Position numbers and translations under genes: made by a program. Below are positions 1 through 64,000 of a stretch of DNA of 64,000 nucleotides, piece by piece (the first letter of the stretch is position 1; every line of letters starts with the position of its first letter). The notes under the pieces are model-generated. The model did not search any database and was not told the origin of the DNA. It worked only from the letters and a program-made list of their open reading frames with translations. The DNA comes from Diatrype stigma. Lineage: Eukaryota > Ascomycota > Sordariomycetes > Xylariales > Diatrypaceae. Location of the stretch: contig JAKJXP020000020.1 in the NCBI GenBank assembly GCA_022225965.2, positions 310,001 to 374,000 on the forward strand, in the 5' to 3' direction.

Positions 1-388
1 TATATATACCTAATTCGCTACCAAATTTACGCAGCAACTCGGATCGAGTTGCATGGCGAGACTGCGTACTTCACATCAAGCCATCTGGAGCAGGTGATGA
101 GAGCTGTCCTACACAAGTAGGTAAGTACTTAGTACGTATGTCCTGTCACTAGATGCCTACGATGCGACGTCGCTAGTGATAGGAAGGTAGAAAACATATG
201 CGCCACGAGCCCATATCACCCAGATGGCAAGGACGACAGATGATGTCCATGCCAGTATTTGCTGCAACAGTTTGCGCTCTCACTGCACACGCATATCATG
301 TACGTGTGTTGGGCTTACCTACCTATTACCCCCTCCCGAGTACTCTCCCCTAAGAGGGTCGATCTGGATTGGGAGGCCGAGTGAGATG

Positions 389-430
389 GATATTTCTTGT
401 GAGATATTTCTTGTGAGATATTTCCTGTGA
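389..430. repeat. 14-base tandem repeat, three copies
   Basis: Three head-to-tail copies of GATATTTCTTGTGA; the third has one T-to-C change. The repeat lies outside any gene and no function can be assigned. Confidence 0.85.
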
Positions 431-729
431 GGTAGGAGTACCAAGTTCAGACTTAGCCGCCTACGCGACACAGCAACTTCGAGATCACCTGCAGGAGTGG
501 GCATCCAGCCAGCTTCTGGCAGTTGGGCGAAACTGTTCTGACCGAGTGCCGACCGAGAAGTCGTCGCAATCCATCATGGTTTCATGCTTGACGTCCACTA
601 AGGATAACGCAGCGATCGATCAACACCGCCCGTCACTTCGATGAGGAACGGGTAAACATGTTGTTCAAGACAAGACAAGACGCCATACATCCATGGGTGT
701 CCAGTAAGAACGAAGTATGTAGTGTTCTG

Positions 730-1035
730 TAGGTAGGTAATAGTAGGTATGTGTATGTATATGTATGTAGCTTACATACATACCTGATGTATGTAGGTAT
801 ATTAAGTGCTTGATAGGCTGATAGGTAAGGACGGGAGCTGTTGATAAGTGGGACACGGGACTTGTAGCCGTGGCATTAGGTTGCGTGGCTGCGCGGTGCA
901 TAGTGCAGGCGGGCTGGCGGGCTGCCCTTAGCCCAATATGTGTGCTGCATAACTACCTGACTGGAAGTGCATATTGGTTGGTAACTGCCACCTACATACC
1001 TAGGTAGGTATAGTAGGTACCTAGGTAGGTAGTGT
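730..1035. repeat. TAGGTA/TACCTA-rich simple sequence
   Basis: The stretch contains many overlapping TAGGTAGGTA, TACCTA and GTATGTA words, including palindromic TACCTAGGTA around 990-1030. Such words recur elsewhere in the window, for example near 27380, 39815 and 51800. They look like spacer low-complexity sequence and not a gene. Confidence 0.6.
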
Positions 1036-2626
1036 GTAGCGCCTCTGACAGCGCCTATGACGTCCGCAGAGTTCATCTACCATACTACCTAGGTTCTGGG
1101 AAGAAAGGATTAGGTATTTGAGAATATATACGAGTATACACGAGTATGACTCTGATCATCGGCAGTGTGTTTCAACGCGGTATCATGCGACATTATGCGA
1201 AGTTCCATGGGACTGCAATACTTCTTTCTAGATGGCAGATGGCTACGAATACGGCTTGGGTTACATTGGAGGCACTGCATAATCATACGGGCACGCGCGG
1301 GAAAGCGGGGGGCACTTCACTAGAGACCCCTTCACTGGGGGTCACTGGGGGCTGAGCCAGTGACAGAACTGACAGACCTGAACAGGACTTGACGGGCAGA
1401 ACGGGCACACGGGCACACAACCTGGAAAAGGGCGACGGGCGACAGGCGCCCTCACGCAGGCTGGCAGGCAGGCTGGCAGGCAGGCTGGCAGCGCAGACAG
1501 GGCGGTCCCGTCATGTCATGGTGTATGTGGGTATGTACAGCCTACGGGTACATCCTTTATATGTGTATGTACGAAGCGTGTATGTAGGAAGTAGTAGTAT
1601 TGGGGGATAATTAACAACCTTGAAACCCGCCCCCAACTTTCACTGACTAGTATTCGCCAACTACAGTGCGGTGATGGAGTATGACATAAATGTTAAGAAC
1701 TTAGTCCCTTTTCCTATAAAGAATGTACCATAAATGTGCCATAGCCCGATCGACTATGATTCGCGTTATCTTTCGGAGATACAGATACAGATATCCGGTA
1801 TAGCTACCCGTGGTCCAGGTCGTTCGCTATAGGTAATTTGGACTACAGCATCTCGAGCCTCATCAATCGCGGTTCACGGCCCACTGTTCACTGTTCACTG
1901 CCCGCTGTCCACTGGCCACTCACTGTCCACTGTCAACTGTCCACTGTCGGATCTCGTCGCTAAACTACGCCCGCTGCTTGCATTTGCATTGTACAAATGT
2001 GATTCAGCTCTGCCCCCTTCTGCCCTCCCCCCCTCTGCCCAGTGCCTGCCCTTCCACCCCCTGCTCGGTCTTGCATAAAACGACCGTTCAGGAATGGTCT
2101 GCCAAGCTCCAACGTTCTCCCACGCTGTTCGTCAGCTTCCCCTGGTCCCAGCTCCACCGCCGATGAAGAAGGCAGTCGAAATAATTTGAGCTTGAGCCTC
2201 GCGTGCATGAAGGAACGAGACGCAACAGTCGCCAGCAGCCAAGTTAGTCATCAGCACCTCAGTCAATATCGCATCTCACCAGCATCTCACCAGCAACCTC
2301 CAAATGCGCATGTCTGCCTCACCAGAGTGAGAGTGAGTGCAAACCGAAGCTGAAGAGCCACCCGATCGATTGGCCCGGCCCATTATTATTTGATGATGGT
2401 GTAATGTGCCCGGTGGGGAACGCGCCCTCGAAAAGAAGCCCGAGACTGAGACCGAGACTGAAACTGAGACTGTGAGGATCCGCGCCGAGTCCGAAATGAA
2501 GAGAGCTTCGAGTGCCGGAAGGTCTCCTGTCCAGCGGCTCCCCGTCAACCACCGGAGGCATAAAGTGCCGCCTGAAGCCCGGAAGCGTGTCGCAACTGCG
2601 TAAGTCAATTCCGTGAGATCCATGAA

Positions 2627-2887
2627 ATGAAACCAACGTCCCAACCAACAAACACCACCACCTGTATCATCTGCACTACCTGCGTCTGTGCCGCACCTTA
2701 GGGGGTTTGACTAACTGTTTAGCGTAGATGTAAGATGAGTCTGAGTCTTTGTTATGTTCTGTTCCTACTCCCGGCTCTACTTCTTCTTCAGTCGGGGTAT
2801 TGGACCCGACCGCGGAGACCCGGAGCCGAGTATGAACAAGGTCGAGTGTGAGACAGAGGGGGGCAGAGGGAGAGGCCCGGGGAGAGA

Positions 2888-2921
<34 letters not shown>

Positions 2922-5181
2922 GGGAGAGGAACTTACGGAGACAGCGGCCTCAGGTAACGCTTGCTAACCTGAGATGAAATAGGCAATAGCTGTAACATAA
3001 GGCGGATCAAATGCTCTGGAGATACCCCGTGTGTGCAATGCAAGAACTCGGCGAGGGAGTGCGAGTATCCGGTGGCGATCGAGAAGATCACCGTCCCGCG
3101 CACCGAGATCGAGGATCTGCGCAGGAAATGTACGTCGCTCGAGCAGTGCTTGAAGGATCTAACCAAGGATGGCGCGTATCGCCGCCGGGAGTTCGTCTCG
3201 CCGCCGCATTCCGTCGCGGCTACTAGCAGCGTGGCTACTATGCCGAGCACTGAGAATACCGACGACGATGCGTCAACTGGCGATGGCCGTATCCTTCATG
3301 ATCCCGATGGGACTGCCCGGTACCTGGGCTCGACTTCCGGCGCCACCTTTCTGGATACGTTGAAGGAGTTCATGAAGACCGTCTTCCCCATCGCGTGGCC
3401 TGAAGGCCAGGGCACCGAAGCAACCTTCTTCTCACAGCTTGAAAGGCAGGGCCCAGAAGCAAGCTTTCTATCCACGTTAGGACGAGTTCAGACGTATGAC
3501 TCAAGGCCACTACCCGAACTTGGTGTTGTTCCAGATCAGTTGCCGGATCAAGCCGACATGGCGACGATGGTGGCCCAGCTGAAATACTTCATCCAGGATG
3601 GCAATGGCGACTACGTCTCTGGCGGAATATTCTACTGGGGTGACCTTGATCCGTCATGCCTCGACACGAATCAACTGCACGTCCGGATGGACTCTCAAAG
3701 AGCTTTATTCAACGCCGCGTTCGCCATGACCTGCCACCTGGAAACACCCACCGAGGTCAGAGACGAGGGAATTCAGCTAGGCGAGCCTTATTTCATGAAA
3801 GCTAGAGTCTTCCTCGGCAACCCCTTGGTGTCAACCAACTACACGCCGGATGACCTCCCTGCGCTAGCCATGATGAGCATGTACCTAGTAGAGGTCAATA
3901 GGCGTGATACCGCATATCTCTATATCAGCATAGGCATGCATCTGGCAGTGATGCGTGGAGTTCACCGAGGGTTGGGTGGGGTGGATGAGCGTGGTAAACG
4001 AGCCTTCTGGACGCTTTACGTGTTAGACAGGTGAGTCACGCCGCCGATATGGACATGAACATCTGAATGCTCACATAGTTCCAGGTGGCTTAGCTGTTTG
4101 ATGGGCCGCCCTCCGACCATCCAAGATGAAGCAATCCGGCTTGCTTTACCCAGTAATGAAAGGTACGTAAACAGTGATGAATAATGGAGCAATAGGTGGT
4201 CAAACGTCATCTCTGACCGTAACTAGTGGAATGCCTCCAGCTATTGGACTCACCTCCCACGTGGGACTTTCCAAGATATGCGGATACATCGTCTGTAACA
4301 CGTATCGCATTGCCCCCCGTGAGCAAGCGACAGACACTTCTACATTGGTCGATAATGCCCTTGTGCAACTAGCCCACTGGCTAGCCAATCTACCCCCCGA
4401 ACTTCAACTAACTAGTGATACCCCGACGAACGATCGAGCTTGCTGCGAGCTTCACATGTCCTACAACCAGGTACGTTCCCACCCCTTCGACATCCTAGTA
4501 ACCAATGCATGAAGAACGATCCTAAGGCTGGCGGTTTTATTTTAGCTGTTGATCTTGACCGTGCGGCCCATCTTCTTCATGGCCGTGAAGAAGGCCGTGG
4601 CCGACCGGTTCACCGAGCGCAGCTGGAACCTGGAGAATCATACGCAGATCTCGCGCATCCAGCAGTGCATCGAAGCCGCGAGGGCGAACCTCCGGCTGGG
4701 CCGGTTGATCCGCGAAAGCACGCTATCCCGGAAGCTGCTCACGTGCAACCTGCACAACATCTTCAATGCCGCCACCATCCTGCTGCTCAACCAGCTGCTC
4801 CTGGACACCTTCGAAAACAGCCAGGACCTGCCGGACGTCTGGTTCGCCATCAGCTGCTTCGAGGTCGAGGCGCGCGGCGGCATCAACGAGTACGCCAAGG
4901 ACTGCGAGCAGGTCCTGAAGCACCTCAAAACCCTCGTCCAGCGCCTGCGGAACCAGATGGTGGAGGTCCGGAACCAGCTCCGCATGAGCCGGTTCGTGGC
5001 CCCGCCGGTCCCGCCCCTCACCGCGACGACCGCCTATGACGTCGGCTTTATCCTGAACCCTGTAAATCCGCCGAACATCCTGCCGAACCAACACAACCTC
5101 CCCGAAATCATCTACGAGCAGCTCGCCGGTTGGATAGACCACGACGACCTGCAACTATATAACGACCCCTTCATGGTTTGA
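2627..5181 (+). CDS. Zn2Cys6 transcription factor with fungal-specific TF domain
   Basis: This is a likely nuclear regulator of the cluster to its right. The binuclear zinc cluster runs from about 2983 to 3064 and reads CNSCNIRRIKC, SGDTPC, VQCKNSAREC, matching C-X2-C-X6-C-X5-C-X2-C-X6-C. The first Cys codon is split by an intron (T in exon 1, GC at 2983-2984). A coiled dimerisation stretch follows (EIEDLRRKC region). The middle-homology domain shows the LDRW...MGRPPTI signature across an intron. The proposed exons are 2627-2663, 2983-4030, 4085-4162, 4227-4470 and 4546-5181. The last four are in phase with each other and use good GT/AG signals. Exon 1 (ATG at 2627, a 12-codon leader) is the weakest part: its 319-base intron holds a GGAGCC hexanucleotide repeat, and an exon at 2496-2599 is an alternative. 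The model gives about 680 residues, normal for the family. Its target genes are inferred from position only. Confidence 0.85.
2889..2922. repeat. GGAGCC hexanucleotide repeat
   Basis: About five tandem copies of GGAGCC/CCGGAG lie inside the presumed first intron of the Zn2Cys6 regulator. This makes the intron unusually long and the 5' gene model uncertain. Confidence 0.8.
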
Positions 5182-6759
5182 TAGGAAGGGGGTGGGGGTG
5201 GCGTTCTCCCCCTCGCCTTTTTGCCCCGCGGTGCATAGTGCAGCTTTCTTCTCATCTCAGATCCTCTATTTCGGGATGTGTGGACAGATTGCCACTTTTT
5301 AGTTTTCAAGCGTAGGGAGTCGGGCTCTTTTTTTATCTTCGAATATTTCACTCCCATGCATCAGGTTGCCGTGTTCCCCTTTTTCTTTTCTTTTGGATGA
5401 GCGTCGCGAAATCTGTTCTTTTGTTTAGCTACCTGTTGAATCTTCACGACACACTGAAAAGTACGCCCTCCCTTGTCCCCTTTCTGGCTGGTACGGGAAC
5501 TTGTACGTAGTTACAATACATATACACAACGTCATGACTGAATGAATCTCCAATTTGCATCCTCACTCGTACAATCGACAACGACAGTGCATCTCCTAAG
5601 ATGATCAGCATATCTAAGCGGCCCAAAAGCTAAAATATAATGTCTACATTAAGTTGACTAAAAAGAGAGTATGGGACATATAACACAATGCGATTGTCCA
5701 GCTAACTACGAGCTCTAGCGGACGGGTCATAGCCCCTATCTGCGATGGGAACCCCCTGATTGCGACTTACACATAGGATGCTGCAACCAGAAGGGCCTTT
5801 CTATATACAATCAAGGGGGTTCGTGGTGATCCACGAGCCGTTCCGCTGCCTACAATGTCTTACGAGGCTACAATACATATATTTTAGTATGGGTCCAGAT
5901 CCGTCTATGTCGTAAGTCTTTTCAAGCACATACAGCCAGGGGTGGAAGTTTCATTCGTCGAAATCCTAGCAGGTTGAGGCAAGAATGGGCCTCGTGTAAC
6001 CATAAACTATGGAATTCCGGCGGAATTGTATAGGTACTAGACTGCGAGAGGTCAAAGCCGAGCCCCAATTCCGCCTTACCGGCGTCAGCAACTACCAAGT
6101 CGTTCCGGGAGCCCGACAAGAGCTACCTTCCGCGTCTTACGAAGCCAGAATACATAGTTTATTTGCCAATTCGGTCTGCTTTTTGGCCTCAGTGACGAGA
6201 TTCCCCATACGAAACACTTGAATCCTGCGCAATAGTCGAGCGGTGAAAGCGTGCTATATTCTTGTTCTTTAGCTGTCTTGTCATAATTGCGGTTGTAGTG
6301 TAAAACACTCAGAGCCAATTGGCTGAAAAAGTCACCTCAGTGCATGTACAATTTCCTCGGTGCATGTATGAGGCCGAATTCCACCACGCTGAATGGTCGG
6401 CCGATGACTACAGGAACAGAAATATCATGTGTATTTTATCACCAGAGCGCCCCTGCAAGGGTCCAGATAACCTTCAAGGCCATTTTCGAGAGGACCTCAA
6501 TGGTGTAGCCAGCAGAGCCTCCTCTTCAGCGTGTATTTAACCTTCTAGGCAAGGGCTTTTATGGCCAAACATGACATCTCGAACAATGGATCATATGAAA
6601 CATACGACACTATTATATCAGCAATAGAAGTAAGCCTTCTCAAGATATCCTCAGCTACCAGACCCTTCCCAGCTCGAACTAATTACCGGACCCATATGAA
6701 TAGTTTTCAACTTGAGTTCACGAGTATCTATTAGAGCGAAAGCACATCACGGTTTTAGG
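5182..6759. other. Intergenic, regulator to C2H2 gene
   Basis: No supported gene. The stretch contains an imperfect inverted repeat (5747-5762 with 5808-5822) and one TGGCCTCA word at 6184. It is AT-rich in places, and open frames are short and family-less. Confidence 0.5.
5747..5822. repeat. Imperfect inverted repeat, possible hairpin
   Basis: The left arm ends in GAACCCCCTGATTG and the right arm reads CAATCAAGGGGGTTC, complementary apart from one extra base, with a spacer of about 45 bases. It could be a degenerate small transposon end or a transcript hairpin. It lies outside genes and has no assigned role. Confidence 0.6.
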
Positions 6760-7567
6760 ATGAATCATCGATACATGTCAAGCACAGCAGTCCTTAATGA
6801 GTGGGACACTTTTCGACATAGTGACGATGGAAACTCCGTTATGGGAAACCCGTACACCACAGATGATCTAGACGCTGGCTTGAGGTCGGGAATGTTTCGG
6901 TATCCCGTGCAGGATATTGGAACACCATTGACAGAGGTTGATGTTGATGCTATGATGTCAACGCGCAACTCACTGGGAATTGTCCCATACAATAGCATGA
7001 TGGGGCAGTATGGACAGCCCGCCTATGAGGGACATCACCTGCACGACGTTAACTTGATGTACTCACCTTCCAATACCTACGTCGGGGGCTTGCCGGCCGT
7101 AGGTTCTACAGAGATGTTCCCTGTAGTTCCTCAGGGAGATATCTGCACGTTTGAATATCCAACACTTCATACCACCACCGACGACGGCGCTGAATGGGTG
7201 GCCAGGTACGCCCAAGCTAACACAAACACGTTAACTATCCGTCCACTAAAAGTGATGTAGCCCAGTGGACGCAAACGGCCCGTTCGCATGTGAGGTAGAT
7301 GGCTGTTCCGGGACTTTCTCACTCAAGAAAGACCGCACTCGCCATTACCAATGCCAACATAGCGACAACCAATACTACCAATGCTCGTGTGGTTATAAGA
7401 CACGGCGCAAAGATAATTTTCGGCGGCACGTGAACGGGGCGGGGTCTCGGGAGGAATGCACTTACTTCGTTTGTTCTTGCGGTCAATACGAAACTGAAAT
7501 CGATGCTATCCTCCTCCATATTAAGGATTGTAACTCGAAGCCTCGCGGCCGCCCTCGAAAGAACTAG
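6760..7567 (+). CDS. C2H2 zinc-finger protein with AT-hook-like tail
   Basis: This two-exon gene (6760-7205 and 7261-7567, intron GTACGC...CTAAC...GTAG of 55 bases) encodes about 250 residues. The N-terminal 148 residues are acidic and polar without a recognised domain. The C-terminal part holds a canonical C2H2 finger (C159, C164, H177, H182; core FACEVDGC...KDRTRH) and a second, imperfect finger (C190, C192, H205). A third short Cys pair follows, then the basic RGRP AT-hook-like motif close to the C-terminus. It is probably nuclear and DNA-binding. It sits between the Zn2Cys6 gene and the first biosynthetic genes, so it may be a local regulator; that is inference. I start at the ATG at 6760 because the frame upstream has no better ATG. 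The joined frame is consistent across the intron. Confidence 0.75.
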
Positions 7568-9505
7568 GGATTGGACGCCTTGGAAAGGGATCATGTGTAA
7601 TGTCACAGACAGGTGTTATCTGGCTGTATACAACCTACATAGTATGCCCCGTCACCTACTTAGTCTTAGCTTTTCATCGTCGTGGGCACAATAGTAAGAC
7701 GTTGGGAACTCACTATTTGGCTTCTGCTGTATTTCCCTGGACCAACTCCAGATTTGACGCTTTCGAGACCTTAAGTTCCTATGTTGTGTATGTAGCGCGT
7801 ACGCCCAGAACATATTGCCAGCCTGATACTAGGTCGGAGAGCGTCCCTTTGGCTTGCAGTTCTCATCGACCGGTGGATTGGGGACTACCTACTGCTACCG
7901 CTCCTGGGATAGGTGGTTATATGCCGGGAGTCGATTCCTTACACATCTGACAGAGTGTCTCACGAGTCAAATTACGTTCACCAGGAGCGGTTTGTCGTTG
8001 GCTCGGTAACGTATACAACAGAGGTGATATCCTTCTATGGTCCTATGGTATGGAATTGAGATGGCCAGGTATTGTTGTGTTCGGCTTCAAATATGAGTGA
8101 TAGGAGAGTGAAGCATGATCGTATCTCGTTCTCGAGGATCAATTGATATATCTACAATAGAATTCCCGGATAGAATTCCCGGTCTTCCCGATTCCCAACA
8201 GCGGAATTCGTTTGAAGCAGCTTGTTGGCGGGGCCGATGAGGTTTTAATGTGGTCGTTCCGGGTATGGTACCCCTTGTTTGACACGACTTTTCATGCCAA
8301 GTATTGTTTCCTAGGCCCTGATTCGGTCCAAATATGGGTACTTTACCCGTCTTAATACCATGGATTGACAGATTCGAGCCTTGATAGGTCGAAAATGGGC
8401 CTCATATTACGGCTCTTTTTGGGGACCTATGCAGCCTACCAGGGAATAAAGTATACTTGTGGCGGGGAATAGCGCCAAGGTGGTACCGAAACCACCCCAA
8501 GCTAATAAACTGGCCTCAAAACTGCGGTGCAACGTATAAATGGTACAGGAAACGGCCTCAGGAAAAGGCCAATTTCAGATGGCATGGTTCAAGTTACATT
8601 TCAGTTGAAAGGCCATCGGGAATTGGCCTCAGCAACTTGGCAAAAAAATGAGGAGACTGGTGAGGTACTGATCTGGTTAGAAGTAACGTCAGTTAGAGTG
8701 ATTGCGCATACGAATATAAGTAGTAAAAATGGCCTCAGTTCCGGGAGCAGCCTCGCACAGCGCTTCAACCATTGTTACCAGGATGAAATGGCCTCAAACC
8801 GGTGTGAGTCGGTGAATATTGATGCCTGGTTTGTACCATGAGATGATGACGCGTTAGATGCCTTGCTTAATAGAATACCAACTATTGTTGGAAACCTATA
8901 TACCTTTAGACCAGCCAGTCTACGGCTTGTTGACACGGCCAACTTGATAAGTTAGTATGCCCCCTGAACCCTATGAAATTAGTTCTCGCACCATAAGCAG
9001 GGGTTTCCAATGTCGTTTTCATCGGGAACCCAACTCACACTACCTATACTCCATACGGCTAGGTATAGTCCACTTCAAGGGAGGCGTAGTCGACGGCCTC
9101 ATTACCTCGTCATGTATCCTGAACATTGTTATTATCTTATATTCTATGGTAGCCTGAGCCTGTTGGTTCGAGTAGCTGGGATGTATATTTATCCTCCTGG
9201 AGAAAAGCCCTTCGCTTCTAGAACGCACAGCCTCACCAACATTGTCACCTGCCGATCAGGCTGGATAAATCAGGATGGCAATCTGGAACAACATTGTTGG
9301 CCTTCAATATTTGATAAGGAAAACCAAATTGATGCCCTGTGGCATCTGTAGCTTTTATGACTGCTATAGTACTAATCAATATCTCTTGGAATCTGGCCTG
9401 TATCTGAACTTGTTTCAACATTGGATATACAAGAAGAAAATCAAAGTAACCGAAACGCCAACTTGAAAACGACTCTAGATGACTCATATTCCATTCTAGC
9501 CCTCT
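7568..9505. other. Intergenic with GGCCTCA-word cluster
   Basis: A stretch of about 1.9 kb between the 3' ends of two convergent genes. No gene is recognised. It has direct repeats of AGAATTCCCGG near 8159-8181 and a clear concentration of GGCCTCA words on the plus strand (separate entry). The many short open frames here have no family resemblance. Confidence 0.5.
8397..9101 (+). repeat. Cluster of seven same-strand GGCCTCA words
   Basis: GGCCTCA occurs at about 8397, 8512, 8554, 8625, 8731, 8790 and 9095, all on the plus strand and often as TGGCCTCA followed by A or G. One 7-mer is expected about once in 16 kb per strand, so seven in 0.7 kb is not chance composition. Single copies also occur near 6185, 27537, 42262 and 48408. 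It may be a degenerate dispersed repeat or a protein-binding array; the sequence does not decide. Confidence 0.6.
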
Positions 9506-10606
9506 CTATACCGTTGACTCCGCGAGGCGCGCCCATGCGATCTCTAGCATATACCTGATATGTATGCAGCCGTTGATTCCCCCCCATGCAGAGCAAACGT
9601 GCCACAAGTTGTGACTAGACCCAATGTAATCAAACCTTTCAGGAAAAAGGCTCTCCGGGAACTTGGTGGCGTAGATCATGGCACCGACGAAGGGCGGGGC
9701 TAGCACGGGAACGCAGTGGCTGTACAGCTCGACGCTCGCATCCCACCCGTGCAGGTACGTGGCGTGGGCCATCGGAATCAGAGTTCCGGTGGCGAGCATC
9801 GAGCAGAAGTAGAGCGTACGGATCCAGGTGCGTGTCGCGGGCAGCCAGCCGTCGCAGCAGGAAATACGGAAGACAGCCTTGTCCGGGGACTCAAAGACGC
9901 TCGTGAACGGCAGGACCATGCCGACGGCACACCAGGTGCCGGCGATGGCTAGGTAAAGGCGTAGCAGCCAAGCGGACTCCTGGTAGAAAGCGCAGTAGAC
10001 GGATGCGAAGTTGAACGAGGAGCATGCCAGAGAGATGGAGAGCACGTCTACCGCCACGAAGGTCACGATAGCTGTCGGGCTCGATGAGCACTTAGCCGTG
10101 TGCCACAGGATGCTGCACACCATGCAGCCCCCGAAGCAGAGGAAGTACGTCGCAGCCATCGCCACGTCCGCGTACCCGCCTGGCCCGTACCACGTGGGCA
10201 GTGGGGAGATGTATAAGGGGAAGGCGAACAGGATGATCAGCGCGGCGATGGCGTGCGTCCAGATGTTGGTCGTCTCGTTATGAAGACAGAACGGTGACCC
10301 CGCTGTCGCCCAGTGCGACTTCGTGAAGCGGTAACCGTGGCGGATGTACTCGTTGAGCTGCCATGGTGCGGGTAAGTCGGCGTAGTTGAGTAGGCCTTTG
10401 ATCTCTGCTCTTCTCAAGGCTCGGTCGATGTCTTTCTGGAGCTCGGGACTCGAAGGGTCGTACTTTTCGTTGGAATTGCCTGCAACTTTGCTCATCGAAT
10501 CCAGAGCAGGTATGATGGAAGTTTGCCCTTCATCTTTCTCGTCACCTATGGAGCCATATTTCCTCGCAGAGCTCGCAGCGGAAACGAGGCTTTCCTTCAC
10601 ACTCAT
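9506..10606 (-). CDS. PAQR / haemolysin-III family membrane protein
   Basis: An intron-free 366-residue protein. After a polar N-terminal segment of about 90 residues it has seven or so hydrophobic helices. The PAQR (progestin/adipoQ receptor, yeast Izh) hallmarks are visible: the HNETTNIWTH motif before the first helix, SILWH with the first zinc-ligand His, an Asp in the VAVDVLSISL helix, and FPER...SHNLWH near the C-terminus with the last two His ligands. In known relatives these residues bind zinc at a membrane hydrolase-like site, and yeast Izh proteins affect zinc and sterol homeostasis. I use the ATG at 10606 because the frame further upstream lacks an ATG. It sits tail-to-tail with the C2H2 gene, 5' toward the DMATS gene. 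It could be a membrane-acting tailoring or self-protection factor; that is inference. Confidence 0.85.
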   Translation of the reverse strand: MSVKESLVSAASSARKYGSIGDEKDEGQTSIIPALDSMSKVAGNSNEKYDPSSPELQKDIDRALRRAEIKGLLNYADLPAPWQLNEYIRHGYRFTKSHWATAGSPFCLHNETTNIWTHAIAALIILFAFPLYISPLPTWYGPGGYADVAMAATYFLCFGGCMVCSILWHTAKCSSSPTAIVTFVAVDVLSISLACSSFNFASVYCAFYQESAWLLRLYLAIAGTWCAVGMVLPFTSVFESPDKAVFRISCCDGWLPATRTWIRTLYFCSMLATGTLIPMAHATYLHGWDASVELYSHCVPVLAPPFVGAMIYATKFPESLFPERFDYIGSSHNLWHVCSAWGGINGCIHIRYMLEIAWARLAESTV

Positions 10607-11179
10607 GGTCGCCGTTGATCGGTATGATATGTTTGAGAGTCTGCCAGTAAATTTTTTGCAGTAGATCGCCGGGATGATCGGCGTGCGCAAACATGCGGGC
10701 TTTTACATCTTAGTTCGGAACCGGAGAATACGGAGACCCTACGGTCCTCCGGAGTCGGCCGAGACGTGCATCTCTGATAACTTGCCCCATTGGGATGACA
10801 CTGCCAAGGCTGGAAAAGGTACGGATGTCAAACTCTAGACACTTAGTTGGTCAATTAGCAAGGTACTTCCACGATAATGCGAGTTTCGGGTCGGACCGAG
10901 TGGAGATTTTGATGTCGTGGGCTTTATGAAGCATGGGATAACGAACGCCAAGAAGATCGGCTTTGCTTTAGGTGTGTCCCAACAGCGTCATCAATCTCAC
11001 CCAGTCGACCCGCTAAACCATGCCGTAACTCGTGGCGAACAGGGATCTAGATAAGCATATCGCATACTAATAATAGAAGCTATTTCGTAGACTTGTTGGT
11101 GCACATATAGAAGGTAATCGAGAGATTACTAGACTGATATAAATAGTTTCTGGGTATACCTATAACTATAAACGAGGTG
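10607..11179. other. Intergenic, PAQR promoter side
   Basis: This spacer lies upstream of the PAQR gene and downstream of the DMATS gene. It is GC-richer next to the PAQR start and AT-rich toward 11100. I see nothing in it beyond presumptive promoter and 3' end sequence. Confidence 0.4.
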
Positions 11180-12623
11180 TCATGGTCGGATGCATGGCGG
11201 CACCATGTACGAACTTATGTACGTGCCGTCATTCTTCGAGAAGTTGAAGGAAACATGGGTGAAAACGGTGGGCGTTTCGCCAGAAATACTTTCTTCTCCA
11301 CTGTTATAGTTACGGGCTATCAGCACAATTGGAGAATCAAAACGATATAGGATGGCAAAATAAGAGGATTAAAGGAAGGGAGGAAGGAAAGTACTCACAA
11401 GGCATCCACAAGCAACCTCCTATACGTCCCATCGATGCCCCAGCTCCAACCCTGCTTCTCGAACACCTTTTCTAGGTTTTGCGCAATGGCTCGATTGCTC
11501 CTCGAGTACTGCCACAGCGGAACATACACCTTCACGTCGGGCAAGGCCTTTCTGGGCTGCACCTCCCAGCTGTATATGATGCTTGTGTGCCAGATGTTGG
11601 TAGGGTCATTAACCGGCTTCGAGACGGAGGGATCCGCGAGACCCTGCGGCTCGTCGAGCAGCAGGTGCCAGACTTCACTCAGAACCTCCAGCCCTTTCAG
11701 CGTTGTCTCATCGTTCCGTCTACCGCCTAGCGTGACGTGGTTCCTAACGTTATCCATGGTGTTGGACTCAGTGCGGGTGTAGAGCTTGACCCTCGCGCCG
11801 GCTTCGGGGGCCACGCAGTCAATGCCGATCATCTGGATGGCCAACGGCTCCTCGCAAGCGGCCCGGAAGTCGCTGATGGCCTGCAGCGGGGCCGCGAAAC
11901 CCGGATCAAGGCGGTTGAGGACCCTGAAGCTGGCTTCGTCCGAGTCCAACCCCGTGACCATCTGCTTGATCAAGGGACAGAAGTAGACCTTCATCTGCCT
12001 CTGCCCGCCGTTGAGGTCTAGCGCAATGTAGTATTGGGGCACGCGCGCAAGGCTCGGTGGCATCATCGCATTAACAGTGGCGATATCCTGCTCGTTCAGT
12101 ATGAACAGTTCCGAGGCGAGCTCGTTGAACCAGCCCATGTCCGCCTGGATCGCGCCCGCGACGTCACGCACCTGCTTGTATGGGTATCCTGAAACAGTGG
12201 GAGATCCCGTGGTGTTGTCGTTGGCTAATGGGCCGTGGGGCTCGAAGGTGAACCGCACGCATGGCTTCCCCTTGTCGTTGAGGTTGATGCTGGCCTCGAA
12301 CGTGGACGATCCAAAGTGCGATACTACGTAGATAACATCGGGGCTGGTTGGCTGAGGCCCAACATTGGGGATGACGTAGTCTTTGATAAAACGAAGGTGA
12401 GATGCCTGTTCTTCAGGCGTGTATGACCCCGCGTTCCTCAATAGCGAAGACAGAACTGGGAGATACTGCGCAGACCAGTACGCATCGTCGCTTATAGGAG
12501 TGGCTCGTGGAGCAGGTCTGCTATCTTGATCAGTTGCATGGCGAGAATGGGATGTCTTGCCACGTACTCCACGGACACGCCGTTCTCAAGATTGACTGCA
12601 CTGCTGCTGGCTTCTGTGGCCAT
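11180..12623 (-). CDS. DMATS-type aromatic prenyltransferase
   Basis: A soluble ABBA-fold (DMATS superfamily) enzyme expected to transfer a prenyl group from an allyl diphosphate to an aromatic acceptor without an Asp-rich metal motif. Exons are 12520-12623 with intron 12521-12567 removed (exon 1 12568-12623), then 11399-12520, then 11180-11300; the introns are 47 and 98 bases. The joined frame gives about 432 residues, normal for the family. Visible hallmarks are the N-terminal YWSAQYLPVL...RNAGSY segment, the VRFTFEP strand carrying the conserved acidic residue, MKVYFCP and KVYVPLW diphosphate-binding strands, and the C-terminal THVSFNFSKNDGTYISSY strand. That last strand lies in the third exon and is easily missed. 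The acceptor is unknown; given the adjacent aminodeoxychorismate synthase, an aminobenzoate-derived ring is a reasonable guess. It is divergent from the P450 at 13223. Confidence 0.92.
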
Positions 12624-13222
12624 CTCGGAATTTAACAGCCCGTGGGCAGCTGAACACGAAAGCGTTCCTTAGCAAACTATAGGCTTATCACACAGAGGCA
12701 AGTACGCCAATTCAGGGGTCACAAAGGCCTATACCGCACTTGTATGCTAATCTCCTGCAAGTGGCTCCAATTAGTTTCCATTTGCGATGAGCCGGAATCC
12801 CATCTCTATAGCAGGGTTGAGGCTATTCAGATAGAGTGTGTTGATCCTAAAGATTCCGCCACTGCGACTGGTAGGGGTCCTTGTTTCCATATTCGCATCT
12901 TCGCACCTTTGGTGATTCCGGGACCGCGGGCTACCTGGTGACACTTACCAATCCCTGGGCCGGAGGTCGGGGGATCATAGCCGGTGGTGAAACCCGCCGT
13001 GGGAGCGGAGGTGGTGGCCTTGGCATCGGCGACGGCATCGGCGACGGCATCGGTGATGGACAGTCGGCGCAAAAGACTTGGCCGTCCACGCCGGACATGA
13101 TGCTTACAATGAAAATGCCAAGGCCAGTCATTCACTTGATGGTTTCCAACCTGGAGTAGTATGCACAGTGACTGTGGGTAAATATTACGCCATTTCGAAT
13201 CAATTAATAGCCTCACTCATCA
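12624..13222. promoter_or_regulatory. Divergent promoter region, DMATS / P450
   Basis: About 0.6 kb separates the two divergent starts. It contains a three-copy 12-base GGCATCGGCGAC tandem at 13022-13057. Both genes are probably controlled from here, but no regulator site can be named. Confidence 0.45.
13022..13057. repeat. 12-base tandem repeat, three copies
   Basis: Two exact GGCATCGGCGAC units and a third with two changes. The repeat lies in the DMATS/P450 divergent spacer. Confidence 0.8.
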
Positions 13223-14935
13223 ATGAGACGGGCTAGACACGACAAACTCAAACTTAACTACCGTGTCCCTGGTTTCATAGTCCTGGATTTTGAAATGACT
13301 GCTCTGGATATAGGCGTAGGCGCTTTGCTGCGGCCGGCCGCACTGGCAGTGGCCTTGCTGGTTGTTGTGAGCATCCTCTACGAGGTGCTCCGACCCAAAT
13401 TGCCATTTGAACTCGGGGTGAAGTACCCGAAGAACCTTCCGGTTATTGGTGCGAGGAAGGGTGACTGGTTGCCTCGACTTCAGGCAAGGTGGAGGAATTC
13501 ACAGGACATCAGGAAGGCCACAGAAGAGGCCTACCAGTACAAGGATGAACCGTGCCTCATGCCCATCCTTGATATGGGCAACGTCGTGATATTGCCACCC
13601 ACGGAAGTTGCCTGGTTCCAAGATCAGCCCGAAGCCGACCTCTCTGCCCATATCCATCAACTGAATGCGTTCCAGCTTAATTTCACCCTGACTGATCCTC
13701 GTCTCGTTGAAGACACACAGCCAATACATCAAGTACTAATCAACACGACTCTGACCCGTGAGACCAACAATTTGCTCCCAGACCTAGCGGACGAGATTTC
13801 ATGCGCAGTCGAAGATGTTTGGGGAACCGACACCGAGGACTTCAAGGAGTTGTGCCTTATGGATGACATGCCCGACATTGTTGGACAAGTGGTCAATCGC
13901 GCCTTTGTCAGTGCACCGAACTGTCACAACAAGACCCTGGTCAACAGCGCCGTAACGTTCGCACGAGGCCTGGGATTTACATCAGTGTTGTTGCGATGCA
14001 TACCTGTCGTTCTGCGCCCGTTAGCCTCGCTCATCATGACTCTGCCTCAGAAGATCGGTACATGGAGGTTCTTTCGTGAGCTACGACCGGAGGTCCATCG
14101 CCGCATCCAAGAACGTTACGCCCACCAAGCAGGAAAGCTCGAAAAGAAAGTCTTTAGGCAAAACGACTTTCTCCAATGGACGATCGAAGCGGCCGCCCAA
14201 AGTGGTGACCCCTATATGATGAAGCCCAATACCATCATGGGCCGCGTGTTACTCCTCAACTTCGTCTCCATCCACACATCTTCCTTCGCCATCACGCACG
14301 CCTTACTTGACCTTGCTGCGAACTCGCCGGAGTATATTGAGGAGTTGCGGGACGAGGTCGTAGCAGGCTTAGAGAAGAACGGGGGCCGATGGAATAAGAG
14401 AACCCTGGGAGACATGCCCAAGCTGGACTCGGTGTTCCGCGAGTCGCAGAGGATGAACTCCATCGTGACGGTGGCATCACCGAAGCCAGTCTGCAATCCA
14501 GCAGGAATCACAACGCCATCGGGTCTGTATCTCCCCTACGGTGCCTACATCGGGGTCTTGTCTTACCCGATCCTGCACGACCCAGATCTGTACCCGGATC
14601 CCGAGATCTTCCGCCCCTTCCGATTTGCGGAGAGGCGCGAGGAGGCGGGCCAGCAGGGATTGAAGATGGAGAAGGCGCGCCAAAGCTGGATCTCTGTGAC
14701 GAAGACGTATACAGCCTTCGGGACCGGCCGGCACGCTTGCCCGGGCCGCTTCTTCGCAGCCAACATGCTTAAGGTTATGCTGGCGTACTTGCTCTTGCAT
14801 TACGACCTGGAGAAGCTGCCACAGCGCCCAAGGAGTCCCACGTACGGCGTATCCTTGGTGCCGCCCCTGAAGGCCACATTGAGGTTTAGACGTAGGAAAG
14901 AGCCCCTTTATAGATGGGACAAAACTATACAATAA
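13223..14935 (+). CDS. Cytochrome P450 monooxygenase (kaurene-oxidase-like class)
   Basis: A single-exon, ER-anchored P450 of 570 residues. An ATG 24 codons downstream (13295), directly before the hydrophobic anchor ALLRPAALAVALLVVVSILY, is an equally plausible start and would give about 546 residues. The haem loop FGTGRHACPGRFFA carries the ligand Cys, and the ExxR motif is ESQR. The I-helix reads FVSIHTSSFAITH, the SIHTS form seen in fungal ent-kaurene-oxidase-like P450s in place of AGxDT. Family members oxidise hydrophobic terpenes or reduced polyketides using a reductase partner. It lies between the DMATS and aminodeoxychorismate synthase genes, so it is a probable tailoring enzyme. Its substrate is not deducible. 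Confidence 0.93.
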   Translation: MRRARHDKLKLNYRVPGFIVLDFEMTALDIGVGALLRPAALAVALLVVVSILYEVLRPKLPFELGVKYPKNLPVIGARKGDWLPRLQARWRNSQDIRKATEEAYQYKDEPCLMPILDMGNVVILPPTEVAWFQDQPEADLSAHIHQLNAFQLNFTLTDPRLVEDTQPIHQVLINTTLTRETNNLLPDLADEISCAVEDVWGTDTEDFKELCLMDDMPDIVGQVVNRAFVSAPNCHNKTLVNSAVTFARGLGFTSVLLRCIPVVLRPLASLIMTLPQKIGTWRFFRELRPEVHRRIQERYAHQAGKLEKKVFRQNDFLQWTIEAAAQSGDPYMMKPNTIMGRVLLLNFVSIHTSSFAITHALLDLAANSPEYIEELRDEVVAGLEKNGGRWNKRTLGDMPKLDSVFRESQRMNSIVTVASPKPVCNPAGITTPSGLYLPYGAYIGVLSYPILHDPDLYPDPEIFRPFRFAERREEAGQQGLKMEKARQSWISVTKTYTAFGTGRHACPGRFFAANMLKVMLAYLLLHYDLEKLPQRPRSPTYGVSLVPPLKATLRFRRRKEPLYRWDKTIQ

Positions 14936-15257
14936 ACATCAGGAAGTCATATATTATATGGTACAAGACCTAGTTTATGTAGACTGCGAAAAGCTATATA
15001 GATATGGCTCTTATCAAGCCCAATGTCTGCAAACCGGCCTCCCGTTGAACACCCAATCGCACAAGAACGCCAATATAAGTTCCCCCCTGAGACCCGACAA
15101 TGCGCAAGTAAGAAATCGTGAGATACGTGAATACAATACGCTTATAGAGGAATAATCAAGTGGTTAATTGCTGACACGGCTCACCCAATGAGAATCATGT
15201 AAAGCAACCGGGGAGAAGGGAGTGCGGTGGGGCTTGCTTCATAGGCCTGTGGTCATA
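14936..15257. other. Short convergent spacer
   Basis: About 0.3 kb between the 3' ends of the P450 and the aminodeoxychorismate synthase. Nothing distinctive is seen. Confidence 0.5.
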
Positions 15258-17918
15258 TCACAACTTTTGTGACAGCAACGAACCCAGAACACTAGATGCC
15301 TTCACTTCCATCTCCAAGAATTCACCCTCGTCGGTACTTTGAATCGTGACAGCACCCCCTGCCCCTACGCGCCATTTTTCGCTTTGCTTGGCATGTTCAT
15401 CTGAGTGTCCGTTGATATGCGCATTGATTTCGGCATGGAAGTGACTGTTGGTATATAGATCACCATGACCATCCGCGTCTCCGTTAGTATGGTCGTTATT
15501 GGTTATACAACTCCCATTGTCGCGTACTGCCGTGCGTATGACCACCGAAAAGTCGCCAGAACCGCCAACGTCTAGGTACCCGAGCACACCCGAGTAAACG
15601 CCTCTGGGTCTCTGCTCTATATCCCGAAGGATCTCACAGGACCGCTTCTTCGGCGCGCCGATCATGGACCCAGGCGGCAATGAGGCCTTGAGGACATCGA
15701 TCCCTCTCGGTGGTACAGTTTTCTTCTCCCCTCGCTGCTGCTTTTTGATGGCCCCGGAGCAAGAGGATGGAGGATCGGGAAGCTGACCCTCGATGACAGA
15801 GACGAGCTGGTACACGGTCTCATATTCCTCGACGACCATCAGCTTAGACACCCAAGTGTTGGCGGCACCGATAACGCCGGCCAGGTCGTGGCGAATGAGG
15901 TCAACGATCATAAGGTTCTCGGCGCGTTCCTTGGAGCTGTTGAGGATAGCATTCGCGCACTCGCGCGTCATCGAAGGCCCTTTCTTCACCGTGCCCTTGA
16001 TGGGCCGGAACTGACACCGCCCGTCGCGCCCCCACGAGAAGAACCGCTCCGGGCTGCTGCCCACCACCACCACCCCCGGGAGGCGCAGGAACGCCCCAAA
16101 CGGTGCTGGATTGTTCTGCCGCAGTTTCCTGTATAGTTGCCAGGGGTCGAGCCCGGAGCTGTTCATGGTCGGCACCGTGATAACCGTCTCGTCGGTCAGG
16201 CAGAGTTCGTACGAATCGCCCGAGGCCAAGTAATCTTGGCATGTCAGAACCTTGCTGCGATAAGCCATCTCTTCTGGCCGAGCAACTTGTGCATTGGCAA
16301 GGACTAGATCGAGTGCACTGAGAACTTTAAGTTCTGCATTTGCTCGTTGAGAAATGTTATGGACAGCCTCCCCGCTGCGTTGTTTGGTTGCAAGCTTTGC
16401 TCGACCCTCGAGGTCGTCGATTGTTCGGCCCATATTACGGATCCACTCCCAGTCATGGGGAAGCAGAGACTGGATGTATACTCGGGATTCAGCGTGGTCA
16501 ATGACGATGCTACGGTGTATGAATGCGAAGTTGATGTCCGGGACACCGCCAGTGGCGCATGAGGGATGTAGGTCCACGTCGATGGTCTCAAGCCCGGCTT
16601 CGTACGAGATGTACCCCATGAAGCCGCCCCAGAACGGGCTCTCTGAGGGCATGTGGCCCGCGACGTAGCAGTCCATTTCGGTCAGAGATAGACCTGACCC
16701 TGGGCTAAAAGCGCGAGAAGAGTGCCCCTGGCTCTGTGGATTGTGTACATCTAAGGCTTCTTGCAAGAGGGGCCAGACCTCCTCGATGGAGTCCACGTGA
16801 AGGGAGGACATCTGACCTTGCTCCACTCCATACCATAGGGTCCGGTCAGAGACCCTGTAGCTAATCTTCATGGTCTTCTCGGGAAGCACAAGACCGAGTA
16901 TGCTGAACCTGCCTCTAGCGTGCCCTTGTGAGTCGAGGAGTACGATATCATCCCGGCTGAGTCCCAACTCCTCAAGAAGGCTGGTGGGTGTGATTGAAGC
17001 AGCTGCATGTTTCCCCCAAATCAGGAATAATTCATCACCGCCCGTGATAGAACGAAGCTTGCGAGCCATATGGGAAAAATGATGATCGTTATGATCATCC
17101 TGTTGGTCATTCGTGTAACCTCCATCTCCATTCGCCTGTAATGTAGTAGATACGTCTTTAAGGGGCTTTGATGGAAGGTTGTTACATCCATTCATAACTC
17201 GTGGACTTCGCAGAGTCAGCCACTGACTAGCTTTTGCCCACCAGTTAAGGATCAGTTCTTTCCCAGCTTCCGACGTGCAGATTGATTCGGGATGGAATTG
17301 TACCCCCCAGAAGGGTTTCGTGGTGTGCCGTAGCCCCATCAATATGGGTCCGTTGATCTCATCACTCATATCCCAAGCCAGTGGCTGTAGCGAGGGACAC
17401 TTCTCTGTAGAAGTCCAGAAAACCCGCCCATCATTATCAAACAGATTGGTGGGTTCTCCTAAATTTACATGGAGCGAGTGATATTGCGTGGTGTCAAGAT
17501 TGGTAATGCCAGCAAATATATCGCTGTTACTATGTGACACACGGCTGACTATGCCATGACGTGCTTGCTTAAGCCTTGTGACTTGAGCACCATGTGAGAA
17601 GGCAAGGGACTGAAAGCCCAAGCATATCCCCAGAATCGGTAGCATGTGGGCATCGTCGAGCTTCCAGAGCTTGTTGATCAAACCAACATCGCTAGGAGTT
17701 GACGGATTCCCAGGCCCTGGGCCTACGACAACCGCATCGAATTCGCACAGTATTTCGTCGAGGTTTCTGTCCACGGCCTGGTCGCTTATGTGGACAAGGG
17801 TAACCTTGGCGTCAAGGCATTGCTCCAAAAGGCCAATGATGTTATTGGTGAATGAGTCGAATGCATCGACGAACAAGATGCGGTGCTGCGCTTCTGGCTC
17901 TGACACAAAGGAACCCAT
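15258..17918 (-). CDS. Fused aminodeoxychorismate (PABA) synthase
   Basis: Cytosolic, intron-free, about 886 residues. The N-terminal half is a class I glutamine amidotransferase: FVDAFDSFTNN start, nucleophile in GICLGFQSL (about residue 98), and FHPES (about 210). The C-terminal half is a chorismate-binding PabB domain. The diagnostic motif PIKGT (about residue 638), with its Lys, marks aminodeoxychorismate synthase; anthranilate synthases have PIAGT. RAENLMIVDLIRHDL and PPGSMIGAPKKRS follow. The enzyme should convert chorismate and glutamine to 4-amino-4-deoxychorismate, the precursor of p-aminobenzoate. Two low-complexity inserts rich in His, Asp, Asn and Gly stand out: the interdomain linker, and a segment of about 45 residues just before the final VGAGGAVT. 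These make it longer than I expect for the housekeeping folate enzyme. I start at the ATG at 17918, directly before the conserved domain. It is divergent from the PKS gene, which suggests co-regulation and a dedicated second copy. Confidence 0.95.
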   Translation of the reverse strand: MGSFVSEPEAQHRILFVDAFDSFTNNIIGLLEQCLDAKVTLVHISDQAVDRNLDEILCEFDAVVVGPGPGNPSTPSDVGLINKLWKLDDAHMLPILGICLGFQSLAFSHGAQVTRLKQARHGIVSRVSHSNSDIFAGITNLDTTQYHSLHVNLGEPTNLFDNDGRVFWTSTEKCPSLQPLAWDMSDEINGPILMGLRHTTKPFWGVQFHPESICTSEAGKELILNWWAKASQWLTLRSPRVMNGCNNLPSKPLKDVSTTLQANGDGGYTNDQQDDHNDHHFSHMARKLRSITGGDELFLIWGKHAAASITPTSLLEELGLSRDDIVLLDSQGHARGRFSILGLVLPEKTMKISYRVSDRTLWYGVEQGQMSSLHVDSIEEVWPLLQEALDVHNPQSQGHSSRAFSPGSGLSLTEMDCYVAGHMPSESPFWGGFMGYISYEAGLETIDVDLHPSCATGGVPDINFAFIHRSIVIDHAESRVYIQSLLPHDWEWIRNMGRTIDDLEGRAKLATKQRSGEAVHNISQRANAELKVLSALDLVLANAQVARPEEMAYRSKVLTCQDYLASGDSYELCLTDETVITVPTMNSSGLDPWQLYRKLRQNNPAPFGAFLRLPGVVVVGSSPERFFSWGRDGRCQFRPIKGTVKKGPSMTRECANAILNSSKERAENLMIVDLIRHDLAGVIGAANTWVSKLMVVEEYETVYQLVSVIEGQLPDPPSSCSGAIKKQQRGEKKTVPPRGIDVLKASLPPGSMIGAPKKRSCEILRDIEQRPRGVYSGVLGYLDVGGSGDFSVVIRTAVRDNGSCITNNDHTNGDADGHGDLYTNSHFHAEINAHINGHSDEHAKQSEKWRVGAGGAVTIQSTDEGEFLEMEVKASSVLGSLLSQKL

Positions 17919-19180
17919 GGTGTGAATGTGGACATAAGGTCGGGGCTCAGTAGAAGGACCTGTAGAATATGTGTGGCTATGTCGAATACTTCCAAAAATC
18001 ACGATGGCCCACGTTGAGATAATGCCAAGAAACCTTTAGCTAAGTAGTGGGGGTGTGATCTTTTATAATGACTCATTTTACTTGAACTAATGATATAAGT
18101 TCAGTTTCAATGTAGGGCAGTGCCTGTCGGGTTTCGATATTGCTTGGTCTCGTTGCAGGAGGATCACGAATGCCCCAAATCATATATCTGGCGCACTCGT
18201 CACAGCGACACCGAGCCGCCGAGCGTATATATTGCGTCGACCAACCAAGGTGTTCTTTCGGTGGCTTTCGAAGTGATGACCGTAGTGACTCAGGTTATAT
18301 ATGGCTTGAGCCAGCTGCGGATAGTTCGCATATCCTCGTTGGTTTTTATTGTTGTGATGGATGTGCTTTAGATGAGTGTACGAGTGAGTTCGCCGAAGAC
18401 CCGGGACCGAAATCCTCAGGGGTAGGTATTTAGTGAGCGATAATCGGTGGATATTCTCCACAATTGGCCGGGCCGGGATTAGGGTATTGCCGTCCTGTAG
18501 CGGGGCTTCATATATACCGACCCGATGGTGCCAACGGAATAGACGGCGAATTTGACACTTGATGACCTCGAAAAACCGATAAATAAGACTTCCGTGACGC
18601 CGGAACCAGCAGTACCATATCCCCAGATGATGTCTCATGTCTTACCTCTAAGAAGATACCTAGGTACTTAAGTATGTACGCAGTGATCACCGAGCCTTTC
18701 GAAATCCACCGAGAACCCACCAAACCCACCGCGAACGGTCGGCCCTACGATGATTGGTCAGACCCATAAGGATGCCGGGCCAAGCAGGGGTCCGTCAGGA
18801 AGTGCATCGGAGCCGAAGAAACTCACTCTTAGTCAGTATTATCTCGCATGTACATCCGGCGTCTCGTGTCCGCGTAGCTACTTGATCATGTTCAACGAGC
18901 TGCTTATAGTTAAGTGGCTAAAGGGCAGAGCTCCTTCACTGCGCCAATAAACTAGTCTTAATCTAAGACATCTACCGACTTTTATCTGCCATGGTGCAGG
19001 CTGAGCTTTGATCCCGTGTGACTGAAATATCACATCCTGCTTATACTCGTCAGTGAGTAAAAATGCATTAGTGGGCATCATACGAAGAAGCCACCGAACC
19101 CCTTTAATCCACTGCGCCCACACCCTCTTTTTGGTCTCTTGTCCCACTCCTCTTTTACTACTGAAAACCATCCAATCACG
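17919..19180. promoter_or_regulatory. Divergent promoter region, PABA synthase / PKS
   Basis: This 1.26-kb spacer separates the two core divergent starts. It contains a CCAAT-type box in inverse form (GATTGG at about 18752) and no supported gene. The arrangement suggests shared regulation; no binding site can be assigned to the local regulators. Confidence 0.5.
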
Positions 19181-22100
19181 ATGGGCTCAGAAGGAAATAG
19201 TGGCAGTAACGAGGCCATGCCGATTGCTATCGTCGGCATCGGCTGCCGCCTGCCAGGTGGTGCATCGAGTGGGGAGAAGTTCTGGGATCTCCTCATGAAG
19301 AAACAGTCAGCCCGGAGCGAAACGCCCCCAGACCGGTACAACGTGGATGGCTTTTACCATCCCGACGGGGAGAAGAACGGGACAATAAACGTTCGGGGAG
19401 GCCACTACCTTGAAGAGGATATCTCGGCTTTCGATGCCCGGTTTTTCTCTATCTCGCCCGCTGAAGCCCTTAGTATGGACCCCATGCAGCGGATGCTTCT
19501 CGAGGTTGTCTACGAGGCTACAGAGAATGCGGGAATCCCCATAGCCAGCCTCTCGGGCACAGAAACAGGCTGCTACGTTGGATGCTTTACCAACGACTAC
19601 GACCAGATCGCTAAGAGGGACCCGGAGGTACTACCAAAATACCATGCCGTCGGCACCGGCCCGTCGATATTATCAAACAGAGTCAGCTTCTGCTTTAACC
19701 TTCAAGGCCCTAGCATGACGATTGATACAGCTTGCAGTAGCAGTCTGGTAGCCGTGCACTTAGCCTGCCAGAGCCTCCGGACAGGCGAGAGCAAGACGGC
19801 CATAGTGGGGGCGACGAATGCGATCCTGAACCCGGACATGAATATAGGAATGACGAATCTCCACTTCCTCAGTCCCGATTCCGTGTGTCACGCGTTTGAT
19901 TCCCGTGCGAATGGTTACGCGAGAGGCGAAGGCATGGTCGCCGTCATCCTCAAGCCGCTGAACGAGGCGATCCGGAACGGCGACACGATCCGCGCCGTCA
20001 TACGCGGTTCGGCCCTCAATTCGAACGGCAGGAACACCGGCATCACGCTGCCCTCGCGGGAGGCGCAGGCCCGCCTCATTCGCTCGGCCTATGCCCAGGC
20101 CGGGGCCAGCTGCGATCCGGCAATGACGACGTACTGCGAGGCACACGGAACGGGAACGCCGGCGGGAGATCCGGTCGAGTGCGGCGCTATCGGAGATGCT
20201 CTGGGGGTGCATCGCCCGGACGGCGAGGACGGTAAGCTCTTCGTCGGCAGCGTCAAGACGAACATCGGACACCTCGAGGGCTCGAGCGGTCTCGCCGGCT
20301 TAATTAAGGCCGCCCTGAGTGTGGAGAAGGGCGTGATTGCGCCGAACATCTGGTTCGAGAAGGGGAACCCGGAGATCGATTTCGACGGCTGGAAGATCCG
20401 TGTACCGACCGAGGCGATACCCTGGCCTGTGGATGGTCTGAGGAGGGCGAGCGTCAACGGTTTTGGTTACGGTGGCACTAATAGCCATGTAATTCTTGAT
20501 GATGCATACCATTATATGCGCGAAAGGGGGTTGCAAGGAAAACACCTCACCTATGTACCATCACCAGTGAAACTTACTAACGACATGGAGCTATTTACTT
20601 CATTATCGACCAATTCTGAAGCTTCATCTTCAGGACCGTCCCAGCTGGGCGAAAACACGCCTGACACGGCAAGTACTAGAAGCTCCATGGTTGATTCAGA
20701 GCCCAGTCCATTACAGAGACGTCCACGTATATTCTATGTGTCAGGGCATGAAAATAAGGCGGTGCTGAACAACGTGAAGGCCTATGCCGAACACCTCAAT
20801 TCAGAGATGCCGAAGAACGAAGATGGCTTTCTAGATGATCTCGCATTCACTCTTTGTGAGCGTCGGTCGCTACTGGACGTTGGAGGCGTAGCCATAGCTT
20901 CATCGAGAGAGGGCCTAGTCGAGGAGTTGAGGTCGCTATCAATGACGGTGCAACGACCCTCTGAAGTGCCTAAACTTGGCTTCATCTTCACAGGCCAAGG
21001 TGCTCAATGGTGGGCGATGGGGCGAGAGCTTATGCAATACCCAGTGTTCGCGGAAAGCATAGCTGCCTGTGACAAGGCGGTGCAATCGTTCGGCTCCTCT
21101 TGGTCATTGCAAGGTAAGTCTTCGGGATCCTTGAGCTGGTAATGCTAAGTGGACAGCTCTCATTTTAACAACCAATCACAGAAGAGTTACTCAAAGATCA
21201 GAGGTCATCTCGGATCAACAACGCGGAGTTTTCACAACCACTGTGCGCGGCTCTCCAGATTGCTCTTGTTGACCTATATGCGTCATGGAACATATTCCCT
21301 TCCAGAGTTGTCGGCCACTCTAGCGGTGAAATAGGGGCTGCATACGCCACTGGTGCGCTCAGTCTCGAGACCGCCATGTGCGTAGCATACTATCGAGGCC
21401 TCATCACACCTATCTTCAAGCCGATAAAGGGTGGGATGATGGCTGCCGGTTTGACCGAGGATGAAGCCACGAAGGAAATAGAGGCTATGGGTGACAGTCA
21501 CGGAAAGGTTGTTGTGGCATGCGTGAATAGCCCTCGCAGTGTCACGATATCGGGTGACATGCCGGCCATAACACATCTACAGGAGGACTTAACGTCGCGC
21601 AGGATCTTCGCCCGGAAGCTTCAGGTAGAGTCGGCATTTCACTCTCATCATATGCTGGCCATCGCGGACGAATACCGACAGCGGCTGAGCGACATGGAGT
21701 TCGTCCCGTGGGATCAGCGGAACCAGATTGTCATGTTCTCTTCGTCCCTGGGCTCGCCCCGAACAGTCACGGCAGATGATGATTTGTCAGCAGACTACTG
21801 GGTCAACAACATGGTGTCTTGCGTTCGCTTCTCAGGAGCGCTTGCGAAACTGTGCACGGAAGTCGTGGGCGAGGAGTCGGGGACTGTCGACATCTTGATT
21901 GAACTCGGCCCTCACGCGGCCCTAGCAGGACCAGTGAAGCAGGTTTTAGCTAACTTGCCAGGAGTTGAGCAGCAGGGAACCTCCCCCATACCGTACTTCT
22001 CGGCTCTGGCGCGAGGCAAGGACGCTGCTGTTACCGCTTTGGCGACAGCAGCGTCCTTGTTCACTCACGGTTATCCAACCGATCTACATGCCGCCAACTT

Positions 22101-25100
22101 TCCCCAATCTTCTACGAAGCCAGAGTTATCTGTTTTGACCAACCTTCCTACATATAGCTGGAACCGTGCTCTAAAATACTGGTCCGAGTCGCGCCTCAGT
22201 CATGACTATAGATTCCGCCGGTTCCCACGGACCGACATCCTCGGCGCCCCTGTCAGCGACTGGAATCCGATGGAACCCCGGTGGCGCAACTTCATTCGGC
22301 TGTCAGAGCAGCCTTGGGTAGGGGATCATGTGGTCCAGGGCGCCATTGCATATCCAGCGGCTGGATACTGTTGCATGGCCGTGGAAGCGGTGGCTCAGAT
22401 GAGTATTGTGAGCGCCGTACAAGCCGAAGAGGCTGGTCAGACGCAGAAGCCTATCAAGGAATATAAGCTCCGTAATGTCGAGATCTCGCGTGCTCTCCTG
22501 GTTCCTCAATCGGAGGAAGGCGTCGAGGTCATGTTTTCGATGCGCCCAGAGCCGGCCAGCGATACCGTTTCAGGGGATTGGAGCGAGTTCCGTATCTACT
22601 CCTATACCAATGCCGGTGGCTGGGCGGAGCATTGCCGTGGTTCCGTGTCGGCCGTGTACCAGAGTGATGAAGACTCGTTGGCTACTGAAGGCGACGAGCA
22701 TCGCACCATTATACAAAGGGCAAAAAACACCTGCAAGACCAACATTGCGTGCGACAAATTGTATGCCGGTCTTGCTACTATGGGTCTGTCTTATGGACCG
22801 GAGTTTCAAGGTATTATTGATGTCTCTGCTGGTGAGAACCAGGCATTGGGCACTGTACGTGTAACGGATACCAAGACCAAAATTCCAAAGGGCTATGAAT
22901 TCGACCGTTTAGTGCATCCAGCAACCTTGGACGCTCTGCTCCAGATGGGAATCGCAGCTCTTACCCAGGGTAACCTTGAAAACCTGACCCAACCCCATGT
23001 GCCTACCTGGATACAACAGCTCACCATCTCAAGCGATATTTCTGCACCCATCGGCCGAGATTTCCAGGTTGTGGCTGATTGCAAGCGGCACGGATCCCGA
23101 GAAGCCAATGCTAATGTGACAGCCGTGGAAGATGGCGGTAAGCCTGCCATGCAGATAAAAGGGGTAAGGCTGATAGCTATCTCATTAGGGGTCGACGATG
23201 GGGAGCTAGAGATCCCTAAGCACTGTGCCAGCGCTGAATGGGAGCCTGACGTGGACCTTCTTGTAAATCAAGAAATTCACAACATCCTCGAGAAAGCAGT
23301 CGATGTTCCGACTGACTCTGACTTTGCAAGGTTGCAGGATCGCGAGTTTCTCGCATACTACTTCATTGACCGCGTTTTGAAAGAAATCTGCGAGGACGAG
23401 CTGGAGACGATGGAGCCCCATCACCAGAAGTTCTTCCGGTACATGAAGTATCAGCGCGATCTCGTGCTAGCAAAGAAGCACGAGCAGCAGACCGAAGACT
23501 GGTCTTACCTGCACGAGCCCCATGTCATCGCCCGAGCGAAGCTGGTGATAACCGAATTGGAAAGCTCCGGCCCCGAAGGACTGATGTTTGTTCGCATGGG
23601 TCAGGCGTTGGTGTCGGTGCTGAGGCAGAAAGTCCAACCGCTTGCACTCATGATGAAAGATAACCTCCTGTTCGACTACTACCACCATGCCCCAGGCTCG
23701 AAGGGGACGTACCCAAAAGTGCAGAGGTACCTCTTGATGCTCACCCACAAGTATCCAGATCTCGAGTACCTGGAGATCGGCGCCGGGACAGGCGGCTGCA
23801 CTCGGCCCGCGCTCGAAGCGCTGAGCGGGTACGGCAACCGGCGGTACCCGCGGTTCAAGTCGTACACGTACACGGACGTGTCGCCGGGTTTCTTCGAGCA
23901 GGCGGCACGGAATTTCGGCAGCTACGCCGGCGCGGACAAGATGGAGTTCATGAAGCTGGACATCGAGCAGGACCTGGGCCTCCAACCGGGCTTCGAGGAT
24001 GGCCGTCAGTTCGACGTCGTTGTCGCTGCCAACGTACTGCACGCCACGTACGATATGGCCCGCACAATCCGCCACGTGCGCAAGCTCCTTCGCCCGGGCG
24101 GCAAGCTGCTTCTGCTTGAGGTCACCCACTCAATGCCGTCGCTGTCTCTGGTTTTCGGCAACCTGCCTGGGTGGTGGAACTGCGTCGAGCCCGAGCGCGA
24201 GTACGGCCCGCTGCTGAACGAGAGCCAGTGGCGCGACATACTCACTACGCACGGCTTCGCGGATCTCGATGTGTGCTCTCCTGACGTATCGGATCCGCTG
24301 TTCGAACAAGCAAGCGTTATCGTTGCTACTGCCGTAGAGACGGAGCCGGAGCCTGAAATGAGTGGTTCAGTGGGTGCTGCTCGTGCTCTTATAGTGATGC
24401 CTGATAAGATGCCAGACAATAGGGCTATTATCGATGTGACCAAGGCGCGACTGATTGATGATGGTGTCTGTGTTACATCACGCACCCTAGAACAATCAGA
24501 AAACGAGGACCTCTCCAAGGTCGCAGTTATCAGCTTCGCCGAATTGGAGGAATCTGTTGTAGCTAGCATTGGTCCTACCGCCTTTCACGCGCTACAGCGT
24601 CTAGTCCGGGACTCTGCCGGCATCATCTGGGTGACTCGGGGTGGAACAGCAACAGCGGGAACCCGCCCGGAGCTGGCTGTATTCCAGGGCTTAGCCCGTT
24701 CGCTACGTGGGGAAAACGAAGATGTACCTTGCGTGACCATTGACTTAGACGCGCAGCAGCCATTATCCGGCGAGGGCGCAGCGGACCTCGTTCGAAGAGT
24801 ATTTGGGCAGAACTTCGGGCCTAGGTCAGGGGTCCACGTCAAAGCCAGGGTCGTGGATCGCGAGTTCTCCGAGGCAGAGGGCGTCCTGCGCATAAAGCGC
24901 ACCATCGAGAACCCTAAGCTGGACCAGCGCATCCTTGCTAAGGCTAAGTCAGCGTACTTGGATCCTGAGCCTCAAGACATATGGGGCTCGGAGCGACCAC
25001 TTCAGGTGAAGATCCGAACTGTAGGAAAACTCGACTCACTTGTTTTCGATGAGGACACTACCATTGCGGCTGAGCAGCTGCCTGAGGATCACGTTCAAAT

Positions 25101-27294
25101 TGATATCCAGGCAGTGGGTTTAAGCCTTAGGGATGCGTCCATCTGCTTAGGTGAAGTTGTGGATGACCACCTTGGCAATGAGTGCGCTGGTGTCATTACC
25201 CACGTTGGCAATGCGGCGCATCACTTGGCTGTTGGCGATCGTGTCGCCGCCTGGTGCCCAGGATCGATCGCAACAGTGATCAGGAGTCCTGCAGCTTCTG
25301 TGCAGAAGATTCCCAACACGATGAGTTTTACCGCAGCCGCCGCGATACCTTCGGCTTTTGTGACGGCTTACTATAGCTTGATACATGTTGCGCGTGTCAG
25401 GAATAGGGATTCGGTCTTGATTCACGATGCAGCCAGCCCAGTGGGACAGGCAGCGATTCAGGTTGCTAAGCTGCACAGCGCCCAGGTATTCGTTACTGTT
25501 GACTCAGAAGAGAAGAAGAGGGTCATTTCCGAAGTCTATGGGATTCCCGGAACCCACATTCTCTCGAACCGCAATGCTTCCTTCGCTAAAACGGTTAAAA
25601 AAGCAACAGGGGGGCACGGCGTTGACATCGTCATCAACAGCCTGGTAGGCGAAGCACTACAGGCTACATGGGAGGTCATCGCTCCCTTTGGACGCTTTAT
25701 CGAGCTCGGAAAAAGTGACGCCGAAACCCTCGATCGTCAAGGTCTGGGGACCTTCGCGAGAAACGTGAGCTTCACAGCGGTCGACACCATCGACATCTTG
25801 CGCCAGGACAGAGACTTGGCTTCGGAGCTCTTCGCGGAGACCATGCAGCTCGTACGAGCGGGCTATGCCAAAGAAGCATCGCCGTTACTTGTTGAACCTT
25901 TCTCCAAGATAAACGATTGCATGAAGCTCCTCTGGGATGGCAAACATGAGGGAAAGATAGTCCTTGAACCACGTCAGGGAGATTTAGTACCGGTATGTCT
26001 CTCATATATAACATTTTCCCTGCCTAACTTGATTCTATGACATAATTGCTCTAGCTTTACCAGCTCTAATACTAACATGGCTTAGGTTGTGCCGAGGGGC
26101 TTAGAACGCATAACATTCCGTGAAGACGCCTCGTATCTTCTAGCGGGGGGTCTCGGAGGAATTGGCCGAAGCATCTCAAAATGGATGGTCAAAAACGGTG
26201 CACGCCACTTCATATATGTATCTCGTCGGGGCTTAGCACCCCCCAAAGCGGCGAAATTCGTCCAGGAGCTGGAGTCTACGGGAGCTCGTACAGCAGTTCT
26301 TCAGTGTGATGTCGCAGATGAGAAGAAGCTTAGGGAGTGTCTCTCGGAAGCACTCACCACCATGCCTCCTATTCGAGGTGTGATCAACGGCGCTATGGAC
26401 CTCAGAGACTCTATCTTCACCAATATGCCTTACGACTCCTTCATGGCTGGTGTGCGACCCAAGGTGCAGGGGTCGTGGTCGCTTCATCAAGCCACACTTC
26501 AGCAGCCGCTCGATTTCTTCGTCATGCTTACCTCAGGAGCTTCCTTTTTCGGCAGCGTCGGCCAGGCCAACTACGTCGCAGCCTGCACGTATCAGACCTC
26601 GCTCGCGGTGCACCGACGCTCTCTCGGGCTTCCCGCGACGGCATACGATGTCGGCAAAGTCGTGGACATGGGCTACGTCGTCGAGGACGAGACGGCCGCT
26701 TCGGGTCGCAACTTGAATCACCTCGGCATGCCCGACGTGCACGAGCCCGAGTTCTTGGCCATACTGGAGCAGTGCATGCTAACGGCGCCCGGTTCGGATG
26801 GCAACGGCAACATGCCCAACGGCTACGTGGTTACAGGGATACACTCGACGAACGACCCGGCACAAGGCGTCGAGTGGCCGTTCTGGAGCCGCGACCCGGT
26901 CTTCTCACACATGGACTTCGTGCGCCCGCATCTGCGCAAGACTAAGAACGACGGGGGCGGTGGTGCGTCATTGACCACGCACAAGAGGCCTTTGCCGGAC
27001 CTACTGGGAGAAGCGCCCTCGCTGCGGGAAGCAGAGGCACATGTTCTAGAGGCGCTTAAGCAGAAGCTGGCGCGGGCGTTGATGATGTCGATAGAGGACC
27101 TGGACGCGAAACGACCCATGTCGGCCTACGGCGTCGACTCGCTGATCGCGGTGGAGCTACGCAATTGGCTGTCGCGGGACGCTGCTGTCGAATTGCCCGT
27201 GTTCGAGATCTTGCAGCCGCCGTCACTGAACGCGTTGGCGAGGCAAGTCGTGAATAAGTCACCTCTTGTCAAGGCGAAGAAATCAGGCGAGTAG
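19181..27294 (+). CDS. Highly reducing type I polyketide synthase (KS-AT-DH-CMeT-ER-KR-ACP)
   Basis: Exons 19181-21113, 21182-25992 and 26086-27294 join in phase (introns 68 and 93 bases) to give 2650 residues. Domains in order: KS with DTACSSS (Cys about 185), EAHGTGTPAGDPVE and KTNIGHLEGS; AT with GQGAQ before the first intron and GHSSGE after it (Ser about 691); DH with DHVVQGAIAYP (His about 1026) and an Asp in DALLQ; CMeT with the SAM motif LEIGAGTGGCT (about 1510); ER around 2000-2200; KR with GGLGGIG and the Tyr of GQANYVAACTYQ (about 2410); ACP with GVDSL (Ser about 2600). No thioesterase, reductase or condensation domain follows, so release needs a partner. The ER NADPH loop reads IHDAASPVGQ where active enzymes usually have an AAAGGVGQ-like loop. 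The ER may therefore be silent, which fits the separate trans-ER at 36024. The product should be a methylated, at least partly unsaturated acyl chain. Confidence 0.97.
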
Positions 27295-27997
27295 AGCCGT
27301 AGGAATACAAAGGGCTCGTAGACAATTTTGAATAATATATGAATCAAGTCCTATGTATAGCTAGCCCACTTCATACATATAGGTAGGTATTCTCGTTCCA
27401 TGAGTCAATCTTGCAACCTAGAAGTCAACCTCCCATGGCAGCTGCGTGGCTGCGTGAACTGCTAGGCGATAGGAATCAAGCCATATCCACTCTGCCACTA
27501 AGAATAACTTAGGGACTGCCCACTTAAGTATGCACTGGCCTCATATTGCCCCCCCCCCCCCGCCTCTCCTTTCCTCTCACACCCTTTCAACCCCCGCCCC
27601 TATCTCCATAAAAGCTCCATGGCGGATTCAATTCACCCAGGTCAGGACGAAAGACAATTTGTATTGCGATATTCCAGAAATGTTCAACTCTTCAAGGGAA
27701 GACGAGTGAGTGGAAGTTCGCTGTCACTTCCTGGTTTCTATTTGTCCCCTGAAACCAAGAATCAAGATGCGCACTCCTCTTCCGCCCATTTAGTTGCAGT
27801 CCGTTGATTCTGGGGGCCGGCCTTGGCGAAACGGTTTCGCCGAAACCATGTAGAGAGGTCAGAAAGTTCGAGGGCAAATATGTCGTTCCTTGATATGGTC
27901 TGAATTGGCAGGATTTCCATCCGAGACTTCGGTTGTACTTAGATGGTACAGGCTACCGAGCCACTTCAAATTGTGGGGGATCACTCGCAACCTGCCA
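27295..27997. other. Convergent spacer, PKS / UbiA-type gene
   Basis: About 0.7 kb between two 3' ends. It holds a run of 13 C at 27549-27561 and a TGGCCTCA word at about 27536. No gene is supported. Confidence 0.5.
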
Positions 27998-29200
27998 TTA
28001 TCTCACTCTGTATTGGCTGAGTAGTGGGATGAAGTATAGTGAAGGTAGCCATAGCAGAGTATAGTAATGAAAGGTGAGATCATCTTCCTTCGCAGATCTG
28101 AGTGATAAAGCTCGTGCTGACACGAAGCACCCTATCATCATGGGTGGTATATAGCCCCAGGTGAAATATCCCCCACCCCAATAGGCAGGGAAAGCAATGG
28201 ACCAGAGACTGATGAAAAAGGCCGTGATCCAACGAGTCTTCACATCGCCTATGACCAGTGGAAAAGTGCGCCTACCTTTGATGCTGTCGCCCTTCTGGTC
28301 TCTCAAGTCTTGTATCTGAATAGTGGTGAACAGGTTGAGACCAAGCAGAGCACACCATTCGAAGCCTGCTCTAGCCATTGAGCCTGATTGTATGGACTCA
28401 GCAGCTACTCTTGTAGTACCGAGATTACCCGTCGTGTAGAATAGGACATTCATCAGGTTTTTTGACCACCACGTGCTGTTGGCACCGGCACGGTCGTGGA
28501 CCACAAGTTCCACGAGAAACACAACAGCCTCCGGAAACCCGCCCAGCCACGTCCCACTCACGAGTAGCAGGAGACAGATCGCCGCTATATACCATCGCTG
28601 AGCGCTCTTGATGCTGAGTCTGCCAGAAGGGATAGCCCTCCATGGCTTGTTTAACTTGTCCTCTTCGATGGACGAGGGGTCTTTCTGGTTGCTGCAGTCG
28701 GCATATAGATCAAGAAGCCACACGTAGAGTGCGGCCCTCGGACAAGCCTTGGCGAGGTCTTTATAGCTTAGATGTGGTTTCGTTACGACGCTAGCGGAGG
28801 AGATATTAAGCATAGCGAAGAGAATCGTAGGTAGGACGAACGACTTGACGTTACTCTCCGTTATGAGATAAGCCAGGCTGATAATTTCCCCAAGTCCAGA
28901 CATCGCCGATTTCGACTGCTTGAGGGTTAGCATTGTTATATGTTGCCAACAGTACATATCGTAGCGTACCGTTTGTAGAATCAGGCTTGCAGGGCTAGTC
29001 CGGCCTTCCTGGATACGGCCCTCCTGGAGGGGCTGAGGGGTATGGCTTGATTTCATATTGTAGAATAGTATGTATATAGAGTATATATGCGACTCAGTAA
29101 AAAGTTTGAGTTTGGACAGTCGTTCCCAGACGATGCACAACTGATTCTTCGGGGAAGCTTCCTCCTTAAATAGTAGTAGAGACATGAGGGGGCCGGTCAT
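27998..29200 (-). CDS. UbiA-family membrane prenyltransferase or terpene cyclase
   Basis: An integral membrane protein with about seven or eight hydrophobic helices, 400 residues from the first ATG. The ATG at 29056 gives 352 residues and is a more typical length. The first Asp-rich region reads LLDLYADCSNQ, followed by EEDKLNKPWRAIPSGR. The second reads QDLRDQKGDSIKGRRTFPLV, the DxxD...GD metal-diphosphate site. The NKPWR.IPSGR and QDLRDQ.GD signatures match the fungal UbiA subgroup. To my knowledge this subgroup includes the fumagillin sesquiterpene cyclase Fma-TC, as well as true prenyltransferases. The enzyme acts on an allylic diphosphate at the ER membrane. Whether it cyclises farnesyl diphosphate or prenylates a ring (Coq2-type chemistry on aminobenzoate) cannot be told from sequence. 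It lies tail-to-tail with the PKS gene. Confidence 0.88.
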   Translation of the reverse strand: MTGPLMSLLLFKEEASPKNQLCIVWERLSKLKLFTESHIYSIYILFYNMKSSHTPQPLQEGRIQEGRTSPASLILQTVRYDMYCWQHITMLTLKQSKSAMSGLGEIISLAYLITESNVKSFVLPTILFAMLNISSASVVTKPHLSYKDLAKACPRAALYVWLLDLYADCSNQKDPSSIEEDKLNKPWRAIPSGRLSIKSAQRWYIAAICLLLLVSGTWLGGFPEAVVFLVELVVHDRAGANSTWWSKNLMNVLFYTTGNLGTTRVAAESIQSGSMARAGFEWCALLGLNLFTTIQIQDLRDQKGDSIKGRRTFPLVIGDVKTRWITAFFISLWSIAFPAYWGGGYFTWGYIPPMMIGCFVSARALSLRSAKEDDLTFHYYTLLWLPSLYFIPLLSQYRVR

Positions 29201-32200
29201 CGGTATTTATAGGGCTGGTTTGAGACCAGCCGAGGAAGAATTGCTAACCGTTTGACCTAAACAGTCTATTTAAGGCAGTGGACTCTGTGAATGCTTGTAC
29301 TTTTACGCATGTCGGATCTACTTGACGGAAGTATCCTCCGATCAACGCTGCAGTTACTATACGCCTTATTATATGCTATCTGACCACCCCCATAGTATTT
29401 CAGCACTATATTCGCTCAGAACTCTATATATACCAAACTGGGGAACCCCTTCGATCTTCAGGCATCCTGATGACAGCTCAGTAGCGGGGCCCGGACTGTG
29501 TACTGGTATATACCTACTATTCAGTCCTTTATAGCTGATTCGGCATATTGAAATATTGGCCCCTGGTATGATCCAAGCGAGCACTTGTGGTGAGATATTC
29601 AAGTCTATGGGTCTCCGTATATGAGGAATATTTTCTTTTGTGAAGATTTGGAACATAGCTTTCCACATTTGAGTTATGCGCTGAGAATTGGTTTGAGGCG
29701 ATCACGTCCTGGGACCATAGCACCCGTGCCGCAATTTCGAGGATTTGATACAGCACTAGATGGGAGGGGTATCCGTACCTATCACCTTATATAGACTCGT
29801 CCGTTCTACGCGAGGTTGTCCACGACATGGTGGCACATACACATGATGGCACGACCAGAAGGATTCCTGCATATGTACTCAGAAGGGCTCCACGGCAGTC
29901 CGTAAGCTACTCTAAGGGGATGCTAAATCTGTCGTGGGAGTAGCATTGTAAACCGATTGCTACCCAATAATCATTGGGTCGGTACGCCAGGAATGCGCGA
30001 GCATCAAAGCCAGACCTATTCGAGGGGGTATGGTACTTGATCGTCAATGGCGCCTAGATTAGCAGCGCTCAGGTGAGTGGTCTAGACTCCGAAAAGTACA
30101 CAATTCAACCTATGGCATACATCACATCCTTTATCGGGAAAACCATATCGTCTCCATGGAAGATTCATACCTTGCCGGGTGTAGCAACATTAACTAGAAG
30201 ACTCGACAACGAAGTGAAACTAGCGCGGCATAGGAAGATTAAGATGCTCTTTACCGACCTATGATGTACCTGGCGAGGTTTACGGTACCCTATAGGTCAG
30301 CAAATATGAAGATAAATATAAATGTAGCTCCCCAGCATATACGCAGTGAGGTGGCGCGGTATTGTCAATGTATCAAAGGATATGATAGACATAGAAGAAG
30401 ATACCACTAAACATAGATAAAGGAGCCATCACTGAACTAAAGTGCGTAACGAACGGAAGTTAAAATAGTGTGCGGCGCGGTCCGTCTCCTCAGCTCCTAT
30501 ATAAGGTTGAGGGATTGTGACCCACAGATAAACCGACAACGGTCAAGCTCCTTCTTTCTTTATGTGAAAAAATCTTCAGGGGTGGCCGGTCACGAGAGGC
30601 AGAAGATATCCTCCAGAAAATCGTTTGAAGCCATACGTATATGGGCTATCACGCGTGGCCCATGGGTATAATCTACTGGCGATATATATATATATATAAA
30701 AGAGGAAACACCGTTAAGCAGGTGCCCGCAGGGGTTAAATCACGCTAGCACGGGCCGAAAGGTGGACTAGGGGTATCACGTGATTTCGGGTATTCATCTC
30801 GTAAGCCTTTTGTACTACGTAGTACGGAGCTGCAGGAAAGGGGCGGTGGTGGGGCATTCCTCCCTCCTTGTCACAAATATGAGCTATGCTCTGCGCATGT
30901 AAATCCTCCATGATTCTATGATATGATTATACATATACAGAGTGCTACTAGTAGATATTTCTTGAGACATACAGTCAGAGAGCCTCCAGGGTAAATCGCG
31001 AGCCGTTCCAAGTACTGGTAGAACCATAATTATGGGTAAGTATTCCTATTCCTATAACTACCCCCATTCACCACGCCAGGTGGCACCTAGCGTCGTGAAT
31101 GCACGGCCCTTCAGTCAACAATCAACTACAAGCTATTTGTGGTGTTCTGTTAACAGAGCTTCAACATCGGTAAGACGAAGCACAAGTGACATGGACAGCG
31201 TGGGGAAGGAATGCGATAGAGGCTATATTATACCTGGCGGCTACTTAAGCTTACTAAGATTGCCTGGGGAGTTGGGCGTGTCTGGAAAATCTTTTACCCA
31301 GTGTCTATATCTCCTGAAGCAACATACCGTAATCGGTAGATACGTGGCAGTATTGGTAACATGTTTTCAGGTGTGAAGGTGAAGCCAAACCTCGTCCACA
31401 TGGTTGAGTGCTAGTTGAGAGCATCGTGTATTGCGACAGAAACCATAATGACTTCCCTGAAGCCAAAATCCACTTATGTATCTCGACGCAAAAAGCCGTT
31501 AGTTAAGGTACATTGTGCCCAGTTATGTGGCCTGGTGGCACAGCTTGCATCCCAACTCCGCTTTCAACCCACCACCTTCTACTTCGACGTGAAAGCACTA
31601 CTCCACCGAGCGGCTCCTAGCAATATCGACTGAAGTGACAGCAGCTATTAAGCACATAGGCTATCTCCGCGGTTGATAGAGCGGAGCCAGCAACGGGCAA
31701 GGCATTGCCATCATGTCCAACCTCAATGACGAGGGGTGCACATTTCCACTCGAAACTGCTTCCTACCCGCTGAAGCAGGTCTTGGACGGCGCTTCTCAGA
31801 TGGCCGGTCTGCATGGCCAGCTCTCGGCAAGAGTCAGGGAGATGACCCTTGTGAAACTGATCTGGATCTTCCTTGTAGACCCGACGGTGCGTTGCATAGC
31901 AATGACTAATGAACTTGGACCTACTTGCGGTGGTAGTGTTGGCAAAAAACCCACTTTCTTCAACCTACAAGTAGTGATCGGAAACGATTATGACCCGGAC
32001 ATGAAGTCTATTGTCGGACTGACGATAGCGTCGGCTGAGCGGTTTAGCGAATGAAGCTGCCCGAGTATTAAATGGACGATCCGCATATAGAAGCCTCATA
32101 GAACAGGTACTACGCAAAAAGTAGCCCTAGATTTCGCACAATGCCGCATGGCGATACGCACCTAGGCAACGTCCACTTCATGGCCGAGTGGAATCCACGC

Positions 32201-32558
32201 TTCTCAGACTAGTCGACCTCAAGGCATCATGCTACAGGCTAGCAGTAGCATTCGAAAAGCAATTTGACATCATATGACCCCCTAACCGTTGCAGTGTCTC
32301 TAGATATTTCTCAAACACCTTCATCCTGTGGACGCGGCGCTCCTCAATTGTCAATATGACCTGTGGAAGTAGACAAGGTCGCAATATCGGGACCTGAAGT
32401 GGTACATCTTTAATGAATGACAGTGCCCATCCTAAGACTTCGAAAGATACTAGAACTATACTAGAGAATATCCAACCATTTCTGATTCAAAGGCGTTATC
32501 GGCCCTCCCCATGACTTTGCCATCGTCTGTTTGCTAAGTATACGTATCCACCTAACCC
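29201..32558. other. Long AT-rich intergenic stretch
   Basis: About 3.4 kb with no recognised gene. A TA dinucleotide run is at about 30680-30700. Two short plus-strand open frames (31415-31633 and 31713-32054, 72 and 113 codons) have a somewhat protein-like composition but no family resemblance and no clear splice link. They might be relics of a decayed gene. Confidence 0.45.
31713..32054 (+). other. Unrecognised short open frame, possible gene relic
   Basis: A 113-codon frame with an ATG at 31713 and moderate hydrophobicity (KLIWIFLVD segment). I recognise no domain. The neighbouring frame at 31415-31633 could be an upstream piece, but no convincing intron joins them. It is as likely to be chance as to be a gene. 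Confidence 0.2.
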
Positions 32559-33680
32559 TCAGCTAGTCTCGCCACGGAAGAACTTTGAAGCCTTCGAAGC
32601 AGCCAGAACCGCCTGAGGTGTGAAGTTGAACAGATCGTGGCCGGCAAGGATATTGTGCGGTGCAGACTTCGTCTCGTGGAATAGCAGTCTATTGCCCTCC
32701 GCCTGGGCCATCTCGTCTGCGAAGCCCCTGATCTCGTCATAGAATATCTCTGCTGTGCCCGCCTGAACGAAGAGTGGGATCTTCGTTTTGAATGGGTGGT
32801 GCAGTGGCGAGATGAACGGCCGCACGTCGGCCGACAGTCCGCCCTTCGGTAGGTAAGCGTCGGCCCCGCACTGCAGCACACCCGGGGTCAGGCAGTCGGT
32901 CCGCAGCCGCGTCGACTGGCTATACTGGCCGATGACGTCTTCGGTGATGTGGACCCATGGTGACCACACCATCGCGCCGCCCGGTACCGGGAGACCAGCC
33001 GCAGCGCCCGCCGTCTCGAGGTATCGCATCAAAGCAAGGACTACGTTCCCCCCAGCAGAGTCGCCCGACAGGATGATGTCCTTCGCATCGACACCAGTCT
33101 GAAGCACGTAGTGGTAAAACGTCAGCGCGTCCTGGATGGCGGCGGGAAAGCGCGTCGCCGCTGAGGTGGAGATCCGGTACTGGGCGAAGAGAACCCGGTC
33201 TGTCTGCACGTGCTTGTTTATGATACCGGAAATCTCCGACCCGCCCCAGAACGGGTCGTAGGCGAAGATGAAGCCACCGCTCGGGAAGTGGATGGCGACT
33301 TTCCCCTTGTTCGACGCCGCCACGGAATCCGGGTTCGCGTACCACAGCCCCGGGCGAGACGCCGGTTTGATCTCCCTTGTCGGGGACAAGATGCCGCGGT
33401 AGATACCACTGTCTTCGGAGGGTTCGACGAGAGCATACCTCTCCTTTGCTTTCTTGGGGTCCGGCGGCGGAGAGCCCTCGTAGCGAGTCGCCTCCACAAG
33501 GTCGAAGAGATCACGGAATATCGGAACCATGAGGCATGCTTTCAAGCTCCACGTTGGTACTGGGCGAAGCTTCTTAGGCGTGTAATAGATCAAACGGAGA
33601 GGAAGTCTGAGAAGGGTGTTTACCAGGAAATAGGTTACGTAGATTGCCGTGAACGGCTGCGACGACCACACCGGGGCCAT
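32559..33680 (-). CDS. Membrane-anchored alpha/beta hydrolase (hormone-sensitive-lipase type)
   Basis: Intron-free, 373 residues. The N-terminal hydrophobic segment (about residues 11-33, AIYVTYFLVNTLLRLPLRL) should anchor it in a membrane. The hydrolase core has the nucleophile elbow SGDSAGG (Ser208), an acidic region AEIFYDEI near residue 310, and the His of SAPHNIL. The oxyanion-hole motif, usually HGGG in this family, reads HFPSGGF here (about 131-137). Relatives in fungal clusters act as esterases, thioesterases or acyltransferases. Because the PKS lacks a release domain, this is one of two candidates in the window for off-loading or transferring the polyketide chain; the NAT homologue is the other. 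It is divergent from the NAT gene across about 1.2 kb. Confidence 0.9.
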   Translation of the reverse strand: MAPVWSSQPFTAIYVTYFLVNTLLRLPLRLIYYTPKKLRPVPTWSLKACLMVPIFRDLFDLVEATRYEGSPPPDPKKAKERYALVEPSEDSGIYRGILSPTREIKPASRPGLWYANPDSVAASNKGKVAIHFPSGGFIFAYDPFWGGSEISGIINKHVQTDRVLFAQYRISTSAATRFPAAIQDALTFYHYVLQTGVDAKDIILSGDSAGGNVVLALMRYLETAGAAAGLPVPGGAMVWSPWVHITEDVIGQYSQSTRLRTDCLTPGVLQCGADAYLPKGGLSADVRPFISPLHHPFKTKIPLFVQAGTAEIFYDEIRGFADEMAQAEGNRLLFHETKSAPHNILAGHDLFNFTPQAVLAASKASKFFRGETS

Positions 33681-34899
33681 ATTCTAAAGAACGAGAATGG
33701 GGGAAAATGAAAGGTTGATGGTTCCAATGAATCAATCGTTAATCTGTTTAAGGCTGGTCGCCGATTTTGATGGGACATGGGAGCCCCTAAATCATACGTA
33801 ATATAGGCCAATCCCGACAACTCGGGCGCCAACTGCATAGTCACTTGCGTATTAAGAACCAACTGCATATTCTAAACCTCGTTCTCGGCATTTCGCTCGA
33901 TGATACATAACAATGCAAGTTAACTTGGGTGAGTTATAACTAACACCAAAGCCGTTGGTAAGATCGACAGCACAGCCAATGATAAAGGGGTAAAGGTAAC
34001 GAGGTGTGATAAAGGTAGCATTGCTAATCGTAAGGCCAGCGTGGGATTCTTGGCCTTTTGCTTACCCTTAACAACTAGACAGGAAATCCTCCCTTCATAT
34101 GCCTGGCACGTATAACCCAGGATTTTTTGCTCAACTTATTGAACCAGTAGGTACCTTTCCATTGCAGCTAGAAGCCGAACATGTTGGCGTGTAAGCTGTC
34201 AAGCGCTTTCTATAGCGCGCCCTTGAGGATCTAGAGTAAGAGGAAATAACCGAGATATATGGTCGCGAGCTGCATTTCGAACCCGTCTCCCGAAACCTCG
34301 CGCGTAGGTATATGTATGACACGGTACCCTTGCGGACTAGCAAGATGTATATCAGACGTCTCTCTAAACACAAATCCCTCTCTCATGGTAAGTAAGGGAG
34401 TGAAGTAGAGTTATGATGCAAGTATCGTAACACCCGTCCACCCGTGGATGCAACCCGATTGCTAAGTCTAAACGGCGGTCTGCATTTTGACTGAGTAGCC
34501 GCAGCCGGGCTCGGGACCCACCGACCGACCCGGCCAGTTTAGCGGGTCCTTCGGCGGCGCCATTTCCGGCGAATTTCCAACCATGGCCCCGGTACGTTGC
34601 CATAATTCGAAGTAAGTCGCCGGTGACATACCCAAATTGGGACCGGGCTTCGGTAGTGTAAGCTTCTCGGTCTTCGGATTGTAAAAATCGCATCGTTTCA
34701 GGGGGCTGTCGGTGATGGCTTGAGCCACTTGCTGACTGCCGGCGTATTTGTGCTCTTCACTATAGCAGTGGCAACTGCTAACGATTCTAGGACTTGTCTT
34801 ACCACGTGAATGGGTGATTAGATTCTGAGATTTCGCACACGCGCATCCGAGCTTTGCCTCTCGAAATCCTCGTAAGCTATATACTAAGCGACCTGCAAC
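33681..34899. promoter_or_regulatory. Divergent spacer, hydrolase / NAT
   Basis: About 1.2 kb upstream of both genes. A GC-richer patch at 34480-34700 carries a minus-strand open frame (34468-34920) ending in a proline-rich segment that looks protein-like, but it overlaps the NAT start and matches no family I know. It may be a gene relic. Confidence 0.35.
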
Positions 34900-35916
34900 A
34901 TGTCCTTGTCGGCCGAGCAAGTCGAGGGGTACATTGACCGCATCTCCCTACCGCATACAGTTAGGGCATGGCTACGACAGGGTCCCAATGGTCCCAATGC
35001 TCTTGAGGCTATCATAAAGCTTCAGCAGTGCCACTTGGCTGCCATCCCATTCGAAAACTTAGATCTTGTCTATTCTTCCCATCACTCCATCCAAACCCAA
35101 ACACACCTTGCGTATGAGCATATTGTGAAGCGGGGGAGAGGCGGCGTCTGTGACTCGGTGCACCCGCTCTTCGCGAGATTACTGAGGTTCTATGGCTTCT
35201 TGGTATACCTGACAGGAAGTCGAATCAACGCTGCCGCGGGCATCGTAGCGGACTCGAAACTAGATAAATCCAAGCCAAGCTACGGACCCTGGAAAGTTTA
35301 TCCCCTCGCCTGGATTATCCGATGAAATCTACTGACAGTAACTAGGGTTCATCTGAATACCATCGTGACCATTGGCGAGAATCGGTACATAGTAGACACC
35401 GGGCACGGCCCGTCGGGGTCCCCATGGCCGGTACGTTTAGTGCACGACGAACCGGTTATTGACATATGGCCTCGGAAGCGGCGGATGATCTTCGACAGCA
35501 TCCCGGGGTGGTCCGACCCCGGGCAGAAGTGGTGGCGCATGCAGATCCAGTACACCGACACGCACCCGTGGATGGACGTCTGGGCCTTTACCGAGACGGA
35601 GTGGCAAGAGGTCGACTTCCAGATGTTGCGGAGCGCCTACACCGCCTTGGGTACGGGCTGGGTTACCCCGCGGCCGGTCTGCTTCCGGACCAAGTTCGAA
35701 GACGGCGTGCCCGTAGGCTATCTCCTCCTCGCCGAGAGAGAGCTGATACAGAATTACAAGGGCGAGACCAAGATCGTTCAGAGGTTTTTCAACGAGAATG
35801 ATCGGGTGACGGCGCTGGCGGAGGCTTTCGATCTGCATTTGACAGAGGAAGAGCAAAAACAAATTGTAGGGTATGGGGCCGAGCTCAAAGATGAAGATTT
35901 CGATTACTACGCATAG
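34900..35916 (+). CDS. Arylamine N-acetyltransferase homologue with one-base frame problem
   Basis: A NAT-family acyltransferase that moves an acyl group through an active-site Cys onto an arylamine nitrogen. The N-terminal part (34900-35295) has IPFENLDLVYS and the catalytic Cys84 in GRGGVCDSVHPLF. The C-terminal part (35346-35916) has the catalytic His in VHLNTIVTIG and the Asp in YIVDTGHG, so the Cys-His-Asp triad is present. Both parts lie in the same frame but are separated by TGA (35323-35325). Bases 35296-35345 look like an intron (GTTTAT donor, CTGAC branch, CTAG acceptor), yet removing them leaves one base too many. One extra A in the AAA at 35293-35295 would explain it. Either there is a sequencing error, an unusual splice, or recent loss of the gene. 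Bacterial relatives such as RifF join polyketide chains to arylamines, so this is a candidate release enzyme. It is convergent with the trans-ER gene. Confidence 0.8.
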
Positions 35917-36023
35917 CTGCATACTAGACGGTCAACACCGTTTGTAGTATGGGAACAATGACCCCTATAGAGTACTCCAGACATGATGCTTCAACGTTTA
36001 CCGCTACGTGTAATAGCAACCTT

Positions 36024-37211
36024 TTAAAGAGTATAAACTAGTTTAGTGCCACTGACCTTACCGCCCCTTAACTCATCTAAACCCTTCAGGGCAGCTTGAA
36101 GACCACTCCCGCCCTTGTTCACTGTAGGCTTGATAGGCTTGATCACCCCCTCGGCCAAGAGACGCTCGCTAAGTTCGTAGAACTTGACACAAAACTGAAA
36201 CGACTCGGGATTTGCGGGTATGGTCTGACCCATGAAAGTATATGTTTCACCGAACGCGTCATAACCAAGTATGGACCGTGGCCCATCCACATTCGGCCTG
36301 CAATCCTTGAGCGCCTTCTCATCCTCCGGGCTAACGGGGCTGATGGTTCCGTACACGCCCGGCTCGGAATCGCTCATCACCTCGGCGCAGATCGCGGCCC
36401 CAGTCCCCATGCAGTCCCAGGCGAAGCGAAGCTTGTTCTTCACGTATTCCCTAATCTCAAACGCGCATGTTGGGGACTTGTAGTCAAATACCGCATCAGC
36501 ACCCAGGGATCGCAGGTAATCGAAATTGTGAGGAGATGCAGTGGCGATCACAGTCAGTCCCGAAGCCTTGGCGTATTGCACACCAAGGATACCGGAAGCC
36601 GTGCTGGCGGCATGAATGAGGACAGGAAAGGGTTCCTTGGCGGGGGCGTCGGGCAGTGGTAACCCCAGGGATTTGTAAAGTCCCAAGCCCTAAGTGAGAG
36701 TCTCAGTACTGAAGGACTGTGTTCCATGACGAAGATTAAGGACATACAACTGTAGCTATACCAGCCCCGAGTGTGGCTGCCTCCTCGTCGCTGAGGAAGC
36801 TGGGAATGTGGATTTGGACAGCAGCTTTTGCTATGATGTACTCGCCAAAGGCGCCGACGTCATGATCTGTTCGCTTCCTAGGCGGCTCATCTAGTTAGAT
36901 ATTTCCGCCGAGACGCTCCGTAGTTAATGAATGCGTACTCACCCGCCATGAGTAGCCCCTGCAATCCGGTCGCCCTTTCTGAACTTAACGACTTTACTGC
37001 CGACATCCTGAACGACACCAGCGTAATCGAAGCCTATCTTGGACCCGGCGTCTGCCGCACCATAGTCTATATGCTTCCAATCCGACGGGTTCAAGGCTAC
37101 AGTCTTCACCTTGACGAGCACCCACTCGTCCCGTATTTGGGGGATAGGCACTTCTCGGACTGCAGCGGCCTTTCCGCCTTCAATGACCACTATGGCTCGT
37201 GTCGTGTCCAT
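36024..37211 (-). CDS. Trans-acting enoyl reductase (LovC-like MDR)
   Basis: Three exons (36943-37211, 36748-36877, 36024-36689; introns 65 and 58 bases) join in phase to give 354 residues, close to LovC. It is a medium-chain dehydrogenase/reductase without the structural zinc loop. Visible features are [17 protein letters not shown]...GDRIAG in the substrate domain, then a nucleotide-binding domain with [15 protein letters not shown] and [17 protein letters not shown]. The end SGTKLVYTL is typical of PKS-partner enoyl reductases. It should reduce selected enoyl intermediates on the PKS ACP in the cytosol, supplementing the apparently defective ER of the PKS at 19181-27294. I start at the ATG at 37211, where the conserved N-terminal strand begins; an open frame extends further upstream. 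It is divergent from the P450 at 37853. Confidence 0.93.
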
Positions 37212-37852
37212 GGCGAATGAAACTGTCTTGGAGCGGTATGTAGTTACATCATTCGGGAATCGGAGCAACGTCCAAGACCGTTCAATACACCCCGGCACTT
37301 TCGGGTAAACCCTGGAACCGTGAGACAACGTAATAGATATAACACGTGATTTGAGTCATAGTTGACTTATTCAGGGGGTTTTATGTTGGGTATATTAAGT
37401 CAGCACTGGTCATATACAGCAACATCTCCTCCAATGCCCATCATCAAAACCACAAAGGTCCCTGTGTCGATGATTGGCTTCGAAGCTCACATAAGATGAG
37501 GACATCATGTTAGAATTTTTCTAGCATATCTTGACCACCCCATTGAACGTTTAGCTATGTGAACCTCCGATCCTTTCGTGACCACCGGCTCTGCTCGGAC
37601 CAATCCCTGTATTTCAGTAAGCCAACCGCCGACGCAACTGCCGATCCGATCGCCGGTCTTATCACCGACTACACTACTACGGTATTTACAACTGGCTTGA
37701 CTCTATTCACGTGATATGGGTTAAGTGCGCGCAGGAGTTGTGGGTGCCAACTCTTTGGCTGCTGTAACTCAGAAAAAGAAGAGAATAGGATCATATCTTC
37801 GTAGCTGTGGAAGTAGCTTTAATCATCGAAAGCTATTGCAGGCGCAACTAAG
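37212..37852. promoter_or_regulatory. Divergent promoter region, trans-ER / P450
   Basis: About 0.64 kb between divergent starts, containing CACGTG-like E-box words near 37343 and 37710. No other feature is seen. Confidence 0.4.
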
Positions 37853-39687
37853 ATGAATGTAACGCGTGAAGACAGTCCGGATATCGCCGCGGCTCTCTGG
37901 CCTGCAAGCCCCTCTTCTGCGTTCTACTTTACTGTGATCGCTATTGTTCTTTACATCACCTACCGCAGTGCCTTACCGAAGCCGCTCCCTGGCATCCCTC
38001 ATAATGAGGACTCGGCGCGGAGGATACTAGGAGACGTGCCCTACTTCCTCGAGATCCTGAGAGAAGGCGGGAGGCCCCGGGATTTCTGGGCCGACCTGGG
38101 CCGGAAAAAGAACTCAGCTGTAACGCAGTACTTCCCCGGCCCGTTCTTTGGCCCGGTGGTCATTCTCTCTGATTTCCGCGAGGCCCAGGATCTCCTAACT
38201 AGGCGAAGTAAGGAGATCGATCGTGGTTCCCTCGGAACGATGATGTTCGCCGGGGTAGGCGAGCATCATTTCGTGTCCATGAATAGCACCCACCCTAACT
38301 ACTATACTAGCAGAGGGCTGCAAAAAGACTTGATGGCGCCTGGCTACCTCAACGCTGTTAGTTTTTAGCTCAAGTATGGATCGACCCATCTGCTAATGCT
38401 CCTCTGTAGCTCTCAGGACCTATTGTCTATGGCAATGTTATGAGCTTAATAGACTTGTGGAAGTTCAAGGCGAAGGTGGCCAACGGCCGCCCGTTCAAGG
38501 CCATCAAGGATTTAGAGTCGCTGACAGCAGACTCGATCTTCGAAAGCGCGATGGGCATCACGGGTGACGATAGGAACGTAGAACGGACTCTGCAGCAATT
38601 GAAGACTGAAGACTTGTCGAGATTCACGTCAAACGATACGGACAGCGTGTTCCCATTCCCAGAGTACGTGCCCCAAGGGCTGCTACAAACCATCGTAGTG
38701 ATCGCCGAGGTCACTGGTCGATTTCCCACCGCGCCCGTACTCCGGCTCCACTGGCCACTCAACAACCTGCGGCCACACGTCCGTAAGGCCCACCGAGAGC
38801 GGCGCGAAATCATCCAGGGGTACATCGACCGGGCGGTCGAGAAGCGACAGCGCGAGGGCCCGCCCGCACAAGCCAAGACCGCGCTAGACATCCTGATCAC
38901 GCGCGAGCTCGCCAACGCCGAGAAGGCCGGGCGCGCGCCGGCGTTCCAGTCGCCCATTTTCAACGACGCCCTGTACGGGTACTGCTTCGGCGGGCAGGAC
39001 ACCACGCACAGCTCGATGTCGTTCCTGGTGAAGCACTTCGGCATGTACCCGGAAGCGCAGCGCACACTACGGGAGCACCTGCACACGGCACACGCTGCGG
39101 CACTCGCGGAGCGGCGCAGTCCCACGACGGAAGAGATTTTGAGGGCGTCGCCAATCCCGTACCTGGACGCCTTCATCGAGGAGGTGCTGCGGCTGAACAC
39201 GACGGCGGCGGGGGTCATCAAGGAGGCGACGCAGGACCTAACGCTGCTCGGCCACCACATCCCCAAGGGCACGCAACTGATCGTGCCGCTGTGGGGCGCG
39301 TCCATCGACAGCCCCGCGTACCCCATTCCGGAGAGCCTGCGAAGCAAGAGCTGCCGCGAGCACGCCGGGGACGTGCCGGCAGACTGGACGGGAAGCCTGT
39401 ACCCGGCTGCGGAGTTCCACCCCGAGCGCTGGCTGCGCGAGGACGAGGACAGCGGCCGCGTCGTCTACGATCCTAAGTCGGGCCCGCACATGACGTTCAG
39501 CGCCGGGCCTCGCGAGTGCTGGGGCAAGCGTCTCGCGTATCTCGCGCTGCGCCAGGTCACGACGCTGCTGGTGTGGAATTTCGAATTCCTGCCCCTACTG
39601 GAGGGAATGGACAGCACGGTGGTTGAGGATGTCCTAAACGCGAAACCCAAGGTCTGTTTGGTCAAAGTGAAACCGCTGTGGGATTAA
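37853..39687 (+). CDS. Cytochrome P450 monooxygenase, second copy
   Basis: Two exons (37853-38356 and 38410-39687, intron 53 bases with GTTAGT donor and TGTAG acceptor) give 593 residues. An N-terminal hydrophobic anchor (about residues 18-40, AFYFTVIAIVLYITYR) precedes the PLPGIPHN proline hinge. The I-helix is GGQDTTHSS, ExxR is in EEVLRL, the PERF region is FHPERW, and the haem loop is FSAGPRECWGKRL. It is therefore a complete class II microsomal P450 and is unlike the P450 at 13223 in its I-helix. It probably oxidises the cluster product or an intermediate; the substrate is not deducible. It shares a divergent promoter with the trans-ER. Confidence 0.93.
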
Positions 39688-39882
39688 GCTGTTGTCATGT
39701 CTAAAAGAGGGGTCGCAGGGCTTCGCAGTATTTACCATCTATCATTATATAATATATATATCTAGCACATCTGTTCCTTGCTGTATCGACCTGGAGTAAA
39801 TTGAATTACTACACTACCTAGGTAGACTGGATTATAAAGAACGCCGTGCGTCGAGGTTCGCTATCCCTTGATTCGGGAGCGT

Positions 39883-40246
39883 CTATCCTACCTCCTGTGG
39901 ACCCTTTGCACGTCCCTCGTTCAAGTCATTGCACGCTATTTTGCCATGTACTGTAATACATACAAGTCCATACAATTTATTAGCAAACTAATGTATCTAA
40001 GTATTTCAAACGATGCACGCAAATGCTTACGTATAAGATTTGAGCACCAATTAATCAGTATTCATCCAATTAAAAATTGGAAAACTGCGTATATAATGGA
40101 ATGCAATTGGTAACAAATGCAATACGTTTTTTGAAATATCCGGATTGGGTGTAATTAAGGGCTATTATGTAAGGTTTTGTAGGTACGTTGCGATTATATT
40201 GGGGCAAGTAGCGGTTTTGGGCTCCACAGGAGGTAGGATAGACAAA
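39883..40246. repeat. Inverted repeat, possible decayed small transposon
   Basis: GTCTATCCTACCTCCTGTGGA at 39883-39903 is repeated in exact inverse orientation at 40226-40246 (21 bases). The AT-rich interior shows weaker inverted similarity, for example TATTTCAAA at 39999 against TTTGAAATA at 40132. This suggests an old, mutated foldback element. Confidence 0.6.
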
Positions 40247-41744
40247 CCGCTTGATTCCCTTCAGCCCCTCTACAGGGCCATATGGTGGACGTTGCGTTGA
40301 AGCGGTCATTGATTACTGGTGCTAAACAGCTAAACGCCTTAGATAGACCTACAATGTTGCGAGAACGGATTATCTACACAAAAAGACCCCGAATCCAATG
40401 CCGATTTATCCATGTTGATGGCGATTTAATGATGAAAGTTGAGCATTATACATCGAGTTGTTAGCTTTGGTTGCAGTTGCAACTCTTCAGTGTGCCCTTC
40501 CAGCGATGCTCTCCCAGCGCGCCCTTCCAACGCGGGGAGTGGGAGGGTGTATGTCGATTTTGGCCCGAAAGGAACTTCCCAGGTAGGCAGTCGCTAGTGA
40601 TTTGATTGGATGAAAGGCACCGACCGACGCCTACACTAGTTCATACCCGAAACCTTCCGAGGGGCCGTTTCTAGGGGTGCTGTATTGTATCCCGGGCCGT
40701 ATATTCTACCCAGGGAAGGATTTAAACCGCCGTTCCTCCTATAGCCGAACTGAACCTTTTCATTTAATACTTGGGAGAGTAACCACGTGGCGGTGACGGT
40801 CCTTGGGGCTATGGTGAAATCGGAATTCCGTAGTGAGGGAGCAAACGAAATACACTAACTACCGTTCGTCATAGTGGTGTATTCGGTGGAGTTGGTGGAT
40901 ACAAATTTGATCCTCTGGGATGGAGAATTCCTGTTAGGAAGCGGCGTAGAAGGCTTTGTGATGCTTCTTATGTACATATACATATAAAAGAATCCTAGTT
41001 AGCCTAGTACGTGTAGGGTGCCCTAAGAGAGGTCTTGATGAAGTGCTGTTCCGCAACACCCCTATCCTCAGATCCGTTAACAAGTTGTTCGAAATAGGCG
41101 TAACACCGAAATATGGATGATAGGCTTACCTGGATAATATTGAACATGGCCTGCGGTCTGGGGAGTTGTCAAGGGTTGTCAAACATGGCATTAGCGCTGT
41201 ACCTATTCCGAAAAGACTATGGGATACAGTAGCCCGGATAGGGGTATTGTACGGCTGTGCCTACATACTAGTATATCGTACTTGTACGAAGGTCGCGGCC
41301 AAAAGTAAGTAGCCATGATAAGACTACTCCACAGTACGCCACAGAGTACAGTAACATACAATGTTCAGCACTAATGCCCCCGGAAGCTTTTCTTCTAAAG
41401 GGGGCTTAATTAATGTGCTTCAGCGAATAAAGCGCTAGCATTACCTGTATTATAGCGTATTAGGCCTAAACACAGTTAAGCTCAAAGATTTGCCATACTG
41501 TCCCAAGCCGTACCTGAGCAATACGACTATTTGCACCGGACACTTTGGCTATTCGTACCGGACATTAACCGCATTTGGACGCACCCTCACATCACCAACC
41601 TGCCACCTAAAGTCACTACCTAACACACCACTTACCATTACCTAAATATCTACTTAAGTACATAATATTTACCGCATTACTTACCAATTACCTTAAAACA
41701 ACGCCCTTACAAATAAATATATATACCCTTTAAGTCCCTCGCAC

Positions 41745-41757
41745 TTAACCCTAACCC
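41745..41757 (-). repeat. Short telomere-like word
   Basis: TTAACCCTAACCC is two units of the fungal telomere repeat in inverse form, lying inside the inverted-repeat element. It is too short to show a former chromosome end. Confidence 0.5.
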
Positions 41758-41786
41758 ATAACCGCGCCGGCGCTGGCATTGGCGTA

Positions 41787-41880
41787 AGTGCAGGCTATAG
41801 GTGCAAGCTATAGGTGCAGGCTGTAGGTGCAGGCTGTAGGTGTAGGCTGTAGGTATAGGCTGTAAGTGCAGGCTGTATGT
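41787..41880. repeat. 13-base minisatellite
   Basis: About seven imperfect copies of GTGCAGGCTGTAG (variants GTGCAAGCTATAG, GTGTAGGCTGTAG, GTATAGGCTGTAA) lie in the interior of the inverted-repeat element. Confidence 0.85.
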
Positions 41881-42487
41881 ATGTAGATGGTATGTAGTAA
41901 GTAATAAATTGTTAAGGAATAACCTAAGCAGTGGCAGGGCAGAATTGTGGTTTAGGGTGTGGCACGGGTGGCTAATACGCTAACCTTACCAAATGCGGTT
42001 AATGTCCGGTACGAATAGCCAAAGTGTCCGGTGCAAATAGTCGTTTTGGTACCTGAGGCTACTTACTTTTGGCCGCGACCTTCGTAATAGTAGGCAAACG
42101 TACTTTCCGGCCCACATCGTTCTAACCCCGATCCCTCAACCCCGAACCCCGGCCGTTCTAATCTGAATGATCACTGATATAAGGTAGTCACCAGGGTTTC
42201 CAAGAGTCCGGAAGCCGTCCGTGATCACGGGATAGACGAAGGAGAAACTATTTGCGAGCTGGCCTCAAATATATCTGTAATGCCTCCCAATTGCCTAGGT
42301 TTCCTTTCCGGTTCTATGGTTCCTATAGAATTCCATACTCATTCCCCGTTTCTGGATCCAGGAATACCGTTGGCTGTAGTTGGCAGATTGGCTTCAGAGT
42401 TACATATCTCTTCTGCCAATTTTCATCGCCAAATACTTGCTCAGTGCGCTTTCAATCGAGTCCTACCTTAGGGACCTGCAACTAAAC

Positions 42488-44381
42488 ATGGAGCCCGCCG
42501 AGCATACTGAAGTTCTCGTCTGCGGAGCCGGTCCAGTGGGACTGCTGATCGCATTGGGGCTCGCCCAGCAAGGCATCGACACTCTCCTCATAGGTAATAA
42601 CGGATGCCCTGTAAATCTCTTCTTTACTGACCAAGGCGATAGAGAAGCGAGAGCGCAATGTGCAAGAGATGTCCGGCCGGGCCTGTACCTTGTTCCCCCG
42701 GACCTTGGAACTCCTAGAGCCGATGCACGTGGTCGATGGCCTGATGCAGACGGGATGGACTGGACGAACTTATGCAGTTTACAGGGATGGCGAACATGTC
42801 ACAAGGAGGGCATGGCAGTCCCTACTCCCGCTCATGGATAATAGCTTCCACAATTACGTGCTTAATATTCGACAGAAAAGGTCTGAAGAGATCTTTGCGG
42901 CCAGGTATAAGACCCAGTTTGATAGGGCTGTGTACCATGGCTGGGAGATTGTAGCCTATAAGATTGACACTAGTCTCGGGGACGGTTACAACATCACAGC
43001 CGATATTTCTCATGTTTCGTTGGGCCAAAGAGCCGTCAGATGGTAAGCGCAACAGCACAAACCCCGCCATTGCTCCAGACTGTTTTTCATCGGTGGCTAA
43101 ACTATCCTTACATTAGTAAATACCTTGTTGGCTCGGATGGTGGTCAGTCCACAGTTCGTCAACTCGCCGGCATTGACGCGGAAGGGAATGACACAACGTA
43201 CAGGTGGGTCCGCATTGACGGGCGTATGAAGACGAACATGCCAGAGACCAATCTGGCCTTCGGATCAATAGAGTCCCAGACACACGGCAACGTGCTCTGG
43301 GTAAAGCTCGACAGAGATGCGCACCGGATAGGCTTTGCTCTCACACCTAGCCTGCAAGCCAAGTACCCTGATGGATTGACTCAAGAGGATGTTGTCCGAG
43401 AAGCCACAGAAAGCCTAAAGCCGTTCACGCTAGAGATAGAACGCGTGGATTGGTGGACGCAATATAAGTAGGTATCTTCATACGTCGTGCGGCTGGCACA
43501 TGTGCTAACACCTCATCGTCAGTGTGAGACAGAAGGTAGCCACGACTTTTCAGAAGGACGAGTTTGTCCTGCTGGCAGGTGACGCTGCCCACACACACTC
43601 GTCCGCCTTCGCCCAGGGCATGAACACGGGAGTACACGACGCAACCAACCTGGCCTGGAAGCTTTCGGGGGCGCTCAAGGGCTGGTACCAGCGAGCGACG
43701 CTCGAGACCTACTCCAGCGAGCGCCGCGCCGCGGCCCTGAAGCTGATCAGCATCGACCGGCTCGCCGCGTCCGCCGTCTCGGGCGACATCCCGACCGAGT
43801 ACCAGAGGCCCGGCCTGACCGCCGAGGACGCGCTGCACAGCATCTTCGAGACCAACATGAACTTCACCATCGGGCTGGGGGTCAGCTACGACGAGGTCGC
43901 CTCCGTCCTCCACACTACACCCACGGCCACGACACTCCTCCCGGGTACGCGCAGCCCGGACGCCCTTCTCCACGCTCCCGGGCCGCGGGTGCCCTTCCGT
44001 CTTCACGACATCACCCACCGTGATAGTAACGACCGGTGGAGTCTGCTCGTATTCGCCGGCTCCTACCATCGGACGAAGCCGAGGTTTGTCGAGCTGCGGG
44101 ATAAGGCCACCGCATCCGGTTCCCGGATCGCCCGCTGGAATCACCTACTGACCTTCTCGACTATAATACTGGACACGGTGGGAAGTGCGTGGGAGGCCTT
44201 CGACGGACCCGCGCTGGGCAAGCTGTACTTTGACACAGACTCCCTGGCGCATGACCGCTACGGCGTCTACTCGGACCACGGCGCCATAGTCGTCGTCCGC
44301 CCTGACGGCGTGTTCGCCTTTGCGGCTGCTTTGGAGGACTTAAGCAATGTTGAAGACTATTTTGCGGGAATCTGTGCTTAG
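42488..44381 (+). CDS. FAD-dependent aromatic hydroxylase (phenol 2-monooxygenase type)
   Basis: Four exons (42488-42593, 42643-43042, 43117-43467, 43523-44381; introns 49-74 bases) join in phase to give 571 residues. The three flavin motifs are present: GAGPVG (13-18) in the N-terminal Rossmann fold, LVGSDGG (about 173-178), and AGDAAHTHSSAFAQGMNTG (304-322). The last is followed by DATNLAWKLSG. The C-terminal 150 residues match the thioredoxin-like tail of the phenol hydroxylase group. Such enzymes hydroxylate phenols or aminophenols with NADPH and oxygen, ortho to an activating group. In this cluster an aminobenzoate-derived or prenylated ring is the likely substrate; that is inference. 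It is convergent with the aldo/keto reductase gene. Confidence 0.93.
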
Positions 44382-44728
44382 GTTTAGTAAGCGGTCTATA
44401 GAGGTGCTGTTTGAAGTAGATGGAATTGTAGGCAGTACCTAAGCAAAGCTTTTCCGTGATCAGAGTAATTACGGATTGTCGTCGGATTTTCCCATTCTTG
44501 TGATAGCAAGATTCTCTTTTCGTCAAGTATGGAATTTACTATAGACCTGAGGTAACTCATCGACACCCACGTAGTTATATCTTGACTAGGAACTGATTAG
44601 TAAACTACAAGGATATCGCGAGAGACCGAGAAAGTGCCCCTGGCAGGTCCAGACGTACCATAATACCATCACCCAGTTACCTACCAGTTAAAAGTTTAGA
44701 CGCTGTCACATGTATTTATGCAAGGCTC
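44382..44728. other. Convergent spacer
   Basis: About 0.35 kb between two 3' ends. Nothing distinctive is seen. Confidence 0.5.
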
Positions 44729-45747
44729 TTAGGTCAGCCAGTTCCCTTCCTCATCATCCCAGCCGAAATCCACTGTTGACCAACCCATCAGCGTCTTCTT
44801 CCCGTCGGCCTCGACTTTCAACATGGGAAAGTGGTCTGATGATCTGAACTTTCCTATGGTCTGGTAGGCAGAATTGACCTTTCTCATTTCCTTGTCGGTT
44901 AGGGTGGCCAGCCTTATGTTTTCCTCGATCCTCGACTTCTTGGAGCTTTTCGGAATAACCGTGATGCCGCGTTGAACGGCCCAAGAAAGATTCACAACTG
45001 CGGGCGAGCAGCCATGGGCTTTCGCGATGTCGGTAAATAACGGGTGGGTTAAGACGATATTATTGTTGTCTAGATCTGTCACACCGACGGTCCTGCACAC
45101 ATAACCACCATCATTAGTACCTACTTGGATGCGCGCCAAAATACCAACTGCCGATCCACCTACCTCCAAGAAATGACATGGATTCCCTTCGATTGACAAT
45201 ACGGCACCAGTTTCAGGTTCGGATTCAAAGCATGCAGCTCGACCTGGTTGACAGCCGGAACGATGGTGGCGCTCTCAAGCAGGGCATCTATAGTCTTCTG
45301 AGCGAAGTTGCTCACGCCGATGGCACGGCACTGCGGCCCGACGAGCGGCTCCATGCGCTGCCAGGTCTCGACGAAGGTGGGGGACTCGTGGATGCGGAGC
45401 GGCTTCCCCTCGGGCGACACGGCGAACGGCCAGTGCATCAGGAACACGTCGATGTAATCTAGGCCTAATGCTTGTAGGGAGATGCGCAGGGCCTTGGCCG
45501 GATCGTGGTGCAGGTCGGCCCCGAACTTGGTCACGATGGTGATCTCGGACCTCGGCACGCCGCTGGCGCGCACCGCCTGGCCCACGGCCGCTTCGGAGCC
45601 GTAATACTGCGCCGTGTCGATCAGGCGGTAGCCGCTCCGGAGCGCGTGCACGATGGACTCTACGAGTGTCTGCTCATCTGGGAGCGTCTGCGAACCCTCG
45701 CGACTGGGCGCCCCTGAGCGGTGAGATGAATTAATAAAGTGGACCAT
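44729..45747 (-). CDS. Aldo/keto reductase, short at the N-terminus
   Basis: Two exons (45164-45747 and 44729-45092, intron 71 bases) give 315 residues of a TIM-barrel NADPH reductase. The catalytic tetrad is complete: Asp44 and Tyr49 in DTAQYYG, Lys74 in VTKFG and His105 in LMHWPF. NADPH-binding segments GVSNF, NQVELH and IPKSSKKSRIEEN are also present. The first barrel strand, usually carrying a GxGTW-like motif, is missing. The protein begins directly with a polar stretch before the first helix, and the frame is closed upstream by a stop, so an upstream exon or a shortened barrel is possible. It would reduce a ketone or aldehyde of the cluster product. Confidence 0.87.
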
Positions 45748-46566
45748 CCGAAATCACTGCTATTCTGCGAGCGAACGGGTGGGTGCGGGGCATAACGGAG
45801 AAAGGATTGCATAAATCAACCCGCGGAGACCCTTATGTTCGTGAAAACCCCCTTACTTACCTTGCCACGTGCCTAAGCCCACCGCGGGGAATTCAGTGCC
45901 TGTCCGTTTACCATGAGATCGAGATCAGTTCTCGCGCAAGGTAGAGGCTGGGCATGGATGGATCAAACGGGTTTACCATTGTTCAACTTGATTGTCTTAG
46001 TACAGACCGGAGGATGCGATGCCATGGCTGGAGCTGTTTTGGCTGAGTGTCGGGATGAACTAACAACGCCAATTATTTTGTACAGCACAGGGGAAACATC
46101 ATTTTTCAAATAATTTACGATCTAAGCTGAGGCAGAGACGTATAAGTCTGTGGGCTCATCGGATTCAGCATAATACTGTCGGCGGGTTAGCCGGGGGGTT
46201 TGCAGGGTCACTGTGGTGAGGTGGTGCTAGAGTGGGGTAATAAGCTTCGATGGAGAGTTCAACGGCGTAAAAGGGGTAAAGGTCTGTCCTTCATTTCAAG
46301 AACAGTCACTGACATTGGCCCGGCAATTTGCTTCTCTGTGCCGGATCCTACCACCGAACGTCACTTATTACACTGACATGGCTGCACAGTATTTTTTCTT
46401 TTCTTAGCTTTGTGTCACCCAGTGCATCTTCGCCACATGATCATGGATTTAGCGATTTGACACCATTGCTTTGCTCTCAAAGTATTCTATTCTATTCATG
46501 GTGCTGCTTTCGCGACCGGAGTTTTCAGAAAAATATCTCTTCGATGTACCCGTTGTCATATATCTG
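45748..46566. other. Intergenic
   Basis: About 0.8 kb upstream of the aldo/keto reductase and downstream of the AflR-like gene. No gene is supported. Confidence 0.45.
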
Positions 46567-47840
46567 CTAGTGTCCGCCTTCCTCTCTCACGTCGTCAGCC
46601 ACCGTGAAGAACGACGTAGTTCTCACAGTCTTTTCAAGTAACTTCTCTTCCCGCACTCGAATCTCCACCAACGCCGATTCCACTAAATCCGTCAGGGTGA
46701 AGTCATTTCCGGTAGCCGTTTCTATTGGGTCCCAATATACGCCCCTAGGTGCCTCCGGGTCAGTCGCTTCGGAAGACGGTACTGCTGATACCCGTGAAGC
46801 ATACTGCTTCATGGACACCTTGAGATGTTGGACTTTTTGGGAGACGAGATGCAGGTTGATTTCTGCAATGGCCTTCCTCGGCATCGCTAGTCGCACCGCT
46901 CCAATGCTAAGGTAGGGGACGACAGCTCCCGTAGAGGCGAATGAGTCGTTTCTCAATTCTCCCCTGGGCCTTTCCCCCTGTGTGGATGACTTTGTACTAT
47001 CGCATATCTCCTGGCGCAACATATCCACGAGGGACTGGTAGGCCTTCATGAGGCTGAGGTAGCAACATGATAGCATGAGAGCAGCAACACCATCTAGCCT
47101 TGGTGAGCCGCCGTTCAATATGGTTATTAGTCTCTCACTGGCCCGGTATATCTCTTCCACATCACCAGCTGCTTTCGAGCTTCTGGATAGAGATCTGACG
47201 AGCTTCGTCAGTCTGGTCTGAATATCTAACAAGCGATCGGAAAGATTGTCGGCGTCGGTTTGTGCGGTTGTGTGTTCCGGTGAATCTTTATTCACGCCCA
47301 TTCCACTGCAGTTTGTCATCACTTGGTCACCTGAAGGCCGAAGTACTGAAGGTGACCCGGATGGTGACCCAGTCGTGGTGGAGGTCGTCAGCGACGCGGT
47401 ATTTGTTGAAAGGAGTACGTCTGGGAAGGGAGTGGTGATAGAATCTGTGTCAGAGAACGCCTGTGTCGTAAAGAAGTCTAGATCCTCCAAGCTACTTGCC
47501 GAGCACCATCCAGCCATCAAGTTCATCTGACCGTCGCTGCTAGCAGTAATAGGATATACAATAGGTGGCGTGCGTGCTGTACAAATGCTTAGCAACGCCC
47601 TTAGCCAAATAGATGAATCTAGTATTGCTGCTTACTGCTAACATCAGACACCTCTTTCTCTTTACTACTTGCTGCCCTCCCCCTCCGGCTCCCTAACGGA
47701 CGTCCAGTCCGACCTGGGGGGCTGTGGTTGCACGATATCCCCAAACGATCGCACCGCATACATGCCTGTGACCGCGGCGCTCGTACGCACCGCGTTTTCA
47801 TAGCGTGACACCGATCACATGCTTCCCGGCTTGGGCCCAT
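46567..47840 (-). CDS. AflR-like Zn2Cys6 pathway regulator
   Basis: Two exons (47636-47840 and 46567-47576, intron 59 bases ending TACAG) give 404 residues. The zinc cluster is at the extreme N-terminus: C8, C11, C18, C27, C30, C37 (ACDRCHAMKTRC...CMRCDRLGISC), the wider C-X8-C spacing of the AflR class. It is followed by a basic GRPLGSRRGR stretch. The rest resembles the regulatory half of AflR-type proteins: a Ser/Thr-rich linker, then helices with MLSCCYLSLMKAYQSLVDML. Such proteins switch on their own cluster in the nucleus. Its place at the right edge of the biosynthetic genes suggests that role here. Typical length for the family. Confidence 0.9.
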
Positions 47841-49756
47841 GATGATAATAATCTTGACTGCTCGTTTTCGAGATTTAGCTCAAGACCTCATCGATATACG
47901 AGGGGGCGGAACTTTGTGAGTATGAATATAGTAAAGAATTGGGGGAATTTCGAATTCATAGAATAAAGGGTGAAGTTCTCTTTCCTGTATCCTAATACGC
48001 AGGTCCTTGACTACTCATAGACTGCTTGGCTTTCAGGCCCTGTTCCGATTCATTGGTGGACATTTGTGACACATGGGAATGGATTCTCCCTTGCTTCTCT
48101 CGGACAAGGTCATCCTAGCCGATGGGCGGCACTTTTCAGTGAGTTGATGGTCCCGAGGATAATAGACAAAGGCACTTCGATGCACACAGCTTCAAGTTGT
48201 TCACGTAAACCTAAGTGGGTGTCTCTGATCGGTCCCGAAGTCCGCGGGGTAGTCAGACTCGCAGGACTATAATCCTATCACTTGACCTGTCGGTACCGAT
48301 AATACAGTAGTGCGAATTGCAAGGCTGCATTGGACACTAGTTGGGTGTTCACATATCTGGCGACGCACGAAGGTAAGGATTTAGATGTTCTTATTAAAGG
48401 GGTACTGGCCTCATCTATAACACAAAACGAAGAAGCTCAACCACCAGAGAATGCAGAAGCATAGGCAATGCCACCAATCCAACGCAACGGATAGTCCTGC
48501 ATGATTAATATATCATTGGCGGGCAAGTAGACACAGTAGACGTATACTGGCGACTGATATGCCATGAAATTATATACTATTAACATCAAGTGTTGGGGTT
48601 CGTGCACCTCCACCCGGCAAAAAACGCAAGTGACCCACGGATGGAGGTTACAATAAGCAACGGCTGGGGCAAGGCTTATCGTGAAGGTAGCATCGAATCC
48701 AGCTGAGCTGCCAGATCCAACATTAATGGGACAGACGGAACTGGGTACTTTGTCAGAAGAACTTTGCGCTTTGACATTCTGCCGAGCATTGGACAGCTCG
48801 CTCCCGCCACTGTATACCGAGTGGACCTGAAACTTAACGCCGTGTTTTGGCTTAAAGGTCTAGAAGCTTTGTGAGACCTTCGTTATGTCGTACATACTTG
48901 ATAATTAGGAAGACTGGACTTGCTAGAGGATATCCTACCCACAGTGTATGCATTTTACCCCTGCAGTGAAGCTTCGAAGTCAAGGGCTCCCTGTGATGAT
49001 GCAACAGCCTAGGAGCGGCTCTCGGGGCTTTGAGGCTCTGTGGTTACATACGTGAGGAAGGCCAAGTCGGATTGGGGCCCGGTCTTCAAACGTCATTAAT
49101 TGTCACACATAACGTCCATTGTGTAACCGTTACCAGAGAACATCCCCTCGGGCCCTGCACCGTAACTTCGTGTTCTACAAGAAATGGTTTGTACAATCTC
49201 TTGACAGTACTGGATGCATCGATGACACATAGATGATAATGTAAAGCAGTGCCCATTACGCCGAGAAACCACACATCCTCATAAGGCCAGTCTCGACTTT
49301 CCCGATATTCAGGGGATGACGAGGCCGCCAAGGTGGAACCCCACAGCCTGAAGCCATTCAAGGCTGGAGCGACGTTTGCCGACATCTACAGCAACAAGAG
49401 AGTATCACATATGACTTCGGAAACAAGTTGCTCTCGGACGAATAGGTAAACTCACCCAGTATAAACGACTGAGATCGGTAAAGCGCACGTAAAGGCTCTG
49501 ATAAAGGCGAGCATGCGGCTGATGCGACTAGGCGCCTGGTCGAATAGCGCCATTGAGTTAATCGACAGCTATGTCATGTGGCTCGTGCCAGGACACTTCA
49601 TGGTGGACCTCATGGCCGCGTCCGTTAGCGACGGCTTCATATCCAACACGCAGCCGCAGCCGGCAAGCAAATACTGACACAAAGGGTTGAGGTGAACTGA
49701 AGGGAGAAGGCTACGTGCAGAGAAAGCATCGATGTATTGTAACGAAGCCACGCATT
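47841..49756. other. Intergenic, right boundary of cluster
   Basis: About 1.9 kb with no recognised gene between the last cluster-type gene and a housekeeping-type gene. One TGGCCTCA word lies at about 48408. Short open frames are family-less. Confidence 0.45.
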
Positions 49757-51573
49757 TCATAGATTCTTGAATAGCCTATCCGTCTCGTTCCCAATCCATT
49801 GGGATCTCCTTGCGATGTCATCCGAAGACCAGAGTCCCTGCTCCGTAATGTAAGCATCAATCAAGCGAGCTGGAACCCACTCGAAATAGATGTTCTTAAC
49901 TGTGACACGCTTGATATCACCGGGGCCAGGCTGCGCCGGTTGCAAAGAAGACTCAATCACAGCTTGTCCCTGCACTCCCGTGGCTTTCCAAGCCGCGGTT
50001 ACCTCCAGAGGGTCGTTGTCTTCGACCACGTGCTTCTCAATAGACCCCGGGCCTGCGATTTTGTCCGTATCGCTGAGAATGACAACCTTGGCCCCGGGCG
50101 CGACGTGTCGGGCACTCAAGACCGCAGGCAGAGAGCCTGTTTTATTGCTGACATCTGCGCCGGCGCTGATACGATCTGCACCTAGGAGGACGACATCCAC
50201 CCCCTCAGCAGCTAAAGCGGCAGAAGAATCGGTGTAGAGAGTGATGTTGACCTTCGTAATTCTGTCTCCCGCTGCTGACCCCAGTAATTTGGCAGCGAGG
50301 CTGGTGCCCTCGCAGTTGGGTCGAGATTCCAGGATGCGAAGATCGAGCGCCACTCCCAAGGCCGCGGCAGCCTCTAGCAGGGAACTCGATATGGTGGAAC
50401 TTGATGATAATGTGAGGATGGAAATACGGCTCTTCGAGGAGATTTTGTGATGTAGGGTCTCCCGCAGATAGTTCGCGAAATTGTCGCGAATGCGGGTAGC
50501 TGATGCTTGCCTCTGGGATGCTTGCTTGTCGATCGCCTCAAGTATTTGTTGGACATTGTCTGCAAATGCATCGCTGTTGACGAGTATATACTCAACGGGG
50601 CCAAGAACGGTCACAAGAGCGCTTGTGATTGCGGCGCCCATGCTTTCGCGTCCATTCTTGCATAGGTGCCACGCAGCCATGCGGATGTTCTTCCACGCCT
50701 CGCTAGCCGACGCCGGATCCATCCCAGAAATCACCTCTTTCAAGGTGGAGACAGCTATGGCAGCCAACTGTCTGGCGCCGCTCTCGTGATCATCGCGTAG
50801 CTTTTGCAGGCCGCTCGTGAGGGCCTTCCCGGCCTTCGGGCCGAGGTCATACTCTGGCCAAACCCTCCGCAGACTGTTCACGATCTTCGGGACGCCGCCG
50901 AATTCTTCGGACTCATTGACCGTCAAGGGGTCATGCCACTCCCATCCCGCATGCTCCCAGTCAAGAACGATGCCCGCTTCGCCCTTTCCGCCCTCGGACG
51001 CACCCTTCAGTCGAAACGCGAAGGGGTTGATCGTCCATTCGCGACCGATCGACTCATCTAAGAATGAGTATGGCTTGCCAACACGCAGCAGCTCCAGGGA
51101 CTGGAGATCCAACGTTGTCTCCTCCTTGATCTCGCGAAGCGCGGTCGCAAGCGGGCTAACATCGTCTTTCTCAACCCTGCCGCTGATTGGCGCGAGTTTG
51201 TGCCTGGTCTGCAGTTTAGCCAAGCCCGGGCCTTACCTCAAGCGAGATTGGATCGCGGGGGACCATGATCATACTGGTATGTGCGAACGTCGCCGCTTCG
51301 TCTGAACAGCGCCACTTGGGCTTTCTTCTCATCACCATCTGGAAACCTGAAGAGAAAAGAGCCGGCGACGGATTGCTTCTTGATCTCACCCTTGCTGTGC
51401 CCTTCCTGACTGGACGCCATGGTCGGTTTACTAGTTCCGTAGCAACGGTTCAATGGCAATGCCAATTGCAAGCGCCAATTTGCTGTGGCAATGTTGCGAT
51501 GCGGCTTTATGAACCCGAGGAGACTACGACTACAAGCCAGTAAGGCCACCCGATGGCATGTACCATGATACAT
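49757..51573 (-). CDS. Nudix hydrolase - eIF2B-alpha-like fusion protein
   Basis: Two exons (51275-51573 and 49757-51203, intron 71 bases) give 581 residues. Residues of about 60-210 form a Nudix domain: HKLAPISGRVEKDD, then REIKEETTL, matching the Nudix box with Asp in place of the first Glu. Residues of about 230-560 match the eIF2B alpha/beta/delta, ribose-1,5-bisphosphate and methylthioribose-1-phosphate isomerase family: SRISILTLSSSSTISSSLLE, VDVVLLGADRI, NKTGSLPAVLSARH and a C-terminal FEWVPARLID. The protein could be a metabolic repair or sugar-phosphate enzyme; the fusion occurs in other ascomycetes as far as I recall. The first 50 residues are basic and hydroxyl-rich, like a mitochondrial presequence, with a second ATG at residue 52. 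It is probably not part of the cluster. Confidence 0.87.
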
Positions 51574-52231
51574 TCCACCAACCTTTCCCTAGTCTAAGAA
51601 CAGGCTGCTTGAGCTCGGGTCGGGCGGGGGTGTCAGTTGGTTTTTGTAGTCGTGTCAGTCGTGTCAGACGGGATCATGACGATGAAATGCAGGAGCTGAT
51701 TGAACCGACGATGCACTGAAACCCTTAACTAAAAGTCACTGAAACCAATAAAGTTAGGCGTTGGGGGCCGTCGAACATACCAAACATACCAAGCATACCG
51801 GTATGTAGGTATGTAGAGAGCTTGACGTCATTCTTGCCCCCTACACAGACCCCCTAACCTAGTGGTCTAAGTACCCAATTTGCCAGTCTAACCCTTTGGT
51901 CTTACCATTCAACCACTGGAAAATTACTTCCTCTTGTTTACATACTCGGCGATTGACGAGATACGCGACGATGCATAGGAGAACCGGCATTCGATAACAT
52001 GTCTGCATTTTTATATGAGACTCTTTTATATTACTGCTAATTCTCAGACAATGGTTTAAGTACAGCCAGATAACCACCTATCTAGACAGGTAGTTACCTC
52101 AACTCTCTGTCTCTGTCTAAACTCTACATATTACCCACCAGATACGAATTCCCCTATGCCATCGACGTGGCCTATATGCCCCTTTATGGATATATATGCA
52201 CCAAAGCACTAGGCTGTGCCCGAATACGCAT
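51574..52231. other. Intergenic
   Basis: About 0.66 kb. CATACC/GGTATG repeats occur at about 51775-51815. No gene is supported. Confidence 0.45.
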
Positions 52232-54348
52232 CTAGCACACGCCATCCGGCACGGTGAAGTCCTCCTGGCGGTTTCTGCTGCTGTAGGTAGCATTCTCTCC
52301 CAGACCGCGCTTGGCGAACGCCGTCCAGATCTCGCACTGGTTCTCTCCATTGGTGAGAGCCGTGTCGGCATCGAGGATAGCGTCACGGGCAGTGACAAAG
52401 TTGGGGTTGCAGGGTTGACTGTGGACGAGGATGGTCAGCAACTAAGGTCCTTCGTACAAACTGGAAAAGAGAGCATTCTGTTCTACTGTTCTAGGGATAT
52501 GGGGTGGGGATATGGGTGACTCACAGTGCTAGGCCGTCAAGCACCAGCTTCATGGCCAGGTACTTTCCGTCGGTCGGGACGCCGTTGGTGTCGAACTCAG
52601 GCTTAGGGGCATCGTTCTTGCCGTGCTTGTCAATCAGCGCCCAGAGGACCTCGTACAGCATGGTGGCCCAGATGGTGCCGATGGCGTGGACCTCGTTCTC
52701 CTCGTCCGCCGACTCGTACGTGTAGGGGTTGGTGTCCATGTTGGTCGAGTAGACGTAGTCGCGGATGCCGTTGGGGTCGCCGTACACCCACGAGCCCAGC
52801 GAGTAGTCGGTATCGTGCGTGTCGTCGGCCTTCAAGCGGATCGCCGTCGCGTACCAGTCGCCCCAGCCCTCGCCCATGCCGCCGGACTCGAGGCCGTTCA
52901 GGCAGGCCGAGTTGGCGGGCCCGCCGGTCAGACGGTTGGACAGGCCGTGCGTGAACTCGTGGATGACGACGCCGGCCTCGAAGGCGCAGTCCTTCTTCAC
53001 GCTAGTGGTAGTCCAGATGTACATGCGCATTCTGGGGTTCTGCCCGTCCACCGGCGTGGCGAAGTCCGCGTTGTTAGTGCCGGCGCCATCCTGCGAGTTG
53101 AGGATGACGGCATCGTTGCCCTTGCCGCCCTGCCCGTTGTTGTTCACTTCGAAGTTGCCGGCCTCCTCGGTAAATCCAAGGTCGTACAAGAGGTCGTGGT
53201 ACGTGTTGGCAGTGTAGAACATCTGCGTGACGGATGCGTCAACATAGGACTTCGGGTCCGTCATGCTCGGGTCGTAGTCGTACTCGAAGGCCAAATCTTC
53301 GCTATCGGGGCGGTAGTTGTTCTTATAGCTGCTGCCGCCGGTAGGGTTGGTCTGCGCATAACCATTGTTGCCCCAGGTGGTCGTGTAGTTCTGGGTGCCG
53401 TCGGAGAGCCAAGTGAACTCCGAATCCTTGAGAACCCAGGGGTCCGTGACGACTTCGCGATCACCCTCATCAGGGTCGTTGATTCCCCAAGGGCTGACCA
53501 CTGGTTAGTTTATGCATTGATTCGACTGCGTTGGTAAGTGGAGGCTTACTAGACTTTATACGTCGCATCGGCAACGTAGTTGATCACGCCGTGGACCTCC
53601 TCGTTGGAGGACGCATCCACATACGTCAGCAGCCAGTCATCGAGTACATCCGTCTCGACTCTCCAGGTGAGGGCCAGGGAGCCGTCCGACTTGGCGTAGT
53701 AGACCAGACGGGCCTCCGGATCCGACTGGGCGCCGGAAGTCCCCTTCAGAGAATATGTCTCAACATTCTCGAGAGCCTCAGCAGTCGCCTCGCCAGTGAC
53801 TGGCAGTTGGAGCACTTTGGCCGCTCCGGACAGAGCCTTGGTGGGGTCTGAGAAGGCCCGCTTCACCAGTGGGCTCTCGGCGGGGATATCGCCCGTGTAG
53901 AACGAGTTACCGTACGAGAACACCGACCCATCCGCAGCGACCTATCTCGCCGTTAGCATTTCACTCCGTCAATATTTGCAGTCAAGGGAAAACTTACGTT
54001 AACGCTGAAATCGGCGTTGTCGATGTCGAGGCCATGAGCGGTCTGCTTGAAGTTCACATGGGCAATGCCATTGTTGCCCACGTAGTGGTCATCAGCAAGG
54101 CGGAACTCGGCACCCGGGACGACGGTCTTGACGAGCTCGGTGGCAGTGTCGACATAGGACGCACGCTTGATAAGAGCGAAAGCAGGGTTGGCCTTGGTCG
54201 CCGCGGTGTTGCTGTATTGTGCCACAGTCTCGGGTCGGTACTTGTTAAGATCTACCGCCCTGCGTCGGACACCGGGCTTTGCCTTGTGCGTAGGATGAGC
54301 GCTGACGGCGGAGGCGCCGAGGAGGCCGAGAAGCAAAACGGACTTCAT
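52232..54348 (-). CDS. Secreted fungalysin metalloprotease (peptidase M36)
   Basis: Four exons (53998-54348, 53550-53941, 52525-53493, 52232-52418; introns 56, 56 and 106 bases) join in phase to give 632 residues, the usual fungalysin length. A signal peptide ([17 protein letters not shown]) and a propeptide of about 220 residues with [20 protein letters not shown] precede the mature enzyme, which begins near [13 protein letters not shown]. The zinc site is HEFTHG with the third ligand in [10 protein letters not shown]. The C-terminal [16 protein letters not shown] segment is typical. It is an extracellular endopeptidase for nutrient or host protein breakdown. No link to the cluster is evident. 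Confidence 0.96.
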
Positions 54349-57187
54349 CTTGAAGAGGAACTCGCAGCTAGCTAGTTAGATCTCTTCTCTGGGCACAAGA
54401 GATGATACCTATCTAGTCGGATGGACAGCAACTGTATGTCGACGGCATGGCTTTTATAGATGAATGCCGACTTGCACCCTTCATCCTCTCTAGTATCCCT
54501 CTGGCACGCAACTTCCTCTTTCGAAAGGAGTTCAGCCATACCTAGAAGCTCGCGATATCAAGCGACATCGAGGCTCTTGGCGTTCGTGTTCGGAGCCGGG
54601 GTGATTTGCGTTAGTGTGTCCCGATGACAAGCGTCTTGTGCCTATTGTATCGAGCATTTTCTGGTGATGTTGCCCTCCAGAACCGGGCAGGGAGTCCCCC
54701 CTGGAACCAGAACACAGAACATCCGGGACAGGTCATCACAGGCGCCCGCCGTGGTAAGGAAGGCCGTTGAGTTTACCTCACATGCCATAGGAAATACGCG
54801 CAGTGTAGGAATGGGAAGGTAGCTACGGCTGGTGAGGGCTGGTAAGCCATTTGCTGGCTTCATGTACGGAGCTCCGATATCTCCCCGAACAAATCAGACC
54901 CGGTGTACCAAAGAGCAGGTAGCTCAGCTTATAGTATGTAGGTCCGGTGCGCTCCGGATCGGTAGGCGTTCACGCTTACCAGTTCGGGAGGATCGGTAGC
55001 ATGGGTTACAGCCCAATGCGAAGATCTCCATGCGACATAGCCCGGATATACTCTGCCCAGAGAAGCATGTAACAAGTTTCGACTGCGGAAACTCAAGTTC
55101 ACGATATCAACATAGGGCTCTGGAATCTTGTGATCCGCTCGGAAACGTTCGAACCAGACGCTTGTAATACCACATCGAGGTTCCTTTACCGTTGCATAAA
55201 GCTACGCGAACTAGAGTCCGAGGCTATACCTGCTTGTGTCTACGGTAATATCGGCGCGGTAACAAGTTTGGAAGTAAGTAACGGTCGCCAATAGCGCGCT
55301 GAATACCTTACCCTCCCTAAATGGAATGGGCATGGTGAATGGAATACGGCCGGCTCAACGAGCACGCCATTCTGGATAGGTGTTGCCTACAACCTGACCT
55401 ATAGATTACCAACTGTATCATTGGAATACGGGACAAGCTTGGCATATATACCTTGGCATGGCCATGAATGCCAGGCCGGCCACTCTGAGTCTGACTGACA
55501 CCTTCCTCCATTATAGTTCGCGTAAGGGACGATACCTACAGAGAGAGCGCAGCCTTGATGTCAAGCTATGGTCATGATTGGTAAGCCACAACAGTGCACA
55601 TGTTCTATGATAGTCGTTAAACCCACCATAGTTCCGTACCCTCTATCACTAAGATAGCAATGAGCTGCCATTGCCTGACCATGGAGGTTCATGCTTCATG
55701 GCGCTGCTAAGCTTCGAGTGTGTCTTTTGATCTAGTTAGCAACATATCTATTGAGAGGCTTGGTTGGAGGGTGTCAGACGAGTACACCCACTGACACACA
55801 GAAAGCGGAAATCAGATAAGCTTTACTGCCATGGAACCCTAGTGGGAGTCCTTAGGGCGATGGGAACGAATAAACGCCCCTGTCTCCCCTGTGTCTATCC
55901 AGGCCAGGCCTCGGTGGTGGGTGGTCTGTCAAAATCGCGTCTGCATAGGTTGCCTATTGCAGCACGGTGATTGATGGAAAGCAAAACAAGCTTAATGAGC
56001 CTTTATCTCCTACTTCCCCAGCGGGTTAGCCGCCCACATGTGTCATGCATGACCGTCGTGGAGCCGGCGCGGGGGCTGCTAACCACGTCTAGTCGTAGGT
56101 TTTGCGTGACCGAAAGCCTGGCGGATACCTTCCTGTTCCGGCACTGCGCTCCGGACCGATACTACCGCACTATCTCGCTATCTACCTGCCTGGCGATGCT
56201 GATTATCAACGTCTCTACCAATCTCAGCGTCTTCTGCCAGCCTTTACCTACCTACCAAGGTGGATTACGGAACGATTTATAGTGTCGAGTCCTATATGAC
56301 GCCAAGGAGACAAGGACAAGGTATTGACACTTCCATCAACGACTCTCCTTACCTACCTTCTACAACATAAACAAATACACGGGAGTGGCAGGCCTAGGGA
56401 TTTTGGAAGACATCCCCTCTTATCACAACTGCCAGTACTGCTGCAGTGCATAGCTTGCTGCCTAGTTAAGGCGGACTCGAGACAAGCGCTGTTGTTGATC
56501 GGAAACTAGTTATCTTGTGCAGCTGTGTCACCATAGCTGAATGCTTTGGGGCCATCTTGTTCACCGTTGGTTCACCTGTTTCAGGGAATGACCAGGTAGT
56601 TATCGCATGGACTTGCTTCGCGGGGGTTACATTGAGGTTGGAGAGAGTACCACCCATCATGAATCTTTCCAGATTATCGCTGTGTCGCTTGCTTTTGGAC
56701 CCATGCGGGATAGCCAACATTGTGACTCTTGATTGCAATATTCTGAGTTCGTATTTATGGAACAGCCGGTTTTGAGAACTCTCTCATCTCAGGTGAGCAT
56801 GCGACGTTTGACCTATATCCGCATAGTAGGAGCAATATCCTCATGTTGGCACGTTACACGGCGGTGAGTGCACTTCATTCTCACCCCTTTGAACCGAATC
56901 TCGTCTTTGTGTCATTCATTATGTCAAAACCTATAGAAACCCGACCTTGTTATACGCCACGGTACATATCATATTCTTCATTTTCTCTGGGAGTCTTGCT
57001 TAATAGCCACAAGCCGTGTTTCTTCATCATAACACCATAGGAGTAGGAAATGTACGCTATGAAAAGCGGCGCGAAATCGAAAGTTCTGATAATACCACGC
57101 CCGAGTGTGCGATATCTTCGTAGTGAATTTAGCATTGGATCTATGCTACTTGCTGACGCATGCAATAATGGAACCGTGGGTAGCTTA
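54349..57187. other. Intergenic, fungalysin promoter side
   Basis: About 2.8 kb without a supported gene. The first few hundred bases upstream of the fungalysin start are presumably its promoter. Short open frames (for example 54642-54863 minus and 56515-56775 plus) match nothing I know. Confidence 0.45.
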
Positions 57188-60100
57188 TTATACTCTCTCG
57201 ATGGTGAGCAGGGGTACCTCGAAGACATCCCAGTCCTCGGAGAGTTCCTTGTTACCGAAAGGCCTGAGTGCCGCGATGCGGAAACTGGGGTAAAGGAGTT
57301 AGTAAAGAGCGAGGAAAGAGAAAGACGAACAGGGAATAAAGTAAGTGCCAGAAAAAGCGGGGTTGGGGGTTAGGGGTTAAGGGTTGTTACGTACTTGTAG
57401 GCGCCATTTTGAACCTCAGTTCCGTTGGCAAACCTCCCGAGCCACCAGAACCTCTCCCATATATTGCGGACCTTATAGTTGAGCGGGAATGAGAATATAT
57501 CGTCTGCGCTGTGCAGTGCTGGGTCGAAGTAGCTTGAAGTGTCCGTGCCGTTCCAAGACGTCGCTGAGCCGATGTAGCCCTTCTCCCCGATAACCGGGGG
57601 GTACGCCCAGTCTGCCTCAGTCCAGTTGGCATCGAAGATCTATGACACAGAGAGTAAGTATTTATCCAATCAGGCGAGTGTGTCGTATGGGTAGGTACAC
57701 GGATGGGGACATAGTATCCTCGATAGTGTTAGGGCAGCACTTACATCCCAGCGGAGTTCCTCAGTTCCCCAGGCAAGCCGGGATTGCAAGTGAGGGAAGT
57801 CTTGAGAAGCTGCAGAGAAATTGAAGGTGATGGGTCTAATGTCCAGCTGTTAGTATTCCATCCGAGAAAGAAAGTTCTATCTTGGTCTTGGTAAATAGAT
57901 ATGACCTACGGCGGATTGTCACTAATAGGAGTAGTACCCTGTGCTTGTAATTTCGGGAACTCTGAGCCGTAATCAAAAACGTTCTGAAGTTCACCGTGGA
58001 CATCGCATCCCACCCCTATTCCGACAGTTAGGGATTGCTGATAATGCGTGTATTGGTTACAAAAGTGTGGTGGCTTGACTTACCGAAGTAGGGGACTCCC
58101 AGTGTTTCGCCATTGCTGCCGCTGACTAGGATCTTCCCGCTGTAGACTGGAATTGAAGATGCGTTTAGGCCGGCTGGCACTGTGAAGGTGAATCTAGCTT
58201 CGTCATTAGCACCATTTCCTTTTCAAGATATCTTCACGTCGGGGGAAGCGTACTCAACAGAAGCCGTCTCCCCAGGTCCGATGGTGATCTCATCCGGGAA
58301 CGCAACCTCCGGTGTCATCACCACAGGTACGAGCCAGGCGTAAAGGATGACTCCAGGTACCCCGAACGAGTCCTGTCCCGGGACCTTAGGAGTCCACGAG
58401 TCGAACCCACCCGCATCTTGGAGGGAGAACGTGTACGTGACAGGCTCGTCGCCATTGTTCGTGATGTCAACGGAATGCGTCCCGGCAAAGTTCGCCGTGT
58501 CGTTCAGCTCGAACTTGCGGCCCTCGAACCCGAGCTGGGTGGTGAAGCCCAGGGCGGCCGCGGCGTCGACAAGCCCGGCACCCACCTGCGGCGTCGGCGC
58601 CCAGAAGCCGAAGTCCTTCTCGGTCGAGATCCAGTCGGACCACGGCACGGACCGTCCGGAGCTCATGATGCGCGCAATGGCGCGCCCGGCCCACGCCGGA
58701 TCATCGGCGTGTGCCGCCCGCCCGCCGTACTTGCTCACGTACAGGGCCGCTACGCCCGCGATGTACGGGGTGGCCATGCTCGTGCCGCTGAGCACCTGGT
58801 ACGCGTCGGTGGGGTATGTGCTGAGGATCTTCGAGCCCGGCGCCGAGATATCCGGCTTCATGGCCAAGTCGTACGTGCCACCCCACGACGTGTATAGCGC
58901 GGGCTTGCCGCCGGCTGCGCTGTGGGCACCGACGTAGTGAGATGTCTCGACGTCGAAGGAGGCTGTCACGTTGGACCCGTCCAACACCGCGTCGATAATA
59001 GACTTGCCCACGCTGACGTCGACGGCGCCGGTGAGACCTGTGGCATTCAGACTCGCCGCGCTCTCGGTGGTATTGTCCGAGCTGTAGAACAGCACGTATT
59101 GCGCGCCAAAGGCAGCGACGTTCGCGTGCTTGGTATCGACGGTACATCCTCCGAACTTGATGAGGACTATGGACTCCTCGAAACTAGGCGTGTCGGAAGG
59201 CAGGGGCTCGCAGGCGTCGTTCTCCACTGACGTGTCCGTCGTCAGGGGCACGATAGGCCGATCAACCACGGTATTGGGAAATGCACTGTTTCCGGGTACG
59301 TAGGCCACATCCGTGCTGTTCGATGCACCATAGACAATAGAGAAGGTCTGAGCCGGGAACGCATGCGGGTCAACCGATCCGACTGTAAGCACATGCTTAC
59401 CCGATGCGCCGTTGCTGGCGAGCCAGGGCCCGTCCTGACCCGCGTTACCCGCCGCAATCACGACGATGACACCTCGGTCAACCATTCTCGAAGCGACCAC
59501 AGCCCAGGCATCATTGGTAAACCCATTGTTCTCTCCGAGACTGGAACTGATAATGTCCGCCCCCGAATCGTAGGCTTTGAGGAATCCTTCAATGGCCATT
59601 TCCTCGTCAGAATAGCCGGAGTTTCCAAAGACTTTGAACGCGAGCAGCTTGGCGCTGGGGGCGACGCCAGTGATTTGGTCGCTGTTTCCAGCTATGATAC
59701 CCGCCACGTGGGTTCCGTGGCCGTATTCGTCAGTCGGATCATCGTCCGGAGTGGCTGGCGCGTCGGGCCATTTCGAGCCAACCAGGTCGTAACCGCCGAT
59801 GACGGTGAAGTTTGGGCCAATACCACCGCCCAGCGCCGGGTGGGTATACTGGATGCCGCTATCGACAACTGCCACGACGGCGCCTGAACCAAGTATGCCA
59901 GCCTCATGCAGCTTCTGCACGCCCGTCCACTTATGGACGGTGTTGTTCTGGCTAGCAGCGAGCGCGTCGACACTGGGGGTTTCCTCCTCGACGGTAGGGG
60001 CAAGCTTAATCCTCTGCGATTTGTACACCTGTGCGACAGCCGGGCTGCCGTCCTCATCGGTCTCATCATCGTTGAAGGCCGCCCTGAGCGACTCGGCGTC

Positions 60101-60355
60101 GCATGCGCCCTCACACTCGACGCTGACACCTGGAAAGATGTCCGAGTCGAAGTGTCTCACGATGCGGAGGCCGGGGAGCTCGGCGGCCCTCGACGCGGCC
60201 CTCGCTCCCTGCTCGCGCGACTTGAGCTCGATGATATACCGTCTTGGCGTGGCGTCGCTGGGGCTGGCCGTCGCATTGTCTGCCTGACGCGCGAAATTGT
60301 GACACTGAGCGGCCGCAGCCGACAGCACTACAAGCAATGCAGTAGTTGCACGCAT
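57188..60355 (-). CDS. Secreted subtilisin-like serine protease (S8, minor extracellular protease type)
   Basis: Six exons (58254-60355, 58084-58193, 57910-58015, 57745-57835, 57395-57639, 57188-57284) join in phase to give about 916 residues. A signal peptide (ATTALLVVLSAAAAQC) and an inhibitor-type propeptide (RYIIELKS...RIVRHFDSDIFPGVSV) precede the catalytic domain: Asp in VVDSGIQY (about 163), His in GHGTHVAG (about 214) and Ser in GTSMATP (about 523). A protease-associated insert (FGGCTVDTKHANVAAFGAQYVLF) lies between His and Ser. A C-terminal Fn3-like beta region follows, spread over exons 1-6 and ending VPLLTIERV. The TGA at 58223-58225 falls inside the first intron (58194-58253, with a CTAATGAC branch and CTAG acceptor), so the gene is intact. 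It is an extracellular protease; no cluster role is evident. Confidence 0.92.
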
Positions 60356-62428
60356 CTTCTCGTCGGTGTTGGACAGCGAATGTACAGAAGTGCGTGCCGA
60401 GAGGAACAAACCTTCACATCACGAGGCGAGCCCATGGGCCTTAAGTAAGAGGGACATCATAATACCACTGATGAATAACAACGACGTCAAGACGGCCCAT
60501 CTCCCGATGGCATGTCTGCCCGATCTACAACGGGTGGTTCGGAACTAGGGGAGTATAGTGGCAGTGCTAGTGACTACTATCCGCCCATTTCATCGCATGT
60601 TTGGAGGTTCCACCACGGCATAAGGCACACAGTAACATGATAGGAACAAGAAGTGCTGCACGCGATTGACACTGATGGAAATTTTCGACGGCGACAGGGG
60701 TTCTGTATGGGGAGACCGGGGGTATACGAGGTCGCCAAGGGCCGGGCCCGGAGACCATTTCCTACCGTGGCTTTCGTCGGCGGGGATTGCAGTAAATGCA
60801 ATCGATACGAACGCGCTACCGATGTGACAGAACGTTCTATCGACTGTTCAAGGTAGCGTGATTGGTCGCCTAGTTGAAAAGTCGTGTTCCTAGGTTTCCC
60901 GTCTACAAATACCTACATAGGAGTTAGGAACAGGGTGGTAAATGATGCAATTGGTGCTATATGTTAATAATGATTGGCGCCCATCTGTGTATGAGGAACA
61001 TTCAAGATTCGTATAGATATCCGACTCCGACTCTGATATCGAACCCACGCTCTATATGCAGTCCTTTGGTATGACTTTTGCGCTGATTGAATAGCAATTG
61101 GGGTATATGGCAGAAAGTCATGTTGGTCTGACTAGATACGAGGTCCCTTGAACCAGCGCCAGAAGAGGTGTTTGTATACGGAAGGGATCTTAGCTCTTAT
61201 CTCTGATAGGAGCCCCTGGCCTACATCATTTTTCATGTCCCAGGTGGAAGAACGTAGCAACCGGTACAGTTTCTACCGTTCTATATCGGTCTTTTCATCC
61301 CTCACATTTGTCTTGGAATGCTGCTGTGTATCGTTGTGAGGATAGCAATGGTTATTGCTCTAAACTCAATAGGGGGCGGGGCTGCAAATCCTGTGACATA
61401 GGGGAGCGAATATACTCTGGGTGTATGTCGCTGGTGCATCAGGACCAGGGCTTTCAATTCAACAGTGTGCAGGAACTAGCATTATGTCGAATGCCAAATG
61501 ACGACTTGATTGTAAGGAGTATAATGTTAGGGTTGATCGTGTAGAAAATGGGTCATACGGTATAACGTGATAATTGCTGGCTAGAGACGAGATCTCTGAG
61601 CGATAGCAGGAAGCGCGGTTTATATACCAAAGAAATCAGTATAGATCTTCGGACATAAGTCATACCGTAAAGTAGGGCTGTCCCTAACACGGCCTGTATA
61701 CTTTTGATTATAAGCAGCTTGCAATGTTCTTATAGACCGCATTGCTTTACGCCTCCTATTATACCCCTTTTCAACGTTGACGATGTCCCCAAAACATGAC
61801 ACTCTGTTACCCGAGCTTGGATGGCGACGACTCACCCAAGCCATTCTATTAGAGTAGTTCCTCTCTGTGATAGATTTATATAACATTCAATGACAAAAGC
61901 ACGAGAAGCTGATAGGAATACGAAGGCCAAACTGAGACCTTGAGATTCACAAAGGGGTTTTTAGTTCATACCATTGACCCCTTGCCTTCTTGCCATAGTA
62001 ACTACGGCCGACGGCTGTGTGTTCTGCAAGTCCCATCGCTCTTGCAGGGTCACTGATAAAATAGTATTGGATGTGTCGTCATGGGCAGCCTAACCCGCGG
62101 ATCAGGCCAGTCACCTGGGAAGGTACGCCTCTTACCATCCAAATGGCGTACGCTTTGTTTACTTCTGTTGACAGCTCGTGGTTTAGAGGATCTGGGAAGT
62201 CCAAGCGATGACCAGCACTATGCAGCAGAACTACTTTACTGTGTATTGATGATATTGTTCTATCCCCCTAGCTTACATACCTTACTTACCACTAGCCCTT
62301 TGGTAGAAAGCCTCCATTTCCGCCTCGAATCCTCGCCAATCTCTTTCTTATTGAGATCAACGCCTGACTCCAGGGCCTTGAATTAGACCGTTGACCTACA
62401 TCAGGTACCTGAGGCTGACCCGGCGGAG
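60356..62428. other. Intergenic
   Basis: About 2.1 kb of mostly AT-rich sequence with no recognised gene. Short open frames on both strands have no family resemblance. Confidence 0.45.
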
Positions 62429-63139
62429 ATGGAGCCGCAAATACCAACACATAACCCTCCGCCCCCCGCCGCACGGAAAACAATCGCGGACCACGGCCTG
62501 GAACGAATTCGCATCTTGGTGGAACCGCAACCGGGCTTTGTAGAACCATACCTCCCGCGCCCAAGCCCCCAGGACTGGCAGCACAACGAAGTCTGCCTGC
62601 CGGTGGGCCACCCGGCGAACAATGGACATGCACATGCCTTTCTGAACTTCTACTCGTACTCGCGCTCGCATAACGCCTACGTTACGAACTACGTCTGGCT
62701 CACAGAAGACGAGGAGGTCGGGTCTCCGAGGTTTACCGAGATGCGCTACCGTGACATGACCATCGACAACATCATCGCGGCCGGCGGGCGGCCTGAAGAG
62801 CTCCGGTTCCTCGCCATCCACCACATCATCAACAAGGCGGCAACAAAGAGTATCTCCCGCGTCTTCGAACTGGCCGGAATGCGCTCCGATGAGACCGGGG
62901 TCGTGACCATCCGTCCCGGCGACCACATTTTCGAAGAGTGCCGCGCTTCGAACCCATTTCTCCGTGGACATGGGCGACTCCTTGAGCACAGCGAGGACCC
63001 TACAGGAGGCGCCTTCATCAAACAGGTGATCTTCATTTCAGAGGGTTTCGACTTGTTGAGGCCTTCTATAGCGTCCATGGAAGAACCGGGCACAATGGTC
63101 CATATGATTACAGAGTTTGACAGAGCAGCCCAGCCCTAG
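62429..63139 (+). CDS. Conserved-looking protein of unknown function
   Basis: A single-exon frame of 236 residues with an ATG at 62429. Its GC content is higher than its surroundings, which supports it being coding. The N-terminus is proline-rich (HNPPPPAARK), followed by a globular-looking stretch with mixed charge. There is no signal peptide or membrane helix, and I recognise no domain. A His- and Asn-rich segment (GHPANNGHAHAFLNF) and IHHIINKA might be worth a structure search. It is well apart from its neighbours. Confidence 0.6.
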   Translation: MEPQIPTHNPPPPAARKTIADHGLERIRILVEPQPGFVEPYLPRPSPQDWQHNEVCLPVGHPANNGHAHAFLNFYSYSRSHNAYVTNYVWLTEDEEVGSPRFTEMRYRDMTIDNIIAAGGRPEELRFLAIHHIINKAATKSISRVFELAGMRSDETGVVTIRPGDHIFEECRASNPFLRGHGRLLEHSEDPTGGAFIKQVIFISEGFDLLRPSIASMEEPGTMVHMITEFDRAAQP

Positions 63140-63645
63140 GTTCATGTGAACATGGAGACCTGACGCGACCGCGTGACATATTGAACAAAGACTGAATTAT
63201 GCATATGGCAATGCGGTTATGATGTATCGTCGCCAAGCGTATCAGACATTCTGGCTTGGATCAATTTGTGTATCAAAAGTTATATAGCGAGGTATTCCTT
63301 TACTCGAAGTTTCCTGGAAGCGTTATAATACTAGATAGAAACGGAATCATTCGTCGATCAGCATAGACCGCATTCTCACATGACATTACCCTTTCCATGT
63401 GTTTCAACAGGGGCTCCAAATTGCGTCGTGCAATAAGTATCAAAGATGTAGCGAAAGCAGTCTACTTATGGTTGAGAGGAGTTTGGTGTGGTATTTGCCT
63501 AATCCGTGGCTTTGCTATTGCCGCGACGAATGTACTATGTAGGAACTTGAACGGAATTGATGCTAACGGAAGAAAGCAAAGGGAGTATTCAAAAAGAAAA
63601 CAAAACAAGAAAAAAGAAACACGACATGGAAAGGAGTATTGGTTT
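63140..63645. other. Intergenic
   Basis: About 0.5 kb between two 3' ends. A purine-rich stretch lies at 63595-63640. No gene is supported. Confidence 0.45.
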
Positions 63646-64000
63646 TCACTCGGCTTCCCTTAACGCGCAAGCGATCTGTTCCACCATCTTCACAGCCATT
63701 GCTTCAGAATAGAAAGCGGACGAAGAAAAGACACCGATATCCATGGCTCCACCACGGACAGCAACTTCAACGTCGATGGCGTCCTGCGGAGTAGATAAGT
63801 TAGAAGATACTATTCGTCATATCAAAACGTAATCAGATTGAGGTTTGCAGCTTACCATGTAACAGTCTCGGACCTTATTTCGTGATGCCCATTTCCCATC
63901 GGGACTGGCAAGACAGGACGACCAGTCATCATCACCATCAGCTTTCAAAGGGGGTGCATCTGTAGGAACTTCCTCTAAAGATAGACCAGTACCACTCGTA
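63646..64000 (-). CDS. 3' part of an unrecognised gene, cut by the window edge
   Basis: Two exons are visible (63856 to beyond 64000, and 63646-63783) with a 72-base intron that has GTAAGC donor, CTTATC-region branch and GCAG acceptor. The joined C-terminal 90 or so residues include LASPDGKWASRNKVRDCYM, then AIDVEVAVRGGAMDIGVFSS and the end MVEQIACALREAE. The pattern of a beta strand then a terminal helix recalls the end of acyltransferase or condensation-type folds, but that is a weak impression. The 5' part is outside the window. Confidence 0.55.

Follow-up and report, generated by a model that had tools for sequence, protein, structure and literature searches.

Results

Layout of the gene cluster

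The window, that is, the whole stretch of 64,000 nucleotides from Diatrype stigma analysed here, lies on a 552,687-base contig of a 49 Mb fungal genome, and 27 of its 55 open reading frames (ORFs) of at least 150 amino acids were scanned for protein domains. Between 11.4 and 39.7 kb, we found nine genes in the order DMATS-family prenyltransferase (−), cytochrome P450 (+), aminodeoxychorismate synthase (ADCS; −), highly reducing polyketide synthase (HR-PKS; +), UbiA-superfamily protein (−), Abhydrolase_3 hydrolase (−), NAT-family acyltransferase (+), LovC-like reductase (−) and second cytochrome P450 (+). To the right of the second P450, 2.8 kb containing short ORFs only is followed by genes for an FAD monooxygenase (+) and an aldo/keto reductase (−). 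The features are as follows.

11395..12623, minus strand: DMATS-family aromatic prenyltransferase (PF11991, 304 bits; N-terminus and first intron approximate)
13295..14935, plus strand: cytochrome P450, single exon (PF00067, 125.7 bits; haem Cys motif FGTGRHACPG within 14717-14758)
15258..17918, minus strand: PabA-PabB fusion, ADCS (GATase, Anth_synt_I_N and chorismate-binding domains)
19181..27294, plus strand: HR-PKS, KS-AT-DH-MT-ER-KR-ACP, 2650 aa (introns 21114-21181 and 25993-26085; ER cofactor motif altered)
27998..28903, minus strand: UbiA-superfamily membrane protein (PF01040, 70.5 bits; QDLRDQKGD)
32559..33680, minus strand: alpha/beta hydrolase, Abhydrolase_3 (GDSAG nucleophile motif)
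34900..35916, plus strand: NAT-family acyltransferase (exon 1 begins at 34900, exon 2 ends at 35916; PF00797)
36024..37211, minus strand: LovC-like enoyl reductase, candidate trans-ER, three exons (PF00107; PDB 3b6z; canonical introns)
37853..39687, plus strand: second cytochrome P450, one intron (PF00067, 137 bits)
42488..44381, plus strand: FAD aromatic monooxygenase of the phenol hydroxylase type (PF01494 and PF07976; PDB 8r2u, 122.6 bits; cluster membership unsure)
44729..45753, minus strand: aldo/keto reductase (PF00248; cluster membership unsure)

The range singled out in the earlier note (11180..37211) also includes the DMATS, one P450, the UbiA protein, the hydrolase and the LovC-like reductase, the start codon of which lies exactly at 37211. 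The DMATS protein scores over the TIGR03429 cut-off (286.6 against 163.85 bits), and its closest PDB structure is 3i4x, in the alignment to which the ELS stretch retains its Glu. Its assignment as a tryptophan dimethylallyltransferase was rejected, the TIGR03430 score of 103.9 being below the cut-off of 740.75.

Several features flank these genes. A 13-base unit is repeated in tandem in 7.2 copies at 41784-41877, within the AT-richer stretch that separates the second P450 gene from that for the FAD monooxygenase. On the left, 6 kb off the nearest cluster gene, a Zn2Cys6 transcription factor gene (2973-5181) is a candidate regulator, and, on the right, genes for a fungalysin M36 metallopeptidase and a subtilase (52521-53504 and 58223-60418) are likely unrelated.

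Aminodeoxychorismate synthase

The earlier note had seen an ADCS of the PIKGT type, and this is what we found: a single exon on the minus strand with PIKGT at 15990-16004 and a score of 619.5 bits against TIGR01823 (PabB-fungal; cut-off 442.55). The Anth_synt_I_N domain occurs at two loci elsewhere in the genome, in a housekeeping PabA-PabB fusion (PMKGT) and in TrpE (PIAGT). In the tree, the cluster ADCS is far from the housekeeping ADCS, the own branch of which is long. To judge by its sequence, the cluster enzyme is an extra copy beside the housekeeping one. We saw no PabC-type lyase among the cluster genes; the five Aminotran_4 matches in the genome are all on contigs other than that of the cluster, and one of these five proteins may serve as the lyase.

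Polyketide synthase and LovC-like reductase

The HR-PKS, with two GT-AG introns, is divergent from the ADCS and ends at its ACP (serine motif GVDSL at residue 2597), as had been described; no domain was detected behind the ACP. Across 99% of the long PKS exon, the identity to the deposited D. stigma PKS record is 100%. Active-site motifs are present for the KS, AT, DH, MT, KR and ACP domains, the exception being the ER cofactor motif, which is altered (LIHDAASPVGQAA, with AASPVG where GGxG is expected).

In the search of the LovC-like reductase against solved structures, for which the last exon (221 aa) only was the query, 3b6z (LovC; E 3.7e-24) and 3gqv scored 88.8 bits and the next match 32.3 bits. 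The LovC-like gene is a candidate trans-ER, and the altered cis-ER of the PKS would give this gene, which adjoins the NAT, a natural role.

The NAT gene and its splicing problem

As reported before, a NAT homologue with a Cys-His-Asp triad is encoded 7.6 kb past the PKS; in the joined reading, the residues are Cys84, His134 and Asp149, and PF00797 scores 47.7 and 38.9 bits for the two exons (cut-off 22.8). The genome also encodes a canonical NAT elsewhere, from which the cluster protein differs near the catalytic positions (GGVCDSVH versus GGYCMEAN; VDTGHG versus VDVGFG). In sequence terms, the cluster NAT is a diverged NAT subfamily. Its closest solved structure by sequence is the Fusarium N-malonyltransferase FDB2 (7qi3; 93.7 bits).

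The two exons in the window are both free of stops and conserved, and the intron between them, at about 35292-35346, is without a canonical donor that preserves the frame. We found no single GT-AG intron that joins the exons in frame without loss of conserved residues: only two such introns retain Cys, His and Asp, and these excise 120 or 159 conserved bases. Among two-intron combinations, 233 retain all three; ten of these were inspected and give 249-293 residues versus about 320. In the deposited D. stigma NAT model, the part that contains His and Asp is skipped, and the remaining letters are those of the window; the Monosporascus model omits this part as well. In the relative P0019, the exon-1 ORF stops just after the same GPW, as expected with a donor there, and the NATs of relatives have ordinary gene models. 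The anomaly could possibly reflect non-canonical splicing, a sequence error or a recent lesion. A canonical splice solution was found, or none was needed, for the DMATS, LovC-like, second P450, FAD enzyme, aldo/keto reductase, PKS, UbiA and hydrolase genes; because these genes splice canonically or need no intron and the NAT exons are conserved, any lesion in the NAT would be recent.

UbiA-superfamily protein

The UbiA protein contains QDLRDQKGD, which matches QDXXDXXXD, motif II of the UbiA-type terpene cyclases. As a terpene cyclase with the full set of motifs it was rejected, since motif I, NXXX(G/A)XXXD, is unmatched, with NQKDPSSIE instead (motif definitions from PMC9835599). Given motif II without motif I, we propose only that the protein works like a terpene cyclase. 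Its closest PDB structure is 6m31 (26.5 bits), and it differs from two proteins of the same genome that carry NDxxDxxxD (L007 and L008). Among the 13 UbiA-domain matches in the genome, at least four including that of the window have QDxxDxxGD (L009, L010 and L011 among the others) and two have NDxxDxxxD; UbiA-type cyclase-like genes may thus be expanded in D. stigma. Motif II makes a terpenoid part of the product possible. Such a part recalls fumagillin, which is made with a UbiA-type cyclase, an HR-PKS and an alpha/beta hydrolase acyltransferase.

Co-occurrence of ADCS, PKS and NAT genes in other fungi

Co-residence of homologues was traced by contigs of identical size to the base and by locus numbers, using 24 NAT matches, 120 listed of 2848 ADCS homologues and 120 listed of 4489 PKS homologues. 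The NAT matches comprise 19 members of a tight subfamily (E ≤ 2.3e-51) and five distant ones (E ≥ 3e-6). No contig size recurs inside the ADCS list or inside the PKS list, and, of the 15 contigs that ADCS and PKS share, 12 are below 200 kb. Among the matches listed, at least 18 contigs bear two or all of the three genes, and the co-occurrence that the earlier note had proposed to look for was observed: at least 15 contigs carry both ADCS and PKS, three of these also a NAT of the subfamily, and the window is a fourth. (The D. stigma ADCS is absent among the ADCS matches listed, and the gene was read from the window.) The three contigs with all three genes among the matches listed are from Xylariaceae sp. 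FL1272, from Aphanocladium album (locus numbers 02932, 02934 and 02938) and a contig of 67,028 bases; in Pseudogymnoascus VKM F-103, ADCS and PKS are V499_00043 and V499_00041. The 15 shared contigs support the placement of ADCS and HR-PKS in one pathway. A 3.2 Mb contig of Coniochaeta ligniaria carries a related PKS and an ADCS homologue of 1066 aa (P0142) with an extra 2OG-Fe(II) oxygenase domain, PF03171.

Ten members of the NAT subfamily are on contigs longer than 20 kb. Six of them, counting the record of the window itself, have a listed ADCS and/or PKS on their contig. The remaining ones, from Monosporascus CRB-9-2, Elaphomyces granulatus, Trichothecium roseum and a 44,504-base contig, have no listed ADCS or PKS; for Monosporascus, the clusters of ADCS and PKS are represented by strains other than CRB-9-2. 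Conversely, 12 of the 15 contigs with ADCS and PKS carry none of the 24 NAT matches, which implies either that the arylamine is used in another way there or that the NAT was missed. In both trees, FL1019, without a NAT match, and the NAT-bearing FL1272 are sisters, which suggests some misses. For Hapsidospora chrysogenum, the best listed ADCS and PKS are on separate contigs and there is no NAT among the 24 matches. The NAT matches and the shared contigs support the view that the NAT subfamily accompanies ADCS and PKS in several lineages.

In the PKS tree (FastTree), 14 of the 15 ADCS-linked rows fall into a branch of 4 rows and a branch of 32 rows, and the fifteenth, on a 1.38 Mb contig, lies elsewhere; a neighbouring branch of 34 rows has no ADCS-linked row, and the order of the three branches is not firm. 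All five PKS rows linked to a NAT, one of them the record of the window itself, belong to one 21-row branch within the 32-row branch. The ER motif is altered in all rows of this 21-row branch (21/21, with the window and its own record counted apart) and intact in all 15 rows outside it in the 4-row and the 32-row branch. It is also altered in 33 of the 34 rows of the neighbouring branch without ADCS links, the remaining row having a gap, so that an altered ER is not a mark of the NAT alone. This 34-row branch, which includes Alternaria, Plenodomus, Pyrenophora and others (P0171-P0195 among them), perhaps represents a second loss of the cis-ER.

Discussion

Comparison with known systems

In the open-access literature searched for such systems, we found no fungal cluster with this layout, in agreement with the earlier note. 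For the joining step, that note had given RifF as an example. RifF does belong to the NAT family and does form an arylamine amide, but the amide closes a macrolactam within one chain, and AsuC2/ColC2 of the Streptomyces manumycin-type compounds asukamycin and colabomycin E provide the better parallel (PMC11213898). There, a polyketide chain is reported, or proposed, to be linked by these NATs to 3-amino-4-hydroxybenzoate. As in D. stigma, a NAT is combined there with a dedicated aminobenzoate supply and a polyketide chain; the difference is that the bacterial systems employ a type II PKS and 3-amino-4-hydroxybenzoate, whereas the fungal one has an iterative HR-PKS and probably 4-aminobenzoate (PABA). 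The arylamine N-acyltransferase of Streptomyces aureus (8k56), which from its organism of origin is probably ColC2, is 23% identical in the alignment to P0004, the NAT of the relative Aphanocladium album. The ansamycin enzymes RifF and GdmF share with the D. stigma system the NAT fold, the arylamine nitrogen and the polyketide carbonyl, and differ in acting intramolecularly on the chain of a modular PKS. A model of a relative's NAT aligns to GdmF, 8k56, FDB2 and human NAT with Z values within 2 of each other, so that structure is no guide to donor specificity.

Among fungal systems, LovB/LovC resembles the present one in combining an altered cis-ER with a LovC-like gene nearby, although it involves a different PKS and a different mode of release. 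The Soa cluster of Myrothecium, which makes sorbamide, likewise comprises an HR-PKS, a hydrolase and an amide-forming enzyme, but the latter is an ATP-dependent amidotransferase that uses the free acid and either ammonium or glutamine, and neither an arylamine nor a NAT is involved (PMC13284220). Fungal NAT genes in predicted biosynthetic gene clusters are given in Table 1 of PMC11213898, including NAT2 of Acremonium chrysogenum in an indole-T1PKS region of antiSMASH, and section 7, as far as available, lists the fungal genes without mention of ADCS or off-loading. A PKS of A. chrysogenum (P0163) is within the 21-row branch, and the 24 matches include no NAT of this fungus. The antiSMASH label 'indole' covers DMATS genes. 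The A. chrysogenum region may be a relative of the D. stigma cluster.

A proposed pathway and its alternatives

With the genes, most of the catalytic motifs, the phylogeny and the shared contigs directly in view, we propose the following pathway from family membership and motifs. The extra PabA-PabB fusion would convert chorismate to aminodeoxychorismate, and a lyase encoded outside the cluster would yield PABA. The HR-PKS, with the LovC-like reductase acting in trans, would build a reduced, C-methylated chain, which would remain ACP-bound until taken up on the cysteine of the NAT-family enzyme. In the least supported step, this enzyme would transfer the chain to the amino group of either PABA itself or a derivative of it, presumably one prenylated by the DMATS and oxidised by the P450s or the FAD enzyme. 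We consider the chances that the product is an arylamine-polyketide amide to be evenly balanced. The amide reading is supported in part, by the single pathway of ADCS and PKS, the travelling of the NAT with both and the fit of the LovC-like reductase. The use of the polyketide as acyl donor and of PABA itself as acceptor by the NAT is conjectural, and the 12 contigs without a NAT match, the hydrolase, which could release the chain, and the splicing problem weigh on the other side. The description of the PKS as release-less is correct in that it ends at the ACP, but this is no peculiarity, being the usual case for an HR-PKS (PMC13284220).

The NAT might instead merely acetylate or malonylate the arylamine, for protection, tailoring or detoxification, with the alpha/beta hydrolase freeing the polyketide, which is then joined otherwise or never. 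The closeness to the N-malonyltransferase FDB2, the position of the GDSAG-bearing hydrolase between PKS and NAT, the known release of an HR-PKS product by the trans-acting hydrolase SoaB (PMC13284220) and the scarcity of NAT matches on the ADCS+PKS contigs agree with such a role; we nevertheless regard it as rather unlikely, given that the genome already has a canonical NAT and that the cluster NAT belongs to a diverged subfamily, the linked PKS rows of which fall into one branch. It is improbable that the arylamine is joined to a terpenoid acid, as PtmC does in the case of platensimycin (PMC11213898), with the polyketide attached as an ester to another part as in fumagillin: motif II of the UbiA protein and two P450s able to oxidise a terpene would suit this chemistry, but motif I is mismatched, an acyl-CoA ligase domain is absent in the 27 ORFs scanned, and the conserved partner of the ADCS is the PKS. 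PABA starters, as in candicidin, occur in bacterial polyene PKSs. The wider distribution of the ADCS+PKS pair than of the NAT would be compatible with PABA priming the PKS here and the NAT working on the free amine later, but neither an adenylating enzyme among the ORFs scanned nor a loading domain in the PKS was found, and we consider this quite improbable.

That the extra ADCS is a resistant copy guarding against a product that targets folate synthesis appears very improbable; the enzyme does duplicate a housekeeping one, but it is accompanied by prenyltransferases and an arylamine acyltransferase, PIKGT is kept, and its relatives share contigs with a PKS in many fungi. A more serious possibility, although one we would not favour, is that the cluster of this strain has lost amide formation, the NAT no longer being spliced to a working enzyme. 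The canonical donor is absent where relatives splice, and the deposited protein is without His and Asp; against this, both exons are intact and conserved, and non-canonical splicing or a sequence error could account for the anomaly. Such a loss would agree with each of the readings as applied to relatives with an intact cluster.

Implications

Taken together, these results indicate that the gene combination is real and recurs in other fungi, and that the joining of polyketide and arylamine by the NAT is plausible. Tentatively, and at somewhat short of an even chance, we suggest that in more than one ascomycete class there is a family of fungal pathways in which a diverged fungal NAT off-loads an iterative HR-PKS, the cis-ER of which is dead, onto a PABA-derived arylamine that a dedicated ADCS supplies, giving N-aryl amides with prenyl or terpenoid decoration. 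These pathways would be a eukaryotic, separately reached counterpart of the joining step of the manumycins. To our knowledge, many fungal HR-PKSs have no release domain, and in most clusters no release enzyme has been assigned. If the proposal is true, chain transfer to an arylamine by a NAT would constitute a new release route in fungi, and such a NAT would be a tool for making N-aryl amides. The combination of ADCS, HR-PKS and NAT would then provide a search handle for an unexplored family of compounds, and the NAT genes in predicted fungal clusters would become testable amide synthases.
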